From Bryum argenteum (lineage: Eukaryota > Streptophyta > Bryopsida > Bryales > Bryaceae), in NCBI GenBank assembly GCA_037043015.1, contig CM073324.1:7089013-7153012 (forward strand): a stretch of DNA of 64,000 nt. The letters run 5' to 3'. The notes beneath the pieces are model-generated. The model was given only the letters and a program-made list of their open reading frames with translations. It made no database searches and had not been told where the DNA came from. Both the position numbers and the translations under genes were made by a program. Positions 1 through 64,000 of this stretch are shown here, one piece after another (the stretch's first letter is position 1; the number at the start of each line of letters is the position of its first letter).

Positions 1-88
1 GTGGATATGAAGAATGTCTGCGAAGAAAGTTCTTTCCCCCATAGCGGCTCTTGAAGGTCTTTTAAGTTATGGGCTCGAATTGGCTCCA

Positions 89-196
89 AAGATGGCTCCC
101 TTGTATGCTCCAAACGAAGCACGGAAGATGGCTCCCATGTACGCACAAGACATAGCACTAACGATAGCTCCTACGTATGCGCAAGAAATGGCTCCT
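89..196 (+). repeat. 36-bp tandem repeat x3, in frame in an edge ORF
   Basis: Three imperfect 36-bp units (89-124, 125-160, 161-196) lie inside an open frame at 14-352. They would encode three 12-residue units: KMAPLYAPNEAR, KMAPMYAQDIAL and TIAPTYAQEMAP. Substitutions fall largely at positions that keep the M/IAP-x-YA pattern, which hints at past coding selection. The frame has no recognisable domain and may be the tail of a gene outside the window or a repeat-derived ORF. I do not assign a function. Confidence 0.5.
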
Positions 197-2060
197 GTCA
201 AAAGACTTCGCAAAAACCTGAGTCTTTTTCTCTTTCATTTTCGTACGCTCAGGCATTTTAAAATTCGTCATTTTTTGTTCCATCTACTAAATTTTTTGTG
301 TTATTGCATGTATACTAGCGACGTGGGACCCGAACGCAATCCGTTTTTTTAACGATGTCGGACATATTCCGATATTTTATGTTAAACCTATCTATAGGGG
401 TTAGGAAGTTGTGTGTGTCGGTCTCGCACCTCAAAACAAGGTTGAGGGAACTTATATTCCGCGTTGGCCTGGGCGTAAGGTTCTCTTCGCACCACAATCT
501 CGTAAAGATTTCAATTGTGGAAGAAATTGCAGAGTTTGTTAGTGTTGATATTTTTTATTTTTTTTCAAGAGATGCGAAGTCTCGAGAAGGCAGTGCATGC
601 CTTAGAGCACATGATTGCAGATGGAGGAAGAGGATTTGAACTATAGTATCTTACCAAACTCTCTGACACACTCAAAAAAGACAAACAAGATTACCTTGAT
701 GGTTCTCTTCCGGCTGTTCAGCGTTTGATGGTAATTGTGTGAAACTTTCTCTTGGTTGATTTCGTTATGTTAGTGCTATGTATCATTTTGGAATTAAAAA
801 AATTAATACTATAAGTGCTTGTTTGTGAATAATGCAGGGTTCTCAAGTGGTATCTCTTAGCGTATACAACCTTTTGTTTTTGAATGGGTTTCGCTTACAT
901 GGTTCATGCCAACATTGCCATGCCAAAGAGCTAAACAATCCATAGAACTTGAAGACTTTCGAACCACACTGTGTTGTATATTTTAGGCTTTTCAAGTCGG
1001 TTTGAGGGGATAGTTGAAACACTCTTGCTAGCGTTGTAGAAAGGATACGAAAGGTCTCTTTACACATATACACCACAATCATGTTGGTGTGGTAATAGGG
1101 AGGGTGTAACAGACTTTTGGAATATGAACAAGTGCCATGGATTTGGATTTCACAATGTTTTCCAATCAAACTTTGAGTCTTAATGACTTTTATATGAAAT
1201 ATTTATATCACATATTTCTTAATACACTGGAATGCTTTTGTACATCCTTATAGTAATACATAGAATTTCAACAATTTAAGTCGTAGAAAATAGATGCATC
1301 ACCACAGTTATCACTTTAGGTGGTTGTACCATAGAAGTAATATAATATGGATCACCTTTATGTTGAAATATGTGCATACATGCTGCACTATTGAAAATTG
1401 ATTGAAATCAATAAATCTTTTACAAGAACTTGGAAACTAGGATTTGAAAGTACTTCTAAATGGTGTGTGAGGAAAAGAACACTTGTTGTCACATTGAATA
1501 GTGAGAGTTGAAGAGCGTACTAGTATACATAATTTGAATACACTCATTATAACGAGATACATGTTAAAAGGAAACGAATTGATAAGACAAATCTCCTAAT
1601 TTTTAGACATATAATTTTATTGAGCTTCTCTTACACCCAACTCCTAGCATTGGGCTCATAATATCATATATATCATCGAGGTTGATCAAAACAATGTGTG
1701 TATTACAAATGTCAAGTGCCTTCTAAAAAATAATCAAGCAACTACAACATCCAATTTCCAACTAGATTGATTAGAAATCAACTCACAAAGAATCGTCGAT
1801 CTATGTCTTCTAATCACAATGTCAATTGCCTCCTCTTATCTATATTTATCACCGACATAATTATTCAAGTAACTCAACAGTCACATGTTCATCTACCATA
1901 AACTAGGGCATGCATTAGTTGAGTGCCCCTTTAATCGAAGTCGTTAAGAATGACATGTTGAAATTTTTTAAAGCATAACGACAAGTAGTGTTTCCAAATT
2001 GGTCTTGGCATTTGAATTTTGTGATATTGGCTAATTCTCTACTTCCTTTGAGAATGGGAT
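197..2060. other. No recognisable gene; AT-rich
   Basis: Only short, compositionally biased open frames are present. I see no conserved domain, tRNA-like fold or clear transposon end. Confidence 0.5.
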
Positions 2061-2361
2061 CACTAATAGAAAATGGCACTAAAAGTGACAAACGTATTGA
2101 CTTGATTTTAATGACACAAAGTTTCAATTCTAATTGTGCTTCTAAAAACATCAAAATAAATTATGATATATATGTCACTTTTTCTTAGATTTTTTTTGGT
2201 TGAAATAAGCATACCACACCTTTATATATTATTTTAAAAATTAAGAAAAAATGACAAATATAATAATTTATTGTGATGTCATTAGAAGCACAATAAAAAT
2301 ATGCATTATGTATCATTACAGTCATTACAGCCGTCACTTTTAGTGCCATTTTCTACTAGTG
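2061..2361. mobile_element. CACTA-like MITE, about 300 bp
   Basis: The left end reads CACTAATAGAAAATGGCACT and the right end is its near-perfect inverse, ending in TTTTCTACTAGTG. The inverted match runs about 29 bp with one or two mismatches. CACTA (En/Spm) elements of plants begin CACTAnnAGAAAA, so this fits a non-autonomous member. A clean 3-bp target duplication is not visible. The right terminus is duplicated again at about 2378-2404, so the insertion is tandem or rearranged. There is no coding content. Confidence 0.55.
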
Positions 2362-2404
2362 GAAGTATCATCGTGTACACTTTTAGTGCAATTTTCTACT
2401 AGTG

Positions 2405-4861
2405 AAAGTGTCATTGTGTACAGTACAAGGACATGAAACTCTCGCATTGAAATCTTTCTACATGAACGAGCTCAATTCCAGGACATAAAACTCACCTCTT
2501 CATACATGAAAGTACAATCATTCCTGCGTAGAAGAGTTTCAGTTGTCGCTTCTACACAAACCTGGGCTTTGATTTGAGTTCTTCAGTACCGCATCTGCCG
2601 TGCGGATGGTAAGGTGTCAATAGCTATCAGAAGTGTCCCCTTTGGCATATGGCTGTGTCCCATTCTAAAACTCTTGTTTGCATCTGAGCAAACAACACGG
2701 TAGCTAGGAAGGCCTATCACCTGGATACGCATTAATATTCTGAGTACAAGTACGAACTTCATGAAAGGGACTCAAAACACATCTGATAACGCAAAAAGTG
2801 CAAACTTTCAAATGGTAAAGGACACACCACCGACAACGTGTTGATCAACACCTGCAGGACAGAATGTCCTGCCAGAATTAACACACATGAAAACAAATGC
2901 CAGAATTAACACACATGAAAACAATACAAGTAGATCACAATAACATTGTAAGCAGCCTCTATTCAAACACTAAACACATCCTTGTCGGAATTGTCCAACC
3001 CTCTCTTCTACATGAGATCGCCTCCTCCGCTGAAATGAACAATGGTGAAGAAGAGATAGGTCGTTGCACAATTCCAGTTTGTTCAAGAGATGAAGCCAAT
3101 GCCTCCTCCCATGTGGTGAACGAAAGCAAATGTGTCTGTATCTCGAAGCTTCTGGCCACGATGTCCGTTCCTTCTATAGTTATGGTCATCTGAGAATGAA
3201 GGATGGAACAGCAGTATTCCGAAACGTGCAGAATTACCCATATCGTTTGGAAGTCTTTCTGACTCAAGGGAGTATATGAGCTTAGGGTAAGAATGAGAGA
3301 GGCACGGAGCCGGGTGCTCAGCACAGAGCGAACTATTCTTTCGCCTTTTACTAAAGAATACCGTGCGCTGGGTACACTTACCGGCATACCCCATTTTTTG
3401 GACCGCCCCTCACGGGGCCCATCAATCTAATCCATAAACTGGACCCCTCCAGACCTCTTGTGGTAACTTGGGGTCGCAGACCTCCCCCGACTGCGATTCA
3501 ATTCAGGATGGAGGAGGAGGCTTCCAATGGTAACTTGGGGTCGCAGACCTCGGATTCTAGGGTGCCTCCTTGGTAGCTGCCACGAACCATTGCCCCTACC
3601 TCTAGGGTGCCTCCTTGGTAGCTGCCACGAACCATTGCCCCTACCTCTCGGCCTACAGATTGAGATTTTATGGGCATTTGGAGAATTTACATCTGTTGGC
3701 TTACTTGGTTCTACACTTAGCAATTTGATGCACACCTGTTCCCCATCGTTACACATTGATAGGAAACGTGGTTCCATGAGTTTTTGCGCTTCAAACCATT
3801 TCATTTCAAACCTCCAGGCTTCGTGCGCTTCATTTCAACCATCCAGGGATCCCTTTCTCAGGGATCCCTTTCTCAGTACAAAACCTAGGGCGACAAGTTT
3901 TCAACAGAGGGAGATCTGCTTACACCTAGGAAATTTGAGCTAACTAAATCTAGTTCATTGAGATACTATAGCGAATCACATAACAGAGCTAGCTTGGGTC
4001 GGATCGTGGAGGTATATCTGTGCGCTTCAATTCAAACGTACAGGCTTTTCGCAAGCAACAAAAAAGACGGTACTACCTGATGGAAAACATAAATCCATGA
4101 GTTTTTGCGCCACTTCAAACATATGGGCTTTCTGCAAGCAACAATAAATATCACTGGTACTAAGTAGTACTCAAACGACCACCTCGTGTAACAAATTGTT
4201 ACAATTCGTTTCGATAGAGCCTCAGATTGCTATATTATCAACAGTGAGCAAATACTCGCTCCATGAATTCACAAGATTCACTTTTGAAGTTCTCCTTCAT
4301 CACGCAGTCTGAAGTCTGTTATGGTGATGAGTAACTTACATGGGCACTAGGGCTCTTTTGCAATGCGGGTCACGATACAATAATGTGAAAATCTTCAAGA
4401 GTCACTGGTGGTGACAGATTGATGAATAAATTACAAACAAACCAGTAACTAAGATGGGTTTGTAGAACCAAAAGCCATGGGACTAAAAAAACCAAGAAGT
4501 GATACACCCGAATTGAAAATATAAAAGAGAAGGGAAAAAAATATGGTACATCTAACCAAAATGCTGCTTGCTGTCTGACACCTTCCCAACAGACATGCCG
4601 AACCGAACTACGTTAGCAAGGACTGAAGGACCACCTCCCATCAACGACATAAACGAACATTATGTCAGAAAAATAGCCAACTAAAGCCTGCTCCCTGTCA
4701 TACAACGATTGAACCTGTATCACACGAAGCCTACTTAGACAACATGCTCCTGGTATAGCAAATTATTCGCTTTCGATTCGAAGAGCCCAAAGAGATGGTG
4801 ATGCTGATGATGTTGCAGACCTGACTCTCAAAAATGCTGCCATTCGGGGAGAAGAATTCAG
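2405..4861. other. Intergenic region 3' of the CONSTANS-like gene; unassigned ORFs
   Basis: Contains two unassigned minus-strand open frames, 2959-3387 and 3427-3804, the second including the 45-bp duplication annotated separately. Neither shows a domain I know. The stretch at 4000-4861 probably includes the 3' UTR of the neighbouring CONSTANS-like gene. No RNA gene is evident. Confidence 0.4.
3558..3647. repeat. 45-bp tandem duplication
   Basis: Two identical 45-bp units, 3558-3602 and 3603-3647, begin TAGGGTGCCTCCTTGGTAGC. A further 22-bp direct repeat (GGTAACTTGGGGTCGCAGAC and two following bases) occurs at about 3461 and 3530. The duplication is in frame within a minus-strand open frame, giving a repeated 15-residue block with RGRGNGSWQLPRRHP. 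The perfect identity says it is recent. Confidence 0.85.
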
Positions 4862-7497
4862 CTAGAAACTCCGCGTCGTGGCTAATGGATCGTAGTCATA
4901 TGCCTGCCCTGCCTTCACAAACCGACCCTTCACCCTCTTCCTGATGTCTGCACGAGCTTTTCGAGACTCGTATCGAACCCTCTTATCAAATCTGCACAAA
5001 ACCATCAAAGCATATTAAGTCTCCAGTCAATGCAGAGTCCGCAATGGTAGCTTTACAACATATTCTGGTTCTTCGAGAAGGTACGAAATGGTATAGACTT
5101 CCTAATCCTTGGATGGTATATTTCATTTCAGGTGACGATTTGAATTTGCTATGAAGGTCGATGTGGATTTACAATGATCAGAGAGTGCCCACATCCGTAG
5201 CTACTTTTAAATATAGCATATTTGGTTGCTTGACGAGTAGAGAATAAGATCTTCTTTTGGTTCCTTGAAGCTTACAAGATAAATTCTTTCATGTCCTGTA
5301 GATATGGAAGCAAGCGAACAGATTTAATTGCTTGTGTTTTTTCTGTGATGCTATAGGGTACTTGGATTGAAGAATATTGTTCCTCTGTGAGCAATGGCAC
5401 AATTCTTGAGTCTGTAGATAAGTAATAGGGGTTGATCGTTTTGATGGTTAACTTATTATTAACGTGAGAAGTGAAGGGGAAAAAGGAAGTGTACCTGCGA
5501 TTCTTCCGCTTCTCCTTGTACCGAAGCATAGCAGAGTCACGAGCTTGCGCAATGGAGACACTATCGGGGCTTCTAGAGCCCATGAAAGGCTCACCGGAGC
5601 TCAATGCACACCGAAACAACGGTGATGCAGTACAATCCTGGTAGTCACCACTACCGTCAGTCCGACCAGAGGAAAGGCTGGGTAATGCTGATGCTCTCGG
5701 CATAAACTGCGAGCCCATGTTGCATGTAACACCATCCATGTCGTTCATTGCCATTGTGATCTCCACCACATTGTGCGCATCCGCTTGGCTTTCTAGCCCC
5801 ACCATGCTTTCCCTGTACTTATTCATGTCGGAAGTGTTTGCACCACCCTACACAAAACACCGAGCCAGTGAGATTCATGACAGAAAGGAGGTTGACAACA
5901 TTACGTAGGCTAATGTGGTCGAGAGTTGACAAAGGTTCTCAATACTATAGCACTTACAATGGTGGGTTTGAAGAGCTCGGCTTCAGGGATGCTCTGCATG
6001 TGTTGAAGTTTGATGCTCGAAGGTGCGGTTTCTTGGTCCAGGGGAGCCTCACGCGCGTTCATTTCTTCGAAAGAAGGAGGCGAAGGACCGTGGCAATTGG
6101 AGAACATATCTTCGTAGTTGTCAAAGAATAGATCAACATCAGCCATGCTAAAAGCCTCGCATGGATCTCCTTCTCCTCCTACCTCCTCTCCACATACTCC
6201 CAAATCCTGCATATTCTGTCCCCAAATCTGGCCAACAAACAGCGAGTAGTCAGAAATCCTTCGCCCCTGATTCTATACTCTTTATTGATGAAATGTGGAC
6301 AAGGGGTTGAGAGCTTACTTGGGTCTGGGCTTGAGTCAACGAACTGGACCGCCAGAGAGGCTCAGAGCCGCCTTGGTTGTTAACATACTCACCAGGTCCA
6401 ACTTCAATCTTAGCTTCAACAACAGTCGCACCGCTGGGAGCTCCAGAAGTTTGTGCAGGCTGCTGCTGCTGCTGCTGCCGATCTGCCTGTCGACGAGCAG
6501 GCATAGCAACCTCTGGCTGCTGCTGCTTCTGCGAGACTTGTTGCTCGGAAGAAGTATCCAAGCACTGGCGACTCGCCATTGACATCTCTTCAGAACCTTG
6601 ATCCTGCACTTGGAGTACTTGCAGTTGTTGAGAAATCCCCTTCTCTGCACTACTCGCCTGTTCCTGTTGTCGCATCACTGCTGAAGTGCTCGTAAGAACC
6701 GGACTCTGGAACAAGTCAACTTAGTAAGACCAGAGCTACCAGCACCCCAAGAAAAACATACACCCAACATGCATTCGAAGCATAGAAGAAGAGACACAAT
6801 CATGGATACGTTTAGAAGGAATATAGCATTTTGTCTAGTGTGAGGCGACCAACTCTGAAAAAGATGAGCTCGTGCCATAGATCTCACCCTGTTTAACAAT
6901 CTCTTACGACACACATTGAAGACCGTGATTAATGCTTTATAGAGGTGTTTCTGATTGCCAGATGCTTGCTCTGAGGGAGATAGATAAGGGGACTAGTTGC
7001 AGTACCTTAGCATTGGTGATATTGGAAATGGCAGGCTCCATGCTTCTGTTACAAGGCTCAACAGTCGCATTCGTGGTAGTAAAGACGGCGCTTTGGCTGT
7101 TTCCAAACAACTTCGCAGAAGAAAGCGAAGCAAGAGGACCATCGATATCTCGACACTCACTGCGGGAGTCATCGCAAGCCCAGAGAGCAGAAAGCTCGGT
7201 TGCGGAGGGGCAACCACTAAAGTAGACCAATTCGTGCCGCTTGTGCTGCGACACCAGTACGGAGGAGTTGTGTGTATCATCGTCGCAGGGTTGACAGAAA
7301 CATGTCTGGCATGATGGGCAACGAACCTCTGCAGGTCGCATGTTGCATCCCTGGCATAGCAAAGTGCGACAATGACGCTGTGAAAGTGCATTCGCACTGT
7401 GCACATGCCTGTCGCAGGAGAGACATAACCGTGCTGAGTCCGCTCGACAGTATACCGTTGCTTGCCCGTCTCCACAAAAATCACATGCTACCTCCAT
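4862..7497 (-). CDS. CONSTANS-like B-box/CCT transcription factor (COL9-15-type, BBX group II)
   Basis: Nuclear zinc-finger transcription factor of the kind that acts in light, clock and flowering-time control. Five exons: 7497-7006, 6705-6319, 6227-5958, 5847-5495, 4991-4862, with GT-AG borders. The first three introns are phase 0 and the last is phase 2. The product is 543 aa. B-box 1 spans residues 5-42 ([13 protein letters not shown]) and a diverged B-box 2 spans about 48-77 ([13 protein letters not shown]). A Gln-rich stretch lies in exon 2 and acidic, Ser-rich linkers follow. The CCT domain is at about 486-528, and the last intron splits an Arg codon inside it ([17 protein letters not shown]). 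Two B-boxes with a degenerate second one match the COL9-15 clade rather than CO itself. The ATG at 7497 is chosen because the first B-box starts four residues later. A spliced leader probably lies upstream. Confidence 0.93.
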
Positions 7498-9100
7498 CGT
7501 AAATCCAAAAAAAGCTCTCTCTAACTCCCTTCCTTAAACTCCAAGCTTATGGCAGCAATGCGCAATCCAGCACTTCAGTTTTTTGGCATCTCCTCTCAGT
7601 AGAACCCAGAGAATCTCCCCTTGACTAACCCATGGTTTCTAATTCTTCAGCTCCTCTGCACGCTCTCCTCGTCACGTACACCTCGAAGAAAAGGAAAAAA
7701 AAGGAAATCGTCATACGACTGTTGATGTTTTATACACACAGGCAAGATGTGCATGTCCTGGAACATTACCGCTCAACGTTCACTGCAAACTCGGAATAGA
7801 CCAGATACACTTCCACAAGAAAGGTCGGTAACTGAATCAAGCCCGTGACTGATGAGGATAATTCTAATGTGAAAAGTACAAAAGATTGCACTTTCTATTA
7901 GCTCCACAACGGAGCATGCCATTTCTTAGTGAGATTCTAGCATTATTATCCCATGGAATTGAATATTATATCTTCACAGTGTGAGGCCATTTACTCTCAA
8001 GGTTATGCAGGATGCTTGAAGACCGACATCTCCTTTTCATACGTATGTTGTTTTGTAAGACTAACTACTCATGCGACTACAGTGTCCTCTCAATCCGGAT
8101 AAACCAAGATAACAGAAAAGCTCCAGATTCACATGAGTCCATATCGTGTCGCTTGCTCAACCGAGAATGCTACTACTCTGAAAAGTGCGCTTTACACTAG
8201 TGAGTTCGATGTGACTTCCAATTCTTTAGTGAAATTATAGATCAGTAGAATTGTATATCCTCGCCATTTACTCTCAAGCTTATGCAGGATGTGGAGTACT
8301 TGCGCTGTGGGAAGACAAATGCTGAAGAGAAAAGTACTGACCTCTCCGTTCTCTTGCGAATTTCCCGTCAATTACGTCGCATCAGCAGCAGTAACTCCTC
8401 GAGGCCGATAGAGCGAGAATCCATCGATACTGTTGCAAAATGTATGTAACAACACATTATCTCTTATCCACACAACATGTAAAACATATCTTCCACTCCT
8501 ACCCTGAATAATCTCTGCTGATCTTCAACCTCTCAGATCCAGTCCCCTCGATTCTCGACCCAATTCGAGCGATGGTTTGCTACAATAAACCCTAGCAGCA
8601 CTAACCTGAATGATTCGAGGCTCAAAAATCCCCCGAGTTATGCGAATCTAACAACAAACCGAATGATCAGGGAAATGGGTATCGTTCCATTGTGCGACTT
8701 ACGGAGGGAGTGAGTCGAGAAGTAGGGAAAGGTGAGCGGAATCGGTCGGCGAACAAGAGCAAGATGGGTAGTGTTGCAGTAGCAAGCAGATGAGGAAGGG
8801 GAAAAAGGAAAGAATGGGGTTAGCAAGCAAAGGCAGTAGGAGGGGAGGGAGCAAGCGATGGATGGCAGGGTGGCCGAAAAGAGGCTGAAAAGCGCCCTCC
8901 AAAGGACCCAAAAGTGCATCCTCGTCAGCCACATGACTGCCCTGCAGGCCCATGATTCCGGAACCAAGAAGAGAAGCCACTGCCCCCTCTCCGATCCCCC
9001 CGACGATATCCTTTCCAGGGGGCTTTTTCGTTCCTCCCTCCTCGAAAGTTTCATCCGAGAAGCTTTGTGCAGCCAATCAGATTGGTGGGTTCTAGGCTAC
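7498..9100 (-). promoter_or_regulatory. Probable spliced 5' leader and promoter of the CONSTANS-like gene
   Basis: No conserved coding sequence was found. On the minus strand a good donor (CATTCAG/GTTAGTGC, about 8606) could start a leader intron that ends shortly upstream of the ATG at 7497. A purine/pyrimidine-skewed, leader-like stretch extends from there to about 9080. An open frame there (9076-8699) lacks an ATG at its 5' end. A CCAAT-type motif (CTGATTGGCTG) lies near 9075-9085. Placement of the transcription start is inference. Confidence 0.35.
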
Positions 9101-9311
9101 ACTAAAGTGACTTACCCCTCATTCGTTGGAGGGGGGGGGTGCTTTTGTGCAAGTAGAAACATATTTGATTTGTGAAAGGGTGGTGGATGAAGCAAATGTG
9201 ACTAAGCTTGGAAGGAAGCTTAAAAGTTTATTTTACATGAAGTTTGGCATTCTGAAAAGAAGTTTTGGTGTGTTGATTGATGAAGTTATCAAAAATTATT
9301 CTAAAATCTAA

Positions 9312-9420
9312 GGGACGTTTCACATGAGGCCGAACTATAAAAAATGAATCAATCACATCAAGAGGAGTTATCCGCTCCTTTGAGCACATGTGCACCTTAA
9401 CTTCCTGTGTAAAGCATTCC
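9312..9420. mobile_element. Tourist-like MITE (copy 1, 109 bp)
   Basis: Flanked by TAA on both sides (9309-9311 and 9421-9423). Termini are GGGACGTTTCACATG and its inverse GTGTAAAGCATTCC. A 3-bp TAA target duplication with a GG-starting inverted repeat is the signature of PIF/Harbinger-derived Tourist MITEs. This is the shortest of three related copies here and looks internally deleted. It has no coding capacity. Confidence 0.7.
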
Positions 9421-9485
9421 TAAAAACTATTCTCTGAGCTTGTAGGAAAAGACTTTTTCATGACTTTCTAAAAAGTTTCATATAA

Positions 9486-9657
9486 GGAACACTTTACGTG
9501 GAGAGTCATGTCGTACATGAGGCCAATAGATAGCAAAAATCCTCTTAATGTGATTGGTTTGTATTCTGAACTTCAAGTGATGGACTTATTACATTAAGGA
9601 AATTTATGCCCTCCTTTTAAGCCCATGCTCGGCTTGACTCCCCATGTAAAGGGTGCT
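9486..9657. mobile_element. Tourist-like MITE (copy 2, 172 bp)
   Basis: The left flank is TAA (9483-9485) and the right flank TGA (9658-9660), one substitution from a perfect duplication. Termini GGAACACTTTACGTGG and CCATGTAAAGGGTGCT match copies 1 and 3. The right arm shares GCTCGGCTTGACTCCCC with copy 3. Confidence 0.65.
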
Positions 9658-9771
9658 TGACATGATGAATGGGAGAACTATAAAAATTATGTTTTGTGGA
9701 GCTTTTTATCTTATCTTCAAAAGGTGCATAGTCCTAGTTGTTTTTGATTTATTTGTACTCACATTGACTAA

Positions 9772-9941
9772 GGGACGCATTACATGGGGAGTCAAGCCGA
9801 GCATAGGGCCGAAGGAGGGCAAAATTCTCTCATTGTGGTTGGTCTATTTTTTGAACTACAAGTAATCAATCAATCACATTAAGAGAATTTTTGCCCTCCT
9901 TTGAAGCCATGCTCGGCTTGACTCCCCGTGTAAAGCGTTCC
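9772..9941. mobile_element. Tourist-like MITE (copy 3, 170 bp)
   Basis: Perfect TAA flanks (9769-9771, 9942-9944). Inverted repeats of about 70 bp start GGGACGCATTACATGGGGAG and end with the inverse, CTCCCCGTGTAAAGCGTTCC. A predicted transcript would fold into a near-complete hairpin. It is the best preserved of the local trio and non-coding. Confidence 0.75.
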
Positions 9942-11377
9942 TAATTTCTTAAATTACAAAGTTGAAACCTCTTGCACATGGTAGAGTGTTTTTATATCTT
10001 CTTAACACGAACATTTATGCTTCAAAATTCTTTACCTTTCACGAGCTATTGAAGTCACACATGATGTAGAGGGGACCCTTGAGATATTTGTTTTCATGTT
10101 CCCAACCTCATATAGCAAGTATATGAGGGACATTTTACACACTATTGAAAACATGGTTAACTATACCCACTAAGCTGTAGTGTGCCACTACGAACTCATG
10201 TGTAGTCTGCCACAATAGGACAATATTGAGGCCTCCAAAAGGATGTTAGAAATAACTGATTGGGGTATCTCGGCATGTTAAGAGTGCTCAATAAATGTTG
10301 TTTCCCCATGTACTCGTGCGGTACATCAACGTCTTAAATCTTAACCTCTTCATGATTGTTGTTGCCTTTGCCCTAACTGTAATGATTGTTTGCTGCACTC
10401 CCGCCTTCACTACCTCTGCCCCTAGTTGTGCTTGTTGACATTCCCCTCGAGCCAAATTTGAAATGTGTAAATTTGCCGCTTGACATTCTCTTGTAGGACT
10501 CTCTTTGTGGAAAACTTTGTTTTTGGGAGACTTCGGTGGGTTTCACTTTTGGCAAACTTTTGGTGTATCGATTGCTATTTGTCTCGGAAGGTTTTGTTTT
10601 GTAGATGCAATCACAAATAGAATTCAATCTTTAATATTGATTCGTTATAAATTATTACTATTTGTTACAATTGGATTGTAGTTGCTTAAACTTTGAGTCA
10701 CAAGTCAATTTTGGTTTAGTGCAAGTCAGTAGGAATGGAGGGAAATGCGGCAACTGATTTGCCGTACAAACTTTAGGTCTTATTGAATTCAAAGTATTTG
10801 TCGTTGATAGGTGGACTTCACTTAATCCACGAACAAACTTCGGGGTCAATGTTTTGAGACAAACGTAAAGCTGGTGACAGTAATCTCGAGCTTTGGTTGG
10901 ATAATCGCATCTATTCGGTGGATCCTGGAATTGGAAAGGGACCAAGGTTTCACGATGTTAAAAGTATACTTGAGTTTGTAGGAGATGGGGAGGATGGATT
11001 CCGTGGCAATACGTGTAGCTTACAAAAATCAAATATTGAGAATTCTAGGAGAGTTGTAGTCGATCAAGAGAAAAGTGGCAATGACATTGCACATTTGGAA
11101 AAGTTTGGAGGTTTTACAACAACAAGAGGAAGACCCGAAAAGTAAACAATGGTAGAATTGGAAAGCTTGTAGATAGAAATTTAAGGGTTCCAAATTCGAA
11201 TTGTGTTAATAGAAAAAAGTCCTAATACGTTGAAATGTGTCTAAGAAAAGAAACAATGATTGTCACAAAGGAGCTAAAAGAGAGCATTCAAGGTGAAGTT
11301 GAGTGTGAAACAAAAATTTAAGCACTCGAAAGAAAGAAATTTGAGGAAATGAGAAATTTGGTAGAAAGTGATCGCTC
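9942..11377. other. AT-rich region with broken, unassigned open frames
   Basis: Contains short minus-strand frames (10373-10945) and a plus-strand frame (10897-11145) with no recognised domain. From about 11250 the plus strand has a charged, Glu/Lys-rich frame (LERKKFEEMRNLVES) that runs into the transposon at 11382. It may be an old gene fragment cut by that insertion. Confidence 0.35.
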
Positions 11378-11381
11378 TTAA

Positions 11382-12355
11382 CCCCTAAACGTCCCTAGTG
11401 TCGAAAAACGACATTTTGGATGAAGGGCAGAAACTTTGAAGCGCCATAACTTCTTCATCCAAACTCCGTTTTTGACGAAATCATTTGTGTTAGGTCTCAA
11501 ATCAAGTCTAGTTTATGTGGTAAAAATTTCTGACTCATAAAATAAAGTATGAATAAATGGCATGGATTTTAGTGAAGGCAGCTTTTGTTTTTGGGTTTTC
11601 AAACATTTGGCATGTTTTACCATTGCAAGCCAATTATGTGAAATCTAAAATAGTTTTTCATGAATTTTTTTTTCATAGGTTTGATATTTAGATGCATCCC
11701 AACAACTTTGTAGTTGGAAGTTTTTTGATCTAGATAACTTTGGTATTGGCTTTGCAATGATGTTTCTACGATGAAAAAAGTGAAAAAATGAATGATTTTT
11801 GAAGAGTTAGATCTCCTTCATCCACCGTTAGATTTTGACTTTATTTTTTGGGATGGATTCCAATTATAGTCTATTTTTAGTGGTAGAAACCTTGACCCAA
11901 TCGAGGATATATTGAAGAAAAGGCATGGATTTGAGTGCGAGGGGTCTAGTTTTGGTCTATTTTTCCTTTGTAAAATTTTTGGCAGTTTTCACGACTAGAA
12001 GGCTACTATTTGAGCCAAGATTTTTTTTTGATGAATTTTTTCGGTAGAAGAGTGTCTTTGAGATGAAGATGAACAACTTTCTAGTTGCTGATTTTTTGAT
12101 TGCAAATTTCATGTTGGTAGTATTTTCACTTCAAAGTGGAAATGATGGTATTTTTGTAGCCTGTTTTGCGCACTAATATGTTATGATCTCGCAATCTATG
12201 AGGTCCCATGAGTCAAGTTTTGATCCACATGATCTACTACAAGTCTATTACAAGTTTATACAGTTGAGATTTGAATAGCTTATCTTTATTTTCATCTATA
12301 TCACTTTTTTTGAAAATGAGTTTTTGGCTAAAAATACCCCAAGGACGTTTAGGGG
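11382..12355. mobile_element. TTAA-flanked DNA transposon, non-autonomous (copy a, 974 bp)
   Basis: The left end CCCCTAAACGTCC follows TTAA (11378-11381). The right end GGACGTTTAGGGG is followed by TTAT (12356-12359), a one-base change from TTAA. The terminal inverted repeat is 13 bp perfect. A subterminal hairpin, GTGTCGAAAAACGACA, lies next to the left end. It has no long ORF, so it must depend on a transposase elsewhere. It aligns end to end with the 973-bp copy at 48682. TTAA target use points to the piggyBac superfamily; the assignment is inference from ends only. Confidence 0.7.
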
Positions 12356-12359
12356 TTAT

Positions 12360-12673
12360 GGAAGAATGAAGTGTGATTTTGATCAAACTTCAAAAGCACT
12401 TGCAATGCTGGAGAAGAAGTGACAAAAGGTTGATATTACTCCATATAGCTAAAAAGGAGAGTAGAGCTCGTCAAGACTTGCACAATCTCTTTCAATTAGG
12501 AGGTCATGCAAAGGCTCAACGCAGGCTTGCTCTCTCAATTGTGGCACATGCTACTGTCGGAGCAATACAAGAAGGTAACGCTCCTAATCACACGAAACAA
12601 CTACTTTGCGATTCCTTGGAGAGTGAACTTGAAGCACGCAAAGTCTTTACAAGTATTATGTCAAAGAAGGAGG
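12360..12673 (+). other. Unassigned open frame flanking the transposon
   Basis: A plus-strand frame opening at 12373 includes LFQLGGHAKAQRRLALSIVA and is followed directly by a minisatellite. I recognise no family. Because element a sits just upstream, this may be the other half of the charged frame that ends at 11377. Confidence 0.25.
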
Positions 12674-12767
12674 TATTGACCATTCGTACGGAGGTATCGG
12701 TATCGACCATTCATAGGGAGATATTGGTATCGACCATTCATACGGAGGTATTGGTATCGACCATTCA
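12674..12767. repeat. 27-bp minisatellite, about 3.5 units
   Basis: Units start at 12674, 12701, 12728 and 12755 (partial), each like TATCGACCATTCATACGGAG followed by GTATTGG. Units differ by one to three bases. The period is a multiple of three, so the overlapping plus-strand frame stays open and yields a 9-residue repeat (VSTIHTEVL). Confidence 0.85.
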
Positions 12768-15700
12768 AATGTGAACATCATAGTTTCCACTAATCACAAC
12801 ACGTGAAATTCAGTATCGCAACTCACACAACATCTTTGGATTTTTCTTTGCTTTAGAAATAATAAATTATAAATATGAAACTAAAAATAGAATAATAATA
12901 ATAATCTAATCATAAACTACAGCACCACAAAATCACCACATTATCAAAGCAATTACATTTAATAAACACAAGTGAATGAGTGCTGCCCAAATCTGCAGCC
13001 CAAGTTGAAGCACAAGTGGCAAACTCCAAAATCAGAGTCGGTTTGAGACAGAATAATATACTGGGATGTGCACAATCAGACCAGAATTGAGTACAACAGG
13101 ACTAGAGTCAAAAACCTTCCACTTGCAAAATTGCATTCAAATTCTACAGAACCAAGCCTAATTAGCAACCTACACTAATTCTGCTAAGATCGTCCGACGG
13201 TGGCCTCCTCACTTCCTTTGAGAGAAGGGCGCCGATCAAATCCAAGCTTCTAGTTGCCTCGCGCTACGAATCAGCGCGTACTGTACTTTGCTTTGCTTTC
13301 CCTGAGTAATGAGTGCACAATGCCGCTTAGATAAAAAGTACTAGTAGTGAATGCCAATGGATAATGCATTGATTGATTCGAAGGAAAAGTTGTAATGAAT
13401 GTGATCGAAGAAGCCATGTGCAAGAGTTTATTGCAACCCTAATGAAAGAGATCGGATTTGTGCCGACTTTTCAACCGTTGGAGCAGCACCGACATGGTTA
13501 CTATCGATCTACATAGCGGTAACATACTAACATTGCGTGTTAATAGCGATTTTGTAATAACGATCGATGACCGGAAATAGCACTGAGATTGTGAAATTCT
13601 AAATTTGAATAGTGTCGTCTGAGGATTGATGCCGTTCAGTGACCTAATTTGAAGCATTTCATTGTGAACTGAGCAATCGCCCTTGTGTGATTCTTGTCTA
13701 AATCTAAACAGCAGTCTTCTGAAATCGGCTCAATGCACGTCGGAGTAGAGAAATGAGCAGATTGTATTTATAAGGATATTTTAGGTGTCGATACGTCGTG
13801 GATTACGATATGAATGATTCATTTGAAAATCTGAAGGTTCTTGATTTCGGGCAGAATGCTTGTATCAAAGCGTGCGATGACCTACGATATGATTTGATTG
13901 AATGGCTTCGGTCCAATATGAGAGGGAGCCATCGGCGAGATTCAAGTAAGGGGACGGACTGTTTTTTCGGTGCCGCGATAATCATGCGACTTGTCAACAT
14001 GTTCAGCATTCGCTATTGAGGGAAATGGAATTGTGGCTTTTCGAGGCCAAGAAGCTTGAAAGCTGGCTGATCAGTATGAAGAACATCACTTGTAGCAGGT
14101 ATGAATATTTTATATATGTGAAAACTGTAGATTTGCCATTGCTTATCTGTAAATACAGTGCTCGCGCTTTTGATCTAGGTGTTGTGGTTCGCAATTAACG
14201 TTTGTAACACTATTCAAGTGTGTAGCTCTCTGTAGGACCCTTCCGTAGCGAGATTGAAGCAAACCGAAGTCTACTTCCATGCCGACGATTTCACTTAACC
14301 CTGGTGAGCTTGATAAAAAACTGAAGTAACGTATCATTCCTTAAACGTCACAAGTTTCAAAATCCTCTGATATCCTGACCCCTCATAAGCGTGCAGTGCC
14401 TGTGAGTAAGAATCCGAGGCCGACTTAACCACTTCCTTGCTAAAGTTTTGCTGAGAGTTTGTGCTTCTGATTCACGACAGGTACATTTTGCTTCCTTCTG
14501 GATAATAGGGTTGAACAGGTGCAACCTGAAGATGCTGGTTAATGTTTTTAGTGCAGTTGTGTACTGAAGTTGTCAAGTATCCATCTCGTGAACCTCGCCA
14601 GGTACGCCTTGGGGAAGTCACACCCTGTCGTTTTAGTGAAGTAATATGAATTGTGATTGGTAATGATACATATGAATTAGGATGCATGACGTGCATGCTT
14701 TTGTCGTGTACAGTGTGTTGCCCTTTCACTGTTTGCTTTCGGACCGATTCAATCCTTCCCCATTGTGCGTAAGCTCTCCATACGAACTCTGCAGTCTAAT
14801 AATACATCGGAAACCGGACATACTACAGTAGATGCTTTACCTCTAACGTCCAAAGTCCAAAGAATGCGAATATAACTCTCATTCAGGAAATGGAGAGGAT
14901 GCTGTGTTGACCTGATTGCCTCGAGGAGCGTGCCACTGACATTAAAGTATGCAACGATGGGCCAGTAGCTGAAACATCCTACCATATATTTTTTCAGGTG
15001 CTTGGTTTTCAAGAATTTAGAATATTGTGATGGTGGCAGTAACTTGTTGCTATTGGAATAAACGAGGTGGTGTTTTTACTGTGCAAGGCTGGTGGTACGA
15101 TTACGAGTCAGCATAGAACTCTTTTTCAACGTTGAAACGAACCTTTGCTTTAAAGTGCAACGAAGAATAAGAGGAAATGATAAGCCGAAATCCTGGCTGT
15201 GGAGACCCAGGGGTTTATCTGCAGCTATCATCGGATTATTGCAGATTCCATAAGGTATTTGGTGGGAGATACTATCGCGGGTCAGAACATCTGAAGGCAG
15301 CTCTGACTTATGGATTGCAGGACCACGTGTTGAACCATGATAAAACTACAGAATCTGAAGTTTAGCTGAGACAGAATCCAGCCCCTTCGGCCTACAAGAT
15401 ACCTGCAATCTTCAACATCTGTATGCATGTCAGATGAAAATCTGTACATTCATACAATAGTCGGTGGTCAAGTGACCAGGTTTCTTTACCCAATTAGGTG
15501 AGCCGTTATCAGGGTCCTACTTCGCTGCTCTTCTCATACTAATCAAGCATCCAGATTACATGTTGATAAACACTTCAATGAAAGACGAGTCTTTATTAAA
15601 TGCAGGTGATATGTTCAAGGCACATAAGTGTACAGTGAAGAGAAATATCTCTCAGCAGCGCTTTGCGTCATTAAGATATTTCGATCCCAGGTAACTTACA

Positions 15701-15979
15701 CTACCATTCTTAAATCTTGAAAGTAAGAACCTCTCTTCAATCTATTTTACAAATGTTCAGAATTAGTAACTGGGTTCAATGTTTCCAAACAGGCACCGTG
15801 AGTGCTAATGATGTACTTGTACACCATCTCTCTTTAATGGTCGGATATAAAGCTAGCTTTATGTACATGATCAAGAGCTCGATTGGTGTTTGGGTTCTTC
15901 GAATCCCAACACTTCGGATTACTTCATTCACTTCCTGCCTCCCAGGAGGAATGCCGCAGTTATTCTATCTTAAACCATA
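12768..15979. other. Intergenic region 3' of the WRKY gene
   Basis: Several short open frames on both strands show no domain and no splice-linked coding pattern. I found no RNA gene or transposon end. The last few hundred bases before 15980 probably include the WRKY 3' UTR. Confidence 0.45.
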
Positions 15980-17646
15980 TCAAGGAGAGTCGGACTCCAT
16001 ACTGACAGACTTGTGGCCCGTGGACAAGTTGGTGTCCATGTCGAAGTCATGCCACAAGAGAGGCTCCTGGAAGGAGAGCACAGTTGAGCTTTGGGGTCCG
16101 AGGTAGGTGCCCATGGAGGCATCCCCAACTTGCTCTCGATTCTGGGAAGGACTGGTAGTTAAGTAGCTGAAGCTCGCCTCATCGTCCTCGACTATCGACC
16201 TTCCCCTCTTGTCTGGAACGATCCCCGTCCAGGCGGTTACTTCCAGATTGCTGCTATCCTCCATCTCTATTCCTGGACTCTTTCCTTCACCTGGTGCAGG
16301 TGGTGTTGCCCGTGATGATCTTCTTCGCTGCCCAGTGCTGGAGCAGCTATGCTCCCCCACATACGTCACCTCAAATACGGTGGGATCCTTATCAGTTGGC
16401 TGCACCATCTTCTTCGCACGACATTCTTTCACGCTACATTTGTAATATCCTCTGTCATACCAAACAATACTCAGCAATGAAGACTTTGGGAACGATGTGC
16501 AGGAAAGAACGAAACTCTACAAACCTGCAATGGTTGGAGTTCTGGATCGATTTGTTGCCGTATTTTTTCCAGCCTCGGTGACCGTCATCAGGAATACCTT
16601 TCTTTGAATCGTTCAGTTTTTGGAACACAACTTCGATTTTCGCTTCACCGCCACTCAACTTTCTGTCCAGAGCATGAAAAGACTCTAATCGTCAGTGCGA
16701 GAAAGAAAACGAAAAGTCAGAAATGGAGGAGTGTTCACCTGACTTCGGATTTGCGGGCTCGATGGCCGCGTTGAAGAGAAGTGGGCGGCGGCTTGTTGAT
16801 GAAGCTTCGATCCTCTGCAACGAGAATTTGGTAATGAAGATGATCTGTAACAGAGGGTACCCCGGAATTAATCTGACATGACGACGAACATTGGCGAGGA
16901 TCAGAGAGAAGAGGAGGGGATGCCTCGGGCGGTAACAGAGGCCAGTCCGAGCTATCCATGTGTAACCTTGCGAAGTTCTGTCCTTGTTGTTGATGCGAAT
17001 CTGCCCCTGCATCTCATACTCTCATCAAAACTCTCTACAATTTATTGTAGCATGCATGATTCTTGCTGCGTGATCACCCAACACCAAGCATGCAAGAGCC
17101 TGGCGGTGGTTGCGACGAGCCCAACCTTGCCAAAGACATGATCGGTTTGGCACGTCAATTCTACACCTACCAGACACACACTTTCGTAACTTGACAACAG
17201 GAATTCAAGAGTGGAGTTTCACCTAAAGGAAGCCCGGGAGTGAAGAGGACGTTGCCATGATTCCACTGCAGAGACGAAGGCTTCTTGCTCACCAATTGCT
17301 CCGGTGTTGGATCACCAGCTTTGGACAAAAGGTCATAAACGGAGCTTTCCATGGACTGCTGACCCATCTCCCGCAAGCGACACAGAGCTAACTGGCACCA
17401 GTTCATGGAGTTTTCAATCTTGGCTTTGAGAGCCCGCAGCACCGTGGGCGAAATGGAATCGAAGCTCGTGAACACCTCACTGTTGTTGATGTTGTTGTTG
17501 GTATCATCGTGATACTCCAGGGACTTGGACATGAGCAGGCCGAGAAGATCCTCCTGGTGCACTATGGCCCTGCTCAGCATCTCCTCCACTTTCTGCACAC
17601 TATGCTCCGACGCCCACAATTGCCTGAAACTCCCATTCTCCATCAC
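15980..17646 (-). CDS. WRKY transcription factor with variant heptad WKKYGNK
   Basis: DNA-binding regulator, probably nuclear; WRKY proteins bind W-box (TTGAC) sites in stress and development genes. Four exons: 17646-17223, 16814-16739, 16662-16525, 16451-15980, giving 369 aa with phases that close exactly. The WRKY domain spans residues about 192-250. The usual WRKYGQK is WKKYGNK at 198-204. Zinc ligands read C218-x4-C223-x23-H247-x1-C249. The HxC ending is group III-like but the x4 spacing is that of groups I/II. The last intron splits the Arg codon before GYYKC, the conserved R-type intron position, which supports true orthology. The N-terminal region (residues 1-140) has a helical segment, VLRALKAKIENSMNWCQLAL, resembling group III N-termini. 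The C-terminal tail is acidic and Ser-rich. Confidence 0.93.
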
Positions 17647-17967
17647 TCCCCACTCAGATCGTACCTATTCTCGAACCTCTTCCATGCCTCCGTCTATCAT
17701 CTCGGTCCTACAACAGAGGAGGTGCTTGAATTCTTGCGTTTATGCAATTCAGAGTGTCGCAATATGACCAGAGGTGTATGAAGTCGACGACTTGAGAGAT
17801 GACTCATGGGTATCTGATGGACTGGAAGAGCCCCAAGTCGGTAGAGGTCTAATTAAGTATTGGTTCTTGATGCATGAGTCAATGAAGCTTTTGATCGATG
17901 AACTGATAAGTCGTCACTCTCGCAAGCAATTGTGGACAATCATTGTGGCTGGGTCTAAAATTGAGCA

Positions 17968-17980
17968 TTGACTTTTGACA
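17968..17980. promoter_or_regulatory. Paired W-box cores upstream of the WRKY gene
   Basis: TTGACTTTTGACA contains two TTGAC cores two bases apart, about 320 bp upstream of the WRKY ATG. Clustered W-boxes are typical of WRKY promoters that are auto- or cross-regulated. The short motif also occurs by chance, so this is suggestive only. Confidence 0.35.
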
Positions 17981-20979
17981 GGTGATGGCCCACAGGATTC
18001 ACAGCATCATAAGACATGATCAAGTATCAAGTGCACACGTGCATGGATTGATACGAAGCGGAATATTGTATCATTCAGTTCGGGGCGCGCGCGGAACTTC
18101 GGCTTTTCTTCCTTTCTCTGAATAGCCTGTAAACACATGGAGCCCCGGGGGAAGCCTTCGTTTAATTCTCCGCAGTTTCGCGTGAATGCTGGAAATTGTG
18201 GAAATATCATATTCCGACAACGTAAGGAGATTTGCATAAATGCGAAACTGCGGAGAATTGAATTTAGGCTTCTAGTTTTACACGAGCATTCAAGCGAAAC
18301 TGCGGAGCATTCAAGGTTTTATACATATCTATTTTTTAATTTTTTTTTCTATCTTGCAGAAAATCTGCTCTAGTTTTACACGAGCTTTTCTACGTGTGTG
18401 GGTGTTATTGAGATTTTTATATGTGACATGAAATTTTTGGCTCCGGCTCCGGCTAAGTGGTCGAGGCAGCAAGCCTTTTATGGGTGGACAAGAAAGATGG
18501 ATTTTGGGAAAGAGGGGCTCCTCTCAAACAAAGCCTGGTTGAAAAGGTTTCATTCATTTGAGAGTTACAAATGCACTGCCGCGGTTGGCGGGCTGCTTCT
18601 ATTTCAGCCTTGACTCTGAGCAACATTTTCGGAGCTTGTAGGAACCTTATTTGTACTCAATCAGCCAATCGGACTAACTAAAAGCTAAAAGCTAAGCTAT
18701 TCATGCTTGTACGCTGATTTTGGCATTTTAGTTCTACCAAACCACATACACATACATGAATTGCAATTGGTGAAGTGAACTACACCACCAAACTCATACC
18801 CATCCCATCAACAAAACATAAAAGGTTTCATCACCATATTGTCAAAAAATTAATGGTAAACTATACTCCACCATACTAAAGCACCAATTAACATGGAATC
18901 AATACTCAAAGATTTCAAAACAAACATGTACATATTACATTGAGTTTTGCCTTCTCGCACCTACATACTAGTTTTGCCTTCTCACACCTACATACTAGTT
19001 TTGCCTTCTCGCACCTACATACTTGTTTTGCCTTCTCGCACCTACATACTAGTTTTGCCTTCTACTTCAAAGAATAGAAGCCACAAAAAACTTAGTTGAA
19101 GCCATAAGATTCAAAATAGAGAGATAGGGATCAAAAGATAGGGGATTGGTATAACTGCAAATTGAGTATATCTAAGAACTTTTGGACAAGAAGTACATTC
19201 TTAGCCTACCATCTTCCAAGAGAGTGGACAAGCAAGATGATGGTAGAAGATTGGGACTTCTATTCTATCATCAAGTGTCACCCCAAAAACCGCCATGGAG
19301 GTGACAATTGATCACGAGGAAATTATGAAATAAGATTACATGGAGAGAAGAAGAAGAAACAAGTTGAAGACGAGGAGCAAGGGAGAGAAGAAGGAGAAAA
19401 CCGCGTGCCGAACTCCCTTTACGTATACCAATGAAAAGCTACCAAAGAGATCTACCATCATCTTAAATCTTGATTTGCTTGGACAAAAATTGAAAGACTG
19501 ATGGCAAGTGACTGAAAGGCACTTCATGAAAATGAGCAAAAACCACCACACTGTAATAGAGTACAATGCAAGTACAAACACAATGGAAGAGAGATCAATA
19601 TTATATTAAGGAGTATCGAGGACAAAAAAATTTTAATTAATTAACAATAATCATAAAAATTGATAAAAGGTTTGAACATGATGTGCATAGAAAGAGTTGA
19701 CAAGACCAATTGTCTTGTCAACATTTCTTGCATTTACTCTTTTATAAAGAGCAATTTTCAAATTGATTCCAAACCTAAACCTATACTTAAACTTAACCAA
19801 AAAGTAATCTTTAACTATCCGCGACATCAACTCCCTTTTAGCGACAAGTTTCACTAAGAGCAGATTTTGGTTTCAATATTTCTTACATGATTTCTTGGGA
19901 TATTTCTTATGGAAACTAGTAATTTCTAGAGGAGCATTTTGAAGGTCTCATGCTTGCTCCCTTGTACACGTTCATTTGTGTCACAACCTTTCCAATGAAC
20001 AAGATATTTCAAACGACAATTTTTGAATAAAAATGGAGCTTCAGTAATCTTCACTCACAAAGTTCATAATAGCTTCTCCATACGACAGTACTCTGCAAAC
20101 ATTATAGGGTGTCACTTCTGGGCACCATTTTAGGAACACCTATATTTCCAATTTCAAGAATTCATCACTCACTGTAGAAAAGTCCAGAAACAATGATTCC
20201 ACTTGCTCTACCTTTACTCTAATTTTCCCCATGCACAAAAATTGCTTCCAACGATAACATCCCCAGAGCTTCTCCGTGCTGAAAATTACGCCATGTTTGG
20301 CCACCTTACTATACATTCTTTCACACGGGCAATTCCATACCTCTCTTCTGATACTAAAACATCCCGAGTGCAAGAAAACAGCAGAATCAAAATAGAAACA
20401 TTGTATCATACTGAAACCCAAATTCTTTCAGAACTGAGAGGTCAAAGAAGGAAGGATTCAATATGCCAGAATGACCTCGAGCACCTTTCAGTTTACACCG
20501 ATCAATAAAGAAAAGGTCTTGTTTACACATATACAGGCAATTTTTGTAGAAGATCCTTCCGCTACATCATCTTCACAAGGGCAGTTTTTACGCAGATTTT
20601 TCTGATTCAAAGACAATGGCGGAAAAGGAGAAATCCCAGATTCACTCTAGTTCTCCACTTACAAAACAAGGGTACCAACACAATCTTTCAGAAAAAAAAA
20701 ATAGCACTGACACAATCGACATACAAGGAATGAAGCATGCAATCGATCCACTCCCCAAAGCCTTCCAGGACATCATATCTACCCATCCTTTTCTTGAGAA
20801 AACCCTATCTGATTCCAGAGATTAGCAGAAACGTACATACAGTATACATGCAAGGAATGAAGCTTGCATTATCTTTGAGACCCCTGGATAACAAAATGAG
20901 ACCCCAATGGGAGACTATACACAGATCTTGCATCATTCGTCCGAGAGAGCAATGATCTTACAGTGGTGGGGCTTGCTGA
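17981..20979. other. Intergenic region; small inverted repeats and a minisatellite
   Basis: At 18165-18182 and 18241-18258 there is an inverted pair, AATTCTCCGCAGTTTCGC, with a third arm near 18293, suggesting a small foldback element. CTAGTTTTACACGAGC is repeated directly at about 18270 and 18371. The stretch 19340-20900 has no recognised gene. The part next to 20980 is probably the 3' UTR of the oxidoreductase gene. Confidence 0.4.
18943..19061. repeat. 27-bp minisatellite, about 4.4 units
   Basis: Units of AGTTTTGCCTTCTCGCACCT plus ACATACT start at 18943, 18970, 18997, 19024 and 19051 (partial). There are only two or three substitutions in total, so the array is young. It has the same period as the minisatellite at 12674 but an unrelated sequence. 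Confidence 0.9.
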
Positions 20980-22731
20980 TCAATCGAGGAGGGAATCATC
21001 GGAGATCGCAATGGTCTTACAGTTGCTTTCGATGGAGGTTTTCACAGCATCAAGTACAAGCTGCGTCTTCCTGGCAACTTCACTCCAGAACGGATTCACA
21101 TGACCAGAAGCCACAAGCCTCGCGAACTCCCTCACCATGAGAGCTTCCTGAGGGAGCTTCGTCGTCACCTGAATCACTTCCTCCTTGGCGCCCCAACCCA
21201 TCTGTAGATCCTCCCACGTCGTCGCCTGCTTCACTTTGAACGAGCAAGTACTCTCGTTGCGTGGGATGACGAAGTCGTCAATCTCCAGAGTGCCCTTGGT
21301 ACCCGAGCACACGCCTTTCATCACAATGTCGCCATGAAACGAGCACCGGAATGTGGCCAGCCTGCCATCGCTCCACTCGAATGTGGCACCGCACGCTGTG
21401 AGCACTCCTGTGTCTGAAAGCTTTGACCCCGCGTGGGCGGTGACTGAGGTTGGGAGAGCGAAGTCGTATGCCCAGAGAATGTAACGGACGCAGTACCAGC
21501 CTATGTCGCCGAGTGCGCCTAGTCCGTCCAAGTGCGGTTGCGCTCTTACATCGCTTGTCCACCCGGATCTCACCGCAAGATCGGTGATGAACACCGCCAC
21601 CACCTGGCCGCAGACACATTCAAGCAGATTTAGTATGAAACTAGAATCTCATGTACAATGTTCAACTAGATAGGAACCAGTACTAGTGCACGTACACTCC
21701 TAGTATAGTGTTCAATCTGACAAGAGTAGGGTTAGTAGTTCATAACGATTTGTGTTGTGTCCTGTGTGCACGAACATTCAAAAATAAATTCAAGATTAGG
21801 TTAAACTGATAAGCTGTCTCAAAAGGAGGAGTTCATCTTCTACGAATCCTTGAGAGTTTCACGATGCCAGAAAGAACTGCGATCCAACGTAGGTGGGAGT
21901 GCATCTAGTTGCCCTAATTCAGAACATCGGAAGGAATGAAGTTCTTCTTCTATGGATCCCAGAGAATGTCGAAACGGTAAAAGAGAATCGCGATCAAATG
22001 GAGGTCGGTATGCATGCATTTGGTACCCCAATTTGGCGGATATGGAAGCATCCTTGAAATACCAGAAAGAATTGAGGTCGCAATACCAGAAAGAATTGAG
22101 GTCGCAATACCAGAAAGAATTGAGATCTAACGGATGTCGAATTGCCCTATTTTGGAACCCTGAGAGGCATTCTTCTATGATTCTAGAGGATCTCGTAATG
22201 GCAGAGAGAAATTGCGATCAAATTAAGGTCGGAATGCATGCAAGAGTGGGGAGCTCGTACCTCACGGAGTTGGCCAACGATGTTGATGCCGGGGTTGTGA
22301 AGATACTCACGCATTTGCTGCGTACGAGGGTGGTGCATGAACATGGTACCGTCCATGAACTGCAACTTGTTCCGCTCAAGGACCGCCAGAAACTTATCAA
22401 GCTCTTCAACACTGGGTGCGACGGGCTTTTCAAGAAGCACATGCTTCTTCTTCTCCGCGGCTTTCACGACCCACTCCAAATGCAGGCCCGCGGGTAACGG
22501 TATGTATACCGCATCGACCTCGTCGTCGTCCAGGAGCGCCTCATAGCTCCCGTGGAGTTTCGTTGCGGAAGAGAGGTTATTCTCGGCCGCGAATTGCTGC
22601 GCTTTCGACAGGGAGCGGCTCGCTAGCGCCGTGAGCTGTACCTCGGAGGCCGGGAGTAGCTGCATTGCGCGGATTAGCTTGCGGGCTATGGTGGCGCATC
22701 CTAGAATCCCCAGACGCACTGGTTTCCCCAT
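20980..22731 (-). CDS. Gfo/Idh/MocA-family NAD(P)-dependent oxidoreductase
   Basis: Soluble dehydrogenase resembling the plant 'uncharacterized oxidoreductase At4g09670' type and mammalian dimeric dihydrodiol dehydrogenase; the substrate is unknown. Two exons: 22731-22261 and 21603-20980, phase 0 intron, 364 aa, close to the family's usual length of about 360. The N-terminal Rossmann fold shows GILGCATIARK at residues 8-18. EKPVA at 101-105 is the family's conserved cofactor/active-site motif. The C-terminal half carries the substrate-domain signature GALGDIGWYCVR (about 186-197). The ATG at 22731 precedes the Rossmann strand by six residues, as usual. A Stowaway-like MITE lies about 270 bp upstream, inside the probable promoter, and the intron is packed with degenerate tandem repeats. 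No signal peptide is seen. Confidence 0.93.
21829..22250. repeat. Degenerate tandem repeats inside the oxidoreductase intron
   Basis: Roughly 100-bp units recur three times, each with TTCTTCTATG, then AGAGAATGTCG-like, then a GCGATCAAA/GGTCGG block, near 21835, 21935 and 22170. Embedded in them is a 24-bp array (AATACCAGAAAGAATTGAGG plus TCGC) at 22058-22081, 22082-22105 and 22106 onward. The array accounts for most of the 657-bp intron. Confidence 0.7.
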
Positions 22732-22734
22732 TGC

Positions 22735-22996
22735 TAGCGAGCGAATTGATCGATTGTTACGATTCTGTGAGAAGGATTTGTGATTGAGGAGGTGATTGAT
22801 TCTAAAGGCGGACTCGAGGAGGTACTGCGATTCACGAGAGGAGGTAGTGCGTTGGCTTTGTCACGCGCCAGGCGTTTCGATCCTCCACTGCCCCCCATTT
22901 TGCCCACCTCTTCCGTTGTTCTCAGCCAGGGGAGCGGCACGTGGAAGCTTCCTCTCAGAGGAAAACTGAGCTATCACTTCCCTTTCTGTAGTAAAG
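22735..22996. promoter_or_regulatory. Probable promoter and leader of the oxidoreductase gene
   Basis: Short upstream region on the minus strand between the ATG at 22731 and the MITE at 22999. It contains no recognised coding sequence. Its role is inferred from position only. Confidence 0.3.
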
Positions 22997-22998
22997 TA

Positions 22999-23100
22999 CT
23001 CCCTCTGTCCCATTATGATTTTCCGGTAGGTTCTCTCAAATCTACCTCCAAAGGTAGATTTGAGAGAACCTACCAGAAAATCATAATGGGACAGAGGGAG
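22999..23100. mobile_element. Stowaway-like MITE (copy 1, 102 bp)
   Basis: Flanked by TA on both sides (22997-22998, 23101-23102). The 49-bp inverted arms start CTCCCTCTGTCCCATTATGA, have one mismatch and are separated by a 4-base loop (CCAA). CTCCCTCYGTCCC termini with TA duplications are diagnostic of Stowaway (Tc1/mariner-derived) MITEs. The element is base-for-base identical to the copy at 27695-27796. It sits upstream of the oxidoreductase gene and could form a hairpin RNA if transcribed. Confidence 0.9.
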
Positions 23101-23549
23101 TACTAAAATTTCCACTTTTCAATTCATATGAATGCTTTCTCAAACGATGAAATTCCATATAACATTTGGACATACAAACTCCAATTATATCTACTACACT
23201 CGATTAGTATGGAGTAAAAGACAAATGCTTACTGCATGCAATTCTACTACAAAACAAGACATTCAGTACAGAAGATATTCGATACAGGAAACATCCCTCA
23301 CTCACATAAGTGAATGTCAAATGAAACAGTATTTACGTAAATAAATGCAAAACGAATGTGAAGGTACAACCTTCTTACTCATTCAAAAAAATTGTAAATT
23401 CTACTCAGAAAAATCACATGAAGTGTATTGCTCTATAGCAGAGCACTAAACTGTATATGCACCACACCGACCTGATAGCCAAAAATGTACCTTATCTACA
23501 CAACAAAACTCCCGATCATGAATACCATAATCACCACCTCATTTAGTCA

Positions 23550-25088
23550 CTACTGGTCAGAATTTCGGTCAACATCCTCGTCGCTGTCTTCGGCATTCTC
23601 ATCACCGAAAACATGTCTAGTCCTCTCAAGCTCCTTCGCATCAGCATCGACAGGGCCGACGATGTTCATCTTCTCCCGGAAACTCAGTGTGTTCGGGTCG
23701 TCACTGCCAAAGAGGTCACGCCCCTTCTCCCCACGCTCAAATTCCTTATCCTCGAAGCCGAACAATGAGTTTTGCTTCTCAATAGTCTGTTCATCATCTG
23801 CATCTGGGATTCCGAACAAGTCGTCGTGCTCTCGATAATTCTCTTCTGCGTCCTCTGATCCAAATATCTCTCTGCTTCGTGTGCCATACGAGTGGTGATG
23901 GTGGTGGTGGTGGTGTCCGAAATCCATGCTACCAGACAGTTTCTTGAGCAAACCATGACTGCTTGAGCGACGCATACCTTCACCTTTTTCTTGGTCATGG
24001 TGGTGTCCGAAATCTAAACTACCAGAGAGTTTCTTAAGCAAACCATGACTGCTTGAGCGGCGCATACCCTTCGGTGGATGCATATCCTTTTCCTTGAATT
24101 CTTGGCTCCCGAACCCAATCTTTTTCAATAGCCCTGGTAGGAAGTTATTCATGCTGTCGTTTGATGCAGTGGAGCTTCCACGGCTGTGGTGGCCATGGTG
24201 TTTCTTGGCTATGTTCACGTCCTTTTCATGCACGTCCTTATCAGTGGTAAACGGTTGTCGATGTCTCAACTCCTGATTATGATGCAACTCACTCTCCGTA
24301 TGCAGAAACGGGGTATCCATCGTCTGGATGTCGTTCTCCATACCCTACACAACAATACGACGTCTCAGTAATCGGATTCGGGCGACAAAAGGAAGGCAGC
24401 GCAGAGCAGTAATACCTCAACATACAATGTAACCTTCCATGACAAATCATTAGTATGTATATGATTCTCTCACTACTTCCATTTTGACGCTTTATTACTT
24501 TCCTGAATATCCACTCCCGATGAAGGAACAACTACACAAGCATTCCCGCTTAGTATACCAGCAACAGCGTCACTTGCCTCGCTACCAGGCTCTAGACTAC
24601 CGAGCTTCAAACATGAATAATGGTGCAAGAAATCAATATATCACCTCACTGAAAGTACACCAAACTCTATGAACTAACACCACTGCCATTCAATGTAATT
24701 AAATTAAGCTCAAGTTGTACTCAAGGCTCCTAACAAGGTCAAACCGGCCGATCAAACTAAAAGATTCGCCTCTGCCACAAGAACTCAAATTCTCAACCAA
24801 ATCAAGAAGCGACCGATTCAAAATCCTCCGCCTCTGCTCATGACTACTTGACATTGATATAAAAATCAAACGTTAGAATAAAATTAGATTTCATTAAACT
24901 GCAAAGTCATCAATCGCACCTCTTGACCAAAAATTAACGAGGTTCAAGAACCGCTCGCGAAGGACGAAATCAAGAACACTCGCAATAGAAAAGCCGACTC
25001 TCTCCTTCAGAAGCAAAAGCTAAATCTCCAATTCGGCCATATCATAATCTAAGCAAGATGCTCCAATTACCTCAGCGCCAGGCGCCAT
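23550..25088 (-). CDS. Unknown His-rich, repeat-containing disordered protein
   Basis: Two exons: a tiny first exon, 25088-25071, encoding MAPGAE, then 24344-23550, phase 0, 270 aa. The 18-nt first exon is inferred from ATG, donor GAG/GTAATT and acceptor TTGTGTAG/GGT; without it translation would start at the internal ATG two codons later. The protein is hydrophilic and probably disordered. A 20-residue block, MRRSSSHGLLKKLSGSLDFG (second copy SMDFG), occurs twice, each followed by a His run (3 and 8 His). A related LLKKIGFGSQEF precedes them. The C-terminal half is acidic with spaced (D/S)LFG, IFG and VFG motifs. The paired Ser tracts recall dehydrin S-segments, but no dehydrin K-segment is present and I do not assign a family. 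No membrane segment or signal peptide is seen. Confidence 0.7.
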
Positions 25089-25567
25089 GATCAACCTCGA
25101 TCTTCGACTCACTCCGATTCAGCGCAGTTTCGACTACTAGGATGAGGGGGGTTTTGTGATGTGAGCACATCACAAACATGCAAGTAAGAGATGGGCAGGG
25201 AGAGGGTAAATCCCTACTTACTTCCCCTTTGATGAAAGTATGGATGACAATGCAGTTTTTCATCCACAGTGTAGACATTCATTCTGCAATTTTATCTTCG
25301 CCACCATACGAGGGAAGCTGTAGAGTGAGCAATCTAGGGTTTAACACCTCGCAGTTTCTGATTGCTGAGCTAGATGCGCCATACGCCTAGGCACGCACAA
25401 CATTTGTGTGGGATGTTCAGATGGCCAGAAGCGCGTTGCAAAATCATTTCAGTCGACCTGCACCTGCCTACCAGGAAGCCACTCCACTCAACCCTGAGGC
25501 GAGAGAATAACTCTGCTTCTTGCCCTGCCCGATTGAAGAGTTTTGGAGCTGATACCGATATGTATAG

Positions 25568-25974
25568 GAGGGATTTGAGGACCACCATGCTGAGCTAACA
25601 TACGCGACGCTGACAACATGGTTAGCAACGGATACTCCATCGACTATCCTGGCGAATGCATCACACACTGTTGGAGTAGGAGCGTTTGTCTTGAATGCCA
25701 ACAGAGAGGTAAGTAAGTTCACCAAAGTTCTCGAGCAATTGGTGTCTCAGCTCATGTCTACTTGGCATTGCAGGATCTCGCCGTGCAGGAGAAGAGCGGC
25801 ATCTTTCGATCTGGAAGATGCCAGCAGGAACTGTCAACCAGGTCTGTAATCGGCTCGTGTGCTCGGACCGATCAACCAATGGTGAGTTGGAGTAGAGCTT
25901 ATTGTTTCGATGGTTGGCTGCAGGGAGAGGATATATTTGCCGGGGCAATTCGAGAGGTCAAGGAGGAGACAGGG
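25568..25974 (+). pseudogene. Nudix hydrolase fragment (plant NUDT2/5/6/10-like), decayed
   Basis: Three exon-like blocks with GT-AG borders: 25568-25708, 25774-25841 and 25924-25974. The first encodes EGFEDHHAELTYATLTTW and then ANASHTVGVGAFVLNANRE. The second begins LAVQEKSGIF and continues in another frame as IWKMPAGTVNQ. The third is GEDIFAGAIREVKEETG. Together the last two keep the Nudix box (G-x5-E-x7-REV-x-EE-x-G). In a working plant Nudix gene the second block is one frame; here a small deletion between GIF and IWK shifts it. No start exon, N-terminal domain or downstream exons were found. I call it a broken partial copy; it could be a captured fragment. About 0.9 kb downstream lies a second unrelated fragment in the same orientation. 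Confidence 0.75.
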
Positions 25975-26913
25975 GTATGTCCAGTAACCCTAACTGGACG
26001 TTGAAACTGACCGTTAATCCAAAGACGAAGTTACAATTCCGGGTTGCGGAATAAGCCAGGAAGAATCGCAAGAAAGAGGTCATGTAAGTGCAGGAAATGG
26101 ACGTGTGGGAAAGCATCGCAAGCATCCGGGCGGTTTCGGTAACGCCGAAGGTATGCACCACCAGCAGATCCTTTTCGACAAGTACTATCCAGGTTACAAC
26201 CGCATATAACCCTAATGAGCATTTTGTTCGTTGTCTTAAGCTTAGCATGACCAATTGCATCCTCTTTCTTTGCCGTACACAAGGATTGTACTTATTTTAG
26301 GTCATTCTGATCTGAGAGGGTTCACATGATCAACACATTGATTATTTTACATGATTCAAAGGGTTCGATGGCTGCTCTGGGAGTGGAGTGACAATCGTTG
26401 GCTGATGCAGGAAGCAGCTTTCTTGTTGCCGCCTTAGGTGGGTCTCGCCCTGAGGCCGAAGTCTAGAATGGGGGAATACATGCGGAAACAACGCGGATGA
26501 AATGGTCGGTGAGCAGCTTCAGTTACCGTCTCCGAGTATCTGTCGAGTGTCCCTCGTTGATAATAACAGGTGCACTTTCTTATCGAGTAACTATTTTTCA
26601 GAACTCACGCATGGACATTGTTGCTGAAGCTCAAATATCGTGAACTTGTTGAAATTGGATATCTTTGAGCTTTGGAGAATTTATGTCATATTTGGATAGT
26701 CTGGCAGTGTGCAGGTATTGAATTCAGAATCTTGCCTGCATAGAAGGAGTTGCGCCTCACATGAGATGAGTGTAATTGTTCATCAAATGGGTGATTTGTA
26801 TTCATGATGAAAGGTATCCTTTTATTGTCAGGTTTATGTTCCCGTCTCCACCATAATTTTATTACTCTTATTTGGCGTAATTCCTGTTATGTAACATGCT
26901 TGTACTTGGATAG

Positions 26914-27490
26914 GTGGGCCGCATACGTGGCAGGAGCTGTTTTGGTTCTGATGCGTGAGCTCGGCGCACGCTTTCTCACAGCATTAGCATACTTGTATTG
27001 CTCTCTCTGCTCAATACACGCCCAATCTTCTGATCTAATGTTTCCTAGATTTCTTTATTCAGTAAAATATGGCGTCTAAGTAGTCATTCATTCTTCATGA
27101 GATGCTCTGGATTTTAATTTCCATCACCTTTACGGGAAACTGAAAAAGGATGACTTGGGAATGTCCAGGTGTCTTCCGATGTGCCAGAAGGTAAAGGTGT
27201 GTCTTCATCAGCAGCAGTTGAAGTAGCCACTATGAGTGCGATTGCTGCTGCTTACGGTAAGTTGTAAGGAACATGTGAGCATTCCATCGCATATTCCATC
27301 GCATGTGCAATTTTGGGGCCTTGATTCAGGCATTCGGCATAGGTTTGTCTGCAACTACAAGCACCAGAACCTTTTCCCTGTGGTCGGTTGTCGTTATTCT
27401 TTTACGAAGCTTGCGTTTTGGAGTGGAAAGACTCACAAAACATGGGCACACAGTGTTGGTGGTGCAGATTACGGGTATGTGCGAGTAGGA
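26914..27490 (+). pseudogene. L-arabinokinase (ARA1-like) fragment, decayed
   Basis: Four blocks match the GHMP-kinase half of plant L-arabinokinase, an enzyme that phosphorylates L-arabinose for salvage. Block 1 (26914-about 26973): WAAYVAGAVLVLMRELGARF. Block 2 (27169-27256): VSSDVPEGKGVSSSAAVEVA, the GHMP ATP-binding loop, then TMSAIAAAY. Block 3 (about 27290-27341): IPSHVQFWGLDSGIRH. Block 4 (27454-27490): SVGGADYGYVRVG. The splice-site dinucleotides are kept around blocks. The kinase segment normally between blocks 2 and 3 (about 55 residues, including the catalytic region) is absent, with only about 35 bp in its place. The N-terminal glycosyltransferase-like half and the C-terminus are also missing, so it cannot encode an active enzyme. 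Confidence 0.8.
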
Positions 27491-27694
27491 ACGCCGCTTC
27501 ATTCATCTTCGCCGGCGTTGGGAGGGAGTCGTGAAGGTCTGTTCTGCATCGATCGAGCAGCAGCTCGGCTCCAACTTCAGGCGTATGGAGCGTGATGTGA
27601 ATTGCTTAGATTTTAGATGTAGATAGATAGCTAGATATGTACATATTTCCCACAATGCACACTTCCACAAATGTAGATTTTCTATTAAATAATA

Positions 27695-27796
27695 CTCCCT
27701 CTGTCCCATTATGATTTTCCGGTAGGTTCTCTCAAATCTACCTCCAAAGGTAGATTTGAGAGAACCTACCAGAAAATCATAATGGGACAGAGGGAG
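27695..27796. mobile_element. Stowaway-like MITE (copy 2, 102 bp)
   Basis: TA flanks at 27693-27694 and 27797-27798. By eye it is identical over all 102 bp to the copy at 22999-23100, including the single arm mismatch and the CCAA loop. It lies about 200 bp beyond the arabinokinase fragment. Confidence 0.9.
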
Positions 27797-27974
27797 TATA
27801 AATTGTTCTTAATCTACACCATGACTACCTTCTGCAAAATCTTTGTATCAAGTACATGATTTGTGAGGAATTCTTCAAACCCTAAAGTCATGAAAATTCA
27901 ACACATGTCATGCACAATTTCAGTTTACCGTTTTACCTTATTTATCTTACCTAGGTAATTTGGCCTTATCTACA

Positions 27975-28104
27975 TAGCACATGGCAAACGTTTGCCATGT
28001 GCTAGTCATGTGGGCACATGGCAAACCTTCACTTTATACATTTCCAATGTACACTACGTTTGCCATGTGCTCCACATCACTAACCCCCCTAAACTCTAGT
28101 AGTG
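27975..28104. mobile_element. CACTA-like transposon end with long palindrome
   Basis: A perfect 30-bp palindrome at 27975-28004 is centred on AAACGTTT (half-site TAGCACATGGCAAAC). Two further TTTGCCATGTG-type motifs follow, and the block ends in CTCTAGTAGTG (28094-28104), the inverse of a CACTA terminus (CACTACTAGAG). Arrays of TTTGCCRTGTG subterminal motifs are typical of plant CACTA elements. No matching left end was found, so this is probably a remnant. Confidence 0.5.
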
Positions 28105-29749
28105 TTCAAAGTGTCGTGAGCCAAGAAAGTGACAAGAAATGGAAAAGTGTTATGCCCGGAGAAATACATCAAATTCCACATTATATATATGCCGTCAGCA
28201 GCTTAAGATTCGAACGGTGGAGGATCCGATCCGTGGCGAAACAAGCGGAATACCATCCGAGGAAAGGAAACTGGAGCAGTGGCTTCCGGCACTGGCAGTT
28301 GCATGCAATGAATTGTAGCGTTGCCATGGTGACAAGAGTGATGCTGTAGATTCATGAGATGAGATGGCAGCTCGTCCGGCGACCGCAACAATAGCTCCCA
28401 TGCTTCTCTCCATTCGCGCAACGCAACGGCTGTAAGTTGTTTGCGGAAGGCTTCACTGGTGGGGTGGAATGGCCATGCGTTTAGTGTTTGGTGCTCCGTC
28501 CATCAATCTCTTGTGTGGTGGGCCTTGTTGAGTACTACTCTCATATATGTTTCATTTCACTCTTTCATGAGTACTCATGAAAAGGAGTGTATGGGATCAC
28601 TCTAAAGTAGTGCTATCAGAATTTTTGGGGGCCAAGGGAGGGGTAAAGAGCCCCTACATTTTTAATGTTTAGGATTCATATGCCAAGGACTAAGCTTCAA
28701 GAGTAAGATGGGACTGCACGCCCCATTTTTGAATTCAAAATCATCAAAAACGGTCATCAGGGGGTCCAAATCGAAAATTCCAAGGATTTTGAAGGATTCT
28801 GATGGAGCTTCGAGAAACGCCGGTAGCACTCCGAGTGTATGTGGCACAAGAGGAAATGGGTATGATTGCATTGAAATTGGTTGAATAATATGTATGAGCA
28901 CCTTTAGCAATTATGTAAGAAATTTAATATGTACTCTCTCTATCTCATAATGTCTCATTTGTAGATTTTTGAACCTATGTAATATTTAGACATTGTAGGA
29001 CAATGAAATACATAATGTGACCGAAGAGTTTTGAAGTATAAGTCCAGAGTAAAGTGGAGTTTTTCATTTTTATTTTTTATTTTTTTACCACCTATTTTAG
29101 AGAAGATCTTTTGAGAAATATACAGAACTTTTGTTGATACATTTAGTTGATATAAGAAATTGGGTTACTTCTAGTTCTGGTTGATGCTTTGAGAGTGAAT
29201 TATTAAAATATGTGAACATATAAGCTAAACAAATATACATAACAATATCCAACTCTTAGGAGTAAGTGATTTACGCTCCAAATAATTGAAACTTAAAAAA
29301 TAGCAAGAGCATGCACAATCCACAAGGAAAGTTTTCAAACATGGTCAATATAATCAAGTTATAAAAGATTTGGAAGTTGTTTGTAGGAGCTCCAACAACA
29401 CCATCATGTTTTGAAATAGGGATTAATTTCATATTTCTTAAATTCAATCGACCATGTAATCAGCAAGGTATAATTCTAGGAGAAGAAATAATATACTGCA
29501 ATTTTGAGACGAAGATGTTGATTGATCAAAGTCAAAAAGTTGTATAATTTCTAGTAAGACCCATCTAGTGATAATAGTGTATGTAATTAATTGTCAATGC
29601 CACGTCTATATGGTCAATGCTTTTCAATTAGGTAGAATAATCGGCAAAATATATGATAAAAATTTTGCAGACCAAATATTTTCCTCTCAATATCATGTAA
29701 AATGTGGCTATTGATCCTTGGGAACCTACTCATACACTATGTTGATTTT
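28105..29749. other. Intergenic; no recognised gene
   Basis: AT-rich, with short open frames only. A diverged Stowaway-like end (TACTCTCTCTATCTCATAAT) is visible near 28931 without a clear partner. Confidence 0.4.
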
Positions 29750-30610
29750 CTTTAATTGTGTCCACAACGTCATTAGGTCTAAAAAATCAACCCTAAAAAT
29801 GCAAGGTCTTTGAGGAGTTGTATCTTCTATATCCACCGTTGAATTTCAACCTTTTTTTCTAGGTTGGAATCAACTTCAAGTCTAGTTCTTTTTGTAGGAA
29901 TCTCAATGTCATCCAATATGTTTTCAAGACACAATATGAAATATAGTACAAGAGGTTCAGATTTGGACTAGTATGTATTTGTAAAATATGAGGCAATTTT
30001 CACCATAGCAAGGCTATATTTTGAGGCAAGATTTTCAATTTTCAAACATGGGGAAGGATTTGCCATTGTGAGGCTCTTATGGAGAATCAAAAAGATGTTT
30101 TTACAAATTTTGTTTAGATTTTCATCATCTTAAAATGAAGGGCTAACAAATTTTAAGTTGGATTTGCAACAATGTTTCTATCTTGAGAAAAAGTGAATAA
30201 ATGAATGATTTCTGAGGAGCTATATCTCCTTATCTAGCGTTGGATTTTGACTTTTTTTTCGGGAATGAATTCCAAAAAAAGTCTAGTTTTTGTGGTAAAA
30301 ACCTTGACAAAATCGAAGATGTATTGAAAATAAGGCATAGATTTGAGTGCAAAGGGTTGAATTTTGGAGTATTTTACCTTTGTTAAATGTTTGGAAATTT
30401 TTACCATTGCAATGTCAATATTTGTGCAAAGAAAGGACTTTTTTTCGGAAGGACTCTTTTTTCGGAAGGACTTTTTTTTTGTTCAAGGGTGTTATTGATT
30501 AAAGTAAAGATCTTTGTAGTTGGTAATTTTTATTGCAACAAGTATACTGGTAGCATTTTCACTTCAAAGTGAACGTGTTGAGATTTTGTGATGTTTTATG
30601 AGTACTAATA
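29750..30610. mobile_element. Diverged copy of the TTAA-element interior
   Basis: Matches the interiors of the elements at 11382 and 48682. The shared marker is a 'GAGGAGCTATATCTCCTTAT'-type block followed by a GGATTTTGACTTTTTTT-type tract, present twice here (near 29810 and 30215), so this copy is internally duplicated or chimeric. It breaks off after ACTAATACCTTACGATCTTG near 30620, just where the tandem array at 30632 begins. The matching right-hand part seems to resume near 31640. Confidence 0.5.
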
Positions 30611-30631
30611 CCTTACGATCTTGCACGATTG

Positions 30632-31255
30632 CGTAATAACTTAGACAAGCAAAAGAAACCTCCGTGCAAGAATGTGACATCAACATTTGTATCATAAGTG
30701 TGCACAACCATTGGAGTCATGGGTTTTGTAAAAACTTACATGACAAAAAGAAGTGTCGGGTACAAATATGACTTCAACAGTTGTATTGCAAGTGCACACA
30801 ACATAATTGCTCAGAGTTATGGATTGCGTAATAACTTACACAAGCAAAATAAACCTTCCAAGACAAATGTGATATCAACATTTGTGTTATATGTGTAGAA
30901 GTGTCAGAGGCATGGATTGGGTAAAAACTTACACGAGAAAAAGAAGCGTCGAGTGCAAATATGACTCCAACATTTATATTGCAAATATGACTCCAATAGT
31001 TGTATTGCAAGTGCGCACAACACAAGAGCCGAGAGTCATGGCAAGTTGCGTAAAAACTTACACAAGCAAAACAAACAAATCTTTCAGGACAAATGTAACA
31101 TCAACAATTGTATCATTAGTGTACAACTGTTAGAGACATAGATTGCGTAAAAACTTACATTAGAAAATGAAGCATCGAGCACAAATATGACTTCAATAGT
31201 TGTTTTGCAAGTGCGCGCAACAAAAAATTGGAGTCATGATTGCAAAGTAGTCCTA
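30632..31255. repeat. About 200-bp tandem repeat, three units
   Basis: A GCGTAATAACTTACACAAGC-type start recurs near 30633, 30828 and 31048, each followed by GACATCAACATTTGTAT, then GTAAAAACTTACA and a CAAATATGACTTCAACAGTT block. Units differ by scattered substitutions and small indels. The array sits inside a diverged TTAA-type element. Confidence 0.7.
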
Positions 31256-31406
31256 TTAGACGAGCAACATTATTATCTCGTTCTCGACCACTTACAAGCG
31301 CTTTCTTTCATAAAAAGTTAGCGTCCACTTAGATTCTTACACTACATTTGAGGAAACATGCTTATTTGCAAAGCATGTATGCAATTTTGCTTTCACATAT
31401 CCTTAA

Positions 31407-31788
31407 CCCCTAAGAGCCTAATCAACCATTTTATGGTCGATCCCAAATTTTGAGGAGATGTAGCACACTTAAAATCTAATTTTTTGGAATTTTTTTTCTA
31501 CTTCCCAAGATTTTGGTGAATTGAGAACCACATCCAATTTACGGAACCTCGTTTGGATTTGTTCAGAAAGAGCCTTTGATTACAACTAGGGCAAGGATTC
31601 CTTAGTGTTGGAAAACTTACTATTTTGGGAAAAGAATACTATGAGGCCTCATACTCAAATTTTGATGTACAATATGTCTACTACAAGATTGCATGGTTGA
31701 GATCTGAATAACTTACCTTCGTTTTTATTTCTGACACTTTTTTGAAAATGTGTTATTTTTTCCACCAACGAGTCAAACAGTTCAAGAG
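31407..31788. mobile_element. TTAA-flanked element (copy c, 382 bp)
   Basis: TTAA at 31403-31406 and 31789-31792. The left end is CCCCTAAGAGCC. The right part, from 'GGCCTCATACTCAAATTTTG' onward, aligns with the right end of copy a. The ends are less symmetric than in other copies, so this may be a composite in which the left end belongs to one copy and the right end to the element at 29750. Confidence 0.45.
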
Positions 31789-31792
31789 TTAA

Positions 31793-32611
31793 TTCCTAAA
31801 GAGGATTGAGGCCCAATTTGAGTCGTATTGACTTTGGTCGGCTTGTGACTTATTATTTTTAGATCGTATGAAGTTCTACCCTTTTGCAGGTTGTAGAGTT
31901 TATCCATACCTTTCCAAAAAGTAATTTAATGCTTTGAAATTCCTTTTAACTCGTGAGATATTCATGGTCAAAGTTTGAGAAATCTTCCCAAAACTGCCCA
32001 AACTATAGTATATGCTCATTTATTCTAGAATTTGGCTAGAATCGATTAGAACATAAAATTTTTAAAAACGCACCAAAAATTGATCTTACTTCTTTTCAAG
32101 TTTTGTTTCTTGAACATGTAGAAAAGGTAGTCAATGATGATCTCACCGTTTGGATTTTTGATTCAATAATTTTTTCTCGCCTTTTTGATTGTTGAGAATG
32201 GGCCTTTGTGAAATATCAAACATTTCTATACTCCTTGTGAAATATCAAACATTTCTATAGGTTTTATAGGTCGCATGACAGAGAGTAAAAATTGCATAGG
32301 CATGTTCCTAACTCACTGAGGAAGAAGAAATTTAAGAGCTTCATGCCATCAAAATTGGTTCTTTTGGCCCCCAAAACATTATTTTGCCATTCTAGCAGTT
32401 TTGAGAGTCTTTGGTTGTTTTTGACGCTACTCATTTTTAGGAGTTAATAGGTTATGTTCGTTTTCATTTATGACTCTTATTTTGAAAATATGTTATTTTA
32501 ACTAAAAAATAGATTGGGACGGCCAGGGGAGTTTCAACTCAACAATTTCTGTCAAAAATCTACAATGAACGAAAAAGCTCAAACTCTTTCAAAGTTTGGG
32601 ACTTTTAGGGA
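31793..32611. mobile_element. TTAA-flanked element (copy e, 819 bp)
   Basis: Shares the TTAA at 31789-31792 with copy c and has TTAA again at 32612-32615. The left end TTCCTAAAGAGG pairs with the right end ACTTTTAGGGA. It has no ORF of note. Back-to-back arrangement with copies c and d gives a head-to-tail cluster. Confidence 0.5.
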
Positions 32612-32625
32612 TTAATCTGCCTTAA

Positions 32626-32945
32626 CTCTTAAACGCCCAAGCAAGCCCGAGAGGCTGTTTTCCAACCAAATTTGCTCTATACTTCTCACTGCACTGAACT
32701 TTTCACTTGTATTTTGATATCAAACTGGTCACCTTCTTGTGATGCATTCAAAAAGTGAAATTTTACAATTCAAATCCGTGATGTTGTGCTAGGAAAAGGA
32801 TTGTGGTAAGTAGGTTGAGGTTGTACATAATCTTGCAGGAGGTTGCAAGCTCATCATTGATTGGTCCATTCATGATGCCCAAGTCCAAAAAATGCTGTAA
32901 TCCAATTTCGGGCTGCCCGTTTCAGACCCCATGGGCGATTAAGGG
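32626..32945. mobile_element. TTAA-flanked element (copy d, 320 bp)
   Basis: TTAA at 32622-32625 and 32946-32949. Termini CTCTTAAACGCCCA and TGGGCGATTAAGGG are near-perfect inverses. It is strongly similar to the outer element at 60524-61297, sharing for example AAGCAAGCCCGAG near the left end and TGATTGGTCCATTCATGATG internally. Non-coding. Confidence 0.7.
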
Positions 32946-33140
32946 TTAAATAATAAGACCTAATTCTCTATGAATTAAATTAAGCACCGGCATAAATCTT
33001 GAGGATGAGATTACCGGTACAACAATACATTGCTCAGTCAATGCATGCACATCAAAATGATATTATTATATTGATTGATTGATGACACCAATCCCAACTG
33101 CCGCTCACTACACTGACTCAACCTAGGAGCTACAGTAAGG

Positions 33141-33580
33141 CTGCCCGCGGGCAGCCTGCACAACTGTGGAGGCTAGGCTTGACCAGTTCGGAACTGGCAC
33201 CTTCCTGGCTGCTTCTCACGCTTCGATGTCATTCTCCTTGTAGGTAGCAGATTTCATTCTAGGGATAGTCTATAAATAATTTTGTTAATTTAATGGTTAC
33301 TTATGCTAAGAGGTTCATAGATAGATAGAAACTTCGGTCCTTTTCTAAGGGGCCAGCGTGAATGAAGTGTTCGTTCGTAATGCTGATAACCCGATGGCCA
33401 CCAGACAAGGTGAAATTGGAACAATACTACTTCCCCTCTCGAGGATGGACACTTAGTTTTTAGCTAGTTACAAATGCCTTGAAGATACTTGACATAGTAT
33501 CCCCCATAAGCCTATGAGGTACCCATACAACAAGGTCTGAAGACCCCACCATAGTTGGGTGGACTATGGTGATGATAGAG
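33141..33580. repeat. GC palindrome and a dispersed repeat (inverse match at 50.2 kb)
   Basis: A 20-bp palindrome, AGGCTGCCCGCGGGCAGCCT, lies near 33140-33160. From about 33430 to 33580 the sequence, including CCTATGAGGTACCCATACAA and GTTGGGTGGACTATGGTGAT, matches the opposite strand of about 50225-50330. It is a dispersed repeat of unknown class. Confidence 0.5.
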
Positions 33581-36310
33581 GTTTGTACAATTAAAATTAT
33601 TTACATATTCATTTAATATTTATATAATTTGAGGCAATTTTGTTTTAACTTCCTTAAGTAAATGTCAATGTTCAATACTTGTTGTAGCAAGCTCATTGTG
33701 GAATAGTCTAAGGAACCATTCTTAGAAACTATGCAAAGTCTATGGGAGATTTAGTTTATTGGAAAAGATGAACTATTTTCTTCTCTAGAGTTAGTTATGA
33801 ACTTTGAAAGGAAGAGTGATGAACGGAACACCTTAGATTTGTGTTTAAATCTAGCACCTAGATACATTAGAATTGGGAGATGAATGCGAACATTCCTTTT
33901 GTGGTTTAATGCCCCTATAATTTGGTTTTTGATATTGTTCAAAGATTGAGCATGGTATTTTATTTTATTTTTTATTTTTTCTTTTAACCAATCAATGTAT
34001 TAATTAGTTGAGAGAGAAATACAATTATGAACCAAAGTAGCTAGCTACTTTGCGAAGGTTTGTGTTTTTTATGAATGTTACTTCTAATCCTCACTGCAAC
34101 CTTCTTTTCTCTTTGAAATTGCCTTTTCTTAAAATGTATTTGATGTCATGAGAGTTGATTGGCCCTCACTAGAACTTCGGCTAAGCATAATAAGGATAAG
34201 TAAGATGCGTTTTGAAGAATATAAAAATTATATTTTCTTCCATCATCAATATTATAGTTTATTATTTTTGTATTTAAAAAAAAAATGCTATGTTACTTAT
34301 GATTTATTTTTATACTAGTATGCCATTGCGACGTTGTCATGCACACTTAAGTACTTTGACCACGCCCTTCTTGTTTTTTTACCATATCTAAAATTAGGTC
34401 ATTTTCATAATTTCTAAGGATTTGGGGGCCATAAATACTTCAAAACTCAAAATCCCGGGACACATTGACCCGTTTTGCACTTCAACTATTTTCCATAACA
34501 TTACGAAAAGACAATCTGCTTCCAATGACACCTCATGCGGTTTAATCCGACCAGTCGTCTCCTAGATTTAATGTCGCAAACCAAAACAAATTACCTTCCT
34601 TATATATAAAAGATTTTAGTTACTTGTAGAATATGAAATATGAGTTTATTTTCTTCAGACTAGTTGAGTGTATAAAATTAAAAATCAATATCATGTGTTA
34701 TTTTACAATTGTTGAATTTTATCGATTGGAAGAAAGAAATTGTACTTTAGCCAAAATGTGGTTGGCATAGGATGGAAACCTAATTTTACATTAGGCTCAA
34801 TTCATCAATTTTGGGCCTTCCAAGTGGACCTAAAAACTTCTCAATTTAAGACAAAATCCAAGATTGCATTTATATGTTAAGGCCCAAGTCAAAATCAAAT
34901 TGTGCCTTTGTCTAATGAAATATCCTTTGGTGCAATCGGTAGCTAGTTGTAAATATCATTTTCAAATTGGGATCTTTGATTGGGCTTATGGACTTCAAAG
35001 TGCAAGACCTTATCCCCAACCCAATTTGTATATTGGGGTCCAAGTGAAAGTCTAATACAACTCCAATTAAGCACATATACATTTGGGCATTGCCCCCAAA
35101 ATAAGGTAGCCTTCAATCTAGTATATCGTTTGCGGTTCTAAACTACAAACAAATAACCTTCCAAAATTACAAAAACTTCAAGTTGCTTAGGGAACTTGTA
35201 AATTTTTACACAATGAATTCTTATGGTGATGAAATTCTTTTGAAAAGAATCACTAAGGGATATTTGTATGCCTTTACTGCCAAACTAGCTAATATCTGGA
35301 ACAAGATCAGATGGTTAAATCCTCTGTGAAGGGATACTTGTACTTGATGGGCTAGTTCAATGGAGATTCATTTTCAAATTCACATTGTCACATTTTTCCT
35401 GGACTTCATAAAGAGAAAAAATACGGTATTAGCACTCAAAATACTTGAAATTGATACGAAAATAGATTCATCAAACATCTTTTAAATATTCTATGAAAAG
35501 AAACAACTTGATTGAACTCCACGTAATGAAAACCAATAACACACAAAAAATTCCAATTCCATGGAAGTGTTAGACAATCTCCTTTATCTATAGGGTCAAA
35601 AGTTGGGAAGAACAATTGAATCACACGTTTCTCCCCTTCTTCTAGAACATCATCAACTATGAACTCACCCTGCAATTCAACGTGAATTCCTTGATTGATG
35701 TTCATGAAAAATGCAAGCAATGAATCTCAGAGAAGGTAAAAAGGACGGGAGTAGTTTGGTGAAGAAGTTGCTAGGAAACACAAATGTGGTACATGTATGG
35801 AAGAATCCATAGCAAATCTGGTCACGATCACATGAAGCAACAGTGACGAGCCACAATTTGGAACCACTACAAATTTCCTACTAATTTCGTAAAGAAAGCA
35901 ACTGCCTTAGCCCTAGGGTAGGTCTAGGGAGACGGCGCTCCCGTAATGCCGCAAATGAAATCTTGAGATCAGAGCCAAACAGAGAGTAAATAACGAGAAA
36001 AACAGAGAGAAAAAGATGAAAAGAATTAGTCTGAAAGATAGAATTGACTAACTTATTACGAGGCACGAGGTCGAGCCGGACTTCGTCGCATTGAACCCAC
36101 ACACTTGGTCCAACTGCCAAGCATTGAACGCTGCATTAATAGTAGACGCAGCCTTGTTTGATGATGGTGATGGAGGAACCAGAAGCAGAAACAGCGGAAC
36201 CATCATGGTGCATAAGGAAGAAGAAAAGAGCTTGAACAACAACGCGCTTACCTCACCACCGCTTGCTTTCGAGATCGGGATCCAGCAGCAACAAGAGGCT
36301 TGCGATTGAT
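33581..36310. other. AT-rich intergenic region; no recognised gene
   Basis: Short open frames only. Minus-strand frames at 35436-35720 and 36048-36242 (the latter starting with a hydrophobic, signal-like stretch) show no domain and I could not link them by splicing. A donor-like GTGAG/GTAAGCG on the minus strand near 36250 could be the leader of an unidentified leftward transcript. Confidence 0.35.
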
Positions 36311-37371
36311 AGATTGATTGGGTGGTTGAGTAGTCTGTCTGCCGGCGGGACGAAATGGGTGATTCGAATTTCGAAATTTTTGGCGGCCCCGCCCTTTTGA
36401 GAGCGACAGAATGTGCGCCAGAGTTTGTTGTGTGTAGGTGAGTTTTTACGTTTCTGGTGGTGGGTTTCGTTTGTTGCTGGAAATTAGGAGCAATGGAGGA
36501 TTTGTTTTTTTTTGTTTTTTTTTCGGTTTTTTACCGCTCTAAGCATCCGACAGTCAGAGAGAAGCGCAGAAAGGCATTCAAGTATGTGGGCGTGCCAGTC
36601 AGCCAGCAAGCCGCGTTCTGTGGCATGCTGCTGGGGCCCCTCCTGCTTGCACAGAGACGTACCGCCGTTGCCAGTTTCATCACGCGGAACCTCGGTTCGT
36701 GCGGATGTGGAATAGTCGTCGCACGCATCTTAGAGAATTTGAGAGTCGTTCGAGGATATTCGCTCCGGCTATGGAGAGAGATCGTTATGCCGGCGGATGC
36801 TTGTGTCTTTTGATCTGTTGGAGGGATGCGAATCGGTAATCGAATTAGAACTAGACTGGGGTGGAATTCCTCGCAATTGGTTCGCAGAGAGAGATTGTTA
36901 AGTCACTGTGATTGTTGTACCTGACTCATGAGAGTTTCGATGCTTCTAAGGCCTCCATGGAGTGCTCTCGCCTCCTTGGTTCTGGAGAATATTGAATTGT
37001 ACGGACCAGCACCAGGAGATGGATGTTCTTCGTCGTAGTATCGTCTCCTGAAGCGGCAGTTTTTTTTGTGGCTTTCCGTTCGTTTTCGTGAAGGTGTAGC
37101 TTAAAGTTAGAAGGTATTCAACTTGCGAACGTAGGAAGCTTGTAAACTGGTTTACAGGCACATGGAACTCGCAGAGTTTATCTTTTCCTCTAATGTCAGA
37201 AAACATTGAAATTCGAGTACCAACGTCATAGGTGTAGGAGATATTGGAATTGACAGACCAATTACGACTGACTTGAAGCAGTGTTGAAATTCACCGTCAT
37301 GACCTTTTCTCGATGGCAGTAATTACTCCAGTAAAATATCACATGTTTCTGAGTTCACTCTGTGCGTGCAG
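36311..37371 (+). promoter_or_regulatory. Probable promoter and leader of the lipase gene
   Basis: A more GC-rich stretch (GGCGGCCCCGCCC near 36385) precedes the lipase gene. The leader probably ends with a spliced acceptor, TGTGCGTGCAG, at 37361-37371, just before the upstream ORF. An open frame at 36457-36813 has no domain and is taken as leader. The location is inference. Confidence 0.3.
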
Positions 37372-37395
37372 ATGACAGTCCTTACGAATGCCTGA
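37372..37395 (+). promoter_or_regulatory. Short upstream ORF overlapping the lipase start
   Basis: ATG at 37372 opens a 7-codon frame (MTVLTNA) that ends at 37395, seven bases past the main ATG at 37388 and in another frame. If the leader is spliced at 37371, this ATG would be met first and could lower translation or force re-initiation. It depends on the leader prediction. Confidence 0.3.
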
Positions 37396-40300
37396 ACATG
37401 AAGCAGGTTCATGTACATGTGTGTTTTGTCAAGCTCAGGAAGTTGGCTTAGCAGACACATGTCTCAGCATGGGAGAGCCTCCATCAACGAAGTCATTGTT
37501 CCAATTTTTGAAGGCTGTGAGAGTAATTATATTGGTACCGATTCTGATATATGTGACATTATTCGCACTTTCTGTGTACGTTGGAATTGCGGCTCTGCAA
37601 TCCAAGTGGCCTCGAGCATTGGTCGAATACACAACTGTGCTTGCGGTTGTAATACTCATCAGGCTGATATGGCTCATTATCAATGGATACATCCAAGCTG
37701 CCACGGCATCGGTCATGAATGCTGTGAAGCCAGGTTCAGTTTCTGGTGAAAGTTGCAGCAAATCAAGTGAAAGAGATCGGCGGGTAAAATTTGCTACCAT
37801 ACACTTCGCCTCTTCCATCCCTGTTCTCATGCTATCCATTTTTCGAGAAATTGTGCATACCTTAATTTATGAGGCCATTGTTTTCCGGAATCTGTAATGC
37901 ATCTGACTTCATACGTTGTTTCTTTTTTGGACAACCAAAAATCGGTTCTGACGAGCCGGGAGACTTGGGTTATTAAGCTTCTTCAAAAGCAGGATATGTA
38001 TGAAGTTATTTTGTCTAATTTTGAGCGTTGGACCTTGTGAGCAGCGGTGGTTCAGATTATGGCGATGGTGGAACCGCCTTGGCACATTGGTGTTGATTCT
38101 CCAAGTTGTTGCTGCATGTCTTATCATTCAAAGCAATGATCAGTTACAGAATGGTCAGTACCCGCATTTTTGTCCTCTTTGACTTCGTTACTCAGGATCG
38201 TAAGGCGTTATCACCAAAACATCTTACCAGATTTGAGTATGGACTTTCTTAAGCCCGTCTTTTCTATCTTTTCGGAGCAACACATTCTACGTCATTCAGT
38301 GATTCCGGTGATAGAACATTTGACACATGAATAACATCATTCACAACATCAAATTCAAATTGGTCCTCCGGTCCTTTACAAAGTATGAGTATCTATTTCA
38401 CTAGGGGTTTACTGAAGATAAGAGTAGGATATCAAGGGTCAGTGCCATGTCTGATGGGCTTAAAGCTTCACTAACGAAGCTGTAATTGTTCAATTGTCTA
38501 CGCCAGGTACTATCAAGAAACGGCTGCAGATCCTTTTCATGATCTTACCGATTGCCAGTTTGGCAGTGGTGGTCTTGGGCTGGTTAACGGGCTCTGAAGT
38601 GATGTCCTGGCGGTCTTTGTACACGAGCAATGACGCTTGGAAAGCTCACTACAGCGAGGCCTTCCGATCTTACATTCGTCAAGCACTATGTTGTATGTGT
38701 CGTTGCCATTACCTGTAAGTGCTACTTTTCTCTATTCTCCAATCCAAAAAGCAGATGCTTCGGGAAATGTACCGTTTTTGATGTCTTGCTTGCCATTTAG
38801 AAATGAAGTTGCATCATATGGACGATTATGTTCTTAGTTTGATCTTGTACCAAATTACAGCCACTCACTGCTTATTTTTGATATCCTGTATGGATGCAGT
38901 TCGAAAGAACAGGGTGAGGAAGTATATTCGGTCGCCTCCTTATTGGGTGAACTGGTTACTTATCGAGCTGAAGGCTGTAGTCATCTGGAAGCTTTAGCCG
39001 GTATAGACTTACCCTTCGTGGAATTTCTTGTTGACATACTTAGGTCTGCTCCTCTGAAGCATATTCCTTTGCTACATCATTATTATAAGCATATAGGAGT
39101 ATGGTAGTGCCCTAATTGTGTTCACATATATGTGAAGCAGTCGACGATCTGAATGCAGTTTGAGATCAAGTCACCGTGTGACCTACTAAATGGACTGCTC
39201 AGGTTCTGTTTGGCTTACAATATTCTCGATGTCCCGTAGTATGGCAGGCTTGAGCTTTGAGCAGAAGGAATGGTAGACTTCTCATCACTAGAATAATTGA
39301 CTACCGACACGCTTCACTACATGAGATTGAACTTAACCAGGGTATTTTGGAACTTTATCAGGGGTAATGTTGCTACGCAATAGAAGAGAAACAAATGGAG
39401 GTGAGAAGAAAGAGCCTGTACCCGAACATATACTTCGTGAAGCAAGCATCCTTCACCAGTATGCTGTCGCTGCATACACAGTAAGTGCTATTTAGTCGTC
39501 ACTTCGGCCCATCGAAGGACATGTTGATTACATCCGCAACGTATTCTGGTTACGACGATGTGCATCGTTCCTATTTATGCAACTTCGCCACTTAATGAGC
39601 GTCAATTGTCCTTGCTTTCCAGGGGCCATTACTTGAACTTGGACGCTATGTGTTATTTTGGCCTATTGTTTGGCTATACCGTCAAGGCTTTTGTTCTTTC
39701 TGGAAATGGAGCAGGTATTGTTCAATCCCTGTGAGGTATGTAATACTCATCGTCTTACCGGTGCTCGTTGCAATTTTTCACCAGATTTTCGTCGAACAGG
39801 AAGGCATTAACGTAGTTATTTTCTTGTTGATAGGCGTCCAGTTTTGAAAGGTGACAACCTCTGGAGGGGCCACGCAGCTGCATTCATTCGGCATGCACGG
39901 TTGGCTCCTGAGGACGTCCTATGCGCGGGTCGGGTGTTGCAGGTAGTTTCGATTGATGATTCTCCACGTTACTGCTGTCATTAGCATGCTACTGCATTTT
40001 CTTCTGCACGCTTCAGAACTGGAAGGATCGCTGAGGAGATTTCGTGATAATCGATCTCTCCAAATCCGAAGCTTCTAAGAACATCTTAGAGGAGGATATG
40101 CTACACCAGTCGATTGTTTTCAACGTTTTGGATTTGACTTATAATGTGTACACTGGACTGCAATATTGGTCTGTCATTATTAATCTTACTTTTGTTTTAC
40201 TTTTGCATGAAAACTGAAGACTGAGAGAGAGTCAGCATACTTCGTGGTGATTCTGAAGGAACTTCGCACCATAGTGGTGGCCGTACGTGGAACGGAGACT

Positions 40301-43114
40301 CTAGAGGATTTACTTACAGATGGGCTTAGCAGAGAGTCTAATCTTTCTGATTTAGACTTGCTCGGTTTGCGGAAGTAAGAACTCCCTCGATGTGATTATT
40401 CATCTTTAGTGTTATTAACTCTTGATAACAGCAGATATGCTTTTCAGGTTTATATAGTGAGACATCTAATAACTTCCCGAAGGATCCTGATGCAGATGCG
40501 GAGTAATACGTGGACTTAATGTATAATTTTTTAAAGGGATGTTTGTCCTAGGTATTCACATGTCTCAAAGGGAGAAGGAGTGGGTATCAGTCGACTTTTA
40601 ACTTATCTCTGTTTGTCATCAACTGCAGAGGACCACATGTACCAAACGAAGTGAAGCGGTTGGTTGAGGGAAAACATTATGCACATAGAGGTATCATAGA
40701 AGCAGCACGCAAGCTCTCAAGGGAGATTGATAACTTGGCTGAGGATGACGATGATTCCATAGCTGCTTCAAATGCTACCTCCAGGCTGGGAAATAAAGGT
40801 ACTGAGTCTAATGTATCTTCGTTGCTTGGCATCTTATGCGAATGATGGTGCGAAATGTTAGTGCATCATGTGATCCACCTAAGTTGTGCATCAGCATATC
40901 AACATAGAGTAGGTGGGTCAGTTGAAGAGCTACTCTGTTCTAGTGGCTGAGTGTCATTACTTAAGTATTGCTTCAAATGTGTTTCCAGAGAACGGGTCGT
41001 CGAAAAGAACTGGATTGCTTACAGAGTTGCTGGGTCCTAATGGAAGTCATAAAAACTATGACCTGCGATTTGTTGGACACTCACTCGGAGGTTCAATTTG
41101 TGCTCTTACAGGTCTGAGGGTAAGATCAATTGACCCCACGTGAATTGGTTCTTGCTGGCTTGAGTACAAATCTTGACAGATTTTGCAACTGGCATCTCGT
41201 CGTCAGATTTTCAGATGTGTATCGCATTGACTCTAATTGTCTTGACAGGTTGTTTTACGTGCCTGTAATTTTCTCATGTGCACTTGCCATCAGGACGATT
41301 GATCTCCTTTTGAACTAGTATTGGGGTGTTCTTGTTCTCCACAATTTATCTGGATTCGCTCTGAATCGAAGCTTTTGAAATGTGGCAGTTGTACAGTCGG
41401 TATCCAAAATTGCGCGTTTATGCGTATGGACTCCTACCGTGTGTGGACGAGAGCTTGGCGGAGGCATGTCAAGGGTTTATCACCAGGTTAGTTGTGCATT
41501 GATCCTCACGCTGTAGACATATTTGGAAACATCAATTTCTGTGATATGATTTCGTCGAAATTACTTGATCATGTACCAAATATCAAGGCGTCTCACAGGT
41601 ATCTAATATCCTACTCTATGCAGTGTGGTCTGCCATGACGAATTCGCATCCCGTCTTTCTGTGGCATCGATTATGCGTTTGAGAGCTAGAGCTCTGCAAG
41701 CTTTATCAGAAGATACTGAACTTGAAAGGGGGAATGTGTATACGGGATTGGAAGGTGAACCTTCGTCAATATCCAGTACAGACAAATCTTCCAGTCGTAT
41801 TTCCAGCATGTGCTCATCAGACAGCCACAGGACTCTTGTCACAGGCTTTAGAACTCGGTCGCCTTTAACTTTGAAGATGAAGAAATGGTCCGAGCTTCGA
41901 AAGACCCAACGATTGCCATACATGTGGAAAGGCGGAGTGTTTCTGTGTGCACACACTTGGTTTTGTTTGTGCAAAATGTCTCAACACCACAAGGTTACTG
42001 TTATCAGCTCGGAAGTCGAGCGCTACATCAAGTCGATGACAAGCTCGCATGAACACCATAAGGCTACCGATACTCACTCGGAAATCGAGATGACGACGAG
42101 GCTGGACCCTCCTGTTCCATTCTCCCTGAACAGAGTTAATGGTAGGAATCCTGTTACTTATCACGTAACTCAAGATGTCTTGCATCACCTCATTACTGTC
42201 CTTCAGCTTTACGTCAAATATGGTACTGATTGTTTTTGATGATACTACTTTGAGTTCATAACTTTTGACGATGTTTTTGTAAACATAATACTCGACTTGA
42301 AAGTAGTGCATGTCTTTTTTGTTGCTAATATGTTACAGCCTTCTTAAAAAGTCAGTTCAGGTGATACTTGATCCAGAGTGTATTTCGGCTGCTGCACTCG
42401 GTTTAACTTATCCCATTGTTATGCAGGGGATGTGGGTTCCAGACTTACAGTGGCTGAAGATGGACACTTTGTGGTGGTAGATATGGAGGATGGCCGCAGA
42501 GAAGACCGCAGTGATCCAGACTGGCGGCAAACTGGCCTTCCTACGGAAATGGGTTCAGGTTTTGTGAACATTGCAGGTGAAGATGCAGCAGCAAAAGTGG
42601 AGGAGCTCAATCCAGTTGAGATGTACCTTCCTGGGCTGGTGGTGCACCTTGATAAGAAAGAGGATGCAGCAGATTCCTGGAGGGCGTCATTCTGGAAGTC
42701 ATGGCAAGCGGAAAGGAAGTCGGAGTATTATGCTTTTCGGGTTGATCGAAAGAAATTCAAGGACCTCGTCATCTCTCCGTCAATGTTTATTGATCACATG
42801 CCGTGGAAGTACGTGCAGTCTCCCATTTTTTTCATGTCAATCTATCACCCTGCCTTCAAATGATCTCATGTTGTTCCTAGACTGGAATTTGATCGTATTT
42901 CTAGACCGGAATTTGATCGCAATCTCATGAAATCGATCTTCCCAGGTGTCAATATGCGTTAAACCATATCGTTGGCCAACTTAAGAAGAAGGAAGAACTT
43001 CAGACCATGTCTTCAATCGAGAGTCAGTTTACTCCGGACTCCTCACTTGGCAAAATCGACTCGTCACGATCGTTTCTAAAATCGGTATCGGAAAACCTGT
43101 CAAGACCTGCATGA
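37388..43114 (+). CDS. sn1-specific diacylglycerol lipase-like protein (four TM helices plus class 3 lipase domain)
   Basis: Integral-membrane lipase expected to cleave the sn-1 acyl chain of diacylglycerol; plants have homologues of the animal DAGL family. Fourteen exons: 37388-37783, 38045-38153, 38507-38714, 38900-39000, 39362-39480, 39623-39714, 39834-39942, 40220-40374, 40629-40798, 40989-41119, 41389-41486, 41624-42141, 42427-42808, 42946-43114. They total 2757 nt, 918 aa, and every phase matches. TM helices lie at about 43-69, 79-103, 144-160 and 175-194. The lipase core has the G-x-S-x-G elbow GHSLGG (Ser518) and VCHDEFASRLS (about 565-575), where the catalytic Asp is expected. VAVRGTETLEDLLTDGLS precedes the elbow, as in lipase_3 domains. 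A long hydrophilic insert (about 600-730) follows, then a conserved C-terminal block with MYLPGLVVHL. Exon 2 acceptor choice is the least certain border. Confidence 0.92.
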
Positions 43115-45047
43115 ATGCACAGATTGAGACTTTTGGCGTCTGGACACTATTGAGCACTGAAACACGAGCAACGTGTTTCATCCCGCAGAATCGAAAGAAC
43201 ACGACGGAAGTTGATATTATTGATTGCAGAAGATGGGAGTAAGTATATCCCTTGCTGCCCGCTTACCATTTTGGTTGGCCTCTTGGGTTTTTGATCCACT
43301 ATGAGCTGCCCGGCATTATGTAAGCGGTGATTTGATCGGCGCAAGCCTTAGTTTTGTAGACTCATGCGGCTCCCTGTAATATATTTGAGCTAGATGTAAA
43401 TATTCTTTCTTGATCCATTTTATGGTATCATTGCTTAGGGATTGTTTTCTTCTTTACTGATGTATAGGAGTATCAGGTTCTTGGTACGGTATTTGAAATC
43501 TATTCCATCTGTGCTCAGCTTTAGTCTCTTTTTGTTCATGCCAGTTGCAGGAATTCAGTGTTCGTATACGTTCTCAATCACCTGATGTGATATCTGCAGA
43601 TGTAATGCTTCTGCTTTCCTTGACCTATATATACTTGCACCATCTAACAACATACACCAGCCAAAACTGGAATTAACACAATTAAAATTAAAATAGAATC
43701 AACACAATCGAAATCAAATCTGGAATTAATTAGCACAATCGAAATGAGAATTAGGGCCACTTTGCACTAATGTAGGAGTGGTGAAAACCGTCTGAATTTC
43801 AGCTTTGCATACTTGGAATAGTGGTGTAAAATTTTAATTATTTTTCGATGGTCTGCAAAGCTAGTGCAAATCCATCCCAAAAAAAAAAACATTTTTTGAG
43901 TAATCCTATAATTTCCTATGAATTTTTGAATCTCGAGTCTTAGGAGTCCCACTACCCGAACATAGAGTGCTGGCTTTTTTGCAAGGTTGTATTCCGAAAA
44001 CTATGGATTGAATGTCCCAAAATGAACTAAAATAGGTTCAGGAACTGACATAGGAGTTGTCTAAAACCATTCACCATGCATGGTTTGAGCTAAAAACAGT
44101 GGATGGTTCCCAAAACCTGTCAGGTTACCATGAACGGACGGTTCTACAGCCCCTACCCATGAACCTATTGTGTGGTTTTTGGGGCTGGACGGTTTTCACG
44201 ACTTCTACCTTATGGCAAAAGGTCAACATGTTGTCCATGATTTCATGATTTCAATCAATCACTAGGAGCCAAAGTCTAATTGCCGTCGCTCTCCAGGTGG
44301 CCTACATCTCCAGGTGGCCTACATGGCAGCACCTTCTGTCCTCGTGATGGCCTCTCGGCATTTATTTGGGTCCTGCATTTTGCAAGACCGAAATTCGGCA
44401 TTTATTTGGGTCGTGCATTTTGCAAGACATTTATTTGGGTCGTGCATTTTGCAAGACCGAAATTATCATCTTGCAAGACCGAAGACCGAAATTATCATCT
44501 TGCAAGACCGAAATTATCATCTTGCAAGACCGAAAGACCAAAATTATGATCGAGAAGCCGTTAGATTTTGTTTATAAAAAGTGCATTTTGCAAGACGGAA
44601 TTATGATCGAGACAATAAATCACCACATTGTGAAAGATCATATGCAAATCTATTCCAGTCACACACTACATACATCATAATATCCTTACAGTACTGAATA
44701 CAGTATCATTCCACTCTTATAACAGGAAGAAACTCTCCAGGCAGACTTCAGATTCAGATCTACTTCAAACGCTTGGTGTCATCTCAACAATAACATTAAT
44801 GCAGTAATAAGGAGAGTTTACACTAAATAATCAACCATCATTTTCATTTACTTTTGGTTAGTTTCGGTCACATAAATGTGTACAAAATACTCACTCAAAA
44901 TGCAGAGAATACATTGTTCCTCCACCGTTTCAGAGTCTAAGCACACTCAACTACATTCCATATCTCCGAGTTTTACAGGCCTGCTTTCATGGCCCGTGCA
45001 AAAAGGCAAAGAATAAGAACAGGGGGGGGGGGTGGGGGGGCTTTCGA
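43115..45047. other. Intergenic; local repeat, no recognised gene
   Basis: Includes the probable 3' UTRs of the converging lipase and GT47 genes. Low-complexity AATTAACACAATTAAAATTA-type sequence lies near 43670-43740, and a foldback-like stretch at 43750-44230 shows weak inverted similarity (TTTCACGACTTC / GTGGTGAAAACC). A G-run, GGGGGGGGGGTGGGGGGG, lies near 45023. The tandem repeat at 44358 is listed separately. Confidence 0.4.
44358..44545. repeat. Interleaved tandem repeats sharing TTGCAAGAC
   Basis: Three copies of a 29-31 bp unit (ATTTATTTGGGTCGTGCATT plus TTGCAAGAC) are followed by three copies of a 22-bp unit (CGAAATTATCATCTTGCAAG plus AC). Both units end in TTGCAAGACCGAAA, so the array grew by slippage at that shared core. 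Upstream, CTCCAGGTGGCCTACAT is also duplicated near 44295. Confidence 0.8.
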
Positions 45048-47676
45048 TCAGTTCTGAGCCAATTGCTCAGGATCAGGAGAATTCTGAGCGCGGTAAAGCA
45101 AATTCTCCAACACAACATCGAAAGCATCCTTAAAAGGCGACATTTTAGCACCCGGCGCAGCATAAACGATCTTCGGAATGATCTCATTCACGATCACACG
45201 CTGCATCTCCGCACGCACAGCGGGATGAATCGCCTTCAAAACCTCCACAACATTCACTTTCCCGGCTCTTACATCCGTTTCGGAGACATACACAGACCAC
45301 GAGCTTGCGTTTCGTGGAAGATGCCAGGGATACTGCAAGTACGCAGTACAAGGATGAAACAACACGGGGATACACCCCGCCACGAGAGAATCAAACACAG
45401 ACCTTCGTGTCGGCGAGTCACCCGGCGGTTGCATACAAAACTCCGAGTCCAGGAACACTCTCGTCACGTAGGCTGGAAGCAAACACTTGTCCTGCTCACA
45501 TTCCACAAACCAGCAACTTCCCGTCGCGTTTCGACACTGGCCTATGAGCGTACTCCTCACATTACTCGGATCGAGATGTCGATCCTTACCGACAAAGCTC
45601 ACGAGATGGGTTCGTTTTTGATTCTCCACATGGCTTAGCCACTCTCGCATATCGTCACTCGACTTCGGATGGAAGAATGTGGGGTGGGGTACTCCGATGT
45701 CATTCTTGTGCCATGGGTTCCTCTCTATCAACAGCTTCGTCACTTTCTGCATCTCAGGAAACTCGAGGAGCCTGCTTCCCCAATCGCCTGTCATTTGACG
45801 GCGAAAGTCCCATGAAATCTTTCCCAATACCAAAACGTGATCTTGACCCTGGTGTCGGTTCCACGACGGTTGAAGCTCCAGCCAGCGGATCAGTTTCCGT
45901 CCGAGTGCATCTCGATTGGCATTCGTGGCGTTCAAAGCCCAGTGCCACCGAATGACATCGAGACCACCATAATACGGAATATAAAAGAGTGATGCCTGCT
46001 CAGGATCGTCCGTTCGGCACTGATAGGAAAGGATTCTGGCATGGGAGACAAGCTCTAAAGAGTACTGGTGGGTGTTGTACCAGGATTTCGGAGGTTTGAG
46101 GATCCGGGAGTCGTTGATGGCTGTCCCGAAGCCGGAGTTTTGAAAGTAGGAGCAGAGGCCGAACCAGGGGAGGAGCGAGTCGCATCGTTCAGCCAGGTCG
46201 ACGTTAAACTCGGATGGGAGGTTGTAGACGTAGATTTGTCGGCCCTTGCAGCTTGTGGGTGGTGAGGACTTAGAATTTTCTGCAAGGGAATGGGCCCGGA
46301 CTTGGTCGAGGACTCGGAGTGCGTAGCGGAAGCCGTTCGTGTTGAGGTCGCCGGTGATGCGAGTGTCGCCGGCGTGAGCGCGTTTCTCGCTTTGCATCAG
46401 CGCTGCGGACAGCTTCGTGCGCAGGATGTCCATCTCTTCCATCTCCGGTGGCTTGTCTTCCTCAGATGGAGAATTTGAAGGTTCTTCTTCTTTTACCAGC
46501 GTCCTTCTTGGGGCTTTACTGCCATGGCTTGCTGACTTTGTTTGCTGATCCTTCACACTCACCTGGCTTTCCTGCAAAGTAAAGCCTTTTAGATCAATCT
46601 CTGCTCACAAAGGTCTTCTTTTGACATCCCTTACAGCCAGGTACACATTGAATTTGTAATGAAATGAGTGCCTCGTGTGCCTTCCTTTATGTTGACACAT
46701 TCGGCACTGATCAGTCTGCTCAGCCAGATGCTTATTCTTTCACTAAATCAGAAAGGTCTTCTCTGTCTACTTTGTTTGGGCAATTCGTTGAATTCGCAAA
46801 TTCCCAGGTGCTTGCACACAAGTGCTTCTCTATAATATCACTATCCTGGTAGTAACATCCTCTCTAAACGGAATTCTAACCCCCTGATAATGCAGGAATA
46901 TTGCCATTCTAACAAAATGAGATCTTGTACATCCTTTAGAGACAGGCACACACTGAATCTATTACTTTTTATTTTTTCCTTTTCGGGTTGACACAAGTTT
47001 ACCAGCCCTAATTTTCCATACTAATAAACATTCCTTTCATTGATCAAGCGAGATGCTTCTCGCTTTGCAGTATCACACACATCTTCCTTTGACATCACAT
47101 TGCATCTATAGTGAAATGGATGCCTGTCATGCCTTCCTGATTTGGTTGACACAATTTCAGGAGCCCTACTTTTCCACTACACACACCCTTCTTACAGACA
47201 GCAACTCATCTAATTGTAACTGGTGTGAACAATATAATACCTGGTATTGCTTATTACATCTACGACTGTCCTCTAGCTCCAGAAATGATCTACTTCCTAT
47301 CTACTTTCGGATGGCACAAGACTAAAAAAGATTGTCGAAGATTGTCCAAGAAACAGACAATCTTGCACAATTTTGACGAGAGCTTTCGCACGAGTGAGGT
47401 GGGTAGGGAGCAGCAGTCAGTACTCTACGTACGTACCTGAGGATGATGCTTCAGGAAAGAAGAAGCTCCATTGTTGTTGTTGTTGTCTTGTGCACAGCTG
47501 GTGCACTGACGCAAGTAGAGCCGAGATTCGGCGGCAGGGTTGAAAGGCAACAAGCTGGAGGAGCTCCACACGATTCCCACCACAAGCAAACAACACGGCA
47601 GCAAAAACTTCATCCTGTTCCGCGCCGAAAACACCTTGTGCCCGAAACCTTGCGGCAACGCATTCTTGTCCCCCAT
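45048..47676 (-). CDS. Exostosin-domain GT47 glycosyltransferase (MUR3/XLT2-like clade)
   Basis: Golgi type II membrane glycosyltransferase. GT47 clade A enzymes such as MUR3 and XLT2 add galactose to xyloglucan side chains; the exact acceptor here cannot be read from sequence. Two exons: 47676-47437 and 46571-45048, phase 0, 587 aa. A short cytosolic tail leads to a signal-anchor helix at about 23-38 (KFLLPCCLLVVGIVW). The stem is Asn- and Glu-rich (about 65-185), and the exostosin domain runs from RQIYVYNLP (191) to about residue 545. Conserved blocks include FYIPYYGGLD, FCMQPPGDSPTRRSVFDSLV and AGCIPVLFHPCTAYLQYPWH, the nucleotide-sugar-binding region. The ATG at 47676 is the first in frame; the frame is open further upstream but without ATG. 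The intron (46572-47436) holds degenerate repeats of about 180 bp. A GAA-rich microsatellite lies in the probable leader. Confidence 0.92.
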
Positions 47677-47856
47677 CGCTACCAACCTCTCAATCAAACA
47701 CCCATTCTTGATCCCCCCATAGCTCCCGATGATCTTTCTACTAAGCTCCCAACCCACTCCATGCCGAGCAAAGTCACCATGCAAGATGCAAAGAGACTAG
47801 TGGCGTTAACTGTAACTGCAGTGAACACTAAGTACGTAACGCCGGAAAGCAAGCAA

Positions 47857-47908
47857 GCTTCTTCTTCGTCTTCGTCTTCGTCTTCGTCGTCTTCTTCTTC
47901 TTCTTCCT
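47857..47908. repeat. TTC/TCG microsatellite in the GT47 leader
   Basis: About 50 bp of (CTT/CGT)CTT repeats on the plus strand, which is (GAA/GAC)n on the transcribed strand, roughly 180-230 bp upstream of the GT47 ATG. GAA tracts in leaders are common in plants. Length variation between individuals is likely. A (CAA)n run follows near 48055. Confidence 0.8.
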
Positions 47909-48129
47909 TCACTGTACTAAAACGTTCATGGTACAAGTGCAGTGATTTCTCTACAGCTGCAAAAACCGAAGGAACGCCATGCACTCACTCACTTCCCAGT
48001 CCACGTCGAACTCTCTATCGCACCATTAATGGCATTGGAAGAGGTCAAATCAGGCAACAACAACAACAACAACAAGGAGCTTGTCTGCACTCAGAATGTC
48101 AATTCAACCACCCTGTATTAGCACATTGA

Positions 48130-48677
48130 TCGAATCCTGACTGGATTTTAGGAAAACCATATAATATTACTGGAAGTGGGTGATGGGTGATATTAAAGAG
48201 CGAGGTCTATCATAGCTGTAGCCTCGCATGCAATGAAAACAAGTATTAGAGGTGGCAGAGAGGGGGACTCATTCATTAGTTTTGTACGTGAAAGGGCCTG
48301 CCATGGCAATAATATTGAATCGCTTCCCTGCCAAAAAGCTTTTGCCGGTGGTGACACTGACATCAAACAGGGTATCAACCAGTGGGGGGGGTCCGGTTCT
48401 CAATTTCAACTGTCTCTTTGAAAAGTCAGGCTTGGTTGGCATCAATGCGTTTTGATCATTGGAGTTTTGGTAACTGAATTTTGTTTGAACAATTTTGAAG
48501 TTTGAAAGTGTTCTTGGACATCATGATGAAATTAGAGGTTTTTTTAATGCAAGTGGGATGTGTACTGGTTTGTTATCATTTAAGTTTGTACAACTCAAAA
48601 AATTAAGTTTACTTCCACTACTAATGTCTTGTATGATTGCATCTAGTGTTGGACTTGTCACTTTTATCGAATCGTGA
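48130..48677. other. Intergenic; no recognised gene
   Basis: Sequence upstream of the GT47 gene with short frames only and no domain or repeat end. It probably contains the distal GT47 promoter. Confidence 0.4.
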
Positions 48678-48681
48678 TTAA

Positions 48682-49654
48682 CACTCAAACGCACAAGATG
48701 TCGAGAAAAACGACATTTTGGACGAAAGGTAGAAACTTTGAAGAGGCATAGCTTCTTATTTAAAAGTTTGTTTTGGACGAGTCACTTGGGTTGGGTCCCG
48801 AATCATGTCGAGATTGCGTGGTGAAATTTGCAGACTTGTGTAATGGAGTATGAATAAATGGCGGGCATTTTAGAAAAGGCAGCTCTTCTTTTTGAGTTTT
48901 CAAAAATCGGGCATGTTTTACCATTGTAAGGGAATTATGGGAAAACGAAATGGTTCTTCATGGATTTTTTTTTTACATAATCATGATTTGTAGATGAAAT
49001 TGAACGACTTTGTAGTTGGAAGATTTTTGATCCAAAAACTTTTGGTACTGGATTTTCAATGATGTTTCTACAATGGAAAAAGTGAAAAGTGGATGATTTT
49101 GAGGAGCTATAACTCCTTCATACACCATTGGATTTTAACCTTGTTTTTTGGGGTAGGTTTCAAATAGAGTATAGTTTGAGTAGCAAAAACTTTGGCCCAA
49201 TCAAAGGTGTTTTGAAGATATGGCAAGAATTTGAGTGCAAGGGGTGTGGATTTGGACCCTTATTCCTTAGTTAATATTTTGGCAGTTTTTCTCCCTTGCA
49301 AGGCTACTATTCGAGCCAAGAATTTTTTTTGATGAATTTTTTGTACAAGAGTGTTATTGAGATGAGGTTGCAAGTAGTTGGTGACTTTTTCATTGCAATA
49401 TGATTGTTGATAGCATTTTCACTTCAAAGTGAGAAAGCTAAAATTCTCTTATCTTTTTTTGAGTACTAAAATGTTATTACCGTATCTCACAATCTATGAG
49501 GCCTCATGACTCCAAATTTGATCCGGTTGGCCTACAACAATTATACTTCAAGATTGTATGGTTGAGATCTAAATAGCTTGCCTTCAAATTTATCTATGAC
49601 ACTTTGCAAAAAATTATGTTTCTAAGCTCTAGACCCCCTTCAGGCGTTCAAGGG
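48682..49654. mobile_element. TTAA-flanked DNA transposon, non-autonomous (copy b, 973 bp)
   Basis: TTAA at 48678-48681 and 49655-49658. The left end CACTCAAACGCAC and right end GGCGTTCAAGGG are diverged inverses. It is collinear with copy a at 11382 (974 bp), with shared blocks such as AAAAACGACATTTTGGA at the left and TTCACTTCAAAGTG near the right. It lacks a transposase ORF. Confidence 0.7.
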
Positions 49655-49658
49655 TTAA

Positions 49659-50782
49659 GTTGTACTTTTCTCTTTTAAGAGTGTAGATGAAGACACTTTA
49701 AAGTCAAGTTCAAAGATACACTTTAAGAATGGAGAAGTGAGTGTTTACATGTCGTGTCATTGATTTGAAGTTTGAGGCACTCTTTTTGGTAATTAGGTCA
49801 AACATGACTGCAATACCATGTTGACACAAGAACCATAAAGTACGTTCGTTTAATAATGATGACGATGCAAATCTCCATACATGGATGGACCCAAATATTG
49901 ATATCCAACATGTAGTTGTAATAGATGGATGTACAATGTAGGATAATAGGAGGTCCGACAAAGTCTACTTCTAAAAATATCAGCCGAATTGATTGGGAAA
50001 CTATGTTGAAAAAAAAAAAAAAAAAAAAAGAACTTTTGTATATAAGAAATCAAAATTTACTTTTTACAGAAATTATAAGAAATTGCCAAACATGCTCTTT
50101 TTAAATTAATTAATTAATTAATTGGCTAAATATAGCTAAAGGAGCTATTAACCTAAGGTGTATGTTACCCGCTTAGGCTAGGTATGAACTACCACACTGT
50201 TCTCCCTAAGAGAACGACTAGTAATCTCACCTTCACTACCGTAGTCCACCCAACTACGGTGAGGGGTTTCTGGATCTTGTTATATGGGTACCTCAAAGCC
50301 CTTTTGGAGAATACCATTTTGAAAATGTCTAAGGGACTAGTGGCTAGGTAGGAATCAGCATAGTATTAACCAACAGAGGGGTTAGCAGCTCCATCATTGG
50401 TGTGATGACCTCGGGACATACATCCAAAAATAGGTCGAATGAACACTATATTCACGTCGGCCTCTAAATAAGTTGGAGTTTCTATTCTTCTAATTTCATC
50501 AGTGGTTTACGACTTTCAACCACACATTCAAGAATAGGTCAAACAAACACTCTACCACAAAATAGGATTCAACTTCTCACTCTTAACATTTAAGAATAAA
50601 CAAACACCCCAAAATTTTAAAACAAGCCTCATGAAGATGCCTAAGAGATGCTTGGGGGTCCCTATTCACACAGCGAGCGAACATGTCAGGGTTTAGGGTT
50701 TAACGCTTGAACTAACACCCTGCCAGAGATTGCATTCCGAAGTGAGCTTGCAATTCGATCCATCATCAAACAGGCGAGCATC
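49659..50782. other. Intergenic; dispersed repeat and A-run, eIF2A promoter at right
   Basis: Contains an A-run of about 20 near 50010-50028, a (TTAA)n stretch near 50105-50120 and the dispersed repeat at 50225-50330 (opposite strand to 33430-33580). The last 100 bp are the probable leader of the eIF2A gene (AACCCTGACATG-like and TTTAGGGTTTAACGC near 50695-50705; the latter resembles the telo-box AAACCCTAA found in promoters of plant translation genes). Confidence 0.45.
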
Positions 50783-53700
50783 ATGGCTACTCCACCGCCT
50801 CTCAAATTCACCGGTACGCACTTCTCACCTCCACATTCCCATTCTTTCAGCATATCAATCGCATAAGCGATTCCAGTAACACCAATTCTGTCCTGCAGTG
50901 CGAGGTCCAGAAGGTCTCTCGTTGCTCTCCGGACCCCCTTTCAACGGGGAGCCTGCATCCACAATCGAAAAGTAAGCCCCTATCTCCCCTTATTCCCCAT
51001 TTCAAATCTCAGGCTCTCTCACAATCGATCCCAGTTTACTCTGGAGAATCTCAACTGAGGCAATTAGCTGTGGTTCGATCATTTAGGGACTGGACTAAGA
51101 GGAGTTTCGACTCTCCATTTCCGATCGATTCCAGCTCATCCTGGAGACTCTGAATTGAGCATTATTCCTTTTGAAGTGGTTCGAGCAATTAGGGATTGGA
51201 CTAAGAGGAGTGTGTGTGTGTGATTGTTGTGGGTAGGATTCCATGCAGTGCATCGAAGTTCAATGAGGACGGGACGAGATTAGCAGTAACAACGCCAGAT
51301 GCTGTAATTCTTTATGACACCGACACTGGTAAAGAAGTGATGAGAATTGCTGCAGCCGGTGTCTCCTACACGGCCTTTTCGCCCTTGGGGACTTATTTGC
51401 AGACGTTTCAGAAACCGCAGGGGCAGCAGAAGAATTTGAGTCTGTGGGATCTGAAATCGGGGGCTGTTGTGTTTCAGCAATTCCAGAAAATTGTCACCAA
51501 AGCCACATGGTCAGTGTCCTGGATCCCTTGCTTCTTCTTGAATCGCTGTAGTAGAGATTGCAGATTAGATGTTCTATCAATTGCTGCATGTAAGCTTCTC
51601 GAACAGCCTTGAAATCAATGTAGGGTTCAGGGTTCAATGGTCTAGATTCTTCTTGTACACAATCCTGAGCTAAGGTTCCAGGAATTAGGGTTCTACATCA
51701 GAGTCATTCATTTCCTCCTAGTCTGTAGGTGGCTTGTTTGTATTTGGGTTCATTCAGGTAGATAGGCCTACAAGTGGACGCTTCTTTCATTTCCTGCGTT
51801 TCCCTGCTCATGGGTGACTTAAATCAATAGCTAGTCTACTTATAGGTGCAGTAGCTAGAGTTCAAAAACTGCACTGCTGAGTTTAATGCTGAGTTTAATT
51901 AGTGTCCCTAACACTAATTCTCACTGATCGATATTCAAGTGAATATTAAGATAAGTTTGTGGTAGAATTCAAGATGAAGTATGATACTAAGTGATTTACA
52001 TTGATCAAGTGGTGTGCATTCATTTGGCCTCAAATGTTTGAAAAGAATCTCCTTCAGTGAACCTTGACACTATTCATGTTTTTACAGTAAACTTTTTATG
52101 GTACAGTGGTATCCACGTACCGCTTTAGAATGGTAAAATTGATGAAATCTGCTGTTTCCGTGTCAGGCCAGTCATTCAATTCAGCGACGATGAAAGTGTA
52201 GCATGTCGGCTAGTAACAAACGAGGCACACTTGTTCGATGGACATGATTTTTCAAAAGGCATCAAAGATAAGCTTCGGCTGCCAGGAATCGATGGAGTTT
52301 CACTTGCACATTCACCTGCTTCACATATTGCGGCATATGTGCCGGAGATTAAGGTTGGTTGATCAAATTTTCCATGTGAATCAAATCACCGTCTTCTTTT
52401 TTATTTTCTTTCCTGGTTAATGATGACCCATTTCTAAATGCCAGGGTGCTCCAGCTAATGTGAAGTTATACGAAGTGGCCAATGTGAGTCAAGCTGAACC
52501 AGTTGCGAGACGAAGCTTCTTCAAGTCGAATACTGCTCAACTCATGTGGAACAAAGGCTCCACTGGCGTTCTGGTCTTGGCCACTTCGGATGTTGATAAA
52601 ACGAATCAAAATTACTATGGAGAGTCTCGGTTGCACTTTTTGACTAGTGATGGCCGCCATGAAGGAGCTGTTCCTTTGAGTAAGTCCTCAACTCCTAAAG
52701 TCGATCAACCTCCAATTGATCAATGTGCAATCTTATACTTGATCTTGAGAATTTCAGCTTTTTGGAGGATCTTCTTAGATTGTCCGATTACTTTACTTAC
52801 CAAGTTTCATAATTTTTGACCGTACTTATCTTGAGTCAAAATTTCATTCTTTTGTAAAAAGAACATTTTAGTTATGGCTCTTTTCAACTAGAGGGGTAAG
52901 CATCATACCAATCAGTTTGCGGAACACATTTTCACTCTTAATAGCAGGGAACAGTCAATTTTTTGGTGAACGCACACAAGCAAAAACCTTACTCTTGACT
53001 TTGTTGATTTCTCAGGTAAGGAAGGACCTATTTATGACGCGCAGTGGTCTCCGAATGGCAAAGAGTTTCTGGTGGTCTATGGGTGTATCCTATCACTACT
53101 ATGTTTAAGTTTTTTTTGCTGTTGAAGATAGATGCAACCAGATGTTATTCTGTTGGCTTCATTCAGAGGAAAGAAACCAAGTAGGAGTTTTTGTGTCGTT
53201 AATCACTTGTTGGAGCATTTGGTTTTCTGTTATTCCTTGACTTCTTTGCAGATATGCCTGCAAAGGTGACCTTATTCAACAATGTGTGCAAGCCAATACA
53301 CGAGCTTGGAGAAGGACCGTATAACACCTTACGATGGAATCCTCAAGGCAGTTGTATCCTCCTCATATAGAATATGAATGTGCTTCCTTACTTCTTTGTA
53401 AAGCACTTCCCTCCTCCATGAGTATATAGCTTACAATTTAGTGGAACTGGACAGCTACTCTAATTCTTATCATGGTTCTTTACAGCTATCGGATGCAGAA
53501 TGCTTGTCTCTTTACTCGTAGTCTCGTCTTTGGCCTTAACGTTTTCTTCAGTTTTCTGCTTGGCGGGATTCGGTAATCTTCCGGGCGACGTGGTAAGTAC
53601 CCTTAACCTTGTTGTGAGTCAAATTATAACATAATTGTGTCTAACCTACTTTGTTATCATCAGGCATTTTGGCATCGGGAAACTCTGAAAAGCTTTCAGA

Positions 53701-55037
53701 AGATAAGAGCTCCTGTATCGGTTACATGTGAGTGGTCAGCTGATGGCCGCTACTTCATGACAGCAACAACTGCACCACGACTTCAAGTAGACAATGGGTA
53801 AGCCAACTTTCTTTACCTCGTGTTTGACTGCTCTCATCCACATCGTACCATAAATTGAAGTCAAACTAATTCTCTCAAGTCAATAATAAAGAGCCAGATT
53901 TGGGTTGTTTTGACTCAACCAAAATGGAACTTTGACCGAATGTATTTTGAACTTTCTAGAGTCAAAATGTTCTGATAGAATAATTGGGTAGTCTTGAGCA
54001 AGGTCTTAGGGTAGTATTTCTTAAAGCAAAGTTATAAAAGAAGTGCACATTGATTTTAGGAAGGATCATTTGGAGGTTGTATTCACTACGCTTTTGGGGT
54101 TAAATTCTATATCACTGAATGTTGGTTGGATGGCCGGTCCGGAACAGGTTGACGGTCTACAAATATGATGGTACTCTTCACTATCAGAAGAAATATGACA
54201 AACTTTATCAGGTTCGTTCAGTCCGTTCTTTGATGATTTTGAAGAAAAGTTTTTTTTTGTAATGAAGACCTCAAGTTCTGGTGTTGTGTACTTTTATAGG
54301 TTGAGTGGCGCCCTGCTGCAAGTGGAGTCTATCCAGACCGACCTCCGTCTCCTGGGGCTCGGAAGCCTGAAAGCAAGGTGGAAGCATCAAAGACTGCTCA
54401 ACCCAGCACAGGTAAGACCTGCCCTTACTTGATCAAAATACTGGCTTCTTAGGAGGGCTCACAAATCCTAAACCCTAAACCGTAATGATTCATTCGATAC
54501 TTTTTTCTAGCAGTGGAGGTGAGAATGTTCATCAACAAACAGAGCTTGTACTTTCATGAACATTATTGACAAAAGCATTCATTTGAAAGCAGTGTTGTGA
54601 AAATTCTTTTACTGTAGTTCTTTATATGGATTGTTTTGTCCAGGTACTAAACCAGGAGCATATCGTCCACCACATGCTGGTCAATCAGCTGCTACAAAAG
54701 CCATGGTAATGTGAATCTTATCGAGACAGAATCTGTGTAGCATCTTGTCCTTTCTTTCTTCTCTTGCGTCTCTCATTAACATACTTCCTTTTTATGCAGT
54801 TGTTCGGACTCGATGAACCGTCGTCTAAGGCGGGAGCAGGAGGGTGAGTAGCAATGACAATTGCAAACAATCAGTTCCTATATTTGCATATACAGTTCCC
54901 AGTAATATATATTTTTCAGGCGCATGTTTGTTGATTCGTTTGAGTGAAAAATGCACAGGTCGGCTGGTCTCAGCAAAAGCGCCTTGAAGAATCAGAAACG
55001 TCGTCAAAAGAAGAAAGAGGAAGGTGGGGCATCATAA
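50783..55037 (+). CDS. Eukaryotic translation initiation factor 2A (eIF2A)
   Basis: Cytosolic WD-repeat (beta-propeller) factor that can deliver initiator tRNA to the 40S subunit in a GTP-independent way. Fourteen exons: 50783-50813, 50899-50971, 51237-51509, 52167-52353, 52445-52679, 53016-53084, 53252-53353, 53552-53592, 53664-53797, 54148-54211, 54300-54411, 54644-54705, 54800-54843, 54959-55037. They sum to 1506 nt, 501 aa, a little shorter than the usual 510-580. Diagnostic stretches are VYGYMPAKVTLFNN, FFCLAGFGNLPGDV, RAPVSVTCEWSADGRYFMTA, AYRPPHAG (446-453) and the basic LSKSALKNQKRRQKKK tail. Introns 6 and 7 carry U12-type signals. The ATG gives MATPPPLKFT, with the propeller starting about 15 residues later. 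The gene converges on the receptor kinase gene. Confidence 0.95.
53085..53251 (+). other. U12-type intron 6 of eIF2A
   Basis: The donor reads T/GTATCCTATC and the branch region TTCCTTGAC (53233-53241), with the branch A 11 nt before the AG at 53251. Both match the minor-spliceosome consensus (GTATCCTTT and TTCCTTRAC). Using this donor rather than the GT two bases upstream is the only choice that restores the conserved VYGYMPAK frame. Confidence 0.85.
53354..53551 (+). other. U12-type intron 7 of eIF2A
   Basis: The donor reads T/GTATCCTCCT and the branch motif GGCCTTAACG (core CCTTAAC, 53534-53540), with the branch A 12 nt before the acceptor AG at 53550-53551. Splicing gives NPQGSFFCLAGFGNLPG, the conserved eIF2A sequence. 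It is the second consecutive minor-type intron. Confidence 0.85.
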
Positions 55038-56721
55038 ACTGGCTAATTTTTATGTTAGTAGCTAATTTATACATTGCTTAGTTTGAGGGTAGTGTGCCTC
55101 ATTGAACTCAAGTTGTGCACTGAAGGGCCACTCATAGCGCTTAATGCCACCTCAGCTTATTGTTGACTCGTGCGGCTAAATTGGTCTTCAAGGATTTGTA
55201 CCTCTCAAGTAAAATTTCACTTTTTGAATGCATCATAAGAAGGTGACCAATTTGAGAAGTTGAGTACAATGAGAGCTATAGAGAAAATTTTGTCGGAAGA
55301 TTTTGTTGGAATCAAGCCCCTCACGCTTACTTGGGTGTTTAAGGGTTTAACTATAAGCTAGTTGTCTTGGTCCTCAAAGGCTTTAGAAGAGGTGATTGAA
55401 TATGTGAATGGTGTATTATAGTTGAAAGGAGTTCCTTAAAGTTTCTGCATTGTCAAGTATAACTTTGCTGCAAGTTGGTATCAAGTTAAATGCTTAAACT
55501 TTTAAATCATTACACTTGTACTATGAATTTGAAATAATAAAATCGAACTATGTATAGATTGAAAAGTTCATGCTCATCCAATCCAATATGAAGGATTCAC
55601 ATAACAAAAGTAGAAATATCACTGCTTAATCCTACACTGTACACACCCAACACTATGTTCAATTGCCTTCCATAATGGAGACAATCAAAATGCCATGATT
55701 TAAAGTGTTCAAATCCAATGAATTTGGAGATAGAATGATATAAATAGTGAAAAGACTGTAATCACATATGACATGTCTTTTTGAACACTTCACTTTGATT
55801 GCAATGAACTCATAAACAATACAAACCATTTTCAGAAAACATATTCCATCTCTAAAGAACCAAATCTAATCAACAATAATCATGTCAAAAAATGGTGGCT
55901 TTAATCAATAGAGATTACAAAGAACTCTTAAAGTCCTAATTTATGCACATTGCTAGGCTATTATGAACTCCAAAAAAGAAAAAAGTAGAAAAACTTTTGA
56001 AAATACCCTCATAGACTACTAGTAGGTATCATACTTCCAAGCCATGTAACAAATTAAAATTTGCCCATCTCAACTAACTTAGCAATGCTATAAACACCCA
56101 AGCTACCAAAAAGCCAAAGCTCACCACATGGTGAACCTCTCCTTAATCAGTATGTACCTACAATCACAAAACAACATCACAACTTTAAATCATACTCACA
56201 AACAAAACATCAGATATACAAAGACCCCATTCTTTGGTGCAGTCAAATTACTCTTATTCTTTATCAACAAGTACCAACCATAAATAATTGTATTCAATTC
56301 AACAACACAAATATATTCATATCAACATACAGGATTCTAAAATGTTACAAGGAAGTACATTTCACTGTCCCCGTCCCGTTGGGCTCCTCATCCTTAAAAG
56401 GATAATTCATACATAACGTCTCTCTCATTCTTATTGGTAAATTGAAAACTCCTGTTCTTATTATGTACTAACTTTGCATCTTCAAAAGTTCAATAAGGAA
56501 CTCTTCCGTTCTTTCAAGTGAGAATCCTTCTCCATAAAATGCACATAACTCATATGATAACACTTTTTTCTATGAAAACATCCTGTTATCCTTATACATA
56601 CTGATATCAACAAAATCTGAATCTTTCTGGCAAGTTCCGATATACTGATCAGAGCATGCAAGGATACTCTTTGGCATTTGCCAACAACAAAGGGCTGGTT
56701 CTGTGCAGGCAATACCTTAAA
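55038..56721. other. Intergenic between converging genes; nothing recognised
   Basis: Includes the 3' UTRs of the eIF2A and receptor kinase genes. AT-rich, with no open frame, repeat or transposon end that I can support. Confidence 0.45.
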
Positions 56722-59700
56722 TTATCCGCTACCAAGTCCATAGCAGCTACCAATGGAGGGAGTTTGGCCTTCAGACACGAAGCTGCCACGGGAGGAGGAA
56801 GTGGGGCTGTTGATCATGCTTGTGGTGAGAGGCACTCGAGCACTCCCGTCCAGAATGCGGCGAACCTCGCCCATTGTGGGCCGCAGATCGGGAAGAATCC
56901 TGGTGCATAGAAGAGCAATCTGTGCACATAATGTCACTTGTCTCTTGTCGAACACTCCTCGTAGGCGTGAGTCTACGTACTCTGTTGGGTCCTCCGCTTT
57001 TGCTAGCGTTTGAATGATTGTAAACAGTTGCGCTTTACCTGCACACACCATCGCAATGCTTCAGGCACACTAACCCATGATTAAGAAGGATTACTGGAGA
57101 GAGGCAAAATTCTGATGTATCAGAGCACACAGCAGTTGACCTCAAACTGGCCGGTGCAAGGGAGGACAGAAAGATGGTGGAAGATATGAGGAAGGAAAGA
57201 TTGTGGATTGAAGAGTAGAAAGAAAGTTTGGCTATTGCAACGGAGGAAGGAAATATGGTGGATTCAAGAGTGGAAAGTGAAACTGGCTGGTGCAAGGGAG
57301 GGAAGGAAACATGGTGGATTGATGAGTAGAAAGTGTGACACGATTTCGGAGGAAGAGGGAAAGTAGTGTAGATCATGTTGCTTATGACAAGATTGAGTAA
57401 TTTGACATTAAAAAGTACAACTGATTGCACACTCTCGATGTCAGGTTATGGATTGGCGTGCGATTCGTTACAGAGATACCTCGATGAAAAAGAAGGAAAA
57501 GAGGGTGGATTCGGGGAGTAAAAAGTGAGTTAAGGGAAGGAACCTATTTGGCTGATTATCTGAATGGCTAAAGAATGCGGAACAATCTCAGTTCATATTA
57601 CTCTATCTCGAAACGGCACATATGTTGAACAAAATTGAGGTTCGGTCAAGATTAGAAATTCTGATAACAGTTTAAACGAGGGTTTAAGAGAGGCATGAAA
57701 ACTTACATTGTGATTCAAGCACCTGTCGACCCTGAATGAGAACCAGCAGAAGCATACCGAAGCTGAAGATGTCACTTTTATCAGTAAGCTTCCCCGTGAG
57801 AGCATAATCCGGGTCCAAGAACATCTGCTGCTCACCAATTCCACTTTTCCCAAGACCAAAGTCACCGAGGCGAGCAGTGAAGTTCCGATCCAGAAGAATA
57901 TTACTCGGCTTCACGTCCTTATGCACAATTCGCGGGGAACAATGCTCATGCAAGTACTCCAAAGCACAAGCAGTCGCAAGCGCAACACTGTATCTTCGAC
58001 TCCATGGCATCAAATGGCCGTCTTCACTCATAAGCGCATCCATAACCGAGCCATTCGGCATATACTCATAAACAAGCAACCGCTCCGAGCCTCGAGTCTC
58101 TTTACAGTAGCCTCGCAGTGGCACCAAATTCGGATGCTGCACAGATCCCAGGATAAGAACCTCCTTCCAAAAATCAGAATCGACAACCTCTCCTGCTTTT
58201 ACAAGCTGCTTGATCGCCATGGAGGTTCCGTTTGCGAGCCTGGCTTGGTACACTGAGCCTGAGGCTCCACAGCCGAGTAATCGATTATCATGAAACTTGT
58301 TTGTTGCTTCTTCAAGCTCCTGGTAAGTGTAGAGTTTGCACTCTATTGATTGGATCTTCGAACGAGGAATTGCAGGTTGCTTTTTCGGTTTTCTTCGCCA
58401 GCAACAGAATATGGTGATGAGAAAAGTGAAGAGGATGAGAGTGAAGGGGATGACGCCGACGAGAATGTACAGTATGATTGGGTGCTGACGAACCCATGAT
58501 GGGCATTCGGGAAGGTGCAGTGTTGTTACGTTGTGGCAATCTTTAACGGAACGCATGTTGGGAAGTAGTGAACATGCTCCGGAGTCTGAGAAGCAATTCT
58601 CGTCCCAGTTTTGGTCTTGCATTTCGATTCGAGGGAGGGTTTCGTTGAAGTAGTTGGACGAGAAGTCGAGACGGGACATGTTTGGGAAGCCATCGAAGAG
58701 TTGCTTTGCTACCTCGCCTACCAGTCGATTCTCGTGTAAATCCCTGCCAACGTATTCGACACCAGAGATTTAATATTACAAGGTCAGTATATGATTGTAA
58801 GCTGGAAGCTGGTTGCATCGAGAACACTTACAGGGACAGCAGATTCGACAGGCCTCCGAGGATGAAGGGTATCACTCCGGTGAGGTTGCTATGAGACAAA
58901 TCCCTACAATCACGAATCGAATCAACACACGAAGAACTCCAGGCCTCAGAGTGATCAGAATTTTCTTTTAGTATATTTCTGTCTACAGCAAAACCTTGAA
59001 TGTCCTTGAACTTTTATGCATATGGGACATAACACCAATGCTGAATGACTACCAACTCATATAAGAATGAACAATGCACATATTCCTAAGACAATAGACA
59101 TGCAAGTCCTTACAATCACTACAACAATTAGAAAGAACTAAAGGCAGAAAAACTCCACACCTCTCTATGTACCTAGAGTGGTTAGCGTAATCATTTAACC
59201 TATTTTTGTATCCATCTGCCCACAAAAAAATCTCGAATATTCTTAGATGTTTATGCACACAAGATATATCACCCATGATGAAAGACTACTGACCAATAAA
59301 CAAAAGTGCACAGAGATGTACTCCAAAATGGGGTAACATGCAAAGAGGTGAACTATACATGTAATATGTCTGAGCCTACAAAATTAACGATCTGTACAGG
59401 CAAATAGCTTACAATGCGGTGACTTTGCAAGAAGCGTTCCCGATCATACACGGTTTCGGAAGTGTGATGTCGTCTTTGAGCGCACAAGTGATGCCAGGCC
59501 ACGGTCCATAGCAAGCATCCACAGTATCAGTCCAGCGGCTCACTTTATTATTCGGTCTCCTCCAGATATCCTTCAGTTGGGCCAACACAGCAGCTGCAGT
59601 ACCAATTCCACAAAAAAAACATCAGGCAATCCATCACCGCATTGAGCATGCTTACTTATCAATGTGGTGGCCACTGATCAACACAAACGAACAAGGGTAA

Positions 59701-59798
59701 AGCTCGGATACTCTACCTTCTTGAGGAGTGGCAGAAACCGCAGCAGCTTGAAAAAGAAAACCAAAAACCAGAAGAATGTGCCACGACCACCCTGGCAT
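56722..59798 (-). CDS. Leucine-rich-repeat receptor-like kinase with short ectodomain
   Basis: Plasma-membrane receptor-like kinase; the ligand is unknown. Five exons: 59798-59717, 59593-59413, 58903-58832, 58743-57707, 57038-56722, 562 aa, all phases consistent. A signal peptide covers residues about 1-24 (SWHILLVFGFLFQAAAVSA). An LRR N-cap with DACYGPWPGITC follows, then only about two to three LRRs (LDLSHSNLTGVIPFILGGLS, LDLHENRLVGEV, MSRLDFSSNYF). The TM helix is at about 199-225. The kinase has GCGASGSV loop 268-275, Lys289 and HKDVKPSNILLD (385-396). HKD replaces the usual HRD. DFG is at 405-407, but only about 12 residues separate it from LDPDY, where RLKs usually have about 24. This shortening lies inside one exon, so it is not a splicing error. 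A C-terminal Ser/Thr-rich tail follows. Confidence 0.92.
57140..57350. repeat. Purine-rich degenerate tandem repeat in the receptor kinase intron
   Basis: About 60-65 bp units built from GGAAGGAAATATGGTGGATT, AGAGTGGAAAGTG and CTGGCTGGTGCAAGGGAGG recur three to four times within the last intron (57039-57706). Units are diverged by scattered changes. Confidence 0.7.
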
Positions 59799-60519
59799 TC
59801 TGCCACATCTGGAGCTCCAATGGCGCCCAAATGGAAAAATGAGCCGCTTCTTGAACTAAGGACTAATACTACGCGCCCTCCAGCGAACCTTCGCCATAGT
59901 CACAGACCTAAGTCAGTTAATCCGCAAACCTGCAAGATTACAACGCTGCTGCTAGTGCTGATTACTGGGGTCTTCGTCGTCGTCGTCGTCTTCACCATAG
60001 CCGAGAGAGAGGTTGTAACGGGAGACTGCAATGCGACCTAGCTAGAGCATTGCCTTGGCTTGCCTTGCTTGCCTGACAGTTCCTGAAGGATCACTGCACA
60101 TGTGCAGAAGCTCGCCATTCCCGAGGGTGGTGGGCTGCAGGGATCTGGAGAGTTTGAGTGGCGGAAACGGGGATTAGTGGGGTGATTAGTAAGTGATTAG
60201 TGAGTGATTAGTGAGTGGGGTTAGTGATGTAGGTGGGAGTTGGAATCTGAGGAGGCCAAATATAGTCTGGTGGCCATTATGGCCCTCTGGCCTTTTTTAA
60301 ACTCCGGCACGTCATCAATTCAATTGGGGCCTTTTGGAATTTGGCCTCTCTCTCCCCTTTTAACTGTTGTTGGTCAACTTGACCATTCTCTCTTTTGGGA
60401 ACTCCTTGGGGAACAATTTGAATTTCAATTTTCTGGGAGCCCCTGTAACCGTCACTTGCTTGAGACTTTTTTAAAAAAAATTGCAAAGATTGTGTTTGTG
60501 GATATCTATATATAATATA
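59799..60519 (-). promoter_or_regulatory. Leader/promoter region of the receptor kinase gene
   Basis: No conserved coding sequence. Contains a GTC/CTT-rich stretch near 59970-59990 and a short repeat of GTGATTAGTGA near 60175-60225. Assigned by position upstream of the ATG at 59798. Confidence 0.3.
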
Positions 60520-60523
60520 TTAA

Positions 60524-61297
60524 CCCTTAAACGCCCAAGCAAGCCCGAGGGGCTTGATTCCAACAGAATCTTCCGTGTGGCTCTCACTGTACTCAACTTT
60601 TCACTTATATTTCCTTAACCCCTAAACGCCCAAGGGGGGGGTAAAGCTCCTAACAATTGGTAATAATGCTGATTTTTTCAAAACTGCGTAAAAACAAATA
60701 AAAGATGAAAATGGAAAATCCAACCGTAGGATCTTCTTTGGAGCATGGCAATTAGTATGACCACCAAGTTGCATGCCATTTGGAGGTATGGATTTCAAGA
60801 TCCATGCAAAAAAGGGGTGAAGATCACACCACCAAAACTTTCATGAAAAATCTCTTTCGCCCACTCTCACAAATTGAGGATCAAGGTTTTTACTATTTAT
60901 CCAAGGAGGGAGTAGAGTAAACCCACCGAGGAGTTGAGCAAAAAAAACGGCGGATGAAAAATCAATGGGATGAAAGCGGGGTTCTGCACCAAAGACGGAG
61001 CCTCACATCCAAAATGTCGAAAAACGACACCGTGGGCGCTTAAGGGTTAAGATGCATTCAAAAAGTGAAATTTCACAATTCAAATCACAATTTGTACGAG
61101 TGATTTTGTGCTTTGAAAGGATTGTGATAGGTAGGTTGGGGTTGTACATAACCTTGTAGGAGGTTGCAAGCTCATCATTGATTGGTCCATTCATGATGCC
61201 CAAGTTCAAAAAGTGCACTATTCATGATGCCCAAGTCCAAAAGATGTTGTGATCCAATTTTGGGCTGCCCGTTTTAGACCCCATGGGCGTTTAAGGG
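60524..61297. mobile_element. TTAA-flanked element (copy f), interrupted by copy g
   Basis: TTAA at 60520-60523 and 61298-61301. Termini CCCTTAAACGCCCA and TGGGCGTTTAAGGG are perfect 14-bp inverses. Without the 428-bp insertion and its extra TTAA the element is 342 bp, near the 320 bp of its relative at 32626. Internal blocks such as AAGCAAGCCCGAG and TGATTGGTCCATTCATGATG are shared with that copy. Non-coding. Confidence 0.75.
60619..61046. mobile_element. TTAA-flanked element (copy g, 428 bp) nested in copy f
   Basis: TTAA at 60615-60618 and 61047-61050. Termini CCCCTAAACGCCCA and TGGGCGCTTAAGGG are inverses with two mismatches. Its right subterminal hairpin (TGTCGAAAAACGACA) is the same motif found at the left end of copies a and b. 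Nesting within a relative shows at least two rounds of activity. Confidence 0.75.
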
Positions 61298-61317
61298 TTA
61301 AGAAGTTACATAAGGGT

Positions 61318-61512
61318 CTCAACCTCTAAGAGCTAAATCAACCATTTTATGGTCCATTTTGAATTTTGAGAAGCTGAACTGTACTTGAGATTTTTTTTTT
61401 TTTTTTAATGTTTTATAATTTATTTGTTTGTTTGAGAAGTTTGGTGAGTTGGAAACCATGTCCAATTTACACACTCTGGATTGGATATGCAGATTGTTCA
61501 CAATGAGCGTTC
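61318..61512. mobile_element. Truncated relative of TTAA copy c
   Basis: CTCTAAGAGCTAAATCAACC and the next 170 bp align with the left part of the element at 31407, including ATCAACCATTTTATGGTC and CATGTCCAATTTACA. The terminal TTAA has decayed to TCAA and no right end is seen. Confidence 0.5.
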
Positions 61513-62727
61513 AAACACAAATGTGGCAAGGTTTTTGTGGTGTAAAAGAAAATATTATTTGGAAAATTGATGGTGTTTCTCCTAGGTTATTAGTGGCATG
61601 TATGCATATTTTTATGTAATATGTGATTTTACGCCAACAATTTCTAAATTATTATCTGTAGAGAATAAAATTTCTATTGAATTTCAAGGTTTTAGTCTTT
61701 TTGATTCATTGTGAAATAATTTTTATCTTATTTTTTAGAAATAGAACCCTTTCAATCTAATTTAAGCATCAAAATCTTCATATTTTCTTTTGAGTAAAAT
61801 CTCATAAGAGTCAAGAAAATCACATTATATGATGAATTTTAATTTTCTCATAAAATCTCTTGGGCCTTTCAGGGTCATATGGTCCTTGGTCACTTGGACA
61901 AAAGGACGATAGGAGACAAGGAGAAGAGGGAGACAAAAAAACGAGTGAGACAAGACATCAAATAAGGTAGTTAATTTCACATTTGATTGTTTGAATTTTT
62001 AACACGTGCTAATCTTAGCTTGTGTCGATATTACTCCTTTTTATGTTTTTGTGAGGACGTAGCTCGAGGGTGAGCGTAGAGCGGTGAGTGTATAATTTCT
62101 GATCTTAGAGTGGTGAGTTTGTATTTTTAGTAAAACAAAGTCTAAGAATAAAATTAGAATATTTTATCGACAATAAACTCCACAATATTCCAATATTCTT
62201 AACTTATTACCGTGGATTTTGTAACCTAAACCTACGGAATCGGGAGATAGAATTTTGAAATTATGCATGTTTGAGAGGCATAAAGAGACATTTGTGAACT
62301 CACACAATAAGATTACATATACATAACAATTAGTTACAAGTATATAATTTGTTAAAAGGAACATAGGTTTTATAAAAATATATGATTTTCACGAAATTGT
62401 GACATCATATTATATATCTTAGGAAATACACAATTCTAGAGTATAACATATAGAGTATGTATAGTGTGAGGTCTACGTCATCCGATCTGTTGCATGGTTC
62501 AGGATTCCACTTTCTAGAATCTTTTTCATCTCATTGAACGTAGGCCCGTAGATGAAGACGTCTCTATTAGCATGAAAATTACAGGCCAACACAAAGACAT
62601 GGTATGGGTGCTTACAGGGTTTATATAGACATCATTTCCTACCCAGTTAAGCAATTGTGTCCATCATTAGTGGGCAAGTGCAATTAGGCAATGCACTTAT
62701 TGAAAGTTTATAAACAGACCTTGAATC
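61513..62727. other. AT-rich region; no recognised gene
   Basis: Only short frames are present. No domain, RNA gene or transposon terminus could be supported. Confidence 0.45.
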
Positions 62728-63660
62728 TCACTGCAAATCAACAATACAACCAAAACCAGGTTGCGGTATCATGGTCACCTTGAATATGCTTACTTGCATC
62801 GCTTGAGCAGAATCAATTCCATTCATATGCTTTGGAATTGCAACAGAGATGCGCCAGACATCCTTAGATTTTATTGATTTGGAAAAAATATTGGCATCGC
62901 CTGGTACTAGAATGTGTGACAAGTCTCGTGGAGGGACAATATTATTGAATGTAGGCACTAAAAGTACTGGAAGTTGGAATCCTGCATTCTCTAACGCCTC
63001 CATTTTGTTGAATTGGTGGTAATCCACTATTTAGAGGAATGTGCAAACGTAATCATCAACAACTGCAACGTAAAGGTCCCCACCCTTATTGCCAGACGCT
63101 TGTGACCATTTGTTATGTACCGTCTCTGCAAGGTTACAGGATGACATCTCCGCTAACTCTTCAAGAGAATATTTTCTTTCTTGCATTGTACCAAATCATG
63201 TTAACTTGATACAAAATTGAACAATTTTGATATTTTTGGTATGGTATAGATTAGAGTTGCGGCACTGTAGCTCTAATCTATAAATAGACTTAAAATAATA
63301 ATAAACATAAATTCAAATATCTTAAAAATCATAACTGAAGTAAATGAAACATTTACCTATACTATAGAAAGAGTAATTACACATAATATGGTAAGTAATA
63401 ATAAATTTACGGAAGAATACTTACTAATTCCAAAAATCCACCTTAGTGTCTGTAACAAAAATGCTACTACGCAAGTCAATGGTCCAAGTGTTGTAACCAA
63501 CTTTCGGAGGAGGTGTTGGATGACGTCCACCATGCTTTAATGACTTTGTACCAAGCCTCAGGGACTTCCATGGTGCGAGCATCTTTATACTGCTTACAGG
63601 GAACCTTGTATTGATTTATAGTGCTTAGAGAGAACCTTGTGTTGATGTTGCACTTCGTGA
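62728..63660 (-). other. Broken multi-copy-type ORF pieces, family unknown
   Basis: Three minus-strand blocks look like eroded coding sequence. At about 63550-63430 one reads GGRHPTPPPKVGYNTWTIDL, continuing RSSIFVTDTKVDFWN then stop. At 63190-63030 a second reads MQERKYSLEELAEMSSCNLA, continuing ETVHNKWSQASGNKGGDLYV. At 63027-62728 a third contains NNIVPPRDLSHILVPGD. The style (VHNKW, SGNKGGDLY) resembles repeat-borne plant ORFs, but I cannot name the family. Coding potential ends at stops or shifts between blocks. Confidence 0.3.
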
Positions 63661-63683
63661 ACCATGTATTCTTTGGTGTGTTT

Positions 63684-63827
63684 CTCAGGGATTGCATCCA
63701 TTAGAAGTAACACGTTTGTTCACCGCCTTTCCTCAGGGATTGCATCCATTAGAAGTAACACGTTTGTTCACCGCCTTTCCTCAGGGATTGCATCCATTAG
63801 AAGTAACACGTTTGTTCACCGCCTTTC
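63684..63827. repeat. 48-bp tandem repeat x3
   Basis: Three units, 63684-63731, 63732-63779 and 63780-63827, begin CTCAGGGATTGCATCCATTA. They are identical except possibly at the last bases. The period is divisible by three, so a plus-strand frame reads a 16-residue repeat containing HPLEVTRLFTAFPQG. Confidence 0.9.
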
Positions 63828-64000
63828 GTGGGGACTGTAGGGTTTCTGGAGCCGTAAATGATGCGCGTAGCGTTCCAGTTGGCTTGAGCACTGTCAGCCG
63901 TGAATCTTTGAAACTCACGCTTTACTACTAGGAAAACAAATGTAAATCTTACTGGCATTTTAAACTGAGAATATCATATGAATATAACGTGACCGCTACT

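What the first reader, a model, noticed from the sequence alone, without database searches (positions are those of the whole stretch)
11378..61301. A TTAA-targeting transposon family (piggyBac-like ends) in a land plant
Seven elements (11382-12355, 31407-31788, 31793-32611, 32626-32945, 48682-49654, 60524-61297, 60619-61046) have CCCYTAAACG-type inverted ends. Thirteen of the 14 flanks are exact TTAA and the last is TTAT. That is far beyond chance and is the signature of piggyBac target use. To my knowledge piggyBac is well known in animals and some algae but poorly documented in land plants. All copies are non-coding, so an autonomous source would have to exist elsewhere.
Basis: partly seen in the sequence, partly recalled or inferred. 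Interest (0 to 1): 0.8.

Follow-up and report, generated by a model that had tools for sequence, protein, structure and literature searches.

The report
piggyBac-like miniature transposons in a plant
This stretch of plant DNA holds at least five short mobile elements, without a gene of their own as far as tested, whose ends and TTAA landing sites look like those of the animal jumping gene piggyBac, a kind seldom described in plants, but the enzyme that moved them was not found.

Summary
Five elements (E1 11382-12355, E4 32626-32945, E5 48682-49654, E6 60524-61297, E7 60619-61046) carry CCCYTAAACG-type inverted ends. A leave-one-element-out profile of the tips that ignores TTAA ranks all 10 ends within the top 14 of 127,960 positions; 9 of 10 abut TTAA, one TTAT (P about 3e-21). 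E2 and E3 are weak: two of their four tips rank far down, the other two lie in the background range, and they share one TTAA. I add a partial copy (E8, 55209-55347) and a degraded one (about 61323-61874). E7 sits inside E6; relatives E4 and E8 lack it, and the comparison is consistent with a single four-base target (TTGT/TTAT there, TTAA in E6), though E6 lacks 20 bp nearby. No longer duplication flanks any of seven elements. C-rich tips contradict Kolobok, another TTAA user. Best reading: non-autonomous piggyBac-superfamily elements. Membership is unproven: no plant genome was held and no transposase family matched 114 window ORFs. A 2023 review already lists PiggyBac among angiosperm MITE superfamilies, so this is a new member of a known kind.

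The parts
11382..12355 (+). E1, 974-bp element; TTAA 11378-11381 left, TTAT 12356-12359 right
   Evidence: 76% identical to E5 over 913 alignment columns
48682..49654 (+). E5, 973-bp sister of E1; TTAA at 48678-48681 and 49655-49658
   Evidence: K2P 0.29 to E1, differences 77/72/82 by codon phase
32626..32945 (+). E4, 320-bp element; TTAA at both sides
60524..61297 (+). E6, sister of E4 (K2P 0.13) carrying E7 inside it; TTAA at both sides
60619..61046 (-). E7, 428-bp element nested in E6, TTAA on both sides; its right end carries the left-type module of E1/E5, so it lies inverted
55209..55347 (-). E8, partial E4/E6-type copy with the left end only; TTAA displaced by one A from the tip; second relative that lacks E7
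31407..31788 (+). E2, weak element: left tip in the background range of the profile but next to TTAA; right end supported by collinearity with E1's right end
31793..32611 (+). E3, doubtful: left tip not above background; right subterminal region resembles E1's but predicts an end near 32529, not 32611
61323..61874 (+). E10, degraded relative of E2's left half; flanks TCAA and TCAT
   Evidence: right tip ranks 12 in the full profile
29795..30625 (+). internal fragment related to the E1/E5 body, no end recognised

Best explanation
These are non-autonomous (MITE-like) DNA transposons of the piggyBac superfamily in a land plant, moved in trans by a piggyBac-type transposase encoded elsewhere. The enzyme would recognise a 16-22 bp C-rich tip plus different subterminal modules on the left and right, cut the element out, and join it to a TTAA that ends up on both sides. 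Shown: shared tips, TTAA flanks, unrelated bodies carrying the same end modules, nesting, and no longer flanking duplication. Consistent with the data but not proved: a single TTAA at the target. Inferred: the enzyme's identity, cut-and-paste movement, precise excision.
For: The leave-one-element-out profile without TTAA recovers all 10 ends at ranks 1-14 of 127,960; 9 of 10 have TTAA (P 3e-21 with the window frequency, 2.4e-19 with a local frequency). In seven elements no perfect direct repeat of 2-12 bp lies outside TTAA (best 3 of 4, at E2). With E7 removed and one TTAA kept, E6 aligns to E4 and E8, which lack E7, with TTAA opposite TTGT and TTAT and the right side continuous. Bodies of E1, E6 and E7 share nothing significant, yet the right-type tips of E1, E4, E6 and E7 agree at 16-21 of 22 positions and the left-type ends of E1 and E7 at 29 of 40. 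piggyBac TIRs are generally 12-19 bp with a CC[C/T]T tip and TTAA; the coral transposon AmiPB2 has left TIR CCCTTTAACGCCC, one base from CCCTTAAACGCCC here, and coral TTAA MITEs include a CCCCT tip (PMC2872659, passages). CCCTT is called the most conserved piggyBac tip in another survey (PMC10813416, passages).
Against: No transposase: none of the 22 Pfam families matched by 114 stop-to-stop ORFs of 88 aa or more is a transposase (shorter or broken pieces were not scanned), and the host genome could not be searched. Only 5 of 10 strong tips begin CCCT; three begin CCCCT, one CTCTT, one CACTC. The nested-site comparison uses paralogues that read TTGT or TTAT, not TTAA, and E6 lacks 20 bp starting three bases left of the site, so the left side is poorly anchored. 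E5's ends are diverged: 13-16 of 22 to the other right tips, 19-20 of 40 to the other left-type ends without gaps. Two ends supported by collinearity or profile lack TTAA (32529, flank AGTT; 61874, flank TCAT).
Confidence: 0.7

Rival explanations
1. Tc1/mariner-type elements with a 2-bp TA duplication and tips ACCCYTAAACG, which prefer TA inside TTAA.
For: A TA duplication inside TTAA cannot be told from TTAA by flanks alone; two Stowaway-like hairpins lie in the same window.
Against: The outermost T of TTAA is present at 9 of 10 strong ends; a TA-user without further preference would have T about 30% of the time (base counts). The tips do not resemble the Stowaway tip CTCCCTC (name recalled; sequence).
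Confidence: 0.1
2. A transposon superfamily not yet recognised in plants, or Sola3, that also targets TTAA.
For: No transposase identified. Subterminal palindromes are frequent: 9 of 12 ends have a stem of 5 bp or more in the first 50 bases, against 30% of random 50-mers of the window (several of the 12 ends are related, so the independent number is smaller).
Against: Tips match piggyBac tips closely. Sola3's use of TTAA is recalled; the paper opened for it (PMC5199201, passages) did not show its target in the text.
Confidence: 0.13
3. Kolobok superfamily, which also duplicates TTAA.
For: Same target sequence (PMC9587614, passages; PMC6004289, passages).
Against: Kolobok termini are 5'-RR and YY-3'; all ten strong tips here begin with C. 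Among plants that paper lists only chlorophytes and rhodophytes.
Confidence: 0.03
4. PIF/Harbinger (Tourist-like) elements misread, with 3-bp TTA/TAA duplications.
For: TTAA contains both TTA and TAA; Tourist-like elements are common in plants (PMC12550479, passages).
Against: With symmetric tips the two flanks read TTA on one side and TAA on the other, which is not a direct repeat; only tips that differ by one base between the two ends would rescue it.
Confidence: 0.04

Closest known systems
Coral CMITEs and AmiPB piggyBac-like transposons (PMC2872659, passages)
   Same: TTAA flanks, short C-rich TIRs (CCCTTTAACGCCC in AmiPB2; CCCCT tip in CMITE family III), MITEs consistent with piggyBac hallmarks
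   Different: CMITEs are about 100 bp in an animal; here 320-974 bp in a plant and no autonomous partner found
piggyBac superfamily transposons of animals (PMC10813416, passages)
   Same: TTAA duplication, most TIRs under 20 bp, CCCTT the most conserved tip
   Different: those encode transposases of about 500 aa or more; none found here
Angiosperm PiggyBac MITEs as listed in PMC10004981 (passages)
   Same: the class to which this set would belong
   Different: the passages I saw give no sequences or species for them
Kolobok T2-MITEs of Xenopus (PMC6004289, passages)
   Same: TTAA target, MITE form
   Different: tips AGGRR rather than CCC

Membership tests
piggyBac superfamily | TTAA target-site duplication | tested here: met
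   9 of 10 strong ends TTAA, 1 TTAT; nested-site comparison for E7 consistent with one four-base site, but with TTGT/TTAT in the relatives and a 20-bp gap nearby
piggyBac superfamily | 12-19 bp TIR with CC[C/T]T tip | tested here: inconclusive
   5 of 10 strong tips CCCT, 3 CCCC, 1 CTCT, 1 CACT; a CCCCT tip occurs in a TTAA coral MITE
piggyBac superfamily | DDD transposase (Pfam DDE_Tnp_1_7) with these ends | not testable with these tools
   no host genome held; none among Pfam matches of 114 window ORFs
piggyBac superfamily | precise excision without footprint | not testable with these tools
   needs orthologous or population data
Kolobok | termini 5'-RR...YY-3' | tested here: not met
   all 10 strong tips start with C; criterion
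PIF/Harbinger | 3-bp TTA/TAA direct repeat | tested here: not met
   with symmetric tips, TTA on one side and TAA on the other
hAT, Mutator | 8- or 9-bp direct repeat (lengths recalled) | tested here: not met
   outside TTAA at most 2 of 8 or 4 of 9 positions agree in seven elements
Tc1/mariner | 2-bp TA duplication | tested here: inconclusive
   TA lies inside TTAA; the conserved outer T argues against

The most novel reading that the evidence does not exclude
The plant genome holds, or recently held, an autonomous piggyBac lineage whose ends CCCYTAAACGCCC mobilised several unrelated bodies. Such elements would be generally overlooked because plant MITE pipelines sort by other duplications; the near identity to a coral tip would make horizontal arrival worth testing.
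Probability: 0.3. Interest if true: 0.65.

Novelty: new member of a known kind. Interest (0 to 1): 0.42.

Why it matters
If confirmed with a transposase, it would add well-defined land-plant elements to a superfamily known mainly from animals, and suggest that TTAA-flanked elements are missed or misfiled in plant annotation (inference): a 2025 survey of 207 plant genomes sorts MITEs into five superfamilies plus Micron, with neither the word piggyBac nor TTAA in its text (PMC12550479; counts, passages). A native plant piggyBac could also bear on the use of piggyBac as a plant genome-editing tool.

Tried and rejected
Other target duplications (2-12 bp outside TTAA): no perfect repeat in seven elements. 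Coding relics: in five stretches translated in six frames (E1, E5, E6 with E7, the E2/E3 region, and 29700-30700) stops abound and the longest open stretch is 82 codons; E4 and E8 were not translated; E1/E5 differences are 77/72/82 by codon phase. Copies elsewhere: exact 18-, 18- and 21-base end patterns in viral contigs gave 0 hits, exact 22- and 23-base patterns in genome contigs gave 0. These are collections of viruses and prokaryotes, so this says little about plants. A 20-base pattern gave one IMG/VR contig, L001, in which a 23-base palindrome holding the same core stands four times within about 180 bases; I take it as coincidence and did not look at its genes. End sequences in paper text: 0 papers for six strings. 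Empty sites for other elements: among joined flanks of nine intervals (seven elements, E2+E3 together, and E10 taken from 61325, two bases inside its tip), only E7 gave a non-self match across the junction.

Full report
The question.

Checking the observation. Reading the sequence and listing each end gives the stated flanks: 13 of 14 TTAA, one TTAT. To avoid circularity I searched for the ends without TTAA. With at most one mismatch to CCCYTAAACG there are 12 sites in the window: 8 abut TTAA, one TTAT, one (E8) has TTAA one base away, and two (14338, 28086) are unrelated. A 16-base profile from the ten ends of E1, E4, E5, E6 and E7, with the element under test left out each time, ranks all ten ends 1-14 of 127,960 positions. 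With TTAA at 260 of about 64,000 positions, 9 of 10 by chance has P about 3e-21; with a local frequency around E1, E4, E5 and E6 it is 2.4e-19. These P-values apply to ends I judged solid; the unbiased figure is the 8 of 12 above. TTAA-bounded inverted repeats exceed all 100 shuffles at each of four settings, most clearly at 12 bp with 2 mismatches: 6 against a mean of 0.2; those six include cross-pairs of the nested elements and one unrelated pair.

What does not hold. E2 and E3 are weak. E2's right tip ranks 2585 and E3's left tip 9521; E2's left (14) and E3's right (21) stand among unrelated sites of like score; and E2 and E3 share one TTAA. E2's right end falls where collinearity with E1's right region predicts, which saves it in part. 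The same reasoning puts E3's right end near 32529, next to AGTT, not at 32611. A degraded relative at about 61323-61874 has TCAA and TCAT flanks.

Target duplication. No perfect direct repeat of 2-12 bp lies outside TTAA in any of seven elements; the best is 3 of 4 at E2. E7 is inserted in E6; E4 and E8 are relatives of E6 without it. Removing E7 with one TTAA kept gives ...TCCTTAAGATGCATTC, which lies opposite ...TTCTTGTGATGCATTC in E4 and ...TTCTTATGATGCATTC in E8; in a search with joined flanks the match runs across the junction to both. The right side is firm. The left side is not: E6 lacks 20 bp that E4 has, starting three bases left of the site. So the data exclude a long duplication and are consistent with a single four-base target, but they do not prove it; the relatives read TTGT and TTAT and are paralogues. 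A TA duplication inside TTAA cannot be excluded by flanks alone, but the outer T is kept at 9 of 10 ends.

Anatomy and likely working. Three bodies (those of E1, E6 and E7) show no significant similarity to each other but share tips: right-type ends of E1, E4, E6 and E7 agree at 16-21 of 22 positions, and the left-type ends of E1 and E7 at 29 of 40, including a TGTCG-N5-CGACA palindrome 17 bases from the tip. E5 is more diverged (13-16 of 22 on the right, 19-20 of 40 on the left, ungapped). Sharing of ends by unrelated bodies is what trans-mobilisation by one transposase, or by related ones, predicts. Short palindromes near the tips are frequent, 9 of 12 ends with a stem of 5 bp or more against 30% of random 50-mers, but several of these ends are related. 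E1 and E5 differ by K2P 0.29, E4 and E6 by 0.13; with the nesting this suggests more than one period of activity. The five stretches translated are full of stops, and none of the 22 Pfam families matched by 114 ORFs is a transposase.

Comparison. piggyBac elements generally have 12-19 bp TIRs with a CC[C/T]T tip and TTAA (PMC2872659, passages); CCCTT is the most conserved tip in another survey (PMC10813416, passages). The coral transposon AmiPB2 has left TIR CCCTTTAACGCCC, one base from the E6 tip. Kolobok, another TTAA user, has RR...YY termini (PMC9587614, passages), which the tips here contradict. The piggyBac tip criterion is met strictly by 5 of 10 ends; three are CCCCT, which a TTAA MITE family in coral also has.

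Print status. A 2008 grapevine paper says that only five superfamilies had been described in plants (PMC2528002, passage). A switchgrass BAC-end survey found no PiggyBac (PMC3325252, passage), and a Stipa genome table lists one 75-bp PiggyBac match (PMC8319324, passage). Against novelty, a 2023 review lists PiggyBac among seven angiosperm MITE superfamilies (PMC10004981, passages), a 2024 review names it among class II superfamilies when speaking of plants (PMC10794571, passages), and a 2015 survey lists PiggyBac as present in all its groups (PMC4438587, passages). The 2025 survey of 207 plant genomes uses five superfamilies plus Micron (PMC12550479, passages). One paper search used six end strings and found 0 papers; the nine others were by topic, of which I saw listings and opened 13 papers as passages; PMC9860276 and PMC5199201 added nothing decisive. 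The library holds open-licence papers only, and the P-MITE paper was not held.

Host. A WRKY domain, a U5 snRNA gene and a GT47 gene fit a land plant. CACTAnTAGAAAA-type ends at about 2060-2405 and Stowaway-like hairpins suggest a grass; that association is recalled, not tested.

Verdict. A real set of TTAA-flanked, apparently non-autonomous elements, most likely of the piggyBac superfamily, in a plant. Membership awaits the transposase and orthologous empty sites.

Noticed in passing
22995-23104 and 27687-27804: Two near-perfect Stowaway-like hairpin elements (98% and 95% complementary arms, 4 nt between the arms) with almost the same sequence.
   Followed up: no
2060-2405: Inverted and direct copies of a CACTAATAGAAAATGGCACTAAAAGTG-type end, CACTA-transposon-like (label recalled), with two right-end copies in a row.
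   Followed up: no
3308-3420: U5 spliceosomal RNA gene on the + strand, 93.1 bits against a gathering score of 40.
   Followed up: no
30627-31240: Degenerate direct repeats just left of E2, with motifs such as GCGTAAAAACTTACA and ATGACTCCAAC.
   Followed up: no
11382-12355: E1 carries an internal direct duplication of about 300 bp (65% identical), and related units recur at 29795-30625.
   Followed up: partly
11399-11413 and 61015-61029: The palindrome TGTCG-N5-CGACA has an A5 loop in E1 and, read from the tip, a T5 loop in E7, as if the loop had been flipped.
   Followed up: no
L001:482-660: A 183,567-bp IMG/VR contig has four copies of AAAATGTCGAAAAACGACATTTT within about 180 bases, the first sharing 20 bases with the E1 left end; probably coincidence.
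   Followed up: partly
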